From the NCBI GenBank assembly GCA_949752735.1, contig OX457043.1, forward strand, positions 3,645,867 to 3,709,866: 64,000 bases of DNA. Direction: 5' to 3'. The notes under the pieces are model-generated. The model worked only from the letters and a program-made list of their open reading frames with translations. It was not told the DNA's origin and made no database searches. Origin of the DNA: Lumbricus terrestris. Lineage: Eukaryota > Annelida > Clitellata > Crassiclitellata > Lumbricidae. A program made the translations under genes and the position numbers. Below are positions 1-64,000 of the stretch, in pieces (positions within the stretch are counted from its first letter, which is position 1; each line of letters opens with the position of its first letter).

Positions 1-1268
1 GACGTTGAGACGAAGTGTGGCCATCGGACGTTGAGTTTTCGGGACAGTTTTGCGATTCGAGGCAAAGTCTGGAGCTCGTGAGAACTATCGTCATTGTGAG
101 TGAAGTGTTTGATCGTGGATTTGAATTCTGCGAAGATCGGAGAAAGTCGCTGGACATAATCACACGGTTGATTCGGACTTTCGTGATCACTTGGTTGATT
201 CGGACGGTTGATGTGCATGCTTGCGTCGTGACACATCGCATCCATTCAAATAAGAAGACTGCTTTTGGTGAATATAACATATATATCTTGGATTCCTTGG
301 TTCCGCCTGAACCAAGAAACTTCACTGGTGTATATCATTCCACAGCTTCTTCGAAGACACTTGGTTGTCATTATACGAGGATCGGAACTTTAACAGTTTA
401 CAGAATTGGCGTATGATGAACTGGAAAAGAATTCAACACGCAAGAGAAGCTAAGAAATAAATAAAACTTATTAAATAATCAACGCCACTAGGTAGTTAGG
501 AACACTGCATAATTGTATTGTTTCTTTGACAGTATTCAATTATATTTTACATTTAAAGAATTGGTTCCTCTTTGAACTGGCCATTTAAATATACAGTAAT
601 CGTTCAATACCTGCTAAATAGACTTAAAGCTAGTAATTAGGCTACAACTATAAATTGCTTATAGGACTAAAGTTGGTTAGGCGATAGTCCGTGAATCGAT
701 GCCAGCTCAAGTCCAGGTTCATATCAAGTGAATGGGGTTCAATATTCGCAAGAAAACCTTGTACGTAGATGAATTTATGTTTCTGTAACCATTCACAGTT
801 ACGCCGATCAGCAACATACTGAATCGGCTACATTGCAGGTGTTTTGGTTAGGTAAGTATTCTTATAGTCAATTTCTATTTAAAGTCTTCGTAATTATAAT
901 ATACTTTATTAGTAATGCGACCTTTGGACCGTTCATGCTTGCGCCTTTGATTGCTTTTATTTTGCTTAGATAACAATGGATGCTCATTGCTCACCGATGC
1001 CTCAATCCTGCCGTCACATCGTTCGCATACCGTACATGACTTCATATTCTTATCGTGTGTTGTTATCAGAATCGAGGCACTCTTTGTAATCTTCGATCGT
1101 CTTGAGAGTAGGCCTACGATCAAAATACCTAATTATGGACACAAGGTAGAAGATAGGAGAAAGGCAAGAAGTTGTTTGGTCTTCTCAGCTGGAGACTTTG
1201 CACAATATTTTCGAGCCGTCAAATAAAATTGAGAAGCGTTAAATCCTATGAACGTTTCAATCCCCGTG
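1..1268. other. No recognised gene
   Basis: Nothing here could be tied to a gene. A 133-codon open frame at 15-416 (+) has no recognisable domain and no supporting splice context. Ectodomain exons of the broken receptor copy at 3.2-4.0 kb were looked for here and not found. Confidence 0.4.
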
Positions 1269-2052
1269 TAGGGCGGTATCCGATCAATACCGCGCACACA
1301 ATACCGCGCACACAATACCGCGATTTTCAATACCGCGCACCTTCAATACCGCGCACGATCGTTACCGCGCACGATCGTTACCGCGTTTGTTCAATATCCG
1401 TATTTTATCGTACGAGGGTGTTCGGTTCATCAAGCTTCTATTTCTCGCTCGTTATTCTCGTCAATCCAGCTTCTATTTCATATATAAAAATACTCTCATC
1501 CAGCTTCCATTTCTCATGCTTTATTTTCGTCAATCCAGCTTCTAATTCATATAAAAAATACCCTCATCCAGCTTCCATTTCTCATGCTTTATTTTTGTAA
1601 ATCCAGCTTCTATTTCATATAATTATAAAAAATACCTTCATCCAGCTTTTATTTCTCATGCGTTATTTTCGTCAATACGATTGTGACGCATTGAGAAATG
1701 GAATCTGGATGATGGTTTTTTACAGGTGAAATAGAAGCTCGAATGACAAAAATAAAGCATGAGAAATAAGGGCTGAATGAAGGTATTTCAATGTCTGAAA
1801 TAGAAGCTGGATTGACAAAAATAACGAGCGAGAAATAGAAGCTGGATGAAGGTATTTATAGGTATGAAATAGAAGCTGGATTGAACAAATTCGCAAACAA
1901 ACGCGGTAGGCCTAACGATCGTGCGCGGTAACGATCGTGCGCGGTATTGAAGGTGCGCGGTATTGAAAATCGCGGTATTGTGTGCACGGTATTGTGTGCG
2001 CGGTATTGTGTGCGCGGTATTGACAGTAAACCGTGTAGGGCATATCGCCCTA
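1269..2052. mobile_element. Foldback (long inverted repeat) DNA element, about 784 bp
   Basis: Nearly the whole segment is self-complementary. The left arm carries repeated AATACCGCGCAC units followed by CCAGCTTCTATTTC units, and the right arm carries the same series inverted. The outer ends read TAGGGCGGTATC and GCATATCGCCCTA, so the element appears bounded by TA. The inner AGCTTCTATTTCTC-type repeats belong to a family that also forms an array in the first intron of the UTP11 gene near 61.6-62.9 kb. There is no coding capacity, so it would be a non-autonomous foldback or Tc1/mariner-type element. The boundaries are by eye. Confidence 0.75.
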
Positions 2053-3162
2053 GATATAATCACTCGCATATGATCACCCGAACGAAATTTCCTTTGTGAA
2101 AATAGTCTATATAATATCTTCGTTCAATTGTTAGACTCTAATTATTTCCCAGCTCATTAATGGTATCTGACCATTTATGAGGTCAGAGCCGAATCACGTA
2201 TGAATGAATGTAAGTGTGTATGAATGTGTGTGTATGTAAGTAAACATGAATATTAATTACAATGATGTATGAGAATGATGTCCGTTCCTCTGTCCATCTA
2301 AACCGGATGTCTGTTGTAAATGATTTTGATAGATGTGCAACTTACAATTTCGATGGTTTGCTCTTCATTGTTGGCTTTATCGGTCATGTCTAATTCAGGT
2401 CACTTGACAGTTATTCATGCAAACATTAAAACAAAAGTTTTGTAAGGTTTTGTTTTTGTTTTTGTTTTTGTTTTGTTTTGCTTTTCAGACGTACGTGTAC
2501 TTATGTGTGGTAAATGAACCATTACTCACTAGAGTTTCTGAAATCATTTGTATCCAGTATTGAAAAGACTGTTAAGTCAGAGTCGTAGAAATGTAGTCTA
2601 GAGGTTGTTGGGGAATTATTGCGATTAGGTTAGTACAGCTGAGTCTCAATTATTTTTTTAGATCAATTGAATAAGTGACTTGAAAAGCATTGCAATTATA
2701 AGAGACTGTATAATTATATTGGTAAATTCCAATTTATCCATATTGGACAAACTTCATTCTGTGAAACAGGAATGACCATTGACAGTGATGATGCATAGAC
2801 CTGCCTACTCAAACACTTTTATTGGAGAGATACGTAGCCTACGACTAGAGCGGTGTAAATAATTGTTTGGTACGCTTTGGGGTGGCTCCCAGGCTCCTGT
2901 CGATTTTGATTTGCTCCCCCCCTCTATAGGCATACACACGCCTTTTTGATTTTCGCCCTTTCGAACATGCGCCCTTTTCATTTCGCCCTGACTAACCTAG
3001 GCCATGTATTTGTTTCTAGCAAAACTTAAAAGGAAAGATTTATGAGAGTCATAAGCAGAAAATATTTCTGGCAATTTGAGTCTATGCTTTAAAAATTATT
3101 GATCTTCATTAGAGCGAATTTTAACTTGAGTATGTTTTTTCACAAAGGAATTTTTCTTACAG

Positions 3163-4014
3163 GGTGCACAAGATTCGGGTTGATTTTACTATTCGTCATC
3201 CTTTCTGTATTTACTTCAATTGTCCTCTTTCCGACAATAATAATTGTGGCTCACTGTTGCCAGAAAAGGTGGAAAACAAGCGAAGGTAAATCTACGATTG
3301 TACTCTACTATTATATCAGAACTGATGCAGCTGAACGATGCTCAGAGTGCTGCATAGAAATGACTGCAGTAGGTTTAAACAGATAATGACGTGACTGGCT
3401 AAAGTTGGTATGCTTAACTGAATGGCAAAATCCGTTAGGTAGAGTACATGTATAATATTGTCATCAGTTCACACTTTGACACGCAAGTTTCATGTCCAGA
3501 TTCATTTATAGTTATACCCCATTGAAGTATCACAGAAATTTCAAAAAAAATCAGATATGCTGCAGCGATAGAATACGGATAGCTCTGTCATTGTTGACCT
3601 GCCTCACATACAGCGATCTGCAAACATTGCTTTTGTTTCTGGGTCACGGTGTCTTGTCCAATTGAACTGATACGAACACTGATAAATATTCATGTGAAAT
3701 CAACCTGAATAGACAACTACAGTGCACGTACGCTGTAGACCACGCACAGCTAATGAACTTTGCTGCTGAACTCTAACGCAAGCCTGAAAGCCTACAGTAG
3801 GCCTAACTGCTGAACGTTTTGCTAAAGATGTCATATTCATAATCATAGCAGAGCTATAATAGGCCGTACACTAATTTTCAAGAAAAAACACTTTCCTGCA
3901 TAATGACCGTTAAGCTTATGCTTTATTCTTCACCTAGACCCGAATTCAGACGACATTCGTGAACGTCAAGAAATTTATGTCTACGAAAACGTTGTGAAGC
4001 CGGACACTACCTGA
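3163..4014 (+). pseudogene. Partial Ig-receptor copy 1: membrane exon plus truncated tail exon
   Basis: Two exons are visible. Exon 3163-3285 (123 nt) has a TTACAG acceptor, a GTAAAT donor and phases 1-1. It encodes a transmembrane segment (LILLFVILSVFTSIVLFP) followed by basic residues, and has the same length as, and clear similarity to, exon 15069-15191 of the intact receptor downstream. Exon 3938-4014 follows a CACCTAG acceptor and encodes a tail with YENVV. Compared with the intact copy it is shifted by two bases and stops at 4012-4014. A second stop (TAA for CAA) lies further on, after a residual YESL, so the ITAM-like half is lost. No signal peptide or Ig exon was found upstream within the window. 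It could be a decayed duplicate, or the 3' end of a short-tailed receptor whose ectodomain lies before base 1. Confidence 0.7.
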
Positions 4015-7000
4015 AACATATCTGCGTATGAATCGTTGTAACAACCCACAGCACATCAACGTTCTAGGAAGCAATCACACAGAGACATCAGACTGAGGAT
4101 GCTGATATCGACTTATCTCGCATTGATCAAACAGACCTGTTAGTCTTTGGAGAGAGGCTGCATAAATGGATTGTACGAATAAAAGAATAGGCTACTTCAG
4201 ATTTCGAGCTTGTATTCGTAATGCATTCGAACCACACTGTGTTTTGAATCCAGATTTTCCCGAGACAGATGAAACCATACGACATATAGGTCTATTCTTA
4301 ATCGACAAATAGCCTTATATGTTAACTTATTACTAATTCATTTCAGCCATACCGAACTGAGTGCGAGAGAATGAAGATTAGAAAATGCATACACTCTATA
4401 GTCCGAATGTACACCGACTGCTGGCCGATGAAACCGATAAACTCTCTGACCCAATCTGTTTCACTTTTGCTTGATTCTATCGGCCCTCGTTGCTAAAAAT
4501 AAGCTTGTGTTAATTTCTCACTGGTGAACGTCCCGTGCACAGTTGTTTACCAAAGACAGCCTGAGACTTACGACAAGACTTTCAATAGTTCTCTCTAACG
4601 AGTTATTGTGACCACAAAATAAAGTGCTGATCTCTCGCATTTCGACCTGGATTCTCCAAACAATTGCAATTTTGTGCAATATCAGTCGAAACTACCATCG
4701 ACTTGCGTTTAGGCAGCGTGGTAAATGTGCTATAATAAGATAAGATTTTGTGAGATTGTGCTTTAGTCAACAAGTAGTAGGTCTGTAGTTTGTATATGTC
4801 AATTTTCCAGGACCGTTGGCAAGTGCCCCTGCGCCTATGTGCAAGCATCCATGATAGCATTGGGCATTTTAAAGGTGTTCGACACGGTGAGGCTCGCCTA
4901 CTATATATAATTGTGCAATCTGCTATAATCGGAAATGCCAGCACCTGCACAAGTGTAACTGTAGTAGCCTATGCCCTTCCTCAAACAGATGCTGGATAGG
5001 ACCAATTGCAAGGGCGTAATATCAGTCGCAATCGAAATTAACGCTAGCATTACACAGGTGCAGGCCTAGGTCACGTACGGTTTAATATTATAACATTGAA
5101 ATTTCCAAGCTTAGGTCGAGGCACCTAGTTACAGAGTAATAAAATACGCGTAATATTATTATAGTAATCTTCTGATTCCTGACGAAAACACCGTGAAGTC
5201 AGAGATCGAGCAAGTAATCTATGTAGGCATATGCAGCGATATCGGTTCATAGTCTACAACATGTCAAATTACCCTGAATATTTGAATAAGGGTGCCCACG
5301 ATACAAGACCGGTCTGCGAGATGACCAACCATGTACAATACCAGGGTTGGCAAGTAGGCTATGTAAAGAATGAGATTACTGTGAGTAGCAATCACCGAAC
5401 ACGGGCCGTAGCTAGGGGCGGGGGTGTTTTGGGTGTTTGAACACCCCCCGAAATGTAAAAAGTAAAAAATAATAGAACGCATTTAATAGCACATGATTAA
5501 AAACCATGAAATAAAACCATGAAAACACCACACCGAAATGAAAAAACTGTGAAAAAATAGAACGAATTGATTTCGGTCGGATGACTAAAAAAGTCATCAC
5601 TTTTTTGGATGGAAAACTGAAGAAACACCCCCCGAAATCAAATCCTGGCTACGGCCTTGACCGAACGTCTCAGTTTTGACCTACAAGCTGATCCCACTTG
5701 CATCAGGGCCGGGTAGTTGATGTGCGCCACTCAGGTATTGGTCACCCATATATTAGATCAATAGCGGGAAACTTCACTGAAGGGCTGCTACGGTGTCGAT
5801 TATGCTTCACGCGGCCCTGCGTGGTGGGGATACATTGGTCGAGAAGGGCGTGAAAGATTGGTCAGAGCAACAGACTTTCAGCAAGGTGACAACTTAACAG
5901 TTAACAGCTTTCTCAGTACATCGACTTCCGATTGCTCTTAAGAGTCAAGGATGACCCAGCGCACGACCTGCTACCTCCCATAAAACTGACAAGCTAGGCT
6001 ATAGCCTAACATGCGACCACGGACAGAATGCTCCCATCGGTAGAGACACTAACACGAATAGTATTTATAAGCAGTATGGCTTAGTATAACGAAGATGATT
6101 TTATGCAAGATTACTAATGATCTAGGGCGCTTGTTGCTGCAAAAGGCAGACAAAATCCTGCTGGAATTGCCGAACTTTCATCATTAGGTCTACGCTTAAT
6201 ATTTTTAATCCGTATATAACCTGCTTGCTTTAGTTTCCAACGTAGATCTGTGTAAGGGTTCACGCTATTAGTTTAGGGTCTATACATGTATCTATGACTG
6301 TCAGACGGTCAGTCCGAGTCGAGTTACCATAGGGTATACGAGGGGGCGGATAAGCTACTAAGACGGGTATCGTCTAGGTCTGGAACAATTGGAAGGTGGA
6401 GGATCAGATGAGGCAGAAGAGTTCGTGAAAAGGTGTGACAGTAGGCTATCACGCGGAATACACCTTAGCAACTAGGCTACTATGTCTCCTGTTCTCCCCG
6501 TTCACCTGGCAACTGAGCTGCTATCTTCAGAATCCTCTTAGTAAGTGGTTTCTACGGACAAACCATTCGACATGAAGCAGCGCTAGCAAAAACTCTTAAT
6601 TTTTTAGTAGCGCCTTATCAATCCCGAGATTACGATCAAGGTTGGTTCAATCAATCAATCAGTCAGTCAGTCAATTAATTAATCAATCAATCAATCAATG
6701 GCAATTATAATATAGCGTACCTTAAGATAAGATGGTTAGTCTACGTTTACATAACATGATTGGGCGCTTTGCAATAAAGCAAAGATTAAAATTCTGTAGG
6801 TTAAACGTTGTTTCTGTAAGAAATAAAAACTGTGGTTATGGCTATGGTTATAAAATAATAGACTTTCGTATCACGAGTCGTCCCTCTGGAAGACTACTTA
6901 AATGTGTGTTTGCGTGTTCGTCTGTGTTGCTGTGAAGGGGTTTAGGCTTACCATCGAAATGAGTTCATACTTGTGAAGCGCTTACGTTTCCTCAACTCAT

Positions 7001-7512
7001 TAATTCTAATTAACGACCACTTAGCCATATAGATATTTATTTAAGCATGTTTGCGCCTACAGCCTAGGCATTGTAGGCATGTCGTGATATTGCTGGAGTA
7101 ATCTTGAGGGTATCTACCTGCTATAACATAATTTAGACCTAAGTCTAACAAGTGTGTGTAGGAAGTAAATCTGTATTTTGTGCTCAAAGTTTGGAGAATG
7201 AAGAAGTCATAAATTGTGATTTGTTCATTTGTAAAAAAAACCGCTACAACCTATTTAGTACCGTAGTGTTGTTGCGAACACATACGTGAGAGTAGTTAAT
7301 AGTTTTTTAAGGATTGGTGTACCATCATTATGCACATTGCAGTCGATAGCTATGATGTAGTAAGGGCTCAAGCTTATACGCCCGACTGTAGCAACAATTT
7401 AGGAAGAAATTTGTCAGGTTGACTTAAACATCAATCAACAGAAATCGATTACGATTAGGCGATGCGAAGTAGGCCTACTATAACTCGTGAACGAGAAACA
7501 AAGAAATTGAGA
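4015..7512. other. Intergenic; one MITE and simple repeats, no gene seen
   Basis: The open frames here (for example 4603-4950 on minus and 6732-6935 on plus) have no recognisable domain and no matching splice context. A hAT-like MITE lies at 5402-5659, and an (ATCA/GTCA)n tract at about 6648-6700. The last few hundred bases should hold the promoter and 5' UTR of the receptor that starts at 7513, but no TATA box was convincing. Confidence 0.5.
5402..5659. mobile_element. hAT-like MITE, 258 bp
   Basis: The ends are CGGGCCGTAGCTAGG and the inverted CCTGGCTACGGCCTTG. They are flanked by 8-bp direct repeats ACCGAACA (5394-5401) and ACCGAACG (5660-5667), one mismatch. Inside is a palindromic GATGACT-AAAAA-AGTCATC motif shared with other short elements in this window. 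There is no coding capacity. Confidence 0.8.
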
Positions 7513-10500
7513 ATGATGAAGAAAGTCATCTGTTATATGATTTGTGTTTTCATTTCGTTAATTACAGGCAAGTCCTTTCCATTTCATAAAAATTACAATT
7601 AAACTCAACTCAATTTGGAATTATCTTGTTTCCACTTCGAACCGGTTGCTTACATTTAACAAATCTAATTACCATTCTGAGTCGCTAGCTGCTCGATTGC
7701 AAAAGGATTGGATATTTGTGTAAGAAACGATTACATAATTACAATGTTTTAAAATGATATTTCTTGATTTATGGAAGTGCATGCTTTTTCATCCTATGTG
7801 TTTCAATGAATCGATAAAATGAGATTTTGTTTTCAGACGTGAGCGGAACAATAAATCGGAAACCGTCGAACGAGGCAACGAGTATTGGCGGTCAAGCTGT
7901 CTTCAACTGCTCTAGCAATGACACAAAAAGCATCTTTTGGACATATACAACTGACTGTAACACTATCGGTTATTACCAGTTGACTGATGGTGACTGCAAT
8001 GTCAACATCAGTTACGCATCTCATTTCAGAACAGAGAAAAGTGAAAACGTTTGCAACTTGATCGTATTCAATGCATCGCTGTATCATGGTGGATGCTACG
8101 ATTGCTTCGATGGAGCTGAAGCTGAAGGGCAATTCTATGCTATGTTGGTTATCGTCGGTAGGCAATTTAAGCATAATTGCATTCATTCAACCATTTTATT
8201 TAGACTAATGACATGTTTCTAGTAAATTTCAATGCTCTTATAGCACGACACTGAGCAGTACAATTTTATAATGGTGAGTATAGGCCTAATAACGCCTGAT
8301 ATCTTCTTGTTATGAAGGATTGACCTTGAATTTCAGTTTATAATTTTTCATCAACATTTACATTTTTAAAATCTGATCAGGATAAAGCATTTTAGAAAAA
8401 CTACTAACATTTGAGATTCATATTGCGTGCTGGGAGTTTGTGTTCAGGCTTATAATTGTTGTTAACCATTATTGACTTGTGCAATCAAAGAACAACACTT
8501 GTTACATTTATGAACTGCTAGCTCTGTATTTTTTTTTTACATTAGGGGCCTAATCAAATTTAAGTCGGTTATATTGATCACTTTATGGTTTGGGCAATGT
8601 CTTCATACTCTGATCTTCTCAAATTAATTGCTTTGTCTGTCGTAATCAAACGTTTCGTGTGTCATTGCCAGCATAGCCTACATCTTATTTCCAATTCTTT
8701 TACTTTGCCCACATTAGGTCTACCGACGAAAACGTGTTCTATCTGTTTTCTATGCCGCTAGATTGCTCAAAAGCTGTCGGCACAGGCTCAATGGGTATAG
8801 GCCTACAATGGCAGATCATGAGGTTCTTATTGATCGAATTGAGGAGTAGCTTTGTCATGCAGAAATGTTTTTGATCAATTGCTATATAGGCCTAGACCTT
8901 CGTACATTTTGGCATGGTCCATGCTCTTTTCTTCTTCGGGCACTCTGGCTTAATCAGAGACCAAGTTGCCAAGTTAACAGGCACCCGTGCACGGGTCTTG
9001 GAACACTAAAAGAAAAATATAGCAAAAATAAGAGAAAATTGTCAGATTTCAGTGAATGATTCTTGAGTCGGCTAATTCTAGCTTTTGTTTAACTCTTCAT
9101 GCAACTATTTGATTTGCCGTTAATGGCATTAATTTAGATAGACTTCGTGAATCCCGAACGAACAGAGATAAGACGAAGTGCAGATTGATTGGACCTACCC
9201 AGCATTATAGGCCTACGCATTGAAGTTGATCCTAGCTACTACGTTCATTGCACCATCAGAGTGATTCCATTTAATGTAGGCCTACTGACTCTCCTACATG
9301 TATGGTCATTGATCATGACTTCGTTTTCATGTTCATTGTTCATGCCTCATGCATGAGTCTAGATTCCGAAGCAGAAGAAGTTGTTTGCTGAACCGTCTCC
9401 AGCGATGGATTATTTTAAGCCAGAAGTAAAAAAGAAGTTGTTTAGCCTGCTAATTAATCTGGTCACTGCTTCGAAAAGGCGACCAGACATGAGACACATA
9501 CAGACCCCATAAACTTATAGGAATACCGGATATAGGTTTAGTTTTGAAGCTGATTTTAGTAATTATTTCAGAAAACGAAGGTTTGTGCCTAAAGATGCGA
9601 TTTTTGCGCTTATTGCATCATTTGTGGCGTATTGATGCAGTTATATTACAATGTCCCAACTAAAAAACAAATATTTATGATCCATAAAATGTCTACAAGA
9701 ATTCATTTTGTACTGATCGAAGGATAAGTAGCTTTAAAGACCGTAATAAAACCCTGTTTCCGAACTGATGTCTTATATTTACCTAAGTCACAAAATTACT
9801 AATTTCATTTGCAATATTTCGTAATAATATGTCAGGCATCGCTCTTATTTCAGATCCAAACGCCACCATAACTCGTAATTCAACCGATTTAATTCCTGGA
9901 GATGTTCTTAAGATAACGACCAGCGTCTCCTGCAAAGGACCCGTAATTCCTTCACATTCTTCTCAGCTAACTCCGTCATTCTACTGGACGCTGCAGTCGG
10001 ATCCCAGTTGGAACATAACCAGTCACCAAGTATTACCGACAGATAGGCCTACAAGTGCATCATCTTACATAGTTGTCACAGCACAAAAGCCAGCAGCGCC
10101 TCCATATCTCTGCAATCTATTCTTCAATCCGCCAACTAATGATCGAACCGACATTGCATCTAATGCACCAACTTATGTACAGAGTTCGACGACCCAGATT
10201 TATGATGTCTCATGTGAGTAGCCTATTTAGCATATTAAATGTAGGGCATATTTCTCTAAGACCACATCATATCGTTAATTTCATATATTATACGAAACAC
10301 GCCACAAAGGTATGTGAGCTCATAGTTAATTGCTTGAGAAATGTTTTATCGCAACTTACAAAGATAAAAAAGATGTGTTCACAATAGGTCTAACTATTTA
10401 ATCGTTTATAAAACCGTGACAAGATCAGTATCAACAATCTGTCTTTGACATTTTCGGATTCGACAGCATTCGTCGTTAAATTTCGTGTACTGCGTTTATT

Positions 10501-13500
10501 TGCTTCACGACAGATGCTCCTGAGAATTTAACCATCTCAGGAGTTCCGAATCCATGTCTGCATCAACCAGTAGTACTTACATGCAGTGCATTTGGTCATC
10601 CAACGCCGGCTTATCAGTGGTTCGACTTAATCAACAACACTGTTTTATCTGAAGGCAGCACTGTTAAAATTGATGGCGGTGGATCTTACGAATGCGTTGC
10701 CTCAAACACAATTAGCGGTGTGCCTTACAACGCATCGATCAATGTCAACGTTTCCGATTGTGGTAGGTTTACTTCAAAGTAAAATCATGTTGAATTGGAC
10801 GTGTGACTGAAGCTTCAGTATTCAATTAAACTTTCTCAAGTAGTTTCAGGTAAATGTAAATGTAAATGTAAATGTAATCGCAAATTTATATAGCGGCTGT
10901 GTTATGGCTTCGACCCTGAGGGTGAGATCCTTCACCACCGCTACTCCACGTTTATATTGCGACCGAGCCACCCGCAGTAAAGATCCGAGAAATTAATCTC
11001 TGATAAACCGACCGACCGGGAATCGAACCCGGGCCGCCGGCGCGGCGAGCAGGCTACCAACCCACTCGGCCACCGAGGATCTCAGGTGCTTTCTGTTATG
11101 CTGAGATAATATTGTTATTTTAAGCAAATTGAAAATAAATATCCAACAGTTTTTGAAAGTTGCTAACTCATCCTAAGAGCTTCACGTTGATCAAACTCAG
11201 TCAGTTATGTACATGTAGTCCACAAACATATACAGTTTTAGGTAGCATTGGTTGTTGGTAACTAAGAAGAAAGCGCGAACGGGAATAGACCTATATTTCA
11301 ATTCATTGCCTCTTAATCCTCCCATTCGTTATATAACTGCGTTTTAAAGACTATTGGTATAATTTCTGGTGTTCTTTGTGCTCCAGGTTTAGCTTGTTTC
11401 TCACTACCAGTTAACAAACATAGTAGCCTAATCATCATCATCGTTATCATCATCATCGTCAATCGTCATCATCATCATTATCATGTTCTTCTTTGCCAGT
11501 TGACAGGTTCGTAGTCCGGTGGCACCACTCCTTCCGCTGTTGAGCTTCCTCTTTAGCTGCTGATAGACCTTTCCCTGTCCACATAGGCCCAGTTATAGAG
11601 AATGAATTTTTCTGCGGATAGCTTCATTGAAAATGATAGTGCCTTAAGTTGCTGGTCTAAAAAATTAAGATAGACCTAGTTTTGGCGCCATGTACAGCTT
11701 AACTTTTCATGCGAATCTTACATAGGTTCATTGTTGTCGACCCATCATACTACGACCATTATCTTTGTTTTAGAAACACCGCATAGCCTAATGTAGGCCT
11801 AAGCATAGATGCCTCAAGGGGTCCTTGTGACAGCAGTGTTGCTTCTTGCGGTGAATTTGATTCGGGCACGGCTTTCCGGAACGAGAATATGAATGGTCGT
11901 ATTCCCGAGGGAGAGCAATTGGACCTAAGTTGTTGCACGAAAAATGATTCATATAATAGCATTTTACCAATCAAATCTATTCAGCTTCTTGTATGTTACA
12001 GGTTTATTGGTTTAGTAAGCACTCTGATTTTCAAGTAGACCTATAATCCTATCCTATTCAATTTCAAGTTTCATTAAAATTTAATCCTTATTTAGCAATA
12101 ATGCGGGTCTTAGTCCGTTCATGTCTGCCCTCGACTGTTTCTGTTTGATCAAAGCGGACGATGGAATTTCACCCTCGGGTGGATACAGAAATTTTCGAGG
12201 GGGGAGGGGACAAAATTTAGGGTCTTGGTCCAGGAAAAAAGTTCGTCCGGGTAGCCGAAAAACCTGATGACCTTTCTTTTAGTCATCTGCCTCGGATTTC
12301 CCCCCAAAAGAGGCCTCGTCATAGTTTGCGAACCTCATGGGTGTGGAGTACGGACATACGGAGCTACTCACGAGGGGCCACGTCAAATTTCCGGAGCAGA
12401 ATAGCTGGTAAAAAATTAAGAAATTTCTAAATGGGGGCCATGGCCATTTTGGCCCCCCCTGGATCCGCCTCTGACCCTCGCCTCATTTGATCATGTGCGC
12501 TTGTTCTTGGTTTGTGCTATTATCAAAATCGCTCGCTTCTCCTTCGGTCTTCGTGATATTGTATCATCTCGCGTGGACAAACAAAAGAACCCAATGCAGA
12601 CAATCTATAAAACAAGGAGTTGTTTGCTCTCTTCGGCTGAACACTTTGCTCAACATTCAGAGGTCAATGGACTTCCAGTGGCACTTCGCCTAGTGTGCAG
12701 TGATCACTCCACCATTTTCTTATCCTGAAGTCTCAAGATTGTCTTATCTAGCCGAGATTGGGTCGGGACCGCTTCTGAGTAGCTAGTATTTATCGTGACG
12801 CTATATAAATGTTCCAAATAAATAAATAAATAAATAGAATCCAGAATGCGGAAGGTCCCACAAGTTTACCAATCGGAATGTAGAACATAATCCTCTTGGA
12901 CATAATAATCACCTGGACATTATTCTTCGGACATAATCCCTCGAGTTTGCGTACGACATAATGTCCTGGGAAAAAATCTCCTCGATGCAATTAGCCTAGT
13001 TTTTTTATTTAACAGGTAGCTTGAATTGCCCAGTTTTTTATTGCGTGAGTTTGTGGTGTCTGACTAGCTACTGATTACTGACAAGGTCTGGTCCAGTATG
13101 CATTTTAATGAATGGCTTGTCTATTTTTAATATATTTATTTGTTTGTATGCGCGTACGTGTAGGTGACTATGTATGCATGTGCATGTATTTAGGATTGTG
13201 GGTCTGCCTATGTATGAATGTATGCGTACATGAAATTGTATGTGGGCCTACTCGGCGAATGTGTCATTGTGTAGGCCTATATTCAGATATCTTAAGCTCT
13301 TATGTCCTGTTTCTGAATAAGTTACATTGCAGATATTCACTGTAAAATATTCCTATATGATTCTGGACGGATTAGCCTATGTTCCAGCCAGGAAGAATTT
13401 TTTAGAGAGGATGATGTTCGGGGAATGTCCTCTGACAATCTAAACTTTGATGCCTGCGTTCAATTTACACACACTAGTGTCATTAGTTTAATCATTGTTT

Positions 13501-15999
13501 GCTTTATTACATGTAGGCTACATGCTTAATTACATGACACTTATTCATGATGTATCGATTCAAATGAAAACGTTTGTATATTTTTGTCTTTTTAGCCCCT
13601 CTTATTTGTGGTAAGTGCAGTCATACTTCTCACTCTATTTTCTCATACATACATACATACATACATACATACATACATACATACATACATACATACATAC
13701 ATACATACATACATACATACATACATACATGCATGCATACATGCATACATGCATACATGCATACATGTATACATGCATACATGCATACATACTTACATAC
13801 ATACATAGCCTACATACATGCATACAATACATACATACATACATACATACATACATACATACATACATACATACATACATACATACATACATACATACAT
13901 ACATACATACATACATACATACATACATACAGTGGACCTAAATGTAAACAGACGGGTGGTAATGGCGGGGGCAATGTCCTGTTTCCTATTTTATCATATC
14001 GCTTTGTGTAAATAATGTTCAATTACAATTAAAATTCATTTCTTGCACTTCATATCATTGCGTTTCAGCTTCTTAGATTCTCTATGAAGCAAGCAGATTG
14101 AATGTTCGTTTGTGGCTGATCTGAAGCGCTGAGGCCAAGCTGAGCTTCTAAGAGTTTCCTGTTTCCTATTTCATCGAGGTTGCCCAAGAGTAATCAATCA
14201 TAGAAAAAGAATGATCACGATCATATTGATGATATAAGATGTAAAGTATCTACAATTGATTTGCAGTTTATACATTCGCATCGAGTTTGATTTGATCTCT
14301 TTCTACAATGTCATAATTAAATTTCAGCGAATCTGAGGATTTCCGATCCTGCTTGCATCTCACTATTAGTCATCGTGATATTCCTTGGATTAAATCTGAT
14401 ATGTTTCATCGTATTCATCGTTTCCTACGGATATTCTGGAAATGGTCGGAAGACACTGAACGACAGATTTCCATGGCTTAAGAAAATGCTACCGTGCATC
14501 AATGGCGATGGTAAGAAGTCCTTTAAAGTCGCAATTAAACAATAACGTCTACAGGTTCTTTTAATTCCAACTAACATTGTTCGAAACCACTGTTTGAAAA
14601 GTTTGTCTAATAAGACACAAGTAGTCTATAGGAGGCCTAAATCTATAAAAGATGCTAGATGGGTCCTATAATTATTTCCAGCAGAACTTAAACAGGAATC
14701 TTCAAGCTACACTATAGCCCCTTAAATATTTCAAGCAATGTAGGTCTACGTAACAATAAAATTGATTTTTTTGTCTGCCTTTAAATAGTTTTACATTGAA
14801 CTTGATGACTGTTTTGATTTAATTTCATTTTTCTGATTGATAAAAGTACTATTTTGTATTTTTTATTACTCGAACAGTGCCTAGATTCATTATGATTATA
14901 GATAGTTTGCTGTCATGAATAGAAGTCTTTCACTATTTATATGATATTGGTCAAAGAAAATGCATTGATTGAGTTTAGTATAGACCTATGAAACATCATG
15001 AAAGTATTTCATTGAGATAAATTTGAACTTGAATAGGCCTATGTTTTTACCAACGACTTATTTTGCAGGTTGCACAGAAGTCGAGTGGATTATACTATTC
15101 GCAGTTCTTTCAATATTTGCTTCAATTCTCTTCTTTCCAACGATGATAATCATGGCTTATTGTTGCGAGAAAAATAAGAAAACAAATCAAGGTACTATTA
15201 GGCCTACATTATATTTTTAAACTTGCTTCTTAGCAATAAGCAATTTCGTTATTGTATTGACCTTGCAACAGCGAATGAAGATAGACTTAGCTAGCTTAGG
15301 TCAGCACGCATAATTTTGTTTATTTAAAAGGAAAATCCTTGAAGTAAAGTACAATATCAGTAGGCCTAGGTGAAATTCTCGCACTTAAGCATATCCATAT
15401 ACATTTGCACCCCACTAGAAGATTGAGTAATTGTATTGGAACTTGTTTTCGTGAGGAAATTTCAAAGGAGTGTCGCCAAATATTTCGGAGATACGTAAAC
15501 GAAAGCATTTGCTAAGTTCTGCCACTGTAGGTCGATCTCAAATTCATCGACATCCGGACAATGTTTGACTTTTATGTCCAGCCGTCTGATTAGGAATCAA
15601 ACGAAATAGATCTGACTACACAGCGGGTCCAAAAGAGTTTCCACGCATACCCAATGATTCTTAATGCTGAATTCTTATTAAAGCATCGGCTTATAGCTGA
15701 ACTGCTGAATGTTATGGTCGAGATATCATAATTATTCACAAACACTACATAGGTATAAGTTCTTACATTGATTCCTAAGCATATAATTTGTATGTCCCTC
15801 CTTATTAGCTTATGTGCTTCATTTGTATCTAGGCAATGGAGACGGCATTCATACACGTCAGAATGTTTATACATCTACCTACGACAACGTGGTGAAGCCG
15901 AATATTTTTCCTGAACAAGAGTCGTACGAAGCGCTGCAACTGCCAACAGCAGAATCGACGGCTGATGTCTACGAAGAACTCACTCAGAAGAAAGATTAG
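7513..15999 (+). CDS. Immunoglobulin-superfamily transmembrane receptor with ITAM-like cytoplasmic tail
   Basis: Exons, all joined in phase 1: 7513-7567 signal peptide (MMKKVICYMICVFISLIT); 7837-8157 V-like Ig domain (FNCSS, FWTY, GGCYDC); 9854-10213 second Ig-like domain (SVSCKG, FYWTL, YLCNLFF); 10514-10762 I-set/C2-type Ig domain (LTCSAFG, YQWF, GGSYECVASN); membrane exon A 14328-14510 and/or membrane exon B 15069-15191; tail 15833-15999. Using A alone gives about 444 aa, B alone about 424 aa, both about 485 aa. The tail carries STYDNV (fits ITIM S-x-Y-x-x-V and Grb2 Y-x-N) and YEAL-x11-YEEL, which fits the ITAM spacing rule, so it should bind SH2 proteins when tyrosine-phosphorylated. Intron 1 begins CAG|GCAAGT, a GC-AG donor. 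Related fragments lie on both sides, so this is a small gene cluster. The ligand and exact family are not recognisable; an activating or dual-signalling immune-type or adhesion receptor is the inference. Confidence 0.8.
10855..11085 (-). mobile_element. tRNA-derived SINE with (ATTTAC)n tail
   Basis: On the minus strand the head has a pol III A box (TGGCCGAGTGG) and B box (GGTTCGATTCC) in tRNA-like spacing. About 130 bp of unrelated body follows, then CCGCTATATAAATTTG and an ATTTAC repeat tail. The end resembles the 3' end of the CR1/L2-like LINE remnants in this window (CGCTATATAAAT), as expected if the SINE borrows LINE machinery. It lies in a receptor intron. Confidence 0.8.
11430..11585 (-). 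mobile_element. RTE-like LINE 3' end with GAT-rich tail
   Basis: Read on minus, one frame encodes AKEEAQQRKEWCHRTTN and then LSTGKEEHDNDDDD before running into GAT/ATG repeats. This resembles the reverse-transcriptase C terminus and short-repeat tail of RTE-type LINEs. It is only a 5'-truncated scrap, in a receptor intron. Confidence 0.5.
12172..12475. mobile_element. hAT-like MITE remnant
   Basis: The ends CTCGGGTGGATACAG and the inverted GGATCCGCCTCTG match the GGATCCAG-type termini of the element at 45298-45600. Inside is GATGACC-T-rich-TTTTAGTCAT, the motif shared by several MITEs here. No clean target duplication was found, so the ends are approximate. Confidence 0.5.
12690..12835 (+). 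mobile_element. CR1/L2-like LINE 3' end fragment
   Basis: The sequence has the recurring LINE 3' signature of this window (GACCGCTTCTGAGTAGCT, then GACGCTATATAAAT) and ends in an AAAT repeat. It is 5'-truncated and non-coding. Confidence 0.6.
13594..13608 (+). other. Possible 15-nt microexon of the Ig receptor
   Basis: CTTTTTAG|CCCCTCTTATTTGTG|GTAAGTGC has strong splice signals on both sides, and its 15 nt preserves phase 1. It would add APLIC between the last Ig domain and the membrane exon. The sequence is short enough for this to arise by chance; transcript reads would settle it. Confidence 0.25.
13644..13931. repeat. (CATA)n microsatellite, about 290 bp
   Basis: A near-perfect CATA tract in a receptor intron, with a CATG-rich middle and one TAGCCTA interruption at 13806-13812. 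Long IHTY/CMYV-type open frames on both strands are artefacts of the repeat. Confidence 0.95.
14328..14510 (+). other. Membrane exon A of the Ig receptor
   Basis: Acceptor ATTTCAG, donor GTAAGA, phases 1-1, 61 codons. It encodes a hydrophobic stretch (SLLVIVIFLGLNLICFIVFIV), then SYGYSGNGRK and a basic segment ending INGDG. It can splice directly to the tail exon. If membrane exon B were also included, the protein would cross the membrane twice and put the tyrosine-rich tail outside, so A and B are more likely alternatives. Confidence 0.7.
15069..15191 (+). other. Membrane exon B of the Ig receptor
   Basis: Acceptor TTTTGCAG, donor GTACTA, phases 1-1, 41 codons. It encodes CTEVEW, a hydrophobic stretch (IILFAVLSIFASILFFP) and MAYCCEKNKKTNQ. 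Same length as the membrane exon of the partial copy at 3163-3285, and clearly homologous to it, which supports it as a genuine exon. Confidence 0.75.
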
Positions 16000-16115
16000 A
16001 CTTCGTCATAAAAAAATTATTGCTATTGACGATACTGATATGGACATATTGAATTGCTTCACAGGACTAGTTAAAATCAAATAGACGCTATAAGCTTACA
16101 GATGCTTTTAAAGCG

Positions 16116-16121
16116 ATTAAA
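16116..16121 (+). promoter_or_regulatory. Candidate polyadenylation signal of the Ig receptor
   Basis: ATTAAA lies 117 bp after the receptor stop codon and just before a SINE insertion. No other AATAAA-like hexamer was noticed in between. Confidence 0.4.
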
Positions 16122-16179
16122 TGAACCTGTCATCAGTGTGCTTCGATCTGATTGTACCGGTAATGTATGTATGTGCACT

Positions 16180-16393
16180 TGCTATAGCGCCCCTTCAAGA
16201 TTACTACTCAGAAGCGCACCCGATTACAGCGCGGACACATAATAGGAGTTTCACGCAGATGCGCTGAGCAATTTCGAGTGAAGGACTTGCCCAATGCCAA
16301 GGTCCGTATACGCGACGGCTTGAGGTGGATTCGAACCAGCAGCCCTCCGGATGCAAGGCAACGAACATATCCACTACACCACCGTACCCCACA
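16180..16393 (-). mobile_element. tRNA-derived SINE (family 2)
   Basis: Read on minus it begins GGGGTACGGTGGTGTAGTGG and has a perfect B box (GGTTCGAATCC). A body with TTGGGCAAGTCCTTCAC follows, ending in GAAGGGGCGCTATAGC. A second copy lies at 50647-50886 (-). The final segment matches LINE 3' ends across the window. Confidence 0.85.
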
Positions 16394-16518
16394 ATAATAT
16401 TATATTTATTTCAGCGACATCGCACAGAGCGAGAACTTGAGCTTTGAAAACTTTATCGCGTAGACCTACTCTTCACGCTATGTGCCCTGCTTTTCTTACC
16501 TTATCACTTACTCATAGC

Positions 16519-16763
16519 CAGTGGCGGCGCCAGGATTTCAGTTTTGGGGGCTGAATCCTCGCGGAGTTCCATTTTCATCCGCCAAAATTTCTGAAGACTT
16601 TTTTTAGTCATTTCGTCGAAATCTCACGGATGTATTTCATTTTTAGGGGGCTTATCGTGGAAATATTTCACTTTTACATGTCAAAATAACTTTTTTAGGG
16701 CGCTTAGCCCAGGGTGGCCTTTTTAGAGGGCTTAGCCCCTACAATCTCCCTGGCCCGCCACTG
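16519..16763. mobile_element. hAT-like MITE, 245 bp
   Basis: Termini CAGTGGCGGCGCCAGG and CCTGGCCCGCCACTG, with a perfect 8-bp target duplication CTCATAGC (16511-16518 and 16764-16771). An internal TTTTTTTAGTCAT motif is present. Same family as 32153-32434. Confidence 0.9.
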
Positions 16764-16899
16764 CTCATAGCTGTTGAATTCTATCCGCCTTCGTTGCTGC
16801 AGCTGATTTTGTAGGTCTATTGGTCACTGATTGCATGGTAAACGTCCTTAGTTCAGCAGGTCTTCCCCATCATCTGGCAATGTGTCCGGGGCAATGCGT

Positions 16900-17160
16900 C
16901 TGTATAGCTTCGGGACCTCTTTACATTCGGTTTGCTCTTGTAGCTCTCGCTCTCTGTGCCACGACTCAAGAGGCGACTTTGTGTTTCCATAAAATTATGC
17001 ACTCACAGTCATCACACAGAATAGGGTTTTCCGATTGTGGGTCCCTCTATTTGGAATAGCCTCCCATTTGACCTGCGTTCCTTTCCGTTGGACGTGTCTA
17101 ATTCTTTTTATAGACTGCACAGACATTCCTCTCAGGTCGTCCCTGGGTGACTGGGTCGGA
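16900..17160 (+). mobile_element. LINE reverse-transcriptase C-terminal fragment
   Basis: One frame from about 17035 reads IVGPSIWNSLPFDLRS and then SNSFYRLHRHSSQVVPG. This is the conserved motif near the end of CR1/L2-type LINE ORFs. The upstream part is frame-shifted. Confidence 0.55.
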
Positions 17161-18654
17161 AGCCGCTCTGTTTCTAATTTCCTCCGCCTTCCGAGTTTTT
17201 CCATCATTAAGAAAGTTTCCCAAGTAAAAATAAGAATATTCCCAGCAAGTGTCAAGCCGACAATGACTTTAAAATTTAATGATACCGGGTAGGCCTACTG
17301 CATAATCGATGGAAACTGTGAAAAGTCATAGCCTAGTAGGCTCTATTACATTGGCATTAAAAGGTTTATTACGTAATGCACCAACTGCAAAATCATATAA
17401 CTTGACATCTGCAGACGCGCTCTGCTAACAAAATACTGGTACCCTGTGCTTAGCTCTCGAGTGCATCTAAAACAATAAATTTGGAATGGAATAGAATAGA
17501 ATATTTTAAGTAAAAAAAACATCGCATATTGTGCTTGATGCCTCTTACTTCAAGATACTGTTATTAGTTTAATAAATTTTGCTTCAGCTCCGATCAGTCA
17601 CTTGTCATTTCGCGCTGTCACCATTGTACATAGGCGACTCTAAATAAACGCAACATCGGCCGATTTTTGGCATATTTCTGTAGTGTAGGCCATCACTTCT
17701 GCATTATAATCTACGTGCCAGCCGGAGTTGTCTGCCTATTGTTGTTGTTGTTATTTTGGGAGCAATCAATCGAATTGCATGGAACTAAAATTCATTCATT
17801 CATTATATGCATTTATAATAATAAAAAAATTAAAAAAAATAAATAAATAATAAAATAATATGTAGGCCTACCAGGTGCAATGTCCACAGTCATCTCAGCG
17901 TACGACTTCTAAGATCTATTTTGTCATTGTCTATAATTATCGTCTGAACGTGATCAAAACTACTAAAAAAAATTCTAGGTCAAGACGATACTTCCTCTCA
18001 CCCGATCCGCGTCTCTAGAATTTGATTGAAGTGCACACTTGAGTAAAATGTTAAGCGAGGAAGTGAGAGTAAAGCTATTTATCATCTTGACAAATATGGT
18101 TTCAGATCTCGTGTAGCCTCCTAAGCAGCCACCAAAATTGTTTGCTCATTAAGCAATTTGCGAAATAGGCCTATGCTTTACTTTAGTCAATCGTAGGCCT
18201 AATCGCAATAGGCCTATTGTAATCGTAGGCTACATTTACACAGCGCTCTTGAAAGAGGCAATCCTGAGAGGCAGTCCAGATCTGAAACTGAAAGCACCAA
18301 ATCCCGATCGCCAACCTCAGATAACATCTCTCAAATCGGTCATAATATTATGTGCATAGAAATTGCGAACTAAGATATTATTTGTTTTGTTTGCTCATTA
18401 AACTAGCCTACGTATGATATAAAATAGGCGATATTATCGATTCTGCGTCACCTGAGCATTAACCAGACTGGTGAAACAATACATGAAAGAATGTATTTTT
18501 GCATATACCTGAATTTCCATAGAAGTCCATTCTCGGCTACAATTTGTAATATAAAAAGGTTGTTGCTGTAGACTCAAACGCTAACTTAGCTTCTAATTCC
18601 AGTGATATAGGCTATCATCCATGGAGAAGGCGTCATGACATTGACAGAACGTTG

Positions 18655-20020
18655 CCTCCATCGTTCTACTGGACGTTGCAGTCTGATCCAAGTCCGAACA
18701 TAACCAGTCACCAAGGATTAACAACGAACACAAGTGCATAGGCGCCGACTTGACCCGACGAGTGTGGGTGCCCAAATGAATGTGAAAAAATCCGCGCGTG
18801 AGCGCGGGAAAAATGTTTGAGCCTTTTTTGATAGGAGAATTATTGAAATGACCTCTGTTCATAGGCGGAGACTTGTTCATGGTTTTAGGGGACGAACTCG
18901 CAGTCAAAGAACGATCGCCGAGCCGTGAAGGGCCGAAGGGGCTTGCGGAGGGATGTGCTCCTAACCATTTTCGATTTTTTTTCTTGCCACAGTGCTATTA
19001 TGGTAGCATCTTAGGCTGTCATTTTTACGAAATTGTGGTTTAAGACTTGAAAAGCATCCCTGGTGCTGTTTTAAAACTTTCCACACAACATGAAATAATG
19101 GCATTTTGAGCTGTTATCTCATCAAGATTTCCCGTTATTTCATTGTTTAAAGATATGATTTAAGACTTCAATAAATGTTCTTCCCATTTGCTTAAAAAAT
19201 TTGATCACTCTTTGGGTCAACTTGTAGGCCTACTTCTCTTGGAATCCACACAGAAGAAAGGCACAATCTTCGCTAGTATGTGCATCTTGGAGCACTCTTC
19301 CCTATAATTAGGTCAACACTCAACAGACTCAAATTTTGCACAAGAAATCAAAAAATGCTGTTTACATTGACCACTATTTAGTGAGCCAATATTAACATTG
19401 TGGAAAACAGTTTTCAAATAGTTAGCCTATCACAGACAATTTAGTCAACGCCGATTTGCTAATTAACGCAGACAAAACATATCCAGCTTTTGTGATGCTG
19501 CAGGGGAGGTGATTCTTGCGCAGTGAGGATCATTAGGCTATATATCCTATAACATGTACAATAAAACAATACAGTCATTCAAATCGTCGCCTTTGTCCCT
19601 AATTAAAAAATTACATTAAGCGGATCAAATGAGCAGGATTTCGAGGTTTTCCTCGTATTGGTATGGGGTTCAGACTACCGGAATGGGTAAAACTGGAGTA
19701 ATAGTAAGGTAGACTAACTGAGATAAAAGAAAATATGTAAAAGACGTAATGATTTTCATAAATAAGCAATACCAACAGAGAAATGATATCGTAAAAAGCA
19801 CATCTTGTTGGCTGATTTCTGGTGGTGCCCATGCATAGGCGGGCCTCGCATGGTCAATTTCTGGTGGTGCTGAGCACTCACGGGCCTCGCAGAGTCGGCG
19901 CCCATGCACAAGTGCGTCATCTTACATCACAGCTCAACCGCCAATTTTTCCTCCATATCTCAGCAATTTGTTCTTCAATTCGCCGATGTATATTCCTATA
20001 GCCTAAGCAACTTATCGAGT
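18655..20020 (+). pseudogene. Ig-receptor copy 3: second-Ig-exon relic split by a transposon
   Basis: 18655-18736 matches the middle of receptor exon 9854-10213 (TTCTACTGGACGTTGCAGTC, then the CATAACCAGTCACCAAG stretch). The match resumes at 19907 with CAAGTGCGTCATCTTACAT and a CTCCATATCTCAGCAAT stretch, fading near 20020. A 1,170-bp hAT element sits between the halves. No flanking signal, membrane or tail exon was found, and the frame is broken, so it is a dead duplicate. Confidence 0.8.
18737..19906. mobile_element. Non-autonomous hAT element, 1,170 bp, inside the Ig relic
   Basis: Termini CATAGGCGCCGACT and AGTCGGCGCCCATG, with a perfect 8-bp duplication CACAAGTG (18729-18736 and 19907-19914). 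The host sequence on both sides is recognisable Ig exon, so the insertion boundaries are certain. The right end carries two imperfect tandem copies of TTTCTGGTGGTGC-GGGCCTCGCA. No transposase was recognised. Confidence 0.92.
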
Positions 20021-20196
20021 TTCGTGTGAACTTCATTTCTCTTACAGCCCAGATAAAAATGATTTTTTTAAATGAGAAATGGTAAACCTACACTGACACC
20101 GCTTTAAACAAATAAACAACCAACATTTATAAGCCCACGGAGGCTGTTACTTATACACACGCTTTTCTGTTCAAACTATCGGGTAGTCTACTAGTC

Positions 20197-22640
20197 TTAG
20201 ACCTGGGAGTCGACCCCGATAAGTCGACCCCAGTCGACTTGATCATCCCAAGTCGAGTCAAGTTGTTTCTGCTCACCGCAACTGACTCCAAGTCGAATTT
20301 CGTCGAGAGAAGTCACTTAAACCGACTTGAAACACAAACAAACTGAAATTTGTCACTTCAAATCAATGCTCGTGATACCAGAACAGCAATTAAGCAGTTT
20401 TTGACTTTTGTATTGTGTTTACGAAAAATGAATTCTGCATGTGGACTATAGGTCTTAGACTCACCAGTTCTAACTTCTCTACCGCGTACGAAGGATCGAT
20501 TTTTTTATTACATCGAAGTTGATTTTCCTAAGTTTTATTAGCGACCTACAAAGGAATAGTAAGACGTCCTTACCTGGGTTTATATTAATCATCTCTTATG
20601 CTGTGCTGTAGCCATGCATGCCCATAAGATGACCAGACTCGGATTACCATTATTTTGGACAACCCTCTGACTTGCGCAGTGCTCGTGTGGAGCGAGGGAT
20701 AATTAATTATTTAATTTTAGTCTGTGTGGAGAGCGGAAAGAGCCCTTCTCTTCCGATAAGAGATGGACAAGGGGGGAGGGGAGGAAGTTGCGAACATTTA
20801 TATATTTATTTTTATGTTTTTACTTTCATATAAGACTTACATATAATATGTATGTACATAGTAAGTTATTTATTTATCAATTTTATTATTTACCCAAACA
20901 TTTATATTTGTATACTGACATGCATGTCTTTGTAATGAATTTTATTATTACGTTGTTTTATAAAGACAAGTTTGAAAGTATAATTGGATAGGATATGAGA
21001 CTTAAATATGTCTCTCATGATCGACCTGGGTCTTTAATGAGAAATTACAGCAAGACATAGAATGGAATGGAGGTGATCAGGCTCTTGAGATCCGGCTCGG
21101 CCAAGAGTTTTGATTGTAGTCGAGCTGATCTTACACGACAGAGGGTCCCCGCCAGACTCATGGACTCCGAGGGCCGATATCTGGCGTGCAACATCAGTCC
21201 TACGTTAAAAGTTATAACTATGTATAAACTAGAAGTGTTTGAAAAAGAAAACAGACTGTACGGAATATTCACAGGGACGTTTGTTCCACATTGTCCCACA
21301 GCTGTCCACCAGCGGCTACTTGGTGGGCAACTGTGTTCTTGTGGACGTTCCTGTCTAGCGTACAAACATTGTAAATAGTAATCGTTTGGTAAAGTGTTGT
21401 AACCGCCTACGGCTACCGCTGAAACGCTGCTTGAATAAATTCTCACAGTGCTTCAGTATAATACTATATAGGAAGTATAACGATACCGGGTTCCGGATGA
21501 TTAGGTAATTACATGTGGTTTTACAACCGAATAAATTTTTGAGCCATGAGACGAATAGCTCTTGAGGCGCTTTTATAACCGTCTAAGCGTGCTGCTTTCA
21601 TTTAATTGAATGGAAAGAAATGTAATGCAAATACAAATCTCGCAGAAATCTCTCAGCGTGACACTCATGAGCATCTGATTTGCTGCTTGGTTAGCATGGC
21701 AACGAACTTGCTTACTTGTTCGATAGACAATGCAGCGGTGACCATGGCAGCCGATATGTGACGTGCGCTCTATTCTCAAGACCGATCGAGAACCAATTAA
21801 TTATCATTCCCAAATTAAAGCAACAATTAAGTTACGTCATCGTTTGTTAAATTACGTGTTCACCCTTGGCTGCAGCTCACCATTTATTTTATTAAACGTA
21901 TGCGTAGGCCTACGTGTGTCGTGTTTACGAAAATGAATTAGGCATAGGTCATTAGACCCGCCAGTTCTAACTTCTATGGTCTACCGCGTATAGGCTACAC
22001 GATGGGTGTGAGATTATTTTCTATTACATCGAAGTTGGTTTTGCTAAATTTACTGCTACGTGTAGACCTATACAGTATTTTATCGGAATCGTGCCGACGG
22101 CCGTCCGCCGATCTATTCATATAGGCTACTGTTATTCTAGTTAAAACGTCACACGTAGGTTTTCGTACGTTTACCAAAAATGGCGAATCGAGATATTAAT
22201 AAGGTGTTAGCGCGTTTCACTTAATATGAAGACATGCAATGAATCAATTTACTTCTAAGTTCTATTAGTCAGTGAATTCGACGCAGAGAACTGGATGATC
22301 TCGTGGTAGGCCTATAATTATAATTATAGTAAATCGATAGTTTATAGCGCTACTTTGTTGCACTGTACTTTATTCATATTAATTTTTAGGTTTATGTGTT
22401 GAGGTCTCATTACTCATCTGTGTATGAAATTAATATGCCTATTTGCAAGGCGAAATTGGCTCTTGACTTCTTGTATTATTAGTCGTGCCTAACGGTTATT
22501 GCCAAGAACCAGAAGTCGATTTCAAGCCGGAAGTCGGGTCAAGTCGTTTTGACTCAGAGTCGTCGACTTCAAGTCGACCTCAAGTCACTTTAGGGCCAAG
22601 TGGGGTCAGATTGGCTGACTAAAGTCACTCCCAGGTCTAA
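20197..22640. mobile_element. TIR DNA element, 2.4 kb, rich in AAGTCGA motifs
   Basis: The outer ends are TTAGACCTGGGAGT and the inverted ACTCCCAGGTCTAA. Both subterminal zones repeat AAGTCGA/GTCGACTT words. Inside, about 150 bp near 20415-20560 is directly repeated near 21920-22075 (ACCAGTTCTAACTTCT, ACCGCGTA, TTACATCGAAGTTG). A 103-codon frame at 21067-21378 (+) has no recognisable domain. The superfamily is unclear; TA duplication is possible. Confidence 0.65.
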
Positions 22641-25366
22641 CTGGTTTAAATTAGCAGTTAGACTAATCCTTACCGAGCAGGCCTACACATCGGGAAGCGC
22701 ATATTTTCCACTCACCTTTGTCCATCGCCAGCTCCTATATCTAGTTTCGAGACATCTCCAAGCATTGCAAGTATAGTCTCTCATGGCTTACTGCCCATTC
22801 TACCGTGGTCATCCGCTGCTCATTTTCTCTCACGGGTAGGCTAGTCGTTAAATAATTATGGTATAAATTGAACCGGTGTCAAGACGAAACTTTGCAATCT
22901 CACTAGTGCGCAATTTTTCTAACAACGAACAATAGATCTAATGGATTCATATTTGACTAGGGATTATGACAACAGAGGCCGTTGTCCTCGAAAGAGATTT
23001 TTTGGCTTAATACAGCTCAACGAACAATAAATATTAGATTGACGTTATTATTATATATGGACTATAATAGTAGGCCTAGGCCTATAGCCTATGGACAACC
23101 ATTTTAAGATGTCTAGGCATCGCCTCTATATTAATAGTGGAATCGTGCGTTAAACGATTGCAAAGTGTGCATTGTACAAGTCACCTTATACATGTATTTC
23201 ATTTCAACTACTACGAGCAATATTACCATTTTTCAACGTTTAAAGGAATTTCTACTCTGAAAGCATACCGCCGCAGGGAAAACTAATTTATTCTGAATGT
23301 TCTTCTCTTGTTTGCCGATCCAACATTATCCACACAGTCGTGCCTGCTGTAGACTTTGAAACTGATCTTAACACCTGCCTGTGGAGTGTGGAGCTCGATT
23401 TAAGTACAAAGTGATCGGTTCAGTGAACTACCGATCGTGCGAGAGCAATATCTGTTTGCTGTACTATGACGAATGCTATTAATGTTGCCCACCTCCTTTA
23501 TCTCTTCTCCAAACGTTGGACTGGCCTCACCGGAATTCAACAGTGACGGATTTAGTTGGTATTTAATCGAGACTCTATTTTACAATTTTGGGAAGTGGAT
23601 TTAACGGTAAGTAGGCTAGACCTATAAAAAATAATAAAGTAAATTTAGACGCTTATCACAGCAAGTTCAGCAACTGTTTATGGAGTCCGACTTCCTATTT
23701 AGGCCTGCGATGATTATTAATCTGGTAAGTTTCTTTGCCATCTTTTCTCCTATGATTGGTTGTCTATGTTAACACATAATTATACACAATCCATATCGAG
23801 TAATTGCAGTATAGGCTTAACATGCTTAAATGGGCGCTATTTCAAATTGATGCTTTAGAAATCAACTATGGACATAAATTCCGCGTTCTGCTCTTGGTTC
23901 GTCGACACAATGTTTCTCGGATTCGGTTACCTGTAGTGTAGGCCTACATGTAGCCTATGTCAAACAACGAATGTTCAGGCAGAACCGTATGATGTGTCAT
24001 ATCGATTATAAGAGCCTTCACCTGAAATAGCATTCCCCTCTTACTCCCTTTCTAAAACTCCTGCTCAGAAATTCCTCTCTTAAGACAGCTTTATTTTGTG
24101 GCACTGAAGTTGGAATCGACGCTGATTAGTCCAATTGAAGAGGCGCTATACAAATGCAGTTAATGAATTAATTAATAATACCTTACAAGTTCATATTGAA
24201 AAATTCTGTTAGAATATCGTCAAGGAAACATTATATTTCATGTGCATTAGGGCCTATTCTAGTAAATGAAAATGAAATTCGACCGCGTCAGTCAAAAATT
24301 CTATTTGGAATGTTCCGAATGAATTTGATATATATTATATATAGCATATGGTCAATGTACGATGACGTTAACTGACGAAGTTTTCATGAGAAGTCGTAAA
24401 ACTTAAATATAAACCCATTGTAAACCCTGCATATATTTTAGTAATTTTCATTAAACCTGGTGTTCACATTTAGACACCTTTAACCAGTTTGTTCAATAAT
24501 ATTATATATTTTTTATTTGAGATCCTCAAAGAATCCAAACCTCATTCCTAATAATATTATTGTAACACAGTCGAAATTGTAGGGGTCACTGGCCACTATT
24601 ATAGCCTATCTGAAAACCGGTGCACTCTGGCGGGCTGCAAAGGAAACACCCGTGTTTATGCAGACACTACAAATTATATCAGAACTTGTGAGTCTTGAGC
24701 AGACGATGCGTGAAATAACAGTCAGTCTTGTATGATGTACACTCGAACTACATTGTTAGTTACAAAGACGTACCATCGAGAGTGGTAGGGCTTGGTCGAA
24801 GAGCGTTTCTGAACGAAGACGTATTCAATACCAACCATTGAACTCACCCATCTCTAATTAAACCACAGGCCAAAGCAATAGGGCAGCTATGCACACACTT
24901 CTTGCGCACAATTTCTCCCCTTAGCTTACCCAAACGCACCACTTTTAAGATGTATATAAAAATTTATAGTACCATAAAACTATGTGTATGATAAGGACGA
25001 ATGTTCAATGAACGAATACAGACCCACTTGCAAATAGGCTAAGCGACGCACTATGAATTCACAAACTGTGTTTTAACTGCCTCATTCTGAGCAGTTTATC
25101 TGCTAAAAAATTGCATAAAGTTGATGTAAATTGAGCATTGTGTGCACAGCTACTGCGCTATTACGTCAACGGTCGTGTGTCCGTGAACAAGGAGGACATC
25201 CTGAACACCAGCTTTAGCTGAACTTCACTTCCTTTCAGCTTTTGCATGTTGGAAATTTGCATTTTTGGTGCTGCACCTCAAACATTGGACGTTTGGACCT
25301 GCCACTTGGCAGAGAACCTAAAGAAGAAGGCCTCAAACACTCATAAACTCAAGGCCATAAATCCCG
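22641..25366. other. Intergenic, no gene recognised
   Basis: AT-rich DNA with no long frame. The only identifiable item is a LINE 3' scrap at about 24090-24180 (+), which ends AAGAGGCGCTATACAAATGC and then AATTAATTAAT. Confidence 0.5.
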
Positions 25367-25445
25367 GGGAGGGTAGAGAGGGAATTCCCTCCCCACTTTT
25401 AAACTTGGGGAGGGAACGTGAAGGAATTCCCTCCCCACAATTTTT
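25367..25445. repeat. Two tandem G-rich/C-rich hairpin units
   Basis: GGGGAGGG...GAATTCCCTCCCC occurs twice in a row, about 42 bp apart. Each unit can fold on itself (GGGGAGGG with CCCTCCCC). Confidence 0.7.
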
Positions 25446-25670
25446 CTCAGCTGCGCCACAAAGCTAGAGTCGGTAAGCTGTAAGCGACTGCACATTGCTC
25501 GAAACGTGGATATTTGAAGATCTATTGGATCAAAAGCCGCACCTGTTGTTAAAAGAGGTGTAAATGTGTTAATTGATAGATAGAATCTCTTCTTTATTAA
25601 TACTGTTGGAAATCAGGGTCATGGAGTTTAATTTTTATTTGAATGACCGTCCCCGTGTTCGCCTGAGTAT

Positions 25671-25875
25671 CTCTGTCTACCTGAAAGAGGCGTGGCCTAA
25701 TGTCTACCTCTAGCCTCTGTCTACCTGAAAGAGGCGTGGCCTAATGTCTACCTCTAGCCTCTGTCTACCTGAAAGAGGCGTGGCCTAATGTCTACCTCTA
25801 GCCTCTGTCTACCTGAAAGAGGCGTGGCCTAATGTCTACCTCTAGCCTGTGTCCACCTGAAATGGGCGTGGCCTC
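25671..25875. repeat. 44-bp minisatellite, about 4.5 copies
   Basis: Units begin CTCTGTCTACCTGAAAGAGG at 25671, 25715, 25759 and 25803, with a diverged fifth from about 25847. The first four are nearly identical. Each carries AGGCGTGGCC, and the last has GGGCGTGGCC, a KLF/Sp1-like GT-box. The array sits directly before the GC-rich block that leads into the LINE. Confidence 0.92.
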
Positions 25876-26861
25876 GTGACACACAAATACGAGTGTGCGC
25901 GCAGACGTCAACAGTCATCGAAAAGTCATCGAACAGACGAGTCAGCGAAGAGAGAGTCATCGGAAACAGTCGTTGAAGAAATCGCCGAGGAACAGTGGGA
26001 AGACGCGTCGGTCGGCTGTTGCGGGATCGAATCGCAGTGCAGTCAGCGGGTGATCGTCCGAAGGAAAACGCTTTGGAGAGCGCGACGACGATTTGACGAC
26101 GCTGCCGAAATTCAGCGCCTGTCGACGAAAGGTTTGGCGACCTTTGCTGTGCCACGACGACGCTTGGATTCGAAGCCTGACCCGTGACGGAAGGTCTGGT
26201 GATCTCCGCTGTGCAACGCCGACGATTTGGAGTTCGACGCCGCTGCTACCGACGTATTCGATTGGGATCCGACGCTGTCGACGACGAAAGGTTTGGAGGC
26301 CTTTGCTGTGCAACGCTGTCGACTGGGGTTCGATTCTTGACCCGCGGTCGTGCTCTTCGGAAATCCGACGCCTACAGACGACGGAAGGACTGGTGATCGT
26401 CGCTGTGCCGCGACGAACAGGATTCAACGCCGGATCTGCCAACGCTGCCGACCGGGTGAGCGCAGTGGTTCAGTTCCTGTCTTCGACGACGCCGACTCGG
26501 GTTCGAAACCCGACCCGCTACACAGATTCTCTGCGTGCGCTGGCGAGGCAGCGGTGATCTACACGACGACGATTCGGCGTTCTGCATTGACAATTGCTGT
26601 GAACAGTGGTGCAGTGGTTTAGACAGTGGCGCTACACGAATAGCTCCGAACATTGCTCCGAACATTGCTCCGAACTTGCTCCGAACACTGGCGCTATAGA
26701 AGTTGGCCGAGGACTGCTTTGCGAAGTTCTTCTTTGATTGTCGAATAAATGTGTTTCAAGCCTGACTGGCTAGTCGTCAATCCCCAGTTGACGCCGGACT
26801 ACACGACGGACGGACATCGCCTTAACGACTATAGGGTCTGGAGCTCGGTTCCTGGTGTCGT
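25876..26861. repeat. GC-rich block with degenerate repeats upstream of the LINE
   Basis: CpG-rich composition unlike the AT-rich surroundings. A degenerate unit, GACGAAAGGTTTGG-GACCTTTGCTGTGC and variants, recurs near 26125, 26185, 26280 and 26375. Further on, GCTCCGAACATT repeats several times near 26640-26690. Open frames exist in all phases but with no recognised domain. This could be the 5' regulatory part of the LINE or an older, separate element. Confidence 0.5.
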
Positions 26862-28448
26862 TTGCCCAGCCCTAGTGGGAGTTATTTCCGACGCCGACTC
26901 GCCGTGGACAAGTATTCCATGAAAGACCCTATGCCAACGTGGCTGCTCAAGTCCTGCATCTACCTTCTCGCTCCATACATCGCTTCAGCCTTCAACTTGT
27001 CGCTGTCTTCTGGTGCCTTCCCGATGAGCTACAAGGACGCGTTCGTCACGCCACGCCTCAAGAAGCCGACGCTTCCTCGCTGCGATCTCTCGAGCTACCG
27101 ACCGATCTCAAACCTGTCGTTCTTGTCAAAGCTTCTCGAACGCGTAGCCAGCATCCAGCTGACCGAGTACCTGTCGTCGACAGGTCTTCTACCAGCCAAT
27201 CAGTCGGCCTATCGGAGTTGTCATTCAACAGAGACCGCACTGCTGAAGGTAGTCAATGACATCATCGATGCGATCGACGCAGGTAACCACGCTTTGCTCG
27301 GTCTGCTGGACCTCTCAGCCGCGTTCGATACCGTCGACCATGACATCTTGGTTGAGCGCTTATCAAGAACATTCGGGATCCGATCGGTCGCGCTCGACTG
27401 GCTCCGCTCTTACCTCAGTGGTCGCCAACAGTCAGTGCTCTTCGACGGGGTTCTTTCATCCGTCCGCTCCCTCGTCTGTGGAGTCCCTCAGGGCTCCGTG
27501 CTCGGCCCGCTGCTTTTCCTACTCTACACCGCTGACGTGGGAGAGCTTGCTACGAGTCTCGGCCTGTCATCACACTTCTACGCCGATGACACGCAGCTCT
27601 ACACGTCAGGACTTCCATCAACGGTTGTACAACAGCGGCAGCGAATGGAGCTTGGTATTGAGCGGATCGCAGAGTGGATGAAATCGAACAGACTGCGGCT
27701 AAACCCTGAGAAGACAGACTTTATGTGGTGCGCAACCAGCAGACGGTGCCTTCATCTTGACACCGGTGCGCTCAGCGTCTGCGGGGCTTCGATCACGCCT
27801 TCGACCTCGGTGCGTGATCTGGGCGTTGTGCTGGAGTCTGACTTATCCATGAGGCGCCATGTGGCTAGGACGGTCAGCAACTGTTTTCGCCAGCTCCGTC
27901 TCATCAGGAGCTGTATCAAGTCCTTGCCTTTCGAGGCCGCTAGAGCAGCTGTCGCTGCTTTCGTCATCTCTCAAGTGGACCGCTGTAACAGTCTGCTGGC
28001 CGGAGCACCTGCGTGTCTTTTGGACGGACTTCAGTCGGTGCTAAATGCCGCGGCGAAGCTCATTTGTAATAGAAGGAAATATGATCATGTTACACCACTC
28101 CTACGCGACGTCTTACATTGGCTACCTGTCCCGTTCCGAATTGAGTTCAAGCTCAGTTTGCTGGTCTACAAATCGCTTCATGGGACAGCGCCTGAATACA
28201 TCCGCGAGTACTGTTCCGAGACCCATTCCTCCGCTTCCGGGTTGCGACTCAGGTCGCTTGGGAAGACCGACCTTCGTGTACGGAGGATGAGGACACGTTT
28301 CGGCGACCGCGCATTCTCGGTTGCTGGTCCCAGATGCTGGAACAGTCTTCCACCGGACATTAGATTGGCCGCCTCAGTGGACTCTTTTAAAACAAAGCTT
28401 AAAACTTATCTGTTTGCCAAGGCGTATCCCGCAGTCGGCCGTTTGTGA
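26862..28448 (+). CDS. CR1/L2-like LINE reverse transcriptase (5'-truncated ORF2)
   Basis: A 528-codon frame encoding a non-LTR retrotransposon reverse transcriptase. Visible motifs: DPMPTWLLK near the start, SSYRPISNLSFLSKLLE, the ST-E-ALL and DLSAAFDTVDH block, GVPQGSVLGPLLF, catalytic FYADD (Y240 A241 D242 D243) and the C-terminal RAFSVAGPRCWNSLPPDIR. The frame is intact from the RT fingers to the stop, but no apurinic endonuclease domain was found upstream, so the copy is 5'-truncated. True homology starts around codon 10-16, so the first ATG is probably accidental. Codon use is far more GC-rich than the host genes. The intact frame suggests a fairly recent insertion. Many 3' scraps of related LINEs lie across the window. 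Confidence 0.9.
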   Translation: MPSPSGSYFRRRLAVDKYSMKDPMPTWLLKSCIYLLAPYIASAFNLSLSSGAFPMSYKDAFVTPRLKKPTLPRCDLSSYRPISNLSFLSKLLERVASIQLTEYLSSTGLLPANQSAYRSCHSTETALLKVVNDIIDAIDAGNHALLGLLDLSAAFDTVDHDILVERLSRTFGIRSVALDWLRSYLSGRQQSVLFDGVLSSVRSLVCGVPQGSVLGPLLFLLYTADVGELATSLGLSSHFYADDTQLYTSGLPSTVVQQRQRMELGIERIAEWMKSNRLRLNPEKTDFMWCATSRRCLHLDTGALSVCGASITPSTSVRDLGVVLESDLSMRRHVARTVSNCFRQLRLIRSCIKSLPFEAARAAVAAFVISQVDRCNSLLAGAPACLLDGLQSVLNAAAKLICNRRKYDHVTPLLRDVLHWLPVPFRIEFKLSLLVYKSLHGTAPEYIREYCSETHSSASGLRLRSLGKTDLRVRRMRTRFGDRAFSVAGPRCWNSLPPDIRLAASVDSFKTKLKTYLFAKAYPAVGRL

Positions 28449-28494
28449 GGCGCCCTTGTAGCGGTATGGCCGCGTTACGGCGCCATATAAATTG

Positions 28495-28529
<35 letters not shown>

Positions 28530-28530
28530 T
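26880..28530 (+). mobile_element. CR1/L2-like LINE copy with (ATT)n tail
   Basis: Comprises the reverse-transcriptase frame, a short 3' UTR with ACGGCGCCATATAAATTG, and an ATT repeat tail (about 28497-28530). This 3' signature is related to the GCGCTATATAAAT ends of the older LINE and SINE remnants. The 5' boundary is uncertain. Confidence 0.8.
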
Positions 28531-28620
28531 CCGTTACAATACAAAGAGAGAGGAATTTATGATTTGACACGCCCAATATAGGCTATCATCCTGAAAGACT
28601 GCCGGGAGGAAGACAGCTTA

Positions 28621-28846
<226 letters not shown>

Positions 28847-28888
28847 CATACATAACCGTACTCAAAATGGACAAACTCCTAAACACCT

Positions 28889-29200
28889 TTGTGCCTTGGT
28901 ACACAAACACTCTCCGCACCACCATCCCGCCCTCTCCGGTCTGCTGATCGGTCTGCTTATCGACTTGGTCTCCTAGTTCCTCGGTCAAGAACTGCCATGG
29001 CCCAACACCGAGCTTTTGCTATTGTAGACCCTTCTATGTGGAATAACCTCCCTCCCTTTATCTATCCCTCTTAAGATCTAATTAGAGTGTGACATCTTCA
29101 GCCTTTCACTACTTCAGGTCTTTCTTATTCCCTCGGGGCTTTCACGCTGAGAGTGTGTCTGAATAGCTAGTACTGTGAGAGGCGCTTTGTAAATTGGCAT
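28889..29200 (+). mobile_element. CR1/L2-like LINE 3' fragment
   Basis: Encodes LLVPRSRTAMAQHRAFAI then DPSMWNNLPPF, the C-terminal LINE signature. It ends with GTGAGAGGCGCTTTGTAAAT. Confidence 0.75.
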
Positions 29201-30062
29201 ACAATGCATACACACGTGCACTCACGGTTCATGCATGCATACATAACATGTAAAGGCATACACAAGTAGGCTGCATAGGATTAGGTTAATCATCTTATAC
29301 TGGAAGCGTGGGCTCTCAGATTTGAAAGGAGAAATACTGATAGGCCTATCATTTCATCTCGAGACCACATTATACAGCATATTCGACTGAAGGCCCACAG
29401 AGGATTACAACTAAATTTAAACAAATAAAATTCGTGAATAGAGTGAGGTGCCGGTGCTTTGAATGATTTAAGAAGTCTCATCTCTTTCGTTTTTCCAAAT
29501 GACTTCAAGCAGGATGGTGTGCTGGTAAGACTAGGTACTGACTGCTACGAAAATAGTGCAAATGTGCACTGCCTTCTCTATCAAGAACAGCTTTTCACAT
29601 ACAACAAACAATTAGCCATTGCCTAAATCTGTGCACCAGAGAAGTGACTAACAGCCCTGTATAATAGCATTATATCATTATGATAAGATTCCTGTCATTT
29701 TATATCTTCTACGTATAAGGAATCTGTTTTGGTTGCAGTTTGCATTTGTAATCGCAATCACAATCTCCCGAGTATAGGCTACTTCAGCGTCCACAGAAGC
29801 TATTAGGTAGTGAGAGCTACCTATATAATAGCTAATTTGTGGATTTCAGTCAAAAATAAATTCGGCTATTAAAAACAATCGATAGGCAAGAGATGGCAAA
29901 ACGACAAAATGATATGATAAAGAATTTGTTGTGGATTATATAAGCCTACAAGTAGAAAGTTGTGTATAATCAAAATTAGTTTTCACGTTAGGCATATATT
30001 CGACTGAGATTCACTCAACGTTCAGATATGTTTGAACTCATTGTCAACTCATTGTAGTAGAT

Positions 30063-31814
30063 CAGGGCCGGATTTAGGCATGGGCTACACGGGCTCCAGC
30101 CCATGGGCCCCCACCACTTAGGGGCCCCCACCAGTTGAAACTTTATTTATTTTTTTATATTAAGGAATGAAACATAAGTGTATTGCAACGGGATCTTAGG
30201 CTTAATCAGTGAGTGGTTTTGAACTGACCACAGTCTATCTGTACTCGTTGATATTGCTCACCAGCAGGGCTTTCAGCATGACATCCTCAACACCTGCTGT
30301 TGACAGATTTAAATTATATTTCGTTTAACTCAATCTATGATAGCCCGTTGGTGTAGACAGATACTGACACTGTCAGTGCATGCCAGAGGCCCAGAGGTAT
30401 TCCCTGGACTAGTCGGTATACGCAGCAGACAACGAACAGATCGAGACAGTCAGCGTCCTGGCTCCACCACCTCCCCACGAGTATCAGGTTTCCGAGTGGA
30501 AGATCCTGTCTTACCAAGATCTATCCACACGAAGAACCTTGCTGTCTTACACTGTAGCACTCCAGTGCTCGGCTGGTATCTTGACCCCGAGTGACTCAAT
30601 GCCCACATCTGTAGCAGTGGACATCGACATGTTTACTGTCATTACTGCGCTGTCAATGTCTTTTAGACCACAGTCCTATAGGCTCTACCTTCATAATATG
30701 CATGGGTTATAAGGTCACAGATGGAGTTAGCAAATCAGTAGACTATTATTTAATATACTTTGAAGAGTCTAAAGGATTTCAACCGACATGCATGAACCGC
30801 ATTGTAAATTGGCATAAGGGCACTATATAATAGGCATAATTATTAGACCTAGCCGACGAGAAGCTGTACTGTTGCTCTGCTCAAGGTTTGGCCTTTTTTT
30901 TTATCTAATCTTGAAACATGTAGGCCCCTATAGTGATGGAGAACTCCTCAACTCTGCGAAAAAGCTTGTAGAAGTTATGGTGACGACCTCGTGAAAGCAT
31001 TGCAACGAGCAGTTCCCTTATTTTGTAACAATGCTTCAAGACGAGATTGGAAGAACCGGCCTTGGCATAAGTTAGTAGCAGTTCATATAGGCCCTACCAA
31101 GTAGGCTACTCGACAAATGAGTTGAAGATTCATTTTCAAATGTGCAAATTATGCTAAGAATGTATTTGTTGTTCATGATGACAAACTGCAGTGCTGATTG
31201 CTCGTTTTCCAAGATGAAGATAATCAGACACATGTGAGACATAGAGCGACATTGCAGTGTTGAACATGGAGTCATATTCCATGCCAGCTCTATTTTAATC
31301 AGTTAATTGATGACTTTGCCAATGGAAAAGGGTGCAAATACCTTAATGACCATACTGAAATTTAGATGCAACTGTAGGCCTAACCGAATTATTTAACTGC
31401 ATAAAGCCAGGCCTATCTGCTTTATTTTTGAGGTCGCACATAGGTCTATGTCACAATTTTTCCTTTCTTCCTTTGTTTCAGTGCATGATTATTAAAATTT
31501 GGACAAGAAGCTGCTTAGCGTTTATCCTTTAACTTTTCATTTGAGAAATGATTTAGAAACTTTATCTCTCAGCAAATGATATTTTCAATTTGTCGATCTT
31601 CATTCATGTATTTAAAAAAATTATTGACCATAAGTCAACAATTTAAACATTGCTTTTAGCACGGTTTGTCTGTAACATGTTATGACCGTATACGTGTGTG
31701 TGTGGGGGGTTGTTCCTGTCCGATACTGTGCATCGAAAACCACATATCAGTTGCAGCAAAGGGCCCCACCATTACGGGCGCCCATGGGCCCCCACAACCC
31801 TAAATCCGGCCCTG
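30063..31814. mobile_element. hAT element, 1,752 bp, with decayed transposase
   Basis: Termini CAGGGCCGGATTTAGG and CCTAAATCCGGCCCTG, with a perfect 8-bp duplication TAGTAGAT (30055-30062 and 31815-31822). On plus, a frame around 31160-31230 reads FMMTNCSADCSFSKMKIIRH. This resembles the A-S-x-E-R-x-FS-x-LK-x-IK block in the dimerisation region of hAT transposases. Stops and frameshifts surround it, so the copy is inactive. Confidence 0.88.
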
Positions 31815-31822
31815 TAGTAGAT

Positions 31823-34800
31823 TATAACCGTGTTGTTGCTTAACTTGATGATTAAATATTTGACACTGAATGCAGAAGCGCGTAATAGGCTAACAGCTGG
31901 TTACAGCTCAGTTTACAGTGCAAATGAGTTGCTAAAGATGAATGTATAGGTCTACGCCTCTAAACCATGCAGTTAATATGAAGAGAAAATATAAGCCACT
32001 AAATAGTCCTAATAGCCTACATTCAACTCTTTCGGTTTGGCAAGTGACTAGTCGTGTTGTTCCCTGGACAGTACTCCGAACATATTATAAGCTATGTGCA
32101 TTGTGCAGTAGGCTTATAGTGCGAGCCAACAATTTTTAACACTAACTTTGGGCAGTGGCGGCGCAAGGGGGGTTGGGGCTAAGCCCCCCTACAAGAGGCT
32201 CAGCCCCCTAAAAAAGGGCCATCCGAATTTTTTACATTGAAATATCCACGATTTTCGGCTCACGAGTAAAAAAAAATTCGTCAGAAATTTTGGCGGTGAA
32301 AATGGAAAATTTTCATGAGGTTTCGGTCGATGACTAAAAAAAAGGTCGTCAGCAATTTTGACAGATGAAAATGTGAAATTTTCGCCTCGAGGCTTCAACC
32401 CCCCCCTTAAACTGAAATCCTGGCGCCGCCACTGACTTAGGGTGGGCTTCTTGAGGGAGGTATACTATACGCACAATTCCGAAGGGACAATCTTCCATCC
32501 CCACATTTAGTGACAGATTTACGGCCCTGCATAATCTTGAGAAAGAATATTTCGGACCGGCGTTGGAATTTGTTGGTATTATATGGTCACTGTTGTTGTT
32601 TTAAAACTTTCAGGCAAACACTGAAAGTTTTGACCGAGTTATGACACTTTTTGTTGGGGTCTACTTTTCATCCAAACACAGAGTATATATATATATATCA
32701 TATAAGCGTGCATTTGTATTGCTAAGATTGGCATGAATAATAACGACTGAATAAGATTGCTTTTATGTAGACCCGTCTTTCTTTCGCGCGCGCACACACG
32801 CGCACACGCACAGACACGACCAAGCAACCATACACACACACGTACACCGGCTGCCTTCAGAGAAATGTAGGTGCCTACGCTGTCTGTTTACTGATGGCCC
32901 GTCATAACATGTTGTCTGGCATTTAGTCCGGTCATCTTTTGTATCTTTTGTAACCTACCGTACTCAATAAGTAGCCTAACCCAAGTAAATAGTTTATTCG
33001 TGTTGTGACTGAACCTGTCAATTTTTTTATATCAACAAGCAAAGATGACTAGTTGAATGGAAAAACTTAAGGGCTCTGTCTCCGTTTTCAGTGGCCTAGG
33101 CTGCAAAACGTGGGACTATTATTGTAGGCCTATAGCCTATACTGTAAAAAATTAAAAGCGCAGTTGAAGAGCCGTAATCTTCGAAGTCGCATTATGTGAT
33201 GCTCCTGAATACATCAAATCGCATCGTAATCGTACACCACCAGATTTGTATTGTGTTGTAACTTATAGGCTTACTACAGCGCTTTGGAGGTTCCTACAAA
33301 TCCAAATAAACACATAGCCGTATATATACTTGGATAAATACATTTCTGCAATGTTAAATTTAAAAATTGCCTTCGGGTGAAGGAACGCGAAAACCGTAAC
33401 TCTTCAGTCTACACGGTCGATAAACTGCGCAGCTACATGTATATCAGACCTATAGACTATAGAGCCTAAGCGAGTGGGTATAGTTCGCGTGATATCGATG
33501 TATCAGAGCTCTGGGTATGAACTGAGTCAGACAGATCGTGCACAACATGTAACAAACATGTAACAAAAGGGTCGGGTATTCAATCCTTGTTTTGCTGTTG
33601 GCGAAAGGTAGGCCCAAGTGGTAGGCTATATTTGGTATGTCTTTGTAACAAGGCTGCTTACTTCTAACAATTACTGTTCAGCTATAATTATAGGCTAAAT
33701 CATAAACACAACAGCATCGTAACTGTCTTAACTGACTTTAATAATTAGATTGGATGAGATTACATAACATTACATTGCATGATGTACGTGTCTCTGGTTG
33801 GAGTTGGATATCGACTTGTTCTCGTCAGAAGGGTTTGCGATTTGCGTATTTTCCCACAAGCGCGTAGAACTTAGAGAGGGATATTTCGTTCATTGCGAAT
33901 GAATTAGACCTAAAACCTACATAGGACCTGATGTGATCGCATGCGCTTTTCTAAGAGGTTTTTAACTTTTATTTACGAAGAAGTGTCCTCCACCTAGATT
34001 CAGGTTTGCCATAAACTTTTATCGTCTGCCATTAATTTTATTCATGTATTTATTAAGATAATTTGTGTGACGCAACTCTCTCTACGCCTAATTTAATCCT
34101 AACACATTAATTTTGTCTGCTACCAAATAGATGCAGGCTACGACCAGGTAGTCAGTATAGGCTATGCTTTATTCTCGCGTAGTATTGTAGGTCTACTGCG
34201 AATTGCGACGTGTTGCATTTTAAAGTATTGTATCATTCTGTTCTAGTGTAGCCTACAGGATATATACTTATCGTAGACCTGTATTGTAAAGTAGCCTCTG
34301 TAGGCCTATAATGTTATATCTTCTCCTGTTAACAGTGTTTAGTCAAGACCATAGTTTAGTGTACAATTTAGACAAAACATTTAGCAGGCCATTTCCATGT
34401 ATACACTGAAGAGAACAACACCTGGTGTCATATATGAAAACGCACGATTGGCCTAATAATAATCGAATTAACTGAGAATGACAACGTCATATGAACTGGT
34501 TGAATGGAGTCAAATCAAATGAGTTCTCTCGCGCCTTCATCGTAATGCACAAAGAATCATTCAATGCTCTCTGCAATTGATAGGCCTAAACGTATCTGGA
34601 ATTTCTAAAGCGCGTTTAAGAAACACCCCAGAGCTAATTCTAAAAAATAGTCGAAAAGGAACCTACTACTGAGATGAGTAAAAAAACTTGGAGAGCATTT
34701 TAAAATAGACTAAGAAAATGGGTCACAAGCTTTGAAAATTTATAAAGCCTACTCTGAGGCTTCTCAGCTCAGCATGAAATCCGAAACACATAGAAATGGG

Positions 34801-35045
34801 TGTCACGCAGTATTCGAACAGCTCTATACGTCCTTTGAACAAAAGACTCTGAATGTTGCACGCGAAGTTCTTTATCGTGTCTGTGAAAAACATCTTTGAA
34901 GCAAAAACAGTCACACGTCATTTGCTCTTTGCGTGCGCAGTGAACTTAACGTGTGTACGGTTGTACAGTTGTTTGCTTCATCTGTGCACTTTAAATGCAA
35001 CGCCCACTAAAATGCAGGCTGTGGCTTTGAAGTGTACGGTTGAGC
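31823..35045. other. Intergenic, no gene recognised
   Basis: AT-rich sequence with a hAT-like MITE at 32153-32434, a short TA run near 32683-32698 and a CG/CA-rich patch near 32785-32845. No frame with a recognisable domain. Confidence 0.5.
32153..32434. mobile_element. hAT-like MITE, 282 bp
   Basis: Termini CAGTGGCGGCGCAAGG and CCTGGCGCCGCCACTG. 8-bp flanks ACTTTGGG (32145-32152) and ACTTAGGG (32435-32442), one mismatch. Contains GATGACTAAAAAAAAGGTCG. Same family as 16519-16763, in the opposite orientation. Confidence 0.88.
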
Positions 35046-35296
35046 CAGTGGCGTAGCCATGAATTTATGATGGGGTTGGTTTTTTTGCCTGGCCGGACGC
35101 CCTTTCTGACATCAACTCAACAGTATTACAGTAAATAAAAAGGGAATAAAGTAAGAAAGGGAATAAAGTAAGAAAAACAATTGTTACTACAAGCAATTGT
35201 TTTGTTTTTCTTATTTAAGTGGATAAATATCCTTTAACAAAACTTTTTCCCTAGGTCAATGAGGTTTAACTCCCGAAACCCCTGTCTACGCCACGG
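35046..35296. mobile_element. hAT-like MITE, 251 bp
   Basis: Termini CAGTGGCGTAGCCA and the inverted TGTCTACGCCACGG. 8-bp flanks GGTTGAGC (35038-35045) and AGTTGAGC (35297-35304). Confidence 0.8.
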
Positions 35297-35369
35297 AGTT
35301 GAGCTGCATAATATTTTTAATATTGTCAGCTTAATGATGCCCCAGACTACCTGCGAGAGCACTGTTGCC

Positions 35370-35650
35370 CCAAGGGTATCTAAGGTCTCCTCTCCATCCG
35401 TTCTGAAGAGACGGGAGTGCTCCTGGTTCCTTTCTCACAAACTCCAGTAAGCTTTTGCAGATCCAAGCATTTTGCGCATTTGATCCAGTGGTCTGGATTG
35501 GATTTACCTCTGCTTCATGATAGGCCTACTCTTACTGAAGATTTTTTAAATTCAACTCAAAACTGTACTATTTTGTCGTGCTAAAGTCGGTGCGCTTCTG
35601 GGCAGTCCCCTTGAAGAGGCGCTGTAGAAATTCTTCAATGAATGAACGAA
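35370..35650 (+). mobile_element. CR1/L2-like LINE 3' fragment
   Basis: A degraded C-terminal LINE coding stretch (LVPFSQTP...), then AGTCCCCTTGAAGAGGCGCT and a GAATGAAC tail. It lies 343 bp upstream of the glycosyltransferase start codon. Confidence 0.65.
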
Positions 35651-35992
35651 TTTGATTATCATGTAAGTGCAATCTTGCAATCTTTTCTTTAGCGCTTTGT
35701 CGTATTAAACTGCATTGAACTTATAGAGCATCGTTTTCGTAATGCATTACACTGTAGGCTACTGTCCTATAGCCTATGCGGTGTCTTTATGATTGTGTTT
35801 AAGTCAATGAACAATTTAAGTTTTCTGATGGCCTCGCATTCCACTAGTCAAGACGGTTGAACCAATAGCAACTATTTCGCTAATACCAGAAAGGAATTTC
35901 AGCTATAGACAAATACACAGATACAGAAGTTAACAGTAGTAGCAAAGATTCTTAAACCTAATTTGGTACTCTTTTTAGATTAGCCGACAATA

Positions 35993-37220
35993 ATGACGAC
36001 AACTCGACTAGGTGCAAAGCGCTTTCTTCTCACCTTGTTTTCTCTCTCGATCTACGCGTCTTTGAATCTTCTCCTTCAATTCAACAATTCCGGTAAATAC
36101 GTCGACAATTCAATCGACGGTGGCTACACTTTGGAAGACCAGGAACAAGAACCTGGTCGCATAACTTCCGGTGCACGCCTTCCGCTTTCAACCAAACGTA
36201 AGACCCGACATAGAAACGAAGACGCAACATCCGGGGATCTTTCTCAGATCATTAACGCCTCCTGTCGTCAGGATCATCTCGGAGTAACGGATTACGGACA
36301 GGAGATCTGCTCGAACGCGTCGCAGGCGGTTTGTCAACTAATCACGTGTCGTTCCCTCCTCACCGGAACCGGAAACGACCTGTTCTACGGACATGCGCAG
36401 TTGCTGATGACGCGAAACCCGCGGAAACGACTCTCGGATACCAGCTTCCTCAACGTCACCTCAACTTGTGAAGAGTTCAAGCGAGTGAAGGGTTACCGCT
36501 TGAAACCAGTCAGCGATGACGAGGCGGATTTTCCAATCGCGTTCAACATTCTGGCGCATGAAAACGCGGAACAGGTGGAGCGATTGCTACGATCCATCTA
36601 CCGACCGCAGAACAGTTACTGTATACACGTTGATCTCAAAGCGAATTCAGTGTTCCGTGAAGCGTTGAGCTCCATTGCGTCTTGTTTCAAGAACGTTAAA
36701 CTGGCTTCCCGCTCGGAGAGAATCATCTATGCCGGATACAGTCGTCTACAGGCGGACATCAACTGCATGCGGGATCATGTGGACAGTGGCGTGCCTTGGA
36801 GGTACCTGATAAACACGGCTGGTCAAGCCTATCCGTTGAGAACAGTGGAGGAAATGGTGCGCATACTGAAGATCTATAACGGTGCGAATGACATTGAGGG
36901 CATCTATGGAAAGGGGGTGATCAAGCAGCGGTTCATGAGGGAGTGGGTGGAGGATGTGAAGCATAACGAGGTCGTCCGAACAGGATTGGCTTACCGTCGA
37001 CCTCCACATGACCTTGAGATTGTTCGTGGCAGTGCTTACGGCGTCTTCAGCCGAAGTTTCGTGGAGTTCATCCTGACGGACAACAGAGCCATTGACCTTT
37101 TGAACTGGTCCAGAAAGACCTTTAGTCCGGACGAACATTATTGGTCGACGCTTCACCACACCTACTCCAATCCACACCTGCACACACCTGGAGGGTTTTC
37201 AGGTAAGCCACGCCTATTGA

Positions 37221-37258
<38 letters not shown>

Positions 37259-37653
37259 ATTGTATTGTATTGTATTGTATTTATAAATTTATAAAGCGCC
37301 TCTCACAGTGCACACCAATCAGAGGCGCTCCCAGTACGTTAGACCAAGAGAGAAAAAAGTAGTCTTAAGACACCGAAATGAGGCATTAGGCCCACCAGTT
37401 AATATGGAGGAATGAGTTGAAGGAGGAAGCTGGTTCCACAATGCCGGGCCAATGAGAGCAAAGGCACGGTTTTTAGCTAAGGCAGTCCTAGCTCGCGGGA
37501 CGAAGAGATCATGCCGATCTAAGGAGCGTAGCGGGCGAAGAGAAGTGGCCGAGGTCGGCAGGTGGATGAGGTCACGGAGGTACATGGGAGCTCGGCCAGT
37601 ACATGACCGGGAGATTAATGTCAGCACTTTGAGTTGAATCCTAGCAGTAAGGG

Positions 37654-37722
<69 letters not shown>

Positions 37723-40700
37723 GTTAAAGGCAGAGCTATAATATCGGGGCCGAAGCACACACACGCCTATACAATATCTTTGGACACGCCTCGCGTCTGC
37801 GCTCACGGTATATCAGGTATTCTAATGACGACACCAACCCTAGTTCTTATCCTAACCGACATTCGCGACGCCTAAACTAAATCTGACCCTATAAATGACA
37901 CTCACGACGCAAGTAAACTTGCGCGCTACTGTCCTTAGGTCCTCTTTCCCAGGGTACTATAAGACGCACTGTTATTGTCTTCAACTCAACTGTACCGGAT
38001 CATTTGCCACTATTTTATTGGAATGCCATCTGGAATGTCATCCCACTCTCTTAAGTGTTTCCATTCTTTCTTGATCTGTTCCTACATCTCTGTCTCTGGG
38101 GCCGTCCATAAAGTACGTCACGCTCCGGAAGGGGAGGGGGTGTAGGAAAGTGTGACAGTTTGTGACAGGGGGAGGGGGTCAGGCCATGTGTGACGTCACA
38201 CATTTATTTTTAAAATTCTTTTATTTTATTTTTTCTTAGTACCTAAAATCCGACCCGGCCCGGCCAGGCGTGTCTAAAACCCGGCCTGGCGGGATAAAAG
38301 TTGATTTCCCGTCACTATCAAAGCGTTTAGGGACACACGTCACTATCAGAGGGATTAGGGATATTATCCTAGGGTTTAGAGGGTTAGGTAAATGGTTATG
38401 TTTTTAAATTTTTGTTCGAAAGTGTGACGTACTTTAGGGGGGGGTCCGAGATTTGTGACAGTTTGTGACAGGGGGAGGGGGGTCAAAAATGGTCAAAAAT
38501 AGCGTGACGTACTCTATGGACGGCCCCTCTCCACGAAACCTCCATCTTACTCAATCACTGTATAATACTATTGATCATCACTGGAAGCGCTACTGAACTG
38601 TCACTGATGTGACCGGCACTAGACCCTATAGTTATCTATAGACCTAAGTTTAATATTGGATTGCATTTTAGTTCATGCAGGCAACGGGCGAGCCCCCGCG
38701 AGACGACTCACCTCTTCCAGAGATTGTCCGTCTGTCCGTCTGCATGCAGCGCTCTAATGCCGTGGTCGTTAGGGGGGGTTTATTCATGCAACACGTTGGG
38801 AAATTATACTGTAGAACCTCTAGAACCACTAAAACCAAACTTAGAATCTGAGGATTATTTCCACGTACGGTGTTAAAAGTTTCTTAGAACCTGAGGGATT
38901 ATTTCCACGTACGGTGTTAAAAATAGTAATGGCATCACGTCATTGTGCACTATTTGCAAACGAATTATGACGTCATCTGTTTCCGCACATGTAGATATTC
39001 ATTGTTCTTTAACGAAAAACACTGATGGGAGTCGTTTGTGAAATAAGACCGCGAAACATCGAACCGCAATAAAAAAAATACAAATACACAGCTGCAGCTT
39101 TTGCCATGAAGGCCAAAATGATTTCATCTTGTAATCAGATAAAGCCTACGTCAGCAGAAATCAAATCAAGCGAGGGGAAAATTTTCTCAATCACTATTAG
39201 CCTACTATTGTCTCCAGAGCGCCAATAAGAACGCGCCATTTCCAAAATAAATCTTTAAATAAAGGGTGATCGGCAAAGTAATCTTTACAATTACTTAATT
39301 ATACTGTTTATTCTTGTTACTTGACACCTACAGTCGCAGGCAGATTGGAGGTGATCGAGTAGCAGGCTTTGAGCTTGGAGAGACTAGCATTGCGAAAGGA
39401 TTCAATCCTTTCTCGTATATTAATAATTGGGCTAATCATAACATGTATACGTCATTTCGCTTTTGCGGGACCGAAAGGGAGCGGTCTCCATGCCGTGAGC
39501 GTGGATAGACCAGCATTTCCACTGGACTTTAATGTCGTACTCTCTTCGTTGGAAGAGCTGGGGACAGGAAAAAATGTGATGAAGTTCAGTGGACTTTTTC
39601 ATTTATTTCACAAGGACAAGCAGGTTAAACCCAAATGCGTATATGCATCTTCACGATGTCGCACCTCGAGCAGCGGTCTCCATGCTTACAATGCTATGTT
39701 ACCAAAAGACTCTTCCTTTGTCTAACTTAACCTCTTCTTCTCCTGTCTTAGAACTAAACACAAGCAGTGCATGATGCACAAGACAAGACGAGAACTGACT
39801 ATTCAGGTATAAGCTATAGGCATGCAGTCAGTTAGAAACGAAGTCAGGCAGGCAGGTGGGTAGACAGACAGACAGACAGACGGGTAGACAGACAGACAGA
39901 CAGATAGACAGACAGACAGGCATGCAGACAGACAGACACACGCGTAGCTAATAACATGTTATTGCTTGCGTGATTTTTGTATAAAAAGCTTAGGCCTACT
40001 CATTGTGTCTGTCTGTTTATTGCCCTGACATAAATTATTCGAAAGCATACAATTAAGTACACATATGCTAACTGTATTGCTATAAAATAACAAGTTTGGT
40101 TCTATGGTAGAATCTTCCATATATTACGCACGCCAAAGTAAACACGTATTTTCAACCCTCTCCTGCTGCAACTCGTAGACCTACATTTCGTGGACCCATG
40201 CGTGCGTACAAATAAGCTTCTCTACTCCCCCGCCCCGTCAAAGTGTAGGGCCTAATAAATTATTAGCCAAAGGCACCTAAAGAACATTCATCTATTTTAC
40301 TGTGGGCTACTGCTTATTTTTGCTAAACATATTTGCTAGCTAAAATGGTAGCGGTAGCAGTAGTAGCAGCAGTAATAGTAGTCAATATTTTTTCTCGCGC
40401 TTCTCGTGAGCTAACTGCATGCAGTTAGCCCACCTTTTTATAATGATTATCATTGCACAAGATTGCTTTTACAACTGCACAAAATCATTTACAACTGCAC
40501 ATGTTGTGTAGAATTGCACGAAAAGTCCTGATTAGTAGTATTAGCCTAGTAGCCTAATAGTAATCACTTCAAGAGTGACGACATGTTGCATTTCTTGCTG
40601 TTCAGGTTACCCGAGCAATAAGACGTGGTTAGGAGTGTACGCCGACTGGGATTATCAGAGCTGCAGAGGAAAGATGGTCCACAACGTTTGTGTGTTCGGT

Positions 40701-40877
40701 GTCGGGGATCTTCCGGTTCTTGTTCAGAGGAAAGAGTTCTTCGCCAACAAGTTCCACGAAGACTTCGAACCTCTTGGACTGGACTGCCTCGAAGCCTGGA
40801 TCCGGCACAAGGAAGACTGTCCACTTCCGTTTGACGATGACTTCTACCGGAATCTCGCTTTCATTATTAAAAACTGA
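35993..40877 (+). CDS. Beta-1,6-N-acetylglucosaminyltransferase (core-2/I-branching family, GT14)
   Basis: Two coding exons, 35993-37202 and 40606-40877, join in phase 1 (TTTTCAG|GTAAGC ... TTCAG|GTTACC) to give about 493 aa. The protein is a Golgi type II membrane enzyme adding GlcNAc in beta-1,6 linkage to O-glycan cores or poly-lactosamine. Visible: a short cytoplasmic N terminus, a signal-anchor at residues 9-30, a stem, then the catalytic domain starting at DFPIAFNILAHENAEQVERL (about residue 179). INTAGQAYPL and the catalytic SPDEHYW (candidate base Glu381) follow, and exon 2 has CRGKMVHNVCVFGVGDLP and FANKF, family hallmarks. A TTTTTAG acceptor-like site 14 bp before ATG suggests a non-coding first exon upstream. 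Core-2 versus I-branching specificity cannot be told by eye. The intron holds a LINE scrap, TA microsatellites and a MITE. Confidence 0.93.
37223..37721 (-). mobile_element. LINE 3' fragment flanked by (TA)n tracts in the glycosyltransferase intron
   Basis: On minus, 37319-37627 encodes LFVPRARTALAKNRAFALI then GPALWNQLPP, the end of a CR1/L2-like LINE. It follows GAGAGGCGCTTTATAAAT and a TATTG repeat. (TA)n runs lie at about 37223-37255 and 37657-37721. Confidence 0.75.
38098..38527. mobile_element. TIR MITE, 430 bp (GGGGCCGTCCAT ends)
   Basis: The ends GGGGCCGTCCATAAAGTACG and the inverted GTACTCTATGGACGGCCCC are near-perfect inverted repeats, and GTGACAGTTTGTGACAGGGG occurs twice inside. 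No coding capacity. In the glycosyltransferase intron. Superfamily not assigned. Confidence 0.8.
39843..39945. repeat. (AGAC)n/(AGGC)n simple repeat
   Basis: Imperfect AGAC tetranucleotide tract in the glycosyltransferase intron. Confidence 0.9.
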
Positions 40878-43559
40878 ACTTTGCAGTAACTATTACATCC
40901 CGCTGGTTTGGCACACGTACTGCCCTTTTTTCAGTTGATCTTGAGACTTTATCTCCGTTTGCGAAAACTCTTATGGTGCCATTTCTAAAATGGTCTAAAT
41001 TTAATGTGCCCCTGCGGACTAGATGGACCACCGTGGACTTAGTGGCCTATCATGTAATGAAGTGAAGGAGCTTCTAGATCAATTTTGTATACTTATGAGG
41101 TGCAATGAAGTATTTCAAAGGGCCTTTTTGTCTCAAGGAAACGTTTTGTACATAGGCTAATGGTCTGTCTATAGAGTATGTAACGTAAAGTAAGTTTGTG
41201 GAAACGCTACTGTATCGTGTAACGTGGCATGCATAAGTTAATATAAATAGACGACATTCTCATATAGCTTAATAAGCTACTGCATCATTTTCTTTTTAAT
41301 ACTCGTATAATTATTGTTAATGCAGAATAAGCTCATAGACCCAGTGACTTGGTATCCGTGGTAGGCCATAGAAAAGTATAATAGGTGATATTATGGTAAT
41401 TTATTTCTGTTAGTAAGTTACATTTTTACTAGTAGCCTAATACTCGTTTTATATTCGAAATGTAACTTAAGAATACTCATTGCATGACTAATGAAGGCAT
41501 AATATACCGTGCGTTTAATCTTGTGAGCTACGGTACAAATATTCAAAGAATGTCTGTGAATTTTGTGCATGACATAGGTCTAGGCTACTGCAGTATTGGC
41601 TAACAATGGCTGATTGATTTAACTTATCCATGAGTCAATGTGATCAGCAGACTGGTGCTTTATTCGGTAGCATTCCGAGCCTAACGACTGTGGATTTATA
41701 AGTAGACCCAACCGCGTGATGATACTGTGCAAAATGCCTATTTCGTGCCTCACGTTTGGATTTGTATTGTGTCGCATTTTATTGTATTTTTGTATTGTAT
41801 TGTCACGCGTTGCATTTCTCTTGCAATGTACTCTTTGTATTGAAACGCATTGAGCTGCATGATGTTGCTTTTCTATCCGCTTGCAATTCGTCCGAAATTC
41901 AATCCTTTAATTTATAGTGACCCTATTGGCTATTGAAAGATCACAAGCTGTACATCATATACAATTTTGCGTGCATGTATGCGTGCGCGCGCGCTAATGT
42001 GTGTGTGTGTGTGACATGTGTGACATGTGTGTGTATTAAACGAGCTTTGCCCTCGGTGAGTGAGGAAGGTCATTCCATTCGGAGGGACCTACCACAGAGA
42101 ACGCCTGGCTATTGCAGAATTGATTTTATGCAAATTATTATAGTCTGTAGTCACAACGAATAAGCCTAAGCAGGTCTTCCTAACGCAATATCAGTTTGTT
42201 TTTGGAAAATTTCACATTTTTACAGAAGTGCTATATACTGATAATTCGTGCATAAAATCAAGAGTCGTGAACGGCTGCATTGCAGCGAGATTTCGATCAA
42301 GTATTCCATAAGCAATACTATTTGCGTGGGCGCCTGCGGGAGGTGTAGAACCGTAGAAACTAATGGTCAGGGCTGTTTTTAAGGGATTTTTAGAACTCAT
42401 TCTTTCCATTCCCATCATCCATGATAAATTACTTCCAATCGGAGGACAATGACCTTTTTTGCTGGTTTTAACTTAGGCTACAGGAGTGCTTCTACAACAT
42501 TTTGTGTACAACTGCACGTTTTAAAAAAACTGCTAATTGTTACGCATGGTTACAGTAGGTTATTTATCAAAAGCGAAAAATTAAAAGTAGTTTATGTTCC
42601 TTTGTAGACGTTTAGGCTATGAGGTGGATTTCTTAGTTTCACTTTGTCCATCATTAGTAGCCTATCGTTAATTTTATGACGCGAAGAAATTAGTTAAAAA
42701 CCCAAAGAGAAGGCTATAGTAGTTAGAAAAAATGAGTGTCACTTTTCCACTTGGTCTGATGTGCGGGCGCCCTTGCGGATCGGTTACTTGAACTTCAGTT
42801 TGTGCAATGATATACTCAGCCAAGCGTGTGTTATGCTGAAGCGTTGAAACTGGTAGCCTACACTGCCCTACAGTTATAAATTGGTCCCATAGTTCAAACG
42901 CTTGGCTGCCTGTTCTATTGTGTTCTGTCGCACAGTCAGGTCAACTCAACTGAAGCGTGTCATGACTCATAAGTGTAAACGTATTGGTATTTGATATAGA
43001 CCTCATCAGAGTTCCCACCAATGAAAGTAATTTCAATCGATTAATTTCTAAATTTAATCGCGATTAATCGATTAATCCCCTAGGCTATAATGTTCTATAC
43101 CCGCGTAGGCTATATCCTCGTTATAGGAGGTGACTGGCCTACACGATGCCTTTTCCCCGAAGGTGAGTACACGCTGTACAGTGTACTGTATACCCGCGTA
43201 GCCCTCGTGTACCTCGTGTACCATCGTGTATCCTCGTGTACCCTCGTGTACAGTCCTGGACGGACGTCGATCGTTCAGCCACACACAGACGAGGTCGACG
43301 ACACCCTTGAACGGGTTTTTTCCGACCTTTTCTTTAGTCTTTTCTTTAATTTTTTTAGTCTTTTCTCAAAAACTTCCTGTAATATGTTAAAATCCGCAGT
43401 CATAAATTAGGCCTATAGAAATGTAAAAGATAATTTTTGACAGCGACTCTCAAGCACCTACAAGAAATGCGTGTCGTTTATTGTGTTTTCTGCCATTCAG
43501 GTTGCGTTATTTATAATGCAGCAAACCATGCAGCAAACTCATTGTAGGCCTAATATATA
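40878..43559. other. Intergenic, no gene recognised
   Basis: Begins with the likely 3' UTR of the glycosyltransferase. A LINE C-terminal scrap on minus at about 42030-42130 reads NSQAFSVVGPSEWNDLP. Near 43175-43255 the word CCTCGTGTA recurs several times as a short local repeat. Nothing else was identified. Confidence 0.5.
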
Positions 43560-44056
43560 GCCTACACAGGATAGGCGGAGAAGCGTGACCGATGACGGTG
43601 ACAAACGGGAGGAGACAGGCCTGGGGGCGGCGCATCACAGGTGGCTCAGAAAAATCCTGCACATTTCCTGACGAGACCGTTATATAATTATAAGGTCGTT
43701 GGACGAGACAAGGTTTAAAAAAACGCCACCATAAAGGAAATAACAACAGGACAGGAGACCATAGGAACATCATCAGAAAGAGATTGAAGAGGATTGGTCA
43801 TGTGATAGGTGATAGGTCCTACGCATGGATGAAGCCAGGATAGTAAGGCAAGTGATGAACTGGACTCCGAAGGGCAGACGCGGAAGAGGCAGACCAAGGA
43901 AAAACTGGTCGGAAACCATTCTGGAAAACTGGAAATGCAAGGGCATGATGTGGGACGAGGTGATACAACTGGCGGCGGACAGGAAAAAATGGAGAAGCCA
44001 GGATAGCAAGGCAAGTGATTGCCCGATGTGAAGAATTGCACGAAAAGGACTGATGG

Positions 44057-44131
<75 letters not shown>

Positions 44132-44160
44132 CGACGATGACGACGACGACGACGATGATT
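43560..44160 (+). mobile_element. RTE-like LINE 3' end with (GAT)n tail
   Basis: Frames on plus give HHRWLRKILHIS, then RKRLKRIGHV, then MDEARIVRQVMNWTPKGRRG and a second block (RPRKNWSETI, WDEVIQLAADRKKWRS). These form the usual C terminus of RTE-type LINE reverse transcriptases, here with frameshifts. A GAT repeat (about 44052-44160) forms the tail. The polyaspartate frame is an artefact of that tail. Confidence 0.8.
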
Positions 44161-44936
44161 ATTGTTATTATTTTTCGACCGTGCGGCCTAGCCTACTGAA
44201 CGCACGTTATTTTTCCTGTCACGTACGGTGAACGTAGGCCTATGCATAGGCTAGGCTACGTTCTTAGGACTATAATTATATCGTACGGCGTGGAGTCTAC
44301 GTCAACATCAATTTATTCACTCGACATGTACAATATGTAAGCCTATCAGTATCGGACTCTGTACATGGATCGCTGTCACAAACAGAGCCACAACACATGA
44401 CGTCATTCCATTCAACAGCCGCCTCGTGGTTACATAAAAATTTATATTTCTTTCGGTCAAAACATTGCAACCAATTCCGATTCTTACCACCAATTTATTT
44501 GAATCATTATAGGCCTACAACAATGCGACAGCAATAAAACTCCTAAAGCTGGCTACGCGTGCGTGGTTCCTTTCGTTAACGTAGACCAACGTTATTTCGG
44601 TAAACAACTTACGTTCGCAATCTTGTTTCTTTACAAGCATTCAGGCCAGCGCCCTAGATATTACACGAGTTTCATTCAGCTCTGTCTTGACAATAATATT
44701 ATTAGGCTACATATTCCTTTGAATAATAATTATAGGCCTAATGCAATGACAATGCGTTTGACGTTTAAACTGCCGCTCGTGAAGTAAACAAAATAAGTCT
44801 AAATCAATTTAATCGAGCGTAAGCCTGTTAGAGACACAGACAGAGACACAGACAGAGACATGTACTAAAGTGAAGAAAGACGCCACAGTAGGGACTTTGT
44901 TCTAGGTGTCACCCTATAATAATGTATTGTAGACTA

Positions 44937-47036
44937 TACCCCGCAGTCGATCGAGTCGATCGATCGAGTCGATCATAACTCGGCCAAGTCGAGTCGATCG
45001 AAAAATCGTCGACTCGATCGACTTGCAAGTCGAGTCGATCGCGAGTCTTGCCAAGTCGAGTCGATCGAAAAAACGTCGACTTGCAAGTCGAGTCGATCGT
45101 TGTTTCATCGACTCGACTTAGAAATATTTTACTTAGGCCTACTGTTTCTTGAAGACTCAAAGTGACGTAATTCAGTTTTTGCACACAAGTACAGCAAATG
45201 AACCTTTTGGCAGTGTTGGCGATTTCGTGTTAGGCCTAGTGGAACTGTGAAAGTTGACTAGCATAGACGAATTTTTTCGATTTGAGTTGAACGAGTACAG
45301 GGACGGATACAGAAATCCTGAAAGGGGGGCCAAAACTTTGGGTCTGGAGCCGACAAAAATTCCGCCGAAATTTTTTTAGTCTTTCGCCCCCAAAAATTCT
45401 AAAACCCGTGGCAACTCAAGTTATTTAAAATCCGATGACCTTTTTTTTAGTCATGTGCTACTTTCTCTTCTTCCTGTTCCAGTTGCGTTGATTTACAGCT
45501 TCTTGAAACCTGATGGGGGAGGGGCACTTCTATGCAAATCTCTGAATGGAGTGGGAACTGTGGGAGCATTGCCGGATTGCCTCCATTGGATCCACTCCTG
45601 AATGAGCATTATACAGATCTACTATTATGGGCCTGTATATATGTAGATGTTAATTTTAAGAATATAAAACGGGGCCGTTTTATGACGTCACTTCGATTAT
45701 GATACAATTCTGCAATTAAATAAGGTCACTGAGAAACGAAATTAGGCCTATTGTGACGTCACTTCGATCAGGATACAGATCTACTATCATATAATTTCAT
45801 TAATTTTGAGAATACAAAACTAGGCCTTTGCTCATTGTAACGTTACTCTGATTATGATACAATTTTACTATTGTATTAGGCTACAAGTTCTCTTTGAGAA
45901 TTAAAAAACTAGGCCTATTGTGACGTCACTTCGATTATGATACAAAATGTACTATTATAGAAGTTCATTTTGAGAATATAAACTTTATATTCCCAAAATG
46001 AACTTCTATAATAGTACATTTTGTATTATAATCAAAGTGACGTCACAATAGGCCTTGTTTATATTTTAAACAAGGCCTATTGTGACGTCACTTTGATTAT
46101 GACACAAATATACTATTATAAAAGTGCATTTGGAGAATATAAACAAGATCTAATGTGACGTCACTTCGGTTATTATACAGATCTGCCAGTATATTATGTT
46201 CATTTTGCGAATATAAAACGGGGCCTTTTATGACGGCACTTCGATTATCATACAATTATACTATTAAATAGGTTCACTGAGAAAATGAAATTAGGTCTAT
46301 TATGGCGTCATTTCGATTATGATACAGATCTACGGTCATATTATTTCATTTTCATAATACAAAACTAGGGCTGTTTAAACGCAGCATCGCTCTGATGATG
46401 AAACAAATCTATTATTATACGTCTAGTATGAGAATATAAAAACTAGGCCCATTGTGACGTCACTTCGATCATGACACAGACCTGTTATTAAAGAAGTTCA
46501 TTTTGAGAATTGTGACTGACTTCGATTATGATACAGATCTACTATTATAGAAGTACATTTTGAGAGTGCAAACTAGGTCTATTGTGACGTCACTTCGATT
46601 ATTACACAGATCTACCGTAGGCCTAATAATTATTGAAGTTCATTTACAGAATCTAAAACGAGGCCTAATGTGAAGGCACTACGCTTACAGTGCAAATCTA
46701 CTATAAATTCACTGAGAATACGAAATTAGACTTATTGTTACGTGACACAGATTATGACACAGATCTACTATCGTATAATTTCATTTTGAGATCACTTAAC
46801 TGCAAGAGACAAAAACTGGGTCAAGTCGACGCGAAGTCGATCGAGTCGATCGTTGGCCGAGTCAAGTCGATCGAGTCGTCGAGAGGTCGGCGAGTCAACG
46901 AAGTCGATCGAGTCGATCGTCGGCCGAGCCAAGTCGATCGAGTCGTCGAGAGGTCGGCGAGTCGACGAAGTCGATCGAGTCGATCGTCGCGCTAGCCAAG
47001 TCGATCGTAGCCCACGACTCGATCGACTGCGGGGTA
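44937..47036. mobile_element. 2.1-kb inverted-repeat element carrying a TGACGTCA-rich array
   Basis: Ends TACCCCGCAGTCGATCGAG and the inverted CTCGATCGACTGCGGGGTA, bounded by TA, followed inward by dense AGTCGATCG repeats on both sides. The interior (about 45640-46780) is an irregular tandem array of roughly 65-90 bp units: TTCATTTTGAGAATATAAA, then CTAGGCCTATTGTGACGTCA and CTTCGATTATGATACA. Units around 45960-46060 are inverted and make a local palindrome. No coding capacity. A nested hAT MITE lies at 45298-45600. Confidence 0.8.
45298..45600. mobile_element. hAT-like MITE nested in the inverted-repeat element
   Basis: Termini CAGGGACGGATACAG and the inverted TTGGATCCACTCCTG. 8-bp flanks AACGAGTA and AATGAGCA (two mismatches). 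Carries GATGACC-T8-AGTCAT. Confidence 0.65.
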
Positions 47037-48053
47037 TATGTAGACCTATTTTCGTAGGCTATTGCATTACGCTATGCCATATTGCAATGTAGGCCAAAGC
47101 CTAATAATTAGAATTATTATAGTATTGTAGCCTATAGTAGTCTATTAGGCATAATTATTATGATAGGCTACTGCGCTGTTCGAGATTCTATCTTATTCTA
47201 TCGCATTGCGCTGCCCGTCGTCGTTGTGCTGAAAATGTGTCAATATTATTGCATCGAAAAGAAATAATAATATTATTGCAAAGGAACAATTTTCAAAACA
47301 CGGTCTAGGCTATATCCCCGATTGACTGCATGAGCACTTGATTGCCTGTAGGCACCATGAACGTATAGGCCTACCTCTGCACTGTGACGTACGATGGTGT
47401 TTGACTAACACCACTTTTGAAACTGGTGGTGACTGTCACAGTGTCACCATCATTGCTAAAACCTGTGCTTAGGCCTAAATATTTTTGCGAAACATCGAGT
47501 CATTTGCTCTGAGCCTCTGAGGCAAGTTCAAACGATACCGGTAGGGGGGTAGGCCTAGCTATGCCTAGGCCTACATGGTGGCTGTGTGTTCCTACACAAT
47601 TAACAAGTCGTGCTAACCACTGCCGCTACTCTAACCAGTCTCCAAGGCCGTAGCCAGGATTTTATTTCGGGGGGTGTATTCTCAGACTTTTAGCAAACCT
47701 ACAAACAACTGAATTTGGAGTAACCTCGCGATCTCTCATAGCGGCTGCGGTGTTTGATCTAGGCCCTAATTTAATGTAAAAGTATCACCTAAAAAATAAG
47801 AGTCTCAAAATAAAAAGGTCGTCAGAAATTTTGGTCGATTAAAATTGCTGGTTGTGAAGATTTTAAATTTTCTTTTAAAAAGCCCTGGAAAAGAGAAGCC
47901 TATTTTACGCACGCATAGAGAAGTGTTTCCACAAAATGTACGTTCGAGTTGCAAAGGTGAAGAGTAAAAAATTCGATTTTTGGCGTAGGCCTACGTTAGG
48001 CCTATAATAATATGGAGAGCCCTTAATTTACGTACTGGACATGCGAGTACCGG
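47037..48053. other. Intergenic, no gene recognised
   Basis: Short frames only. A single-ended CCGTAGCCAGGATTTTATTT near 47647 looks like one terminus of the MITE family at 5402-5659, with its partner end missing. Confidence 0.45.
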
Positions 48054-48382
48054 CATAGGCGGAGTTTGGTTTCTGTTCTTGGAGGGGCTACATTTGTTGA
48101 CGAGCGGCCTAAAAAAGTTGATAAGTTGACCTTTTTTTAGTCCTCGGTCTGAAATCTCGGCGAAAAATACTAATTTAAGAGCCAATAAAAGTTGACGACC
48201 TTTTTTAGTCATTCGTGTTTCCCGTTCGTGAAAAGAACCATTTTCCGAACAAATTTCTGAGTCTGCGCCTTCTTGGTGGGTGGGCTAAGTCCGAGAAAAG
48301 ATACCATTTGCACCGTAAAAAATGATTCTGGGTCTTCTTGGGGGGCTTAGCCCCCCCTAGCCACTGATAAACTCCGCCCATG
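48054..48382. mobile_element. hAT-like MITE, 329 bp
   Basis: Termini CATAGGCGGAGTTT and the inverted AAACTCCGCCCATG. 8-bp flanks AGTACCGG (48046-48053) and AGCACCGG (48383-48390). Two GAC-T-rich-TTAGTC motifs inside. The CATAGGCG ends resemble those of the 1,170-bp hAT at 18737. Confidence 0.88.
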
Positions 48383-48899
48383 AGCACCGGGGGAGGGGGC
48401 AGATTCGAACGATCTATAGAACAGAGGTGCATATGACGCGCAACTTAAACAGTAGGCCTACTGGGCCTGCAGGTTAATAATTATATACTTCGTTTATTCA
48501 AGAAAAACTAAGTTGACACACCGCAACTTATTGCATGAAACAAAAACAAAACAAAAGTATTTTAAATAAGTAAATAGGCTAAAGTAAATTTTAAAGGTTG
48601 TTGGTTTGGTCCATTTGTTATTAGGTAGGCCTACCGTAACAGAGTAGGCCCTACCGGGTAACTTATAGGCTAAGAGAAACGCAAACATAGCCTACAAGAA
48701 ATGAATAGGAGAGACAAAGACAGGCAGAAAGACGCTGGTCTGCAGGCCTACATGGCAGATGGGCGAAAGATGTATAGCCTACAAAGAAAACAGATAAACA
48801 GACAGTGTTCAGACATAAAGACAAACAGGACGGAAGAGATACAGGCAAAGTACGATACTTATTTTTACAGAAGTATTGTATTGTTATCTATAGCCTACC

Positions 48900-49260
48900 A
48901 TTATAAAGAGCATCTCGAAGAATGACCATTCAGAGGCGTTTTCAGCATGAAAAACTCCGGGGAAAAAAGAAGTTTTGTCAAAGAACGAGAGCCATAAGGA
49001 AAGCGAGTCATTAGTTTAGTCCATAGTGCGAGAGGAAAGTCATTCCAAATGGATGGACCAACCACAGTAAACGCCCGACATTGGGCAAGAGCAGTCCTAG
49101 TCCTGGAAACAAACAGATCAAGTTGATCTGAAGAACACATTGAGTGAGATGAAGATGCAGATTAGGGTTTTTGCATAGAGTTTGAGAGGTAGGCCTATTT
49201 AGGGGCATTTCCCAGCAGTGCTTTGAAGACCAGACAGAGCGTGAAGTGATAGGCAATCAG
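48900..49260 (-). mobile_element. CR1/L2-like LINE 3' fragment
   Basis: On minus, 48901-49140 reads LDLFVSRTRTALAQCRAFTV then VGPSIWNDFP, the LINE C-terminal signature. 5'-truncated and degraded. Confidence 0.75.
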
Positions 49261-49507
49261 TGTAAGTCTAGAAGCAGACTGACGTGCCTTCGTCAAAGTG
49301 CGGTATGAAGTTGTGCAGACAAAATACGCTTGTGCTTCTTTTAGATTTTTTATAAAGCATCACTGAAGACAGCAACGGTTGAGCGCCTTTCCGTCTTGAC
49401 TGTATTCTACGTTAGTTCCGTATGAAGGCACAGTAGCGTGAAATTCTGCCCTCAAAGCAGGACGTTGACATCACCGTTACGCTCGTGCAAGCTTCGAGAC
49501 AATCATC

Positions 49508-49956
49508 TAGGGGAAGTAGGGGCGAGACGGACCCCGTAACGGATTTCTGGTTTTAAGACACCATAAACGTGCTTCACGGGCACAAATTTTCTTGTTAGCC
49601 TACTCGTAGCTTATACAGTAAGATAGCTAAGGGAAGCACAAATTTAATTGCATCCTTTTTGACAATAAGATTTTAAAATTTTAAAATTTAGTGATAATGG
49701 TCATCTTGCCTCCATTATGGGGCAAGATGGACCAATCTAATAAATCATGCCCCACGCAGTAATTAGTCTTTCATCATAGCATGTTCTGAAACTTCTGATC
49801 ACATGCAGAATACTATTTTATGCACAAATGTGGTCGTCTATAATGTAAAATAGTGAGAATAACGCAGAAGTTACATTGGACTAGATTTTTTCAATTTTAG
49901 GCGAGTTTAGTGGTCCATCTTGCCTGAAGGGTCCATCTCGCCTCTACTTCCCCCTA
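49508..49956. mobile_element. TA-flanked MITE, about 449 bp
   Basis: Ends TAGGGGAAGTAGGGGCGAGA and the inverted CTCGCCTCTACTTCCCCCTA. A further GGGGCAAGATGGACC lies inside. TA at both borders fits a Tc1/mariner-type MITE. Confidence 0.8.
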
Positions 49957-50039
49957 CGTGTTCAAGCGTTATTGCTGTTTAACGACACTGCCATTGCAAA
50001 GATGATTGATGTCGCCCTCCTCCTTTATTCAGGCGTGGG

Positions 50040-50338
50040 ACTGGCACTAGTAGAGTGCAGCCAGTGGCGGAGCTCCCGCTGTTTCTCAATCTCCTTTTTT
50101 CCTGGTTTGGATTAGTCCCTCGTTGGAGAGAAGTCAGCCACTCAGATCCCTTGTCTCCTTTATGTGGTTCTGTTATGAGTGTCGTCTGATCTCAGTTTGA
50201 GTAGTGCGAGGTCTTGCTGGATTATTTATAAGCACTTAAAAAACTGTTCTGTTTGTCCGTACTGGAGTCGGGAGCGCCTCTGAGTAGTTTCATTGAAGAG
50301 GCGCTATATAAATACTCGAATGAATGAATGAATGAATG
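50040..50338 (+). mobile_element. CR1/L2-like LINE 3' fragment with (GAAT)n tail
   Basis: Contains GTCGGGAGCGCCTCTGAGTA, then TTGAAGAGGCGCTATATAAA and a GAAT repeat. This is the clearest example of the recurrent LINE tail in the window. Confidence 0.75.
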
Positions 50339-50646
50339 TATCCGTCTACGTCTTCTTCTGCCGCCCTCGACTCCGTTGGTCTTGCACCTCCGCCTCCATT
50401 ATACTTTTGATGTTGGTATACTCCGGCCGCTCCACATGTTCATACCACCTCAATCTGACGTCACGTATCCTGTCAGATATGCAGGTCACTTTTTTACTCC
50501 TACTTTCTTTCGTATGCTTTTATTTCTCTTAGAGAGACCCCGAGTATACAGCGTAGCATGCTCATTTTTGTTCTCTCCAGAAGCTCCTCCTCTCTTCTTC
50601 TCAGCGTCCATGCTTCTGCTCCATAAATCAGCATAGGTCTTATTGT
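50339..50646 (-). mobile_element. RTE-like LINE C-terminal fragment
   Basis: On minus it reads IRPMLIYGAEAWTLRRREEE then LLERTKMSMLRCILGVSLRE, followed in another frame by RIRDVRLRWYEHVERPEY and QRSRGRQKKT. These are typical RTE-type reverse-transcriptase C-terminal blocks. Confidence 0.75.
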
Positions 50647-50886
50647 TTGTTTGTATGTGCACTTGTTACAGCGCCCCTTCAAGCTCCCTACTCAGAGGCG
50701 CTCCTGACTACAGAGCGGACACTGCATCAAAGTTTCACGCCGAAGCGTTGAGCAATTGTGAATGAAGAACCTGCCAAAGGTCCCTACACGGCGACTTGAG
50801 GTGGATTCGAATCTGCAACCCTCTGGCGAATCTGCAACCCTCTGGTTGCAAGGCAACGAACATACCCACTACACCACCACACTCCA
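50647..50886 (-). mobile_element. tRNA-derived SINE (family 2), second copy
   Basis: Same family as 16180-16393, with a tRNA-like head and GATTCGAATCC-type B box on minus. About 18 bp around the B-box flank (CGAATCTGCAACCCTCTGG) is tandemly duplicated. It ends in GCGCCCCTTCAAGC-type LINE tail sequence and abuts the RTE fragment. Confidence 0.8.
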
Positions 50887-51632
50887 TTGTCCTATATATC
50901 TTTCTCATTCATCACTCAATCTCCTCTCTGTCTTTCTCATGGGTGCCACACACAGAGGAAAGAGTGGCACTCACTTTCCCTCCTGGAAAATTGACTCCTA
51001 ATCTTTTATCTACTTTTTGGTTTTTAACAAATTTCTTTGCATTAATGATACACAAAATAAAACTGAGAAATTTACATTTAGAAACCTCTAAAAAATATCC
51101 ATGTTCTTAATTTCCTGCTCGGCATTTTTCGAGCTCCTGCTAAAAATTTAACCATGACTATTACTTTGCCCCTTTTCATGCAAAAATATCTGCAAGCACC
51201 CAGACTCTCTCTCTCTGATTGTCTGTATCACTGGCCAAGTCTTGTACTGCTAATCCCTGAAAAACGCCTATGCATGCAACTTCATTTTTCGCGCAATAGT
51301 TTATCCTGCAACTTTTTTCACAGGATAAACTATTACTTACTTACTAACCAATTCACATTCTGATATTAATTGTGTGTCGATATTTGTGGCAAGATTTCTG
51401 TCCAACTTGTGGCCCTCAGTTTAATGACAACTATTTTACCAGATGGTACTGAAGAGTACTGACTACAATCCAGATGGTACTGAAGAGTACTGACTACCAT
51501 CCACACAAGCCCTACACAGAAAATGAAATTGCTTGACCTCTGGGTTTGCAAACCCATATGAGCAGGCCTGTAAACAACCATACATCTTAAAATGAGGACA
51601 ATAACCAATTGCACACGAACGACATTCTCAAG

Positions 51633-51959
51633 CAGTGTTTAATCTAGTCCCAGCTTTGGAGGGATTGGGGATTCGGGTTGGGAGATGAAAACGTCCATTT
51701 TCATAACTTTAAAACTGATGACTTTTTAGTCTTTCTCTCAAATTTTTAGATAAATATATAACCATACCATTTTTGTGCATATATAAAAGTAAAAAATGTA
51801 AAATTCTGTGGGGACAGGAAAATTGAAATTGCCACATGTTTAATTTCTGGGGCAAAATGGCACATATTTACATGTGTACAACACTTCGCAAATTTTCTTG
51901 GGGAATGTCATTCATGGGGAACTTCCCCCCCACTCCAGAGACATCTAGATTAAACACTG
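51633..51959. mobile_element. TIR MITE, 327 bp
   Basis: Ends CAGTGTTTAATCTAG and CTAGATTAAACACTG are perfect inverted repeats, and GATGACTTTTTAGTC lies inside. No clear target duplication was found. Confidence 0.7.
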
Positions 51960-52271
51960 TTGCTTATGGTCCTTCCAAAGCAACTCTCCAAGGCTCTAAC
52001 TCGCACTCCACACCATTACAGGTCGAGCACACATCATGAAGCTATCATGAAGGTTTTATACGACTGGTTTTGTTACAACACGCCTTCTCATACTGTGGGC
52101 ATGAAATTCAGTTTCAGGACACAACGTCACTATAGCACAGTTTTATTATACCACAATCTTTACAATGACTCTCAAAGACAACAGACCTAAAATGTGTTTC
52201 TAGCGAACAGAAATGTTCGCCTGCATTTCTTTTCCTGGACAATGTTTTCCTCAAACAATCCACTCCCCCAT

Positions 52272-55200
52272 TCACCTCTTTCGCTCTGACACCCAGCGAT
52301 ACACGGCAGCAGAAGTTTTGGTTTCATCTGCCACCTTCTTCTTCTTTGCTTTCTTATCCTGAAGAAAATCACAAAATATGTACAGCTTGAAATAAATGCA
52401 AATATCGATGTACATATCTAATCATTATAATAATAAAAAAAATTAAAATACTTAACAATAATAATAACAAGAAGACGAATATGAGGTCTGACCCACCAGA
52501 CAAATTTCCTCAGCATTAATAATAATAATTTTTCCTAAATCCTGGGATCATCAAAACCACTGATAAAAAAAATAATTGCAATTTATACGGCACCGGAACA
52601 TGGCCATGATGTTACAAGGGTGTCCATATAGACCATTTGACCTCGACCTTGCTCATTCTTCAGAGAGCTAACCATGATATCTTTCACTTCTACAGAGCTT
52701 CCCATTTGAAAATAGTTTGCTTTTTCCTGTTGCTGGATTGAGTAGGCAAGCAAGAAAGTTTTGTGTGTAGCATATTTTGTGCATCATATCTGTATAGCTG
52801 CATATGGTATTAATCTAGTAGATGAATCGCAATTCTGTGTGTTATTATCATTTAAAGAATTTTGTTATTAAGCACCACTTCAAGTTCATCTACTTAGAAG
52901 CTACTTAGAAGCGCTTGCAGTCCAACTACAGCTGAATAAAAGTCTTCAAGTCATTAAATAATGTAGTGGACTGACCTATAGGCAATAGGCAGCGAGGAAC
53001 AACAGGGAGCCAATTTCAGGTCCTGTGGTGTGCAATCGAAAAAAGAGCCTCTGTTTGTTGTCCATGTCTCATCATAGTCACAATAAGTTTCTGAGTATTT
53101 CTTGGCTATGATTAATGACTACATTAACAGTTTCCCATAAAAAAATGTAGCTCAGTGAATCAGAGATTTTAAAACATTTTGCTAGAAATAAAACAGGAAC
53201 ATTCTAATGGAACTCAACAATAACAATTTAACCATTGATTACATAAATTTACTGTAAATTAGACTGCAGATTGCTAATGTTCTTCCATCACAATGACACA
53301 GCTTAACTTGGAGTCAAACTCGAGCGAAAGCCGACATTGAGATGCCTTCAGCTGTACAGTGATTCACCATTCACACAGATATTTACAGGGTGGACAAAAA
53401 AAACCAATTGTTTGATATGCGACATGATAAGATCGCTTTTTTGTTACATTCGATTGCACAAAGTTTTTGCATCAAAAAAAACAGTGGGTGGTCTCACTAA
53501 AAGTGATATGACCTTTGTTCTCTTTAAAATATTTTTGTGAAATTTGGCCATTCTACGTAAATATGAATTGCCTTTAAGCCTGCAAAATTTGATTTAAAAT
53601 TTTTACTTCTGGCTAAGATATTGGCAAAAAAACCATAAGCGGTCTTTTTTGCCCCACCCTGTAATAAGTGACCAACCGAAGAGAACGATTGATCAAATTG
53701 CCTTAAACTATATTAATTATAATAATCATGATTACACTAACTGACTCACCATTAGCGCAGATTTTACAATCATCTTCTGCTGAATGATTTCCAATTCCTT
53801 CTCTCTTTCAATTCGCTTCTTCAGCTGATCATAGAGCTTCTTTCGTTCCAGATGAATTTCCTAAGAGCAATTAAACATGCAGATCAAAGCTAACACAACT
53901 ACAGAAAATGTCAGTTAACCTAAGCTTATGTATGAATGACTTCAAAGCACATAAACAACAATGCATAGAAATAGACTTTCACTGACCTAAACTTTCTTCC
54001 CCAGTCATCCTTCATTTTAAGAAATATATATATTATATACATGTACTGGCCTAGTTAGCTACACCGGTAAGTGAGAGCGGCATTCGTCTGTTGGTTGCAG
54101 CGGACTGCGGTTCAAGCCCCGGGCTGGGAGTTGACATTCAGAGATTTAGATATCTCGGGCTAGCACGCATGGGACATGGTGGCGCAAGCTGCTGCGGAGC
54201 GACCTTGGGCAAGTTGCTTACCCATCATTGTCTGTGGGGAAGGCAACGGGAAACCACCTCACTCATCTCATCCCCAGGGGTGTAAAGCCAATGAACCTGC
54301 CTTCGGGCAGAGCACCATCATCATCATCATCATACATGTATATATAATTATATAAAATGCAGAAATTGTCTGTATTAACATTGATCTCAGTTCCGGACTA
54401 GAAAATGAAATCACCAACATAAGACACATCCAGCGATACAACGTCATGGCTCAGATACATATAATCAGTCTGAATTTTTGAATGCCTGTTACAGTTCCTA
54501 GCATTAGTTTGCTCCCGGGGGATATAGCACTTACCTAAGTAGACATATAAAAACAATAGATAAAATATTATAAATAATAATCACACCCACTGAATGATAA
54601 GATGGCTTTTTCACACAATATTTATGTATACGTAATGTAGTTTACCTAACCACTTATAAAGTGCTTCTCACAGTAAGAGCCTTTCAGAAGCACTCCCAGT
54701 GTGTGCAACCCCAAGAGAAAAGGCAGGTTTTGAAACAAGAGAAAATGAGGAAATACCACCAAATTATATAAGGGTGACAGAGCAAACTGATGGGGGAAAA
54801 GTCCATTCCACATAAAGGGATCAATGCAGGCAAATGATCTGAATAGAGTTCTCATGGAGGAACAAAGAGGTGAAGCTGATCAGAGGTCCTAAGAGGACCA
54901 CAGTGAACTGGCAGAAATGGGGTGAAGTATAAAATCACAAAGATACTTTGGTGCAAGACCCCCTTGAGACTTGAAGATCAAAATAAGAACTTTGAATTGT
55001 ATACGAGCTGAGAGTGGAAGAGAGTGAAGTCATTCAGCCATAAATGGTGAAATGTGGGACAATCAAGGAAGACGGGCAATGAGCCTAGCAGCAGCGTTGA
55101 GTATAGACTGCAGAGTATGTATGTAACTATGTATGAGTAATGTATATATGCTGTGACAGCATGGATCTCTTATAGAATATTTGAGTGAGTTTGCTCTGAA

Positions 55201-58200
55201 CAAACCAGATTAAAATTTACTGACCATGCACATGATAAATGAACAAATAAATAAAATTAGATAAGGGTGTTAAACATACAAAAAAACATTAGGACAAAAA
55301 CAAAAGAACTCTTTCAAATGAACAAAAAATAAATAAAATTATATAAGGGTGTTAAACATATAATTTTTTTTAGAACAATAACAAAAGAACTCTATTAAAA
55401 ATTCTGCAACAATAGAGCAAATTCTCTTACTGCAAGAGTTCTGTCATCAATGCCTGCCCCGAGATCTTTCTCACGTAGTTGTTCCACAGTCAGTCGTCCA
55501 AATGAAGAATCAACGAGATCCGGATGCGTATTGAAATACTTGCCAGCATCAAACTCGTCCGCTAAAGACCAAATTATAAAACTAAAACTATTAAAAATGC
55601 TAAGCAACTATTATTATGTTAAGCAACTCCAATCATGGTAGAACAAAATATGTCAGGAACTTCTATAACTCACAGGCATCTGACAGCTGAACACTTTAAT
55701 GATGAACTACAATGCTTTCCTAGTCATTTTTCAATTGAATATTTTAGCTACAGTGTTTTGGGTGATGCGAACTATCAAAACTATTGTTCTTTTCATTTTT
55801 TAGTTATTAGTGTTTAGTACTGTTTACAGTTAAAAACTAAACAGTTGAGGCAAACCAGGACTTGGATTGGATTGTAATAGGTTACCATAAGCAAGCATAT
55901 GAGCCAAAAATACAAAAACTATTTACTAAAAAAAATATTAATTACTATTCGCATTATTATGCATTCATTCAGCACCAAGTATTAATGAACAAGTAGGTCT
56001 ATCAATCTATAACCTGAGCAATGGTGAGAGCTAAGGACTTGCCCCCCCCCCTCACCATCACAAGGGTGGCTGAGGTTCATGTTCTAACCTAATCACCAGA
56101 AAATAATTATATCTACAATTATATACTTCAGCAATGTAACCAATGTCAATATGATATATTAAAATCTTATAAGTGCATAAAAAGAAATCTTAGAAGGTAA
56201 GAAATACAAATTGAGCCTGTTAATAATGTTTCGCCAACTAAAGCAATTTAAAAGAGGACAAAATTTCGACCTTCTTTCTTTGAGTCGACAAACACAAGAT
56301 GTGTTGCTTTGGGTTTCTCTGTCGAGTCGATCATGTGCAGTCGTGACTTTAGCTTCTCAATTTTCTGTACGATCAACACAAGATCAAACATGCTACAGTA
56401 AACACAGTGCAACCTGATGAAGAGTGCTTCAAATTCACGATATATACATGTACGCAGTGATGTAGCTTTTCCGGAAAACTATTTTGACGGAAAGTTTCCG
56501 AAGAACCGGTAAATACATTAAACTCAGAAAATATAAGAATTTCACTCTCATAAATTTTTCTTATAGTTTAAACTCCTTTTATTTACAGTGCTTCTGTCGA
56601 TGCAAACAATGTTGAACTTAAAAATAATTAATATGAGCAATAAACACTATTCATTAGCATTTCAGACTAGAGTAGCCTATAGAAAACTAGTTGCTTGCAT
56701 GTCTGCAGTCATCTCTGTTGCAGGAAATGTGTAAAAAACTGATATAAACATCAAGTAATACAGCATCAATTTCTGTTTCTGTCTTATATTTTCACAACTC
56801 ACAAATATGAAGGTGACTGAACGATAAAAAATATTTTCTCTAAATTTACATCAAAGTTTAATTGCATTTAATTCCTAAATGTACCGGTATTTATGGGCTG
56901 TGTGAACAATTATCACTAACACTAGCAGTGCCATCTATTGAATAAACTATTACTTATAACCACCTAAGACTGCTTATAGTGATGGATGTATTTAGTAGCA
57001 TTATATTGAAAGAAAATTTCGGACTCCTTAGAAATAATATTTCATTGGCGGCAAAATACATCGGAAAGTTTCCGGAAAAATATGAAACTTTCTGGACAAT
57101 TTTTCCACCTCACAACACTAACTTCTGATAGTGATTGATGTATTTAGTAACATTATATTGAAAGAAAATTCGGACTCATTAGAATTGAGTATGTATTTAA
57201 TAATATTTTATTGGTAGAAAAATATGTCGGAAAATTTCAGGAAAGATTCGTCGGAAAGTTTCAGAAACTTTCCGGAAAGATATGAAACTTTCCGAGGAAA
57301 GTTTCCGCCTCACAACACTACATGTACGGTCTGCTTTATCTGCATCATGACCAAATCAGACCTAGATGGGAATTGGAAAGCCTGACAGGAATTTACTTAG
57401 TGTATTTGCATAGGAATAAGGCTGGGACGGATAAAAAAATTTCCTATACTATTCTCTTACGTGTATTACCGCTATCGTAATCTCAAGATTTCTACAAAGG
57501 CCAGCATATACAAACTTCAAGCTATGCCAAGTTCTGTATAATTCATGTATAAGCTTAGAATGAATATGCATGCAATGCAATACAATTATGTATCTATGAA
57601 TGCACATAATATGAATATGTATGCACAGATGCATGAATAAATGTATGGATGTATCATTGTATTAGTATGTCCACTTGTCCACACAAGTATAGAAGTGCAC
57701 CCATATGTTTTTATATTTTTAGCTCAAGTACTACATCCAAGTTTCCAAGTTCCAACTGCCTTGGTTGTTCAAGGTGCTTTAAAAAGTGTCTTGAATATTT
57801 AACTATTACTAATGCTTGACATAAAGCCTCTAAGTACTTATCACAACTCTCAAAGCACTGCATACAGAACCATTGAAATTATTAAACTCACCTACAGATT
57901 TACATGTGTTCAAGATAGGCTGAAAAGTGCGTTCATTCATTCATTCATTCATTCATTCATTCATTCATTCATTACGATAAGTTTATGTAGCACATCTTCA
58001 AGGGGTTATTCAGAGGTGCTCCCAACCCCAAAACGTTTAAATAAAACTATTTTAAGATGAGAGCAATATTGAATCATGTAAACGACTTCGAAATTTATAT
58101 GAAAGGCCTCTGGCATGCAAGACTTCAGCATATATTCAGCATATGTACAAACTTCCAAGCTATGCAAGACTGCAAAATATGCCAGGGAAGACTTGCAAAA

Positions 58201-61200
58201 TATACCAACCGTACGCTCAAGACTGAGTTTGTATCGAACGTATCGTAAATCCTGACTTTCAAACATTTTCAGTTGCTCGTCCGTATAAACTGGAGTCGTA
58301 TCTTTATTTTGATGCACACCATCCTAAAAACAGATATATCTATCAATACACCACAAAGCACCATGCCCAGTTTAGATGGACTTAAAGCCTACCTTGCCGC
58401 ATTAGGGTGGGCAAGGCAAACAAATGGATGGGGATTGGTTTGTAGCAAGGTTTGATGCCGCCCCGTGTAAGGATCTTGAGCAAGTCATTCATGAACGATT
58501 GCTAAGCAAAGCCAATCAAATGTCATAGCTATGTGTGAACATTTGAACTGTGCAGCTACATTGTAATTATTCAAGTTTTTTATAACTCTTCCTATGCAGA
58601 GGTCCTCAAACTGAATCCAAATTAAAAGATTCCAGTGAATCACAACAGACATTCAGGTCATGATAAAACGTTATTAAAACAACTGGACTCATTAACAGAT
58701 ACCGTGTATCATGTATGAAAACCAGATTGCATGTGATTTAGTTGCAATAAGAGATCGTGTTTAAAGTCATTAGAAAGTGACTTACTTCAGCTAGGTGATT
58801 CCACATCAACTCTAATAATGTAGTTGACAAAACCGACTTGCATGCACATGAAATTGGCACTCATAGGGCCACATAAAGCTTAAACTCACAGCAGTGTGTG
58901 AAAGAGTAGCAAATCAAATTCTGCAAGGGTGTGATAGGAATTATAGGTTGAATTTATTTTAAGAGTGAACCTAATATGTGTTGTCTTGTAGTGCTAACTC
59001 TAAGATGAACATATGGCACTAAAAACAGATGATGCTACATGAGTAGAAAGGCTGTAAAGTTTCAGAATGCAAAATGAACATTGAACAAAGTTATCAAATA
59101 TTCTCACATTCTTTAAAAATACATGAGCGCCTGTATACCAGTAAAAGCAAATAGCAACTCACCTCCATCTTGGAATTGACCATGCCAAAATAGAATTCAT
59201 CTTTATTTCTATTCTGAGCCTTTATTCGAAGAGCTTTCAGAGCATTTGTTTTCTTGTGGTGATCACTAAAACATGAAGAAAGAGAAGATAAATGAATAAT
59301 TCGATGGCTGGGTGATTACTTAAGAGTTTAACAATGATTACTGCAGTGGTTCCCAACCTTTTTGACTTGAGGGCCACTTTTCTAAGTTGGAAGACACGAG
59401 GGCCACTTTTTCTTAGTTGAAGGACATTAGGGGGCCACAAGGTTAAAACTGTATTAACTAAAAGCATATAAAATTGGTATAATTGATTCAACATATAATG
59501 CTTAATGTTATTTATCGACGTTAAAATAATATAATTTGTAATAGAAAATAATAATGTGTTCTATCCTGTCCAAATTGTTAACTTTTTCATATACTTTTGA
59601 TAATTCTTTGAGAGATGAGGTCCATTTTCTGAGGCCTGGCGGGCCATTTTCTGAGGCCTGGCGGGCCACTTTTGGCCCGCGGGCCACGGGTTGGGAATCG
59701 CTGGACTACTGTATGAAACTGAATTTAAACTGCAACAGTAAATCCAATACTTCAATTGGAATGATTTAAATCTCTTACATAAAGTCACATTCGAGATTGT
59801 GTATACATGTGCGACTTAAAATCTGCTCCTGTTTTTTATCAATCACACTCAACAAGTACATGAACAATAGCCGGCAATATGTATGCAAGCAACTGGTCAA
59901 CAGGAATCATTAACTGCATGTTAAATAGTTTGCTTGCCATAAGCTGGAAAATTACTGTTGAGGCTCAGTTAAGAAATGATTCCTGGGGAGATTAAACAGC
60001 TATAGATAGTCAATTTTGTTGATGCCCTTGTGATTGGTAATTATGGGGGATCCCATAATTACCAATCACAAGGGCATCAACAAAATTAACGAAATCTGCT
60101 CCTATTAAATAGTTTACTTTTAAAATGTATACAATCATTGCATAAAATGTAATGTGTGCACATTTGACAGATGCAAATAAAAGCTACCGGTACTTACTCT
60201 TATTACAAATAGAATTATGTGTCATATTTCTAATACAGCACTATCATGCAGCAATGTGTCAAACTCACTCCTCACGACAAACACGTTCAATTGTTCATGC
60301 TGCTAGCAAATGCCTCTTAGGCAGTTGATTAATTGATCCAGAACTTTTAAGATTACACATTCAGAGAGCTCTTTAAAGCCACAAAAAGTCTCTAAATACC
60401 AAAAATTGCATAAGGCATGATGAAAATCGCATGCATGCATTTGGCAATTGCAGTGAGTGTGATTCCAATTTCTGGTTAACAGTTTACACTGGTGTAAGCA
60501 GATCCACAGTTCCACATTGTCATAAAGAAATGTTAAATACACAAGTTCATGAACTTACTCTGCTCGAAGTTTATAATCCTTCTTTTTTTCCAGCAGACCC
60601 AAGTGTTCTCGTGCTTTAGGCTGAAAATCAAAAAAGTTTGACCTTATTTCATACAAAATATAAAATCTGAATTGCAAAAGTTTAGATCAGTCTGGTAAAC
60701 ACGGACAATCACACACAACAATCTGCCTCCCTCCAAGTTATTCAGAATGCTCTCGAATGTAGAATGCAATGTCATCGCAAATATTTCCACCAAAGTTATA
60801 TGAGTAAGTTCAATCAATCAATTTTTTATTAATCCAAGAAGCAAACAAGATATAGCATGCATCACATTAAAGTAAACACGAAAATTCCTGGTTCCAAAAT
60901 GGAACCCAGAAGGGACCGTAGAGTCCCGCTGGTTAGGGTCACCTATGCTCATATTCAGATACTAGGCATTTACAGGTTAGATCTAGGCGTTTACAGGTTA
61001 ATTGTTAGTGTTATTTAGCAAATTTCCTATGAATGGCATTTCCTAATAAAACTAACCTTCTCCAATATACCGGTAATATTGATTTCATGGACCCTTACTC
61101 ACTCACTAACTTATGTTGGACATTGTTGGTGGAAATATTAGGCTGTTGCAGAGATACAGGTCAGTGTGTTCCATTTTTTCCCAATACGGAGCAGCCAGAT

Positions 61201-63170
61201 TATTTAACTCTGTCACATGGACAATTGAACCAATGAAAATTTTACCAATTTTAATTATTCAGCAAAAATACAGACTGTGCAAAGTCTGCAACCTAATATA
61301 AGATAAAATCAAATTTAAAAAAACAGTAGTCAGAGAGGCAGGAATGAATATAAGCGATAACGACCTCATTTGTTCTTCGCCACAGCGGTAATCCCAAAGA
61401 CTGAGAGCTTGTTCATGCAAATAAAATGGCCGACTCAGACATTGCTCAGATAGAGTGCTGCTACCTACCAGCAACATTCCGTTATAAGCACTCAATTAGT
61501 AAGCATTCTGGAACAGACTAACATCGAACGTCTCCAAAAAGGTTACAATACTAGGGTAATTTATCAGCTTAGCGTTCTTTATTATTTGTGCCAAGTTTTA
61601 GAGTCTGGAAATTATATTCAGTAAAATGGAAGGTGGATTGATGAAAAGAATTCTTTAGCACTTAAATTAAGGTTCGATTGATGGAAATAATTCCTGCTTA
61701 AATGGAAGTTGCAACTTGATGAGTAAATGCTAGACATTGCTAGTGTACTAAAACGGTAAGATATTGAGGCCACTAGAATTTGTGTTAATTACTTACTCAT
61801 TGAGTACTTATTTATTTACTGGTAATTTGATATAGCGCTCCTTCAAGGTTATCTACTCAGGTTATCTATTCTTATATCTGAAATAGAAGCTGGGTTGACG
61901 AAAATGATGGGCGAGAAATAGAAGCTGGGCTAATAAAAATATTATAGCTTAAATTGGAGCTGGATTGATGAAAAATAATCATTATTGAAACAGAAGCTGG
62001 ATTCATAAAACAGCTGATGCAATTGAAAAAGCTGGACTTTTACTTACTTACTTATTTTTGCCTGCTGTTTTATTGCACACTTGCTGCACGCAACTTCCGG
62101 AAAGGGTCAGAATTGAATAACAACTTCGATCGGCGGCTTTTGACAAAATATTACAATTTTTCAATCGATTTCTGTGCAAATTTCAATATCCAGTCTTCCG
62201 AAATTGGATTCGCCCATCTGTTAAACTCGAGTTTTGAGTGAAATTATAGATAAAATAATTATAGCGAGAGAACCATTAGAGATCCCATTCTGATTTTTTC
62301 AGAGGATGTTCAAGGCCCTCCAGCCTATAAGTGTGAATTTTTTCAGATTTATAAAAAAGGGCGAACGGGTCAAGGTCAAGGTCAAAGTGCTAAATTTTTA
62401 AATATGGTCACTATCTTACACTTTTAAACAGTCATAAAAAATCTACTAAAATAGGTCATCAAAAGAGCTAAATAATGACACCAAGAACACCTTTCTAGCT
62501 CTCATACAAGCTGAGATACAGACGTTCAAAGGAATGTGGTAGAGCGTTTCGGGTCAAAGTTTGACGACCCGTATCTCGGGAAGTAGTTGACCCAAAAAAT
62601 TTGTTTGCAGATTTTTTCATGTCTTACATAGCCCAACATGTGTGCCAAATTTCAGGTAAATCTCAGTCGGTCATGTCAATCATGTTGGTTGATTTGACGT
62701 GGAATCACCCAGATGGAAGCTGGATCAAGGTTCTGTAATAGACGTTGAAATAGAAGCTGGATACAAGTTTTCATCGATCTGAAATAGACGCTGGATTCAC
62801 GAAAAGAACGATAAAGAAATGGAAGCTGGACGAAGGTTCCAGTTTTGATAAAATAGAAGCTGGATTAACGAGAAATTCCAAGCCTCAGCAATAATCTGAA
62901 TAATTTGGGACGCTAAACTACCCAATTACCTAGAATATAACCTTGGGGCGGCCATATTCATTACGTAGACAGGCAGGCACTCAGTCTTCGGAACCTGAGC
63001 CCTAACCGACCTTCACGACGCCTACCCTGACCCTAACCCACACGTCGGTCCCCGATGCTATAGTCATGCCTTATTTAGTTCCTACAACAAAAGTGTTTAA
63101 GTCATTTAACCTGACTTCGCTCTCTGTAAGTCCTCTGTACAGATTTGGATATTTTTCGAAACGAAGACAT
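52272..63170 (-). CDS. UTP11: UTP11, U3 snoRNA-associated small-subunit processome protein
   Basis: Eight coding exons on minus: 63170-63111, 60620-60559, 59265-59163, 58323-58210, 56364-56271, 55561-55431, 53860-53750, 52358-52272. The splices are in frame and sum to 762 nt, 253 aa plus stop, the usual UTP11 length. Conserved blocks in order: MSSFRKISKSVQRTYRERSQ, HLGLLEKKKDYKLRADDHHK, NALKALRIKAQ, DEFYFGMVNSK, KIEKLKSRLHMID, HLVFVDSKKEADEFD, YFNTHPDLVD, LKKRIEREKELEIIQQKM and the basic tail SAAVYRWVSERKR. UTP11 is a nucleolar component of the U3 snoRNP/SSU processome needed for 18S rRNA maturation. The start ATG matches the family N terminus. The donor of exon 4 (ACG|GTTGGT) and of exon 5 (GAAG|GTCGAA) are non-standard after GT and were chosen because they alone keep frame and homology. 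Introns carry several MITEs, SINE and LINE scraps. Confidence 0.96.
53384..53663. mobile_element. TA-flanked mariner-like MITE, 280 bp
   Basis: Ends TACAGGGTGGACAAAAAAA and TTTTTTGCCCCACCCTGTA, bounded by TA, in UTP11 intron 7. Confidence 0.82.
54060..54335 (+). mobile_element. SINE with (ATC)n tail
   Basis: A head with a B-box-like GGTTCAAGCCC, a body with GACCTTGGGCAAGTTGCTTA and CAACGGGAAACCACC, then GCCTTCGGGCAGAGC and an ATC repeat. The A box is weak, so the tRNA origin is likely but not certain. In UTP11 intron 6. Confidence 0.65.
54650..55110 (-). mobile_element. CR1/L2-like LINE 3' fragment
   Basis: A frame on minus (54646-54855) reads MRTLFRSFACIDPFMWNGLF, the degraded LINE C-terminal motif. 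It follows ATAAAGTGCTTCTCACAG, the tail end. In UTP11 intron 6. Confidence 0.65.
56455..57320. mobile_element. hAT-like element, 866 bp, in UTP11 intron 4
   Basis: Perfect 8-bp duplication CATGTACG (56447-56454 and 57321-57328). The ends CAGTGATGTAGCTTTTCCGG and CGCCTCACAACACTA are weak inverted repeats. Inside, a segment of about 150 bp (TTAGTAGCATTATATTGAAAG...) is tandemly duplicated near 56985 and 57140, and GGAAAGTTTCC words recur. No coding capacity. Confidence 0.8.
57934..58030 (-). mobile_element. LINE/SINE 3' tail with (CATT)n
   Basis: A CATT repeat followed by TTCAAGGGGTTATTCAGAGG, the inverted LINE tail. It lies 180 bp from UTP11 exon 4. Confidence 0.6.
59344..59703. mobile_element. 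hAT (Charlie-like) MITE, 360 bp, in UTP11 intron 2
   Basis: Termini CAGTGGTTCCCAACC and the inverted GGTTGGGAATCGCTG, which resemble the widespread hAT-Charlie end. 8-bp flanks GATTACTG (59336-59343) and GACTACTG (59704-59711). GAGGCCTGGCGGGCCA is tandemly repeated inside. Confidence 0.88.
60012..60087. repeat. Perfect 36-bp inverted repeat with 4-nt loop
   Basis: 60012-60047 and 60052-60087 are exact reverse complements around the loop GGAT (AATTTTGTTGATGCCC ... GGGCATCAACAAAATT). In UTP11 intron 2. Confidence 0.95.
61600..62880. repeat. Degenerate array of GAAATAGAAGCTGGATT units, interrupted
   Basis: AAATAGAAGCTGGATTGACG-type units recur at 61865-62035 and 62708-62875, with weaker ones near 61630-61720. 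Between them about 650 bp of unrelated sequence carries CAAGGTCAAGGTCAA and ends TGACGTGGAATCACCC. The units match the inner repeats of the foldback element at 1269-2052. In UTP11 intron 1. Confidence 0.7.
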
Positions 63171-64000
63171 TGTATATTTGGCGTTTACAATAAATATAAC
63201 TGTAAAAACTATCCTGCATTTAAAAACACAAGCATGCTCTACAACATAGATACAAGACACGATGCATCGTCCACTTCCGGTAATATTCTGCCAAAACTGT
63301 TTTAGCGCATATCTTTTTGCAATGGATCTTTCAAAGTAAATGCACACATTTGTATACAGTTACCGTGTGGACACGACTCAGCTCATTTTTAATGAATATA
63401 CCGGATGAGGTCCCTTTCCGCTACCTGTTTGAATGGCTGCAGCTGTGTCACTCCACATAAGGGCTCCGTGTACAAGCTGAACACGATATTATTATTATTA
63501 TTATATTCGTTTAATGGTAACAAAAACTGATGGACACACCGCTATCAGATACAAATGCAGTTTATCAAATACAATATAATACCTATAGAATGTCTTTAGC
63601 CTGGAATGTTAGATATGTCTTAGGATGAGTATTATATGAGTTCATTCATTTCGAAGAACTATATAGCGCCTCTTCAAGAAATCTACTCAGAGGCGCTCCC
63701 AGCCCAGGCACAGCTAAAAAAGTAGGATTTGAGATACTTAAAAAATGCAGGGGAATTTAGCCTAGGCATAATAAGTCGCAACGTTAGTGGGCCATTCCAG
63801 ATAGCGGGACCCACATTCGTTACCGGTTGCGGTCTGTCAACCGGATTTTTGAATAAAGGAAAATTATTCATTCATTTATTGCATTTATATAGCGCCCCTT
63901 CAAGGAACTACTCAGAGGCGCAATTATAATCAGAATCTCCAATACTGTATGGCCTACCTCTCACTTGACGCAGCGCGTAACAAAGATTCTTTGGCGCGTA
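63171..64000. other. UTP11 upstream region with two LINE-tail scraps
   Basis: The promoter of UTP11 should lie in the first few hundred bases; no TATA box was convincing. 63640-63870 (-) encodes NVGPAIWNGPLTLR and carries GCGCCTCTTCAAGAAATCTA. 63880-63930 is another tail (GCGCCCCTTCAAGGAACTAC). Confidence 0.55.

Follow-up and report, generated by a model that had tools for sequence, protein, structure and literature searches.

Short GGC- and GGCC-containing words occur as insertions at TA sites in the earthworm Lumbricus terrestris

Introduction

Many Harbinger elements start with GG or GGC. Iterated palindromes of the HIP1 type are taken here to be words that arise without insertion. Donor sites cut by the Sleeping Beauty and mariner transposases are reported to carry 3-nt 3′ overhangs, which the NHEJ footprints equal (PMC7827188). 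For PIF/Harbinger MITEs, PMC4561436 describes excision as generally precise. Here we analyse the palindromic octamer TAGGCCTA and the 7-mers TAGGCTA and TAGCCTA in a 64-kb stretch of the Lumbricus terrestris genome (the window), where the original prediction had read the octamer as a discrete insertion at TA, like a transposon footprint or micro-element.

Results

Abundance of the octamer and the 7-mers

The window contains 52 copies of TAGGCCTA (0.84 expected from base composition), in line with the predicted figure of about 50 in the first 50 kb where about one was expected by chance; the many TAGGCTA and TAGCCTA noticed at the same time number 38 and 37. The octamers are confined to 1109-49197, and their absence from the final 14.8 kb (49.2-64 kb, 0 of 52) has p ~1e-6 if copies are spread evenly. 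Positions (strand in brackets) are as follows.

1109..1116 (.), TAGGCCTA, same word in its one alignable homolog; exact match and alignment
3798..3805 (.), TAGGCCTA, TA in upstream paralog; flank 27/28
7470..7477 (.), TAGGCCTA, TA in upstream paralog; flank 26/28
8281..8288 (.), TAGGCCTA, exact match
8798..8805 (.), TAGGCCTA, homolog of different length there, no clean TA; exact match and alignment
8887..8894 (.), TAGGCCTA, exact match
9208..9215 (.), TAGGCCTA, TA in paralog ~24 kb upstream; flank 20/20 identical
9277..9284 (.), TAGGCCTA, TA in paralog ~24 kb upstream, as for 9208; flank 20/20 identical
10044..10051 (.), TAGGCCTA within apparent Ig-like exon frame; absent from paralogs, though no clean TA
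11794..11801 (.), TAGGCCTA, exact match
13272..13279 (.), TAGGCCTA, exact match
15361..15368 (.), TAGGCCTA, exact match
17290..17297 (.), TAGGCCTA, exact match
17863..17870 (.), TAGGCCTA, exact match
18166..18173 (.), TAGGCCTA, exact match
18194..18201 (.), TAGGCCTA, exact match
18209..18216 (.), TAGGCCTA, exact match
19225..19232 (.), TAGGCCTA, exact match
21905..21912 (.), TAGGCCTA, exact match
22307..22314 (.), TAGGCCTA, exact match
23071..23084 (.), TAGGCCTAGGCCTA, two overlapping octamers starting at 23071 and 23077; exact match
23939..23946 (.), TAGGCCTA, exact match
29341..29348 (.), TAGGCCTA, exact match
31375..31382 (.), TAGGCCTA, exact match
33125..33132 (.), TAGGCCTA, exact match
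34301..34308 (.), TAGGCCTA, exact match
34581..34588 (.), TAGGCCTA, exact match
35521..35528 (.), TAGGCCTA, exact match
39991..39998 (.), TAGGCCTA, exact match
43408..43415 (.), TAGGCCTA, exact match
43545..43552 (.), TAGGCCTA, exact match
44235..44242 (.), TAGGCCTA, exact match
44510..44517 (.), TAGGCCTA, exact match
44733..44740 (.), TAGGCCTA, exact match
45134..45141 (.), TAGGCCTA, exact match
45231..45238 (.), TAGGCCTA, exact match
45743..45750 (.), TAGGCCTA in a diverged tandem repeat (unit word, TAGGTCTA variants)
45910..45917 (.), TAGGCCTA in the same tandem repeat as 45743; substitutions distinguish homologs
46618..46625 (.), TAGGCCTA in the tandem-repeat region of 45743 and 45910
47366..47373 (.), TAGGCCTA, exact match
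47470..47477 (.), TAGGCCTA, exact match
47550..47557 (.), TAGGCCTA, exact match
47566..47573 (.), TAGGCCTA, exact match
47986..47993 (.), TAGGCCTA, exact match
47997..48004 (.), TAGGCCTA, exact match
48453..48460 (.), TAGGCCTA, exact match
48626..48633 (.), TAGGCCTA, exact match
49190..49197 (.), TAGGCCTA, final copy, none from there to 64000; exact match

The copy at 45743 lies in a diverged tandem repeat and is therefore probably no independent insertion. The double word at 23071..23084, a form seen three times in a 310-kb pool, may be an insertion into a TA of an older octamer.

The excess suspected from the window holds on a genome-wide count, with 354,398 copies of TAGGCCTA in 1,056,305,194 bases (1.056 Gb) against 8,418 of its reversed-letter control. 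Because the control word has a CpG, comparison with a dinucleotide (Markov) expectation is fairer; in one 10-kb stretch from each of the 18 large contigs, 61 octamers are found where 1.54 are expected from dinucleotides, an excess of ~40-fold. The octamers number ~0.5% of TA dinucleotides. TAGGCTA (229,626) and TAGCCTA (230,724) together occur 460,350 times, with ~88,000 expected, so that after subtraction of background the 7-mers (~372,000) form a class similar in size to the octamers; the corresponding figures in (TA)n arrays are about 351 and 309, extrapolated from the 50 listed for each class. Octamer and 7-mers covary regionally (rho 0.55-0.68). The word with two intervening nucleotides, TAGGTA, is not enriched (98 vs 112 expected), and TACAGTA, the footprint expected of CAGT-ended elements, is enriched only 1.3x though such elements occur in the genome. 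Enrichment is also seen for a longer form, TAGGCCCTA (reverse complement TAGGGCCTA; 11 vs 1.38 expected), and single-substitution neighbours of TAGGCCTA are in excess, mostly those differing by transitions.

The words are insertions that double TA

Simple arrays display the inserts directly. A pattern requiring four G/C at the start of the insert found 138 6-bp inserts in (AAT)n arrays; the 100 listed comprise GGCC+TA (88), CCGG+TA (9), GGCC+CA (2) and GGCC+TT (1), ~6 of these places adjoining another in one array. GGCC makes up 44 of the 50 listed 4-nt G/C inserts in (TA)n arrays (351 in total), and GGC or GCC 43 of the 50 listed 3-nt G/C inserts (408 in total). CCGG/CCG inserts form a second, minor class, parallel to GGCC/GGC, in both (AAT)n and (TA)n arrays.

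An exact empty TA is present in the homolog at 5 of 20 alignable TAGGCCTA loci, against 6 of 400 for other TA-N4-TA words, and at 4 of 22 alignable TAGGCTA/TAGCCTA loci, against 1 of 221 for other TA-N3-TA words (pooled, 9/42 vs 7/621, Fisher p 6e-8). The other 15 octamer loci have the same word in the homolog (6) or something else (9, among them AA and CA where the site is empty); the homolog is without an exact TA at 18 of the 22 7-mer loci, and 12 of the 22 have the same word only. When all gaps are listed, GGCCTA at TA accounts for 8 of 25 distinct 6-bp gaps (6 distinct events) and GGC/GCC+TA for 4 of 21 5-bp gaps (3 distinct events). Five copies of one transposon were read; one (L035) has TAGGCCTA where the other four (L031-L034, 98.8-99.3% identical to L035) have TA. 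At least one gain is thus recent.

Re-alignment of the six pairs on which the original prediction rested gave a mixed outcome. Three hold: the foldback arms (TA 1379-1380 vs TAGGCCTA 1907..1914 (.)) differ by a clean 6-bp gap exactly at TA; the paralogous introns (TA 3131-3132 vs TAGGCCTA 15034..15041 (.)) are clean save one adjoining mismatch; and TAGCCTA at 13806..13812 (+) is a clean 5-bp insert in a (CATA)n array, with TA doubled around GCC. The pair 3306 vs TAGGCCTA 15199..15206 (.) is ambiguous, stretches being left unpaired by re-alignment. Two pairs fail: the counterpart near 18729 of TAGGCCTA 10044..10051 (.) reads ACAACGAACACAAG, which has no TA at that place and so is not a clean TA site, and 20487 vs TAGGCTA 21991..21997 (+) gives an irregular 9-bp gap, again with no clean TA site. 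Clearer examples are those at 3798, 7470, 9208 and 9277 of the window, and L035, L016, L019 and L012 elsewhere.

Wherever empty sites or arrays permit a test, the words are therefore 5- or 6-bp insertions in which TA is doubled around GGC, GCC or GGCC. The predicted discrete insertion of the octamer is strongly supported by arrays, paralogs and transposon copies alike.

A common target preference

The base preceding the word (-1) is G in 40-48% of TAGGCCTA and 39-41% of TAGGCTA, against 19% at all TA, and C in 7-9% against 18%; T stands at -1 of TAGGCCTA in 17-19% only. The preference is palindromic (R-TA-Y), holds on both sides of both words, and is thus common to octamer and 7-mers; beyond -1 the first flanking bases are near random. 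The controls TAGGTA and TAATTA are without it. The control TAGCTA shows G at -1 in 24% and 35%; other TA words may therefore share some of the preference.

Search for a source element

The element with TAGGC...GCCTA ends that the original prediction had proposed was not found in the sequence examined. In 259 kb there was no convincing inverted-repeat element of this kind, the best matching at 19 of 30 end bases; inverted-repeat pairs starting GGCCTA were rejected as the octamers themselves. Such ends are absent from all 28 long insertions between paralogs (judged by eye) and from six transposase loci. Four Tc1-like elements (L037-L040) end in TA-CAGT or close variants. Among 100 listed of 1,760 TATATATAGGC junctions, found with a pattern that allows some but not all of the bases that could follow, no terminal sequence occurs more than twice; TATATATAGGCCC(C)TA junctions are present. 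Families of TA-inserting transposases do occur in the genome (PF13358, 147 matches among 150 scored of 2198 candidates; PF01359, 16 matches among 20 candidates).

Discussion

The words are probably repaired breaks with 3-nt GGC overhangs, that is, excision footprints of Tc1/mariner type. A single kind of event would yield all three scars. A double-strand break at TA would leave both ends with a 3-nt 3′ overhang GGC past an intact TA (5′-...TAGGC-3′); joining by the host through a 3-base overlap with one G.G mismatch would give TAGGCTA or TAGCCTA, while a one-base slip, with perfect 2-nt GC.GC pairing, would give TAGGCCTA. The end state would be a site vacated by a cut-and-paste transposon with ends TA-GGC...GCC-TA. 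The anatomy is consistent with the footprint reading, since both words are present in similar numbers with one target preference, and insert size and sequence agree with 3-nt 3′ overhangs, as judged from the products; the GGC...GCC element that it predicts is what the search did not find in the sequence examined. We can thus only infer the source, which may have been lost recently or may persist in few copies that turn over rapidly. No copy of the blunt fill-in product TAGGCGCCTA was seen, a weak test with 0.28 expected.

The failure to find a source element in the sequence examined, the very high word numbers and the uniformity of the inserts (in AAT arrays, one of two palindromic words plus TA accounts for 97 of the 100 listed) would also suit an enzyme specific for TA, such as a domesticated transposase, that cuts at TA, with GGC or GGCC added by the enzyme or by repair. 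No large element would ever have been there, and the short sequence would be the spreading product. We regard this as unlikely. To our knowledge no enzyme writes GGC or GGCC at TA, and the CCGG/CCG class, with the same logic, suggests several elements and not one enzyme; moreover, a transposon's 3-nt overhang would simply yield both 3-nt and 4-nt products, to judge from what PMC7827188 reports. In its boldest form, which we hold to be decidedly doubtful, the enzyme would write GGC/GGCC between doubled TAs genome-wide without a large element; the 3-4-nt sequence would then spread as the smallest insert known to do so, every copy creating fresh TA targets.

Templated end synthesis, in which TA breaks would be joined after a polymerase, telomerase-like or not, had extended the ends by a short fixed sequence, would match the fixed short sequence at the breaks, the enrichment of TAGGCCCTA and the TATATATAGGCCC(C)TA junctions, yet it leaves the doubling of TA on both sides and the symmetrical R-TA-Y unexplained and seems improbable. 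The ~40-fold excess of a palindromic octamer could suggest a motif that arose through point mutations and was retained by selection or mutation bias (cf. HIP1), but insertion is seen in arrays and paralogs, and the neighbour excess is mainly of transitions, as decay of an inserted word would give; such an origin is scarcely credible. Multiplication of the words by dispersed or tandem repeats is hardly more than conceivable: three window octamers do lie in a single diverged tandem-repeat region (45.7-46.6 kb), and the homolog has only the same word at 6 of 20 octamer and 12 of 22 7-mer loci, but the outside bases are nearly random past -1, and the 21.6 kb of sequence shared between loci contains 11 words, whereas the 231.7 kb outside this shared sequence contains 250.

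If the words are excision scars, they attest to ~0.7 million visits by a transposing element now nearly gone from the part of the assembly examined; cut-and-paste activity without surviving copies would become directly countable, with target preference and repair outcomes legible at scale. With six added bases, an TAGGCCTA scar leaves the reading frame intact, and one octamer, at 10044, lies in an Ig-like frame; the five added bases of a TAGGCTA scar shift the frame. Uniform 5-6 bp insertions may find use as phylogenetic or population markers in earthworms. If no element is involved, the words would represent a new kind of insertion activity.

Comparison with known systems

The closest likeness is to the footprints of Sleeping Beauty, mariner, Tc1 and Stowaway MITEs, in which a 2-bp TA target is doubled around a few nucleotides (PMC4561436, PMC7827188); the 3-nt 3′ overhang described for Sleeping Beauty and mariner donor sites in PMC7827188 would account for the earthworm products. 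The earthworm differs in its ~0.7 million near-identical scars, in that no element with matching GGC ends was found in the sequence examined, and in that the 2-nt microhomology product GGCC and the full-overlap product are about equally common. The Tc1 scar is typically +4 according to PMC13148408, against +5 and +6 here. A MITE or other transposable element was rejected as the insert itself, which consists of 3-4 nt and the duplicated TA and lacks terminal inverted repeats tens of bases long.

PIF/Harbinger and ISL2EU elements share short AT-rich target duplications with the earthworm words, but PMC4482050 gives these as TWA and AT, and the earthworm target is TA; with the low frequency of T at -1 of TAGGCCTA as well, the words do not fit a scar of either type. 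The cyanobacterial HIP1 (GCGATCGC) is likewise a palindromic octamer strongly over-represented in a genome (PMC4390886). The earthworm octamer shares the over-representation but comes from insertion at TA, as arrays and paralogs show, and its host is an animal, so that it does not belong with the HIP1-like words of insertion-free origin. Excision scars have been scored by genome comparison between Asian and African rice (PMC4423477), where they are diverse, with 8 perfect among the 94 putative excisions reported there; in the earthworm two uniform words dominate.

Abundance of the octamer and the 7-mers

The palindromic octamer TAGGCCTA, in which GGCC stands between two TAs, occurs 52 times in the window against 0.84 expected from base composition, and only two CA-repeat 8-mers rank above it. 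This agrees with the original prediction of about 50 copies in the first 50 kb; positions 49198–64000 (14.8 kb) hold no copy. A genome-wide count, proposed as a check on the excess, confirms it: the 1.056 Gb searched (331 contigs) contain 354,398 octamers and 8,418 copies of the reversed-letter control word. The description of the Lumbricus terrestris assembly wcLumTerr1.1 (PMC10799228) gives 361 scaffolds (331 in the copy analysed here); contig C9 (56.59 Mb), which carries the window at 3645867–3709866, is chromosome 8. Eighteen stretches of 10 kb yield 61 octamers where a first-order Markov model predicts 1.54, spread unevenly at 0 to 11 per stretch. The 7-mers TAGGCTA and TAGCCTA together number 75 in the window and 460,350 in the genome, where ~88,000 are expected (from the sample) and ~372,000 are left over; because the two are reverse complements, the equality of their counts carries no evidential weight. 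Other TA-N4-TA words enriched in the masked 259-kb pool are TACATGTA (7.0×), TACCGGTA (8.4×) and TAGGTCTA (6.0×).

Insertion at TA

Microsatellite arrays were searched with patterns that detect G/C-only inserts, and the places listed are the first along the contigs, not random draws. Within (TA)n, TATATATA-SSSS-TATATATA is found at 351 places, and GGCC is the insert in 44 of the 50 listed (the rest are CCGG 3, CGGG 1, GCGC 1 and CGCG 1); TATATATA-SSS-TATATATA is found at 408 places, with GGC/GCC in 43, CCG/CGG in 4 and CGC in 3 of the 50 listed. The (AAT)n pattern AATAATAATA-SSSS-NN-ATAATAATAA has 138 places, some of which neighbour each other in a shared array and are to that extent non-independent; the 100 listed comprise GGCC+TA 88, CCGG+TA 9, GGCC+CA 2 and GGCC+TT 1. 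The AAT arrays show a six-base insert with the TA duplicated.

Self-alignment of ~310 kb covers 117,006 alignment columns with 12,282 mismatches. Among its 25 distinct 6-bp gaps, eight are GGCCTA at TA; they represent 6 distinct events, three of them falling at one site in the transposase locus L035. Of the 21 gaps of 5 bp, four are TA with GGC/GCC (3 distinct events). A stricter comparison took each word with an alignable homolog and asked whether the homolog reads exactly TA. It does so for 5/20 TAGGCCTA, 2/10 TAGGCTA and 2/12 TAGCCTA, against 6/400 other TA-N4-TA and 1/221 other TA-N3-TA controls; with loci drawn from related copies and hence incompletely independent, Fisher p is 5.6e-5 for TAGGCCTA, 2.4e-4 for the 7-mers and 5.7e-8 pooled. 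At the remaining loci the homologs show only the same word (6 of 15 octamers, 12 of 18 7-mers) or something else (9 and 6 respectively). Two clean empty-TA cases, at window positions 9208 and 9277, escaped this comparison.

L035 reads CCACCGTG-TAGGCCTA-TCCGACC, whereas L031, L032, L033 and L034, which are 98.8–99.3% identical to it, have TA at the same place. Judged from these aligned copies, the L035 octamer is a recent gain that the other four of the five copies read do not share. One unit of a 60-bp tandem array at locus L017 also carries TAGGCCTA, where BLAST against the other units gives TAAG--TA (16 alignments); by eye we read this place as an empty TA site too, outside the counts. Arrays, paralog gaps and the comparison of L035 with L031–L034 agree in upholding the prediction that the octamer is a discrete insertion at TA.

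Octamer and 7-mers as probable products of one process

G precedes the TA in 40–48% of TAGGCCTA and 39–41% of TAGGCTA but in 19% of all TA sites, and C in 7–9% of these words but in 18% of all TA sites; both hold on both sides. This G-rich, C-poor preference is absent from the TAGGTA and TAATTA controls, and the TAGCTA control has G at 24% on one side and 35% on the other, with C undiminished. Octamers and 7-mers covary along the sampled sequence, with rho at 0.55 over 94 bins of 2.5 kb and at 0.68 over 46 bins of 5 kb. The lowest CpG fifth holds 0.21 octamers per 2.5 kb, compared with 1.26–1.74 elsewhere; the correlation with CpG observed/expected is rho 0.32 (p 0.0015) for octamers, or 0.26 (p 0.03) with the window left out, and 0.20 (p 0.05) for 7-mers. 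The CpG-poor end of the window (52–64 kb) has 2 words and the remainder 125, and its lack of octamers accords with their scarcity in CpG-poor sample bins. Sequence that loci have in common carries proportionately fewer words (11 in 21.6 kb) than the rest (250 in 231.7 kb).

Proposed mechanism and age

According to PMC7827188, a donor site cut by Sleeping Beauty or mariner transposase keeps 3-nt 3′ overhangs, and end-joining footprints equal these overhangs. Our preferred explanation is Tc1/mariner-type excision of an element ending TAGGC...GCCTA. On excision of such a GGC-ended element, full 3-nt overlap would create a G.G mismatch and give TAGGCTA or TAGCCTA, and a one-base slip of the GGC overhangs would allow GC.GC pairing and give TAGGCCTA. 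The classes are similar in size, both in the genome (354,398 octamers, ~372,000 7-mers with background removed) and in TA arrays (~309 and 351, extrapolated from the 50 listed per class). A minor class, CCGG with CCG/CGG, obeys the same rule (9/100 listed in AAT arrays; 3/50 and 4/50 listed in TA arrays) and probably represents scars of another, CCG-ended element. The two-nucleotide form TAGGTA is not enriched, and the blunt fill-in form TAGGCGCCTA was seen 0 times with only 0.28 expected; TAGGCCCTA is enriched (11, 1.38 expected) and lies outside the predictions of the simple model. As a whole, the overhang mechanism is one that we infer from its products.

The 24 single-substitution neighbours of TAGGCCTA, mostly transitions, show an excess of ~180 against 305 intact copies (both-strand counts), or ~100 after removal of TAGGTCTA/TAGACCTA. 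By our own estimate, which supposes a single burst whose decay produced the neighbours and takes neighbours/intact as ~8 times divergence, octamer divergence would be roughly 0.04–0.07 substitutions per site. Together with the gain in L035, this indicates a process active into the recent past.

Search for a source element and other features of the window

Features of the window and of the adjoining sequence on C9 (window positions unless marked C9)
1271–2030: foldback element; duplicated 8-bp target CCGTGTAG; the upstream paralog (region 16282) is empty
26862–28448: open 528-aa reading frame, reverse transcriptase domain (PF00078)
35993–37294: open 433-aa reading frame, Core-2/I-branching enzyme (PF02485)
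45644–46785: diverged tandem repeat, ~70 bp; unit with palindrome TGACGTCA and TAGGCCTA/TAGGTCTA
46832–46965: 67-bp tandem repeat; many GTCGATCG/TCGA words
C9:3605867–3709866 (L027–L030 and window): duplicated stretches ~24–25 kb apart, 83–91% identical

Two TA-inserting transposase families are present in the genome, PF13358 (2198 candidates, of which 150 were scored and 147 of these matched) and PF01359 (16 matches among 20 candidates). The transposase loci L031–L036 have no clear TA-flanked GGC ends, and L037–L040 end in TA-CAGT or close variants. The latter four are Tc1-like, and L039 and L040 have 587-bp copies in inverted orientation that overlap the transposase frame. A scan of 259 kb for TA-flanked inverted repeats and for TAGGC...GCCTA ends gave no convincing element with such ends, and neither did 28 insertions between paralogs. 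Among 100 listed of 1,760 TATATATAGGC junctions, with the next two places limited to A, C or G, no terminal sequence occurs more than twice.

The excision-footprint part of the original prediction fits the anatomy of the products; no recurrent GGC-ended source appeared in the 259 kb, the 28 insertions, the ten transposase loci or the 100 junctions. A low-copy element of high turnover, an element lost from this individual, or activity free of any element are possible sources; the last is the main rival to excision footprints and the bolder reading of the earthworm insertions.

Several candidates were rejected. The foldback fails as a TA-CCG element because its empty paralog shows the 8-bp duplication; related pieces lie at 61.9 and 62.8 kb of the window. 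ISL2EU and Harbinger were discounted on target duplication. TAGGTCTA/TAGACCTA (6.4×) were dropped as a third class, being partly inside the 45.7–46.6 kb tandem repeat and one-sided in flank preference; the repeat explains only part of their ~6-fold enrichment in the 259–322 kb pools.

The frames taken earlier for an Ig-type receptor lie within the C9 duplicated stretches, two of them without a Pfam match. The best-scoring named relatives of the Core-2/I-branching protein include annelids, alongside two turtle entries, and we read the reverse transcriptase frame as a non-LTR-type retroelement.

Relation to known footprints

Titles and the starts of abstracts, in a partial coverage of the literature, yielded no published account of such mass insertions. 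Footprints of TA-transposons are an established phenomenon; as far as the searches reach, the novelty lies in how many there are, and how uniform they are, within a single animal genome.
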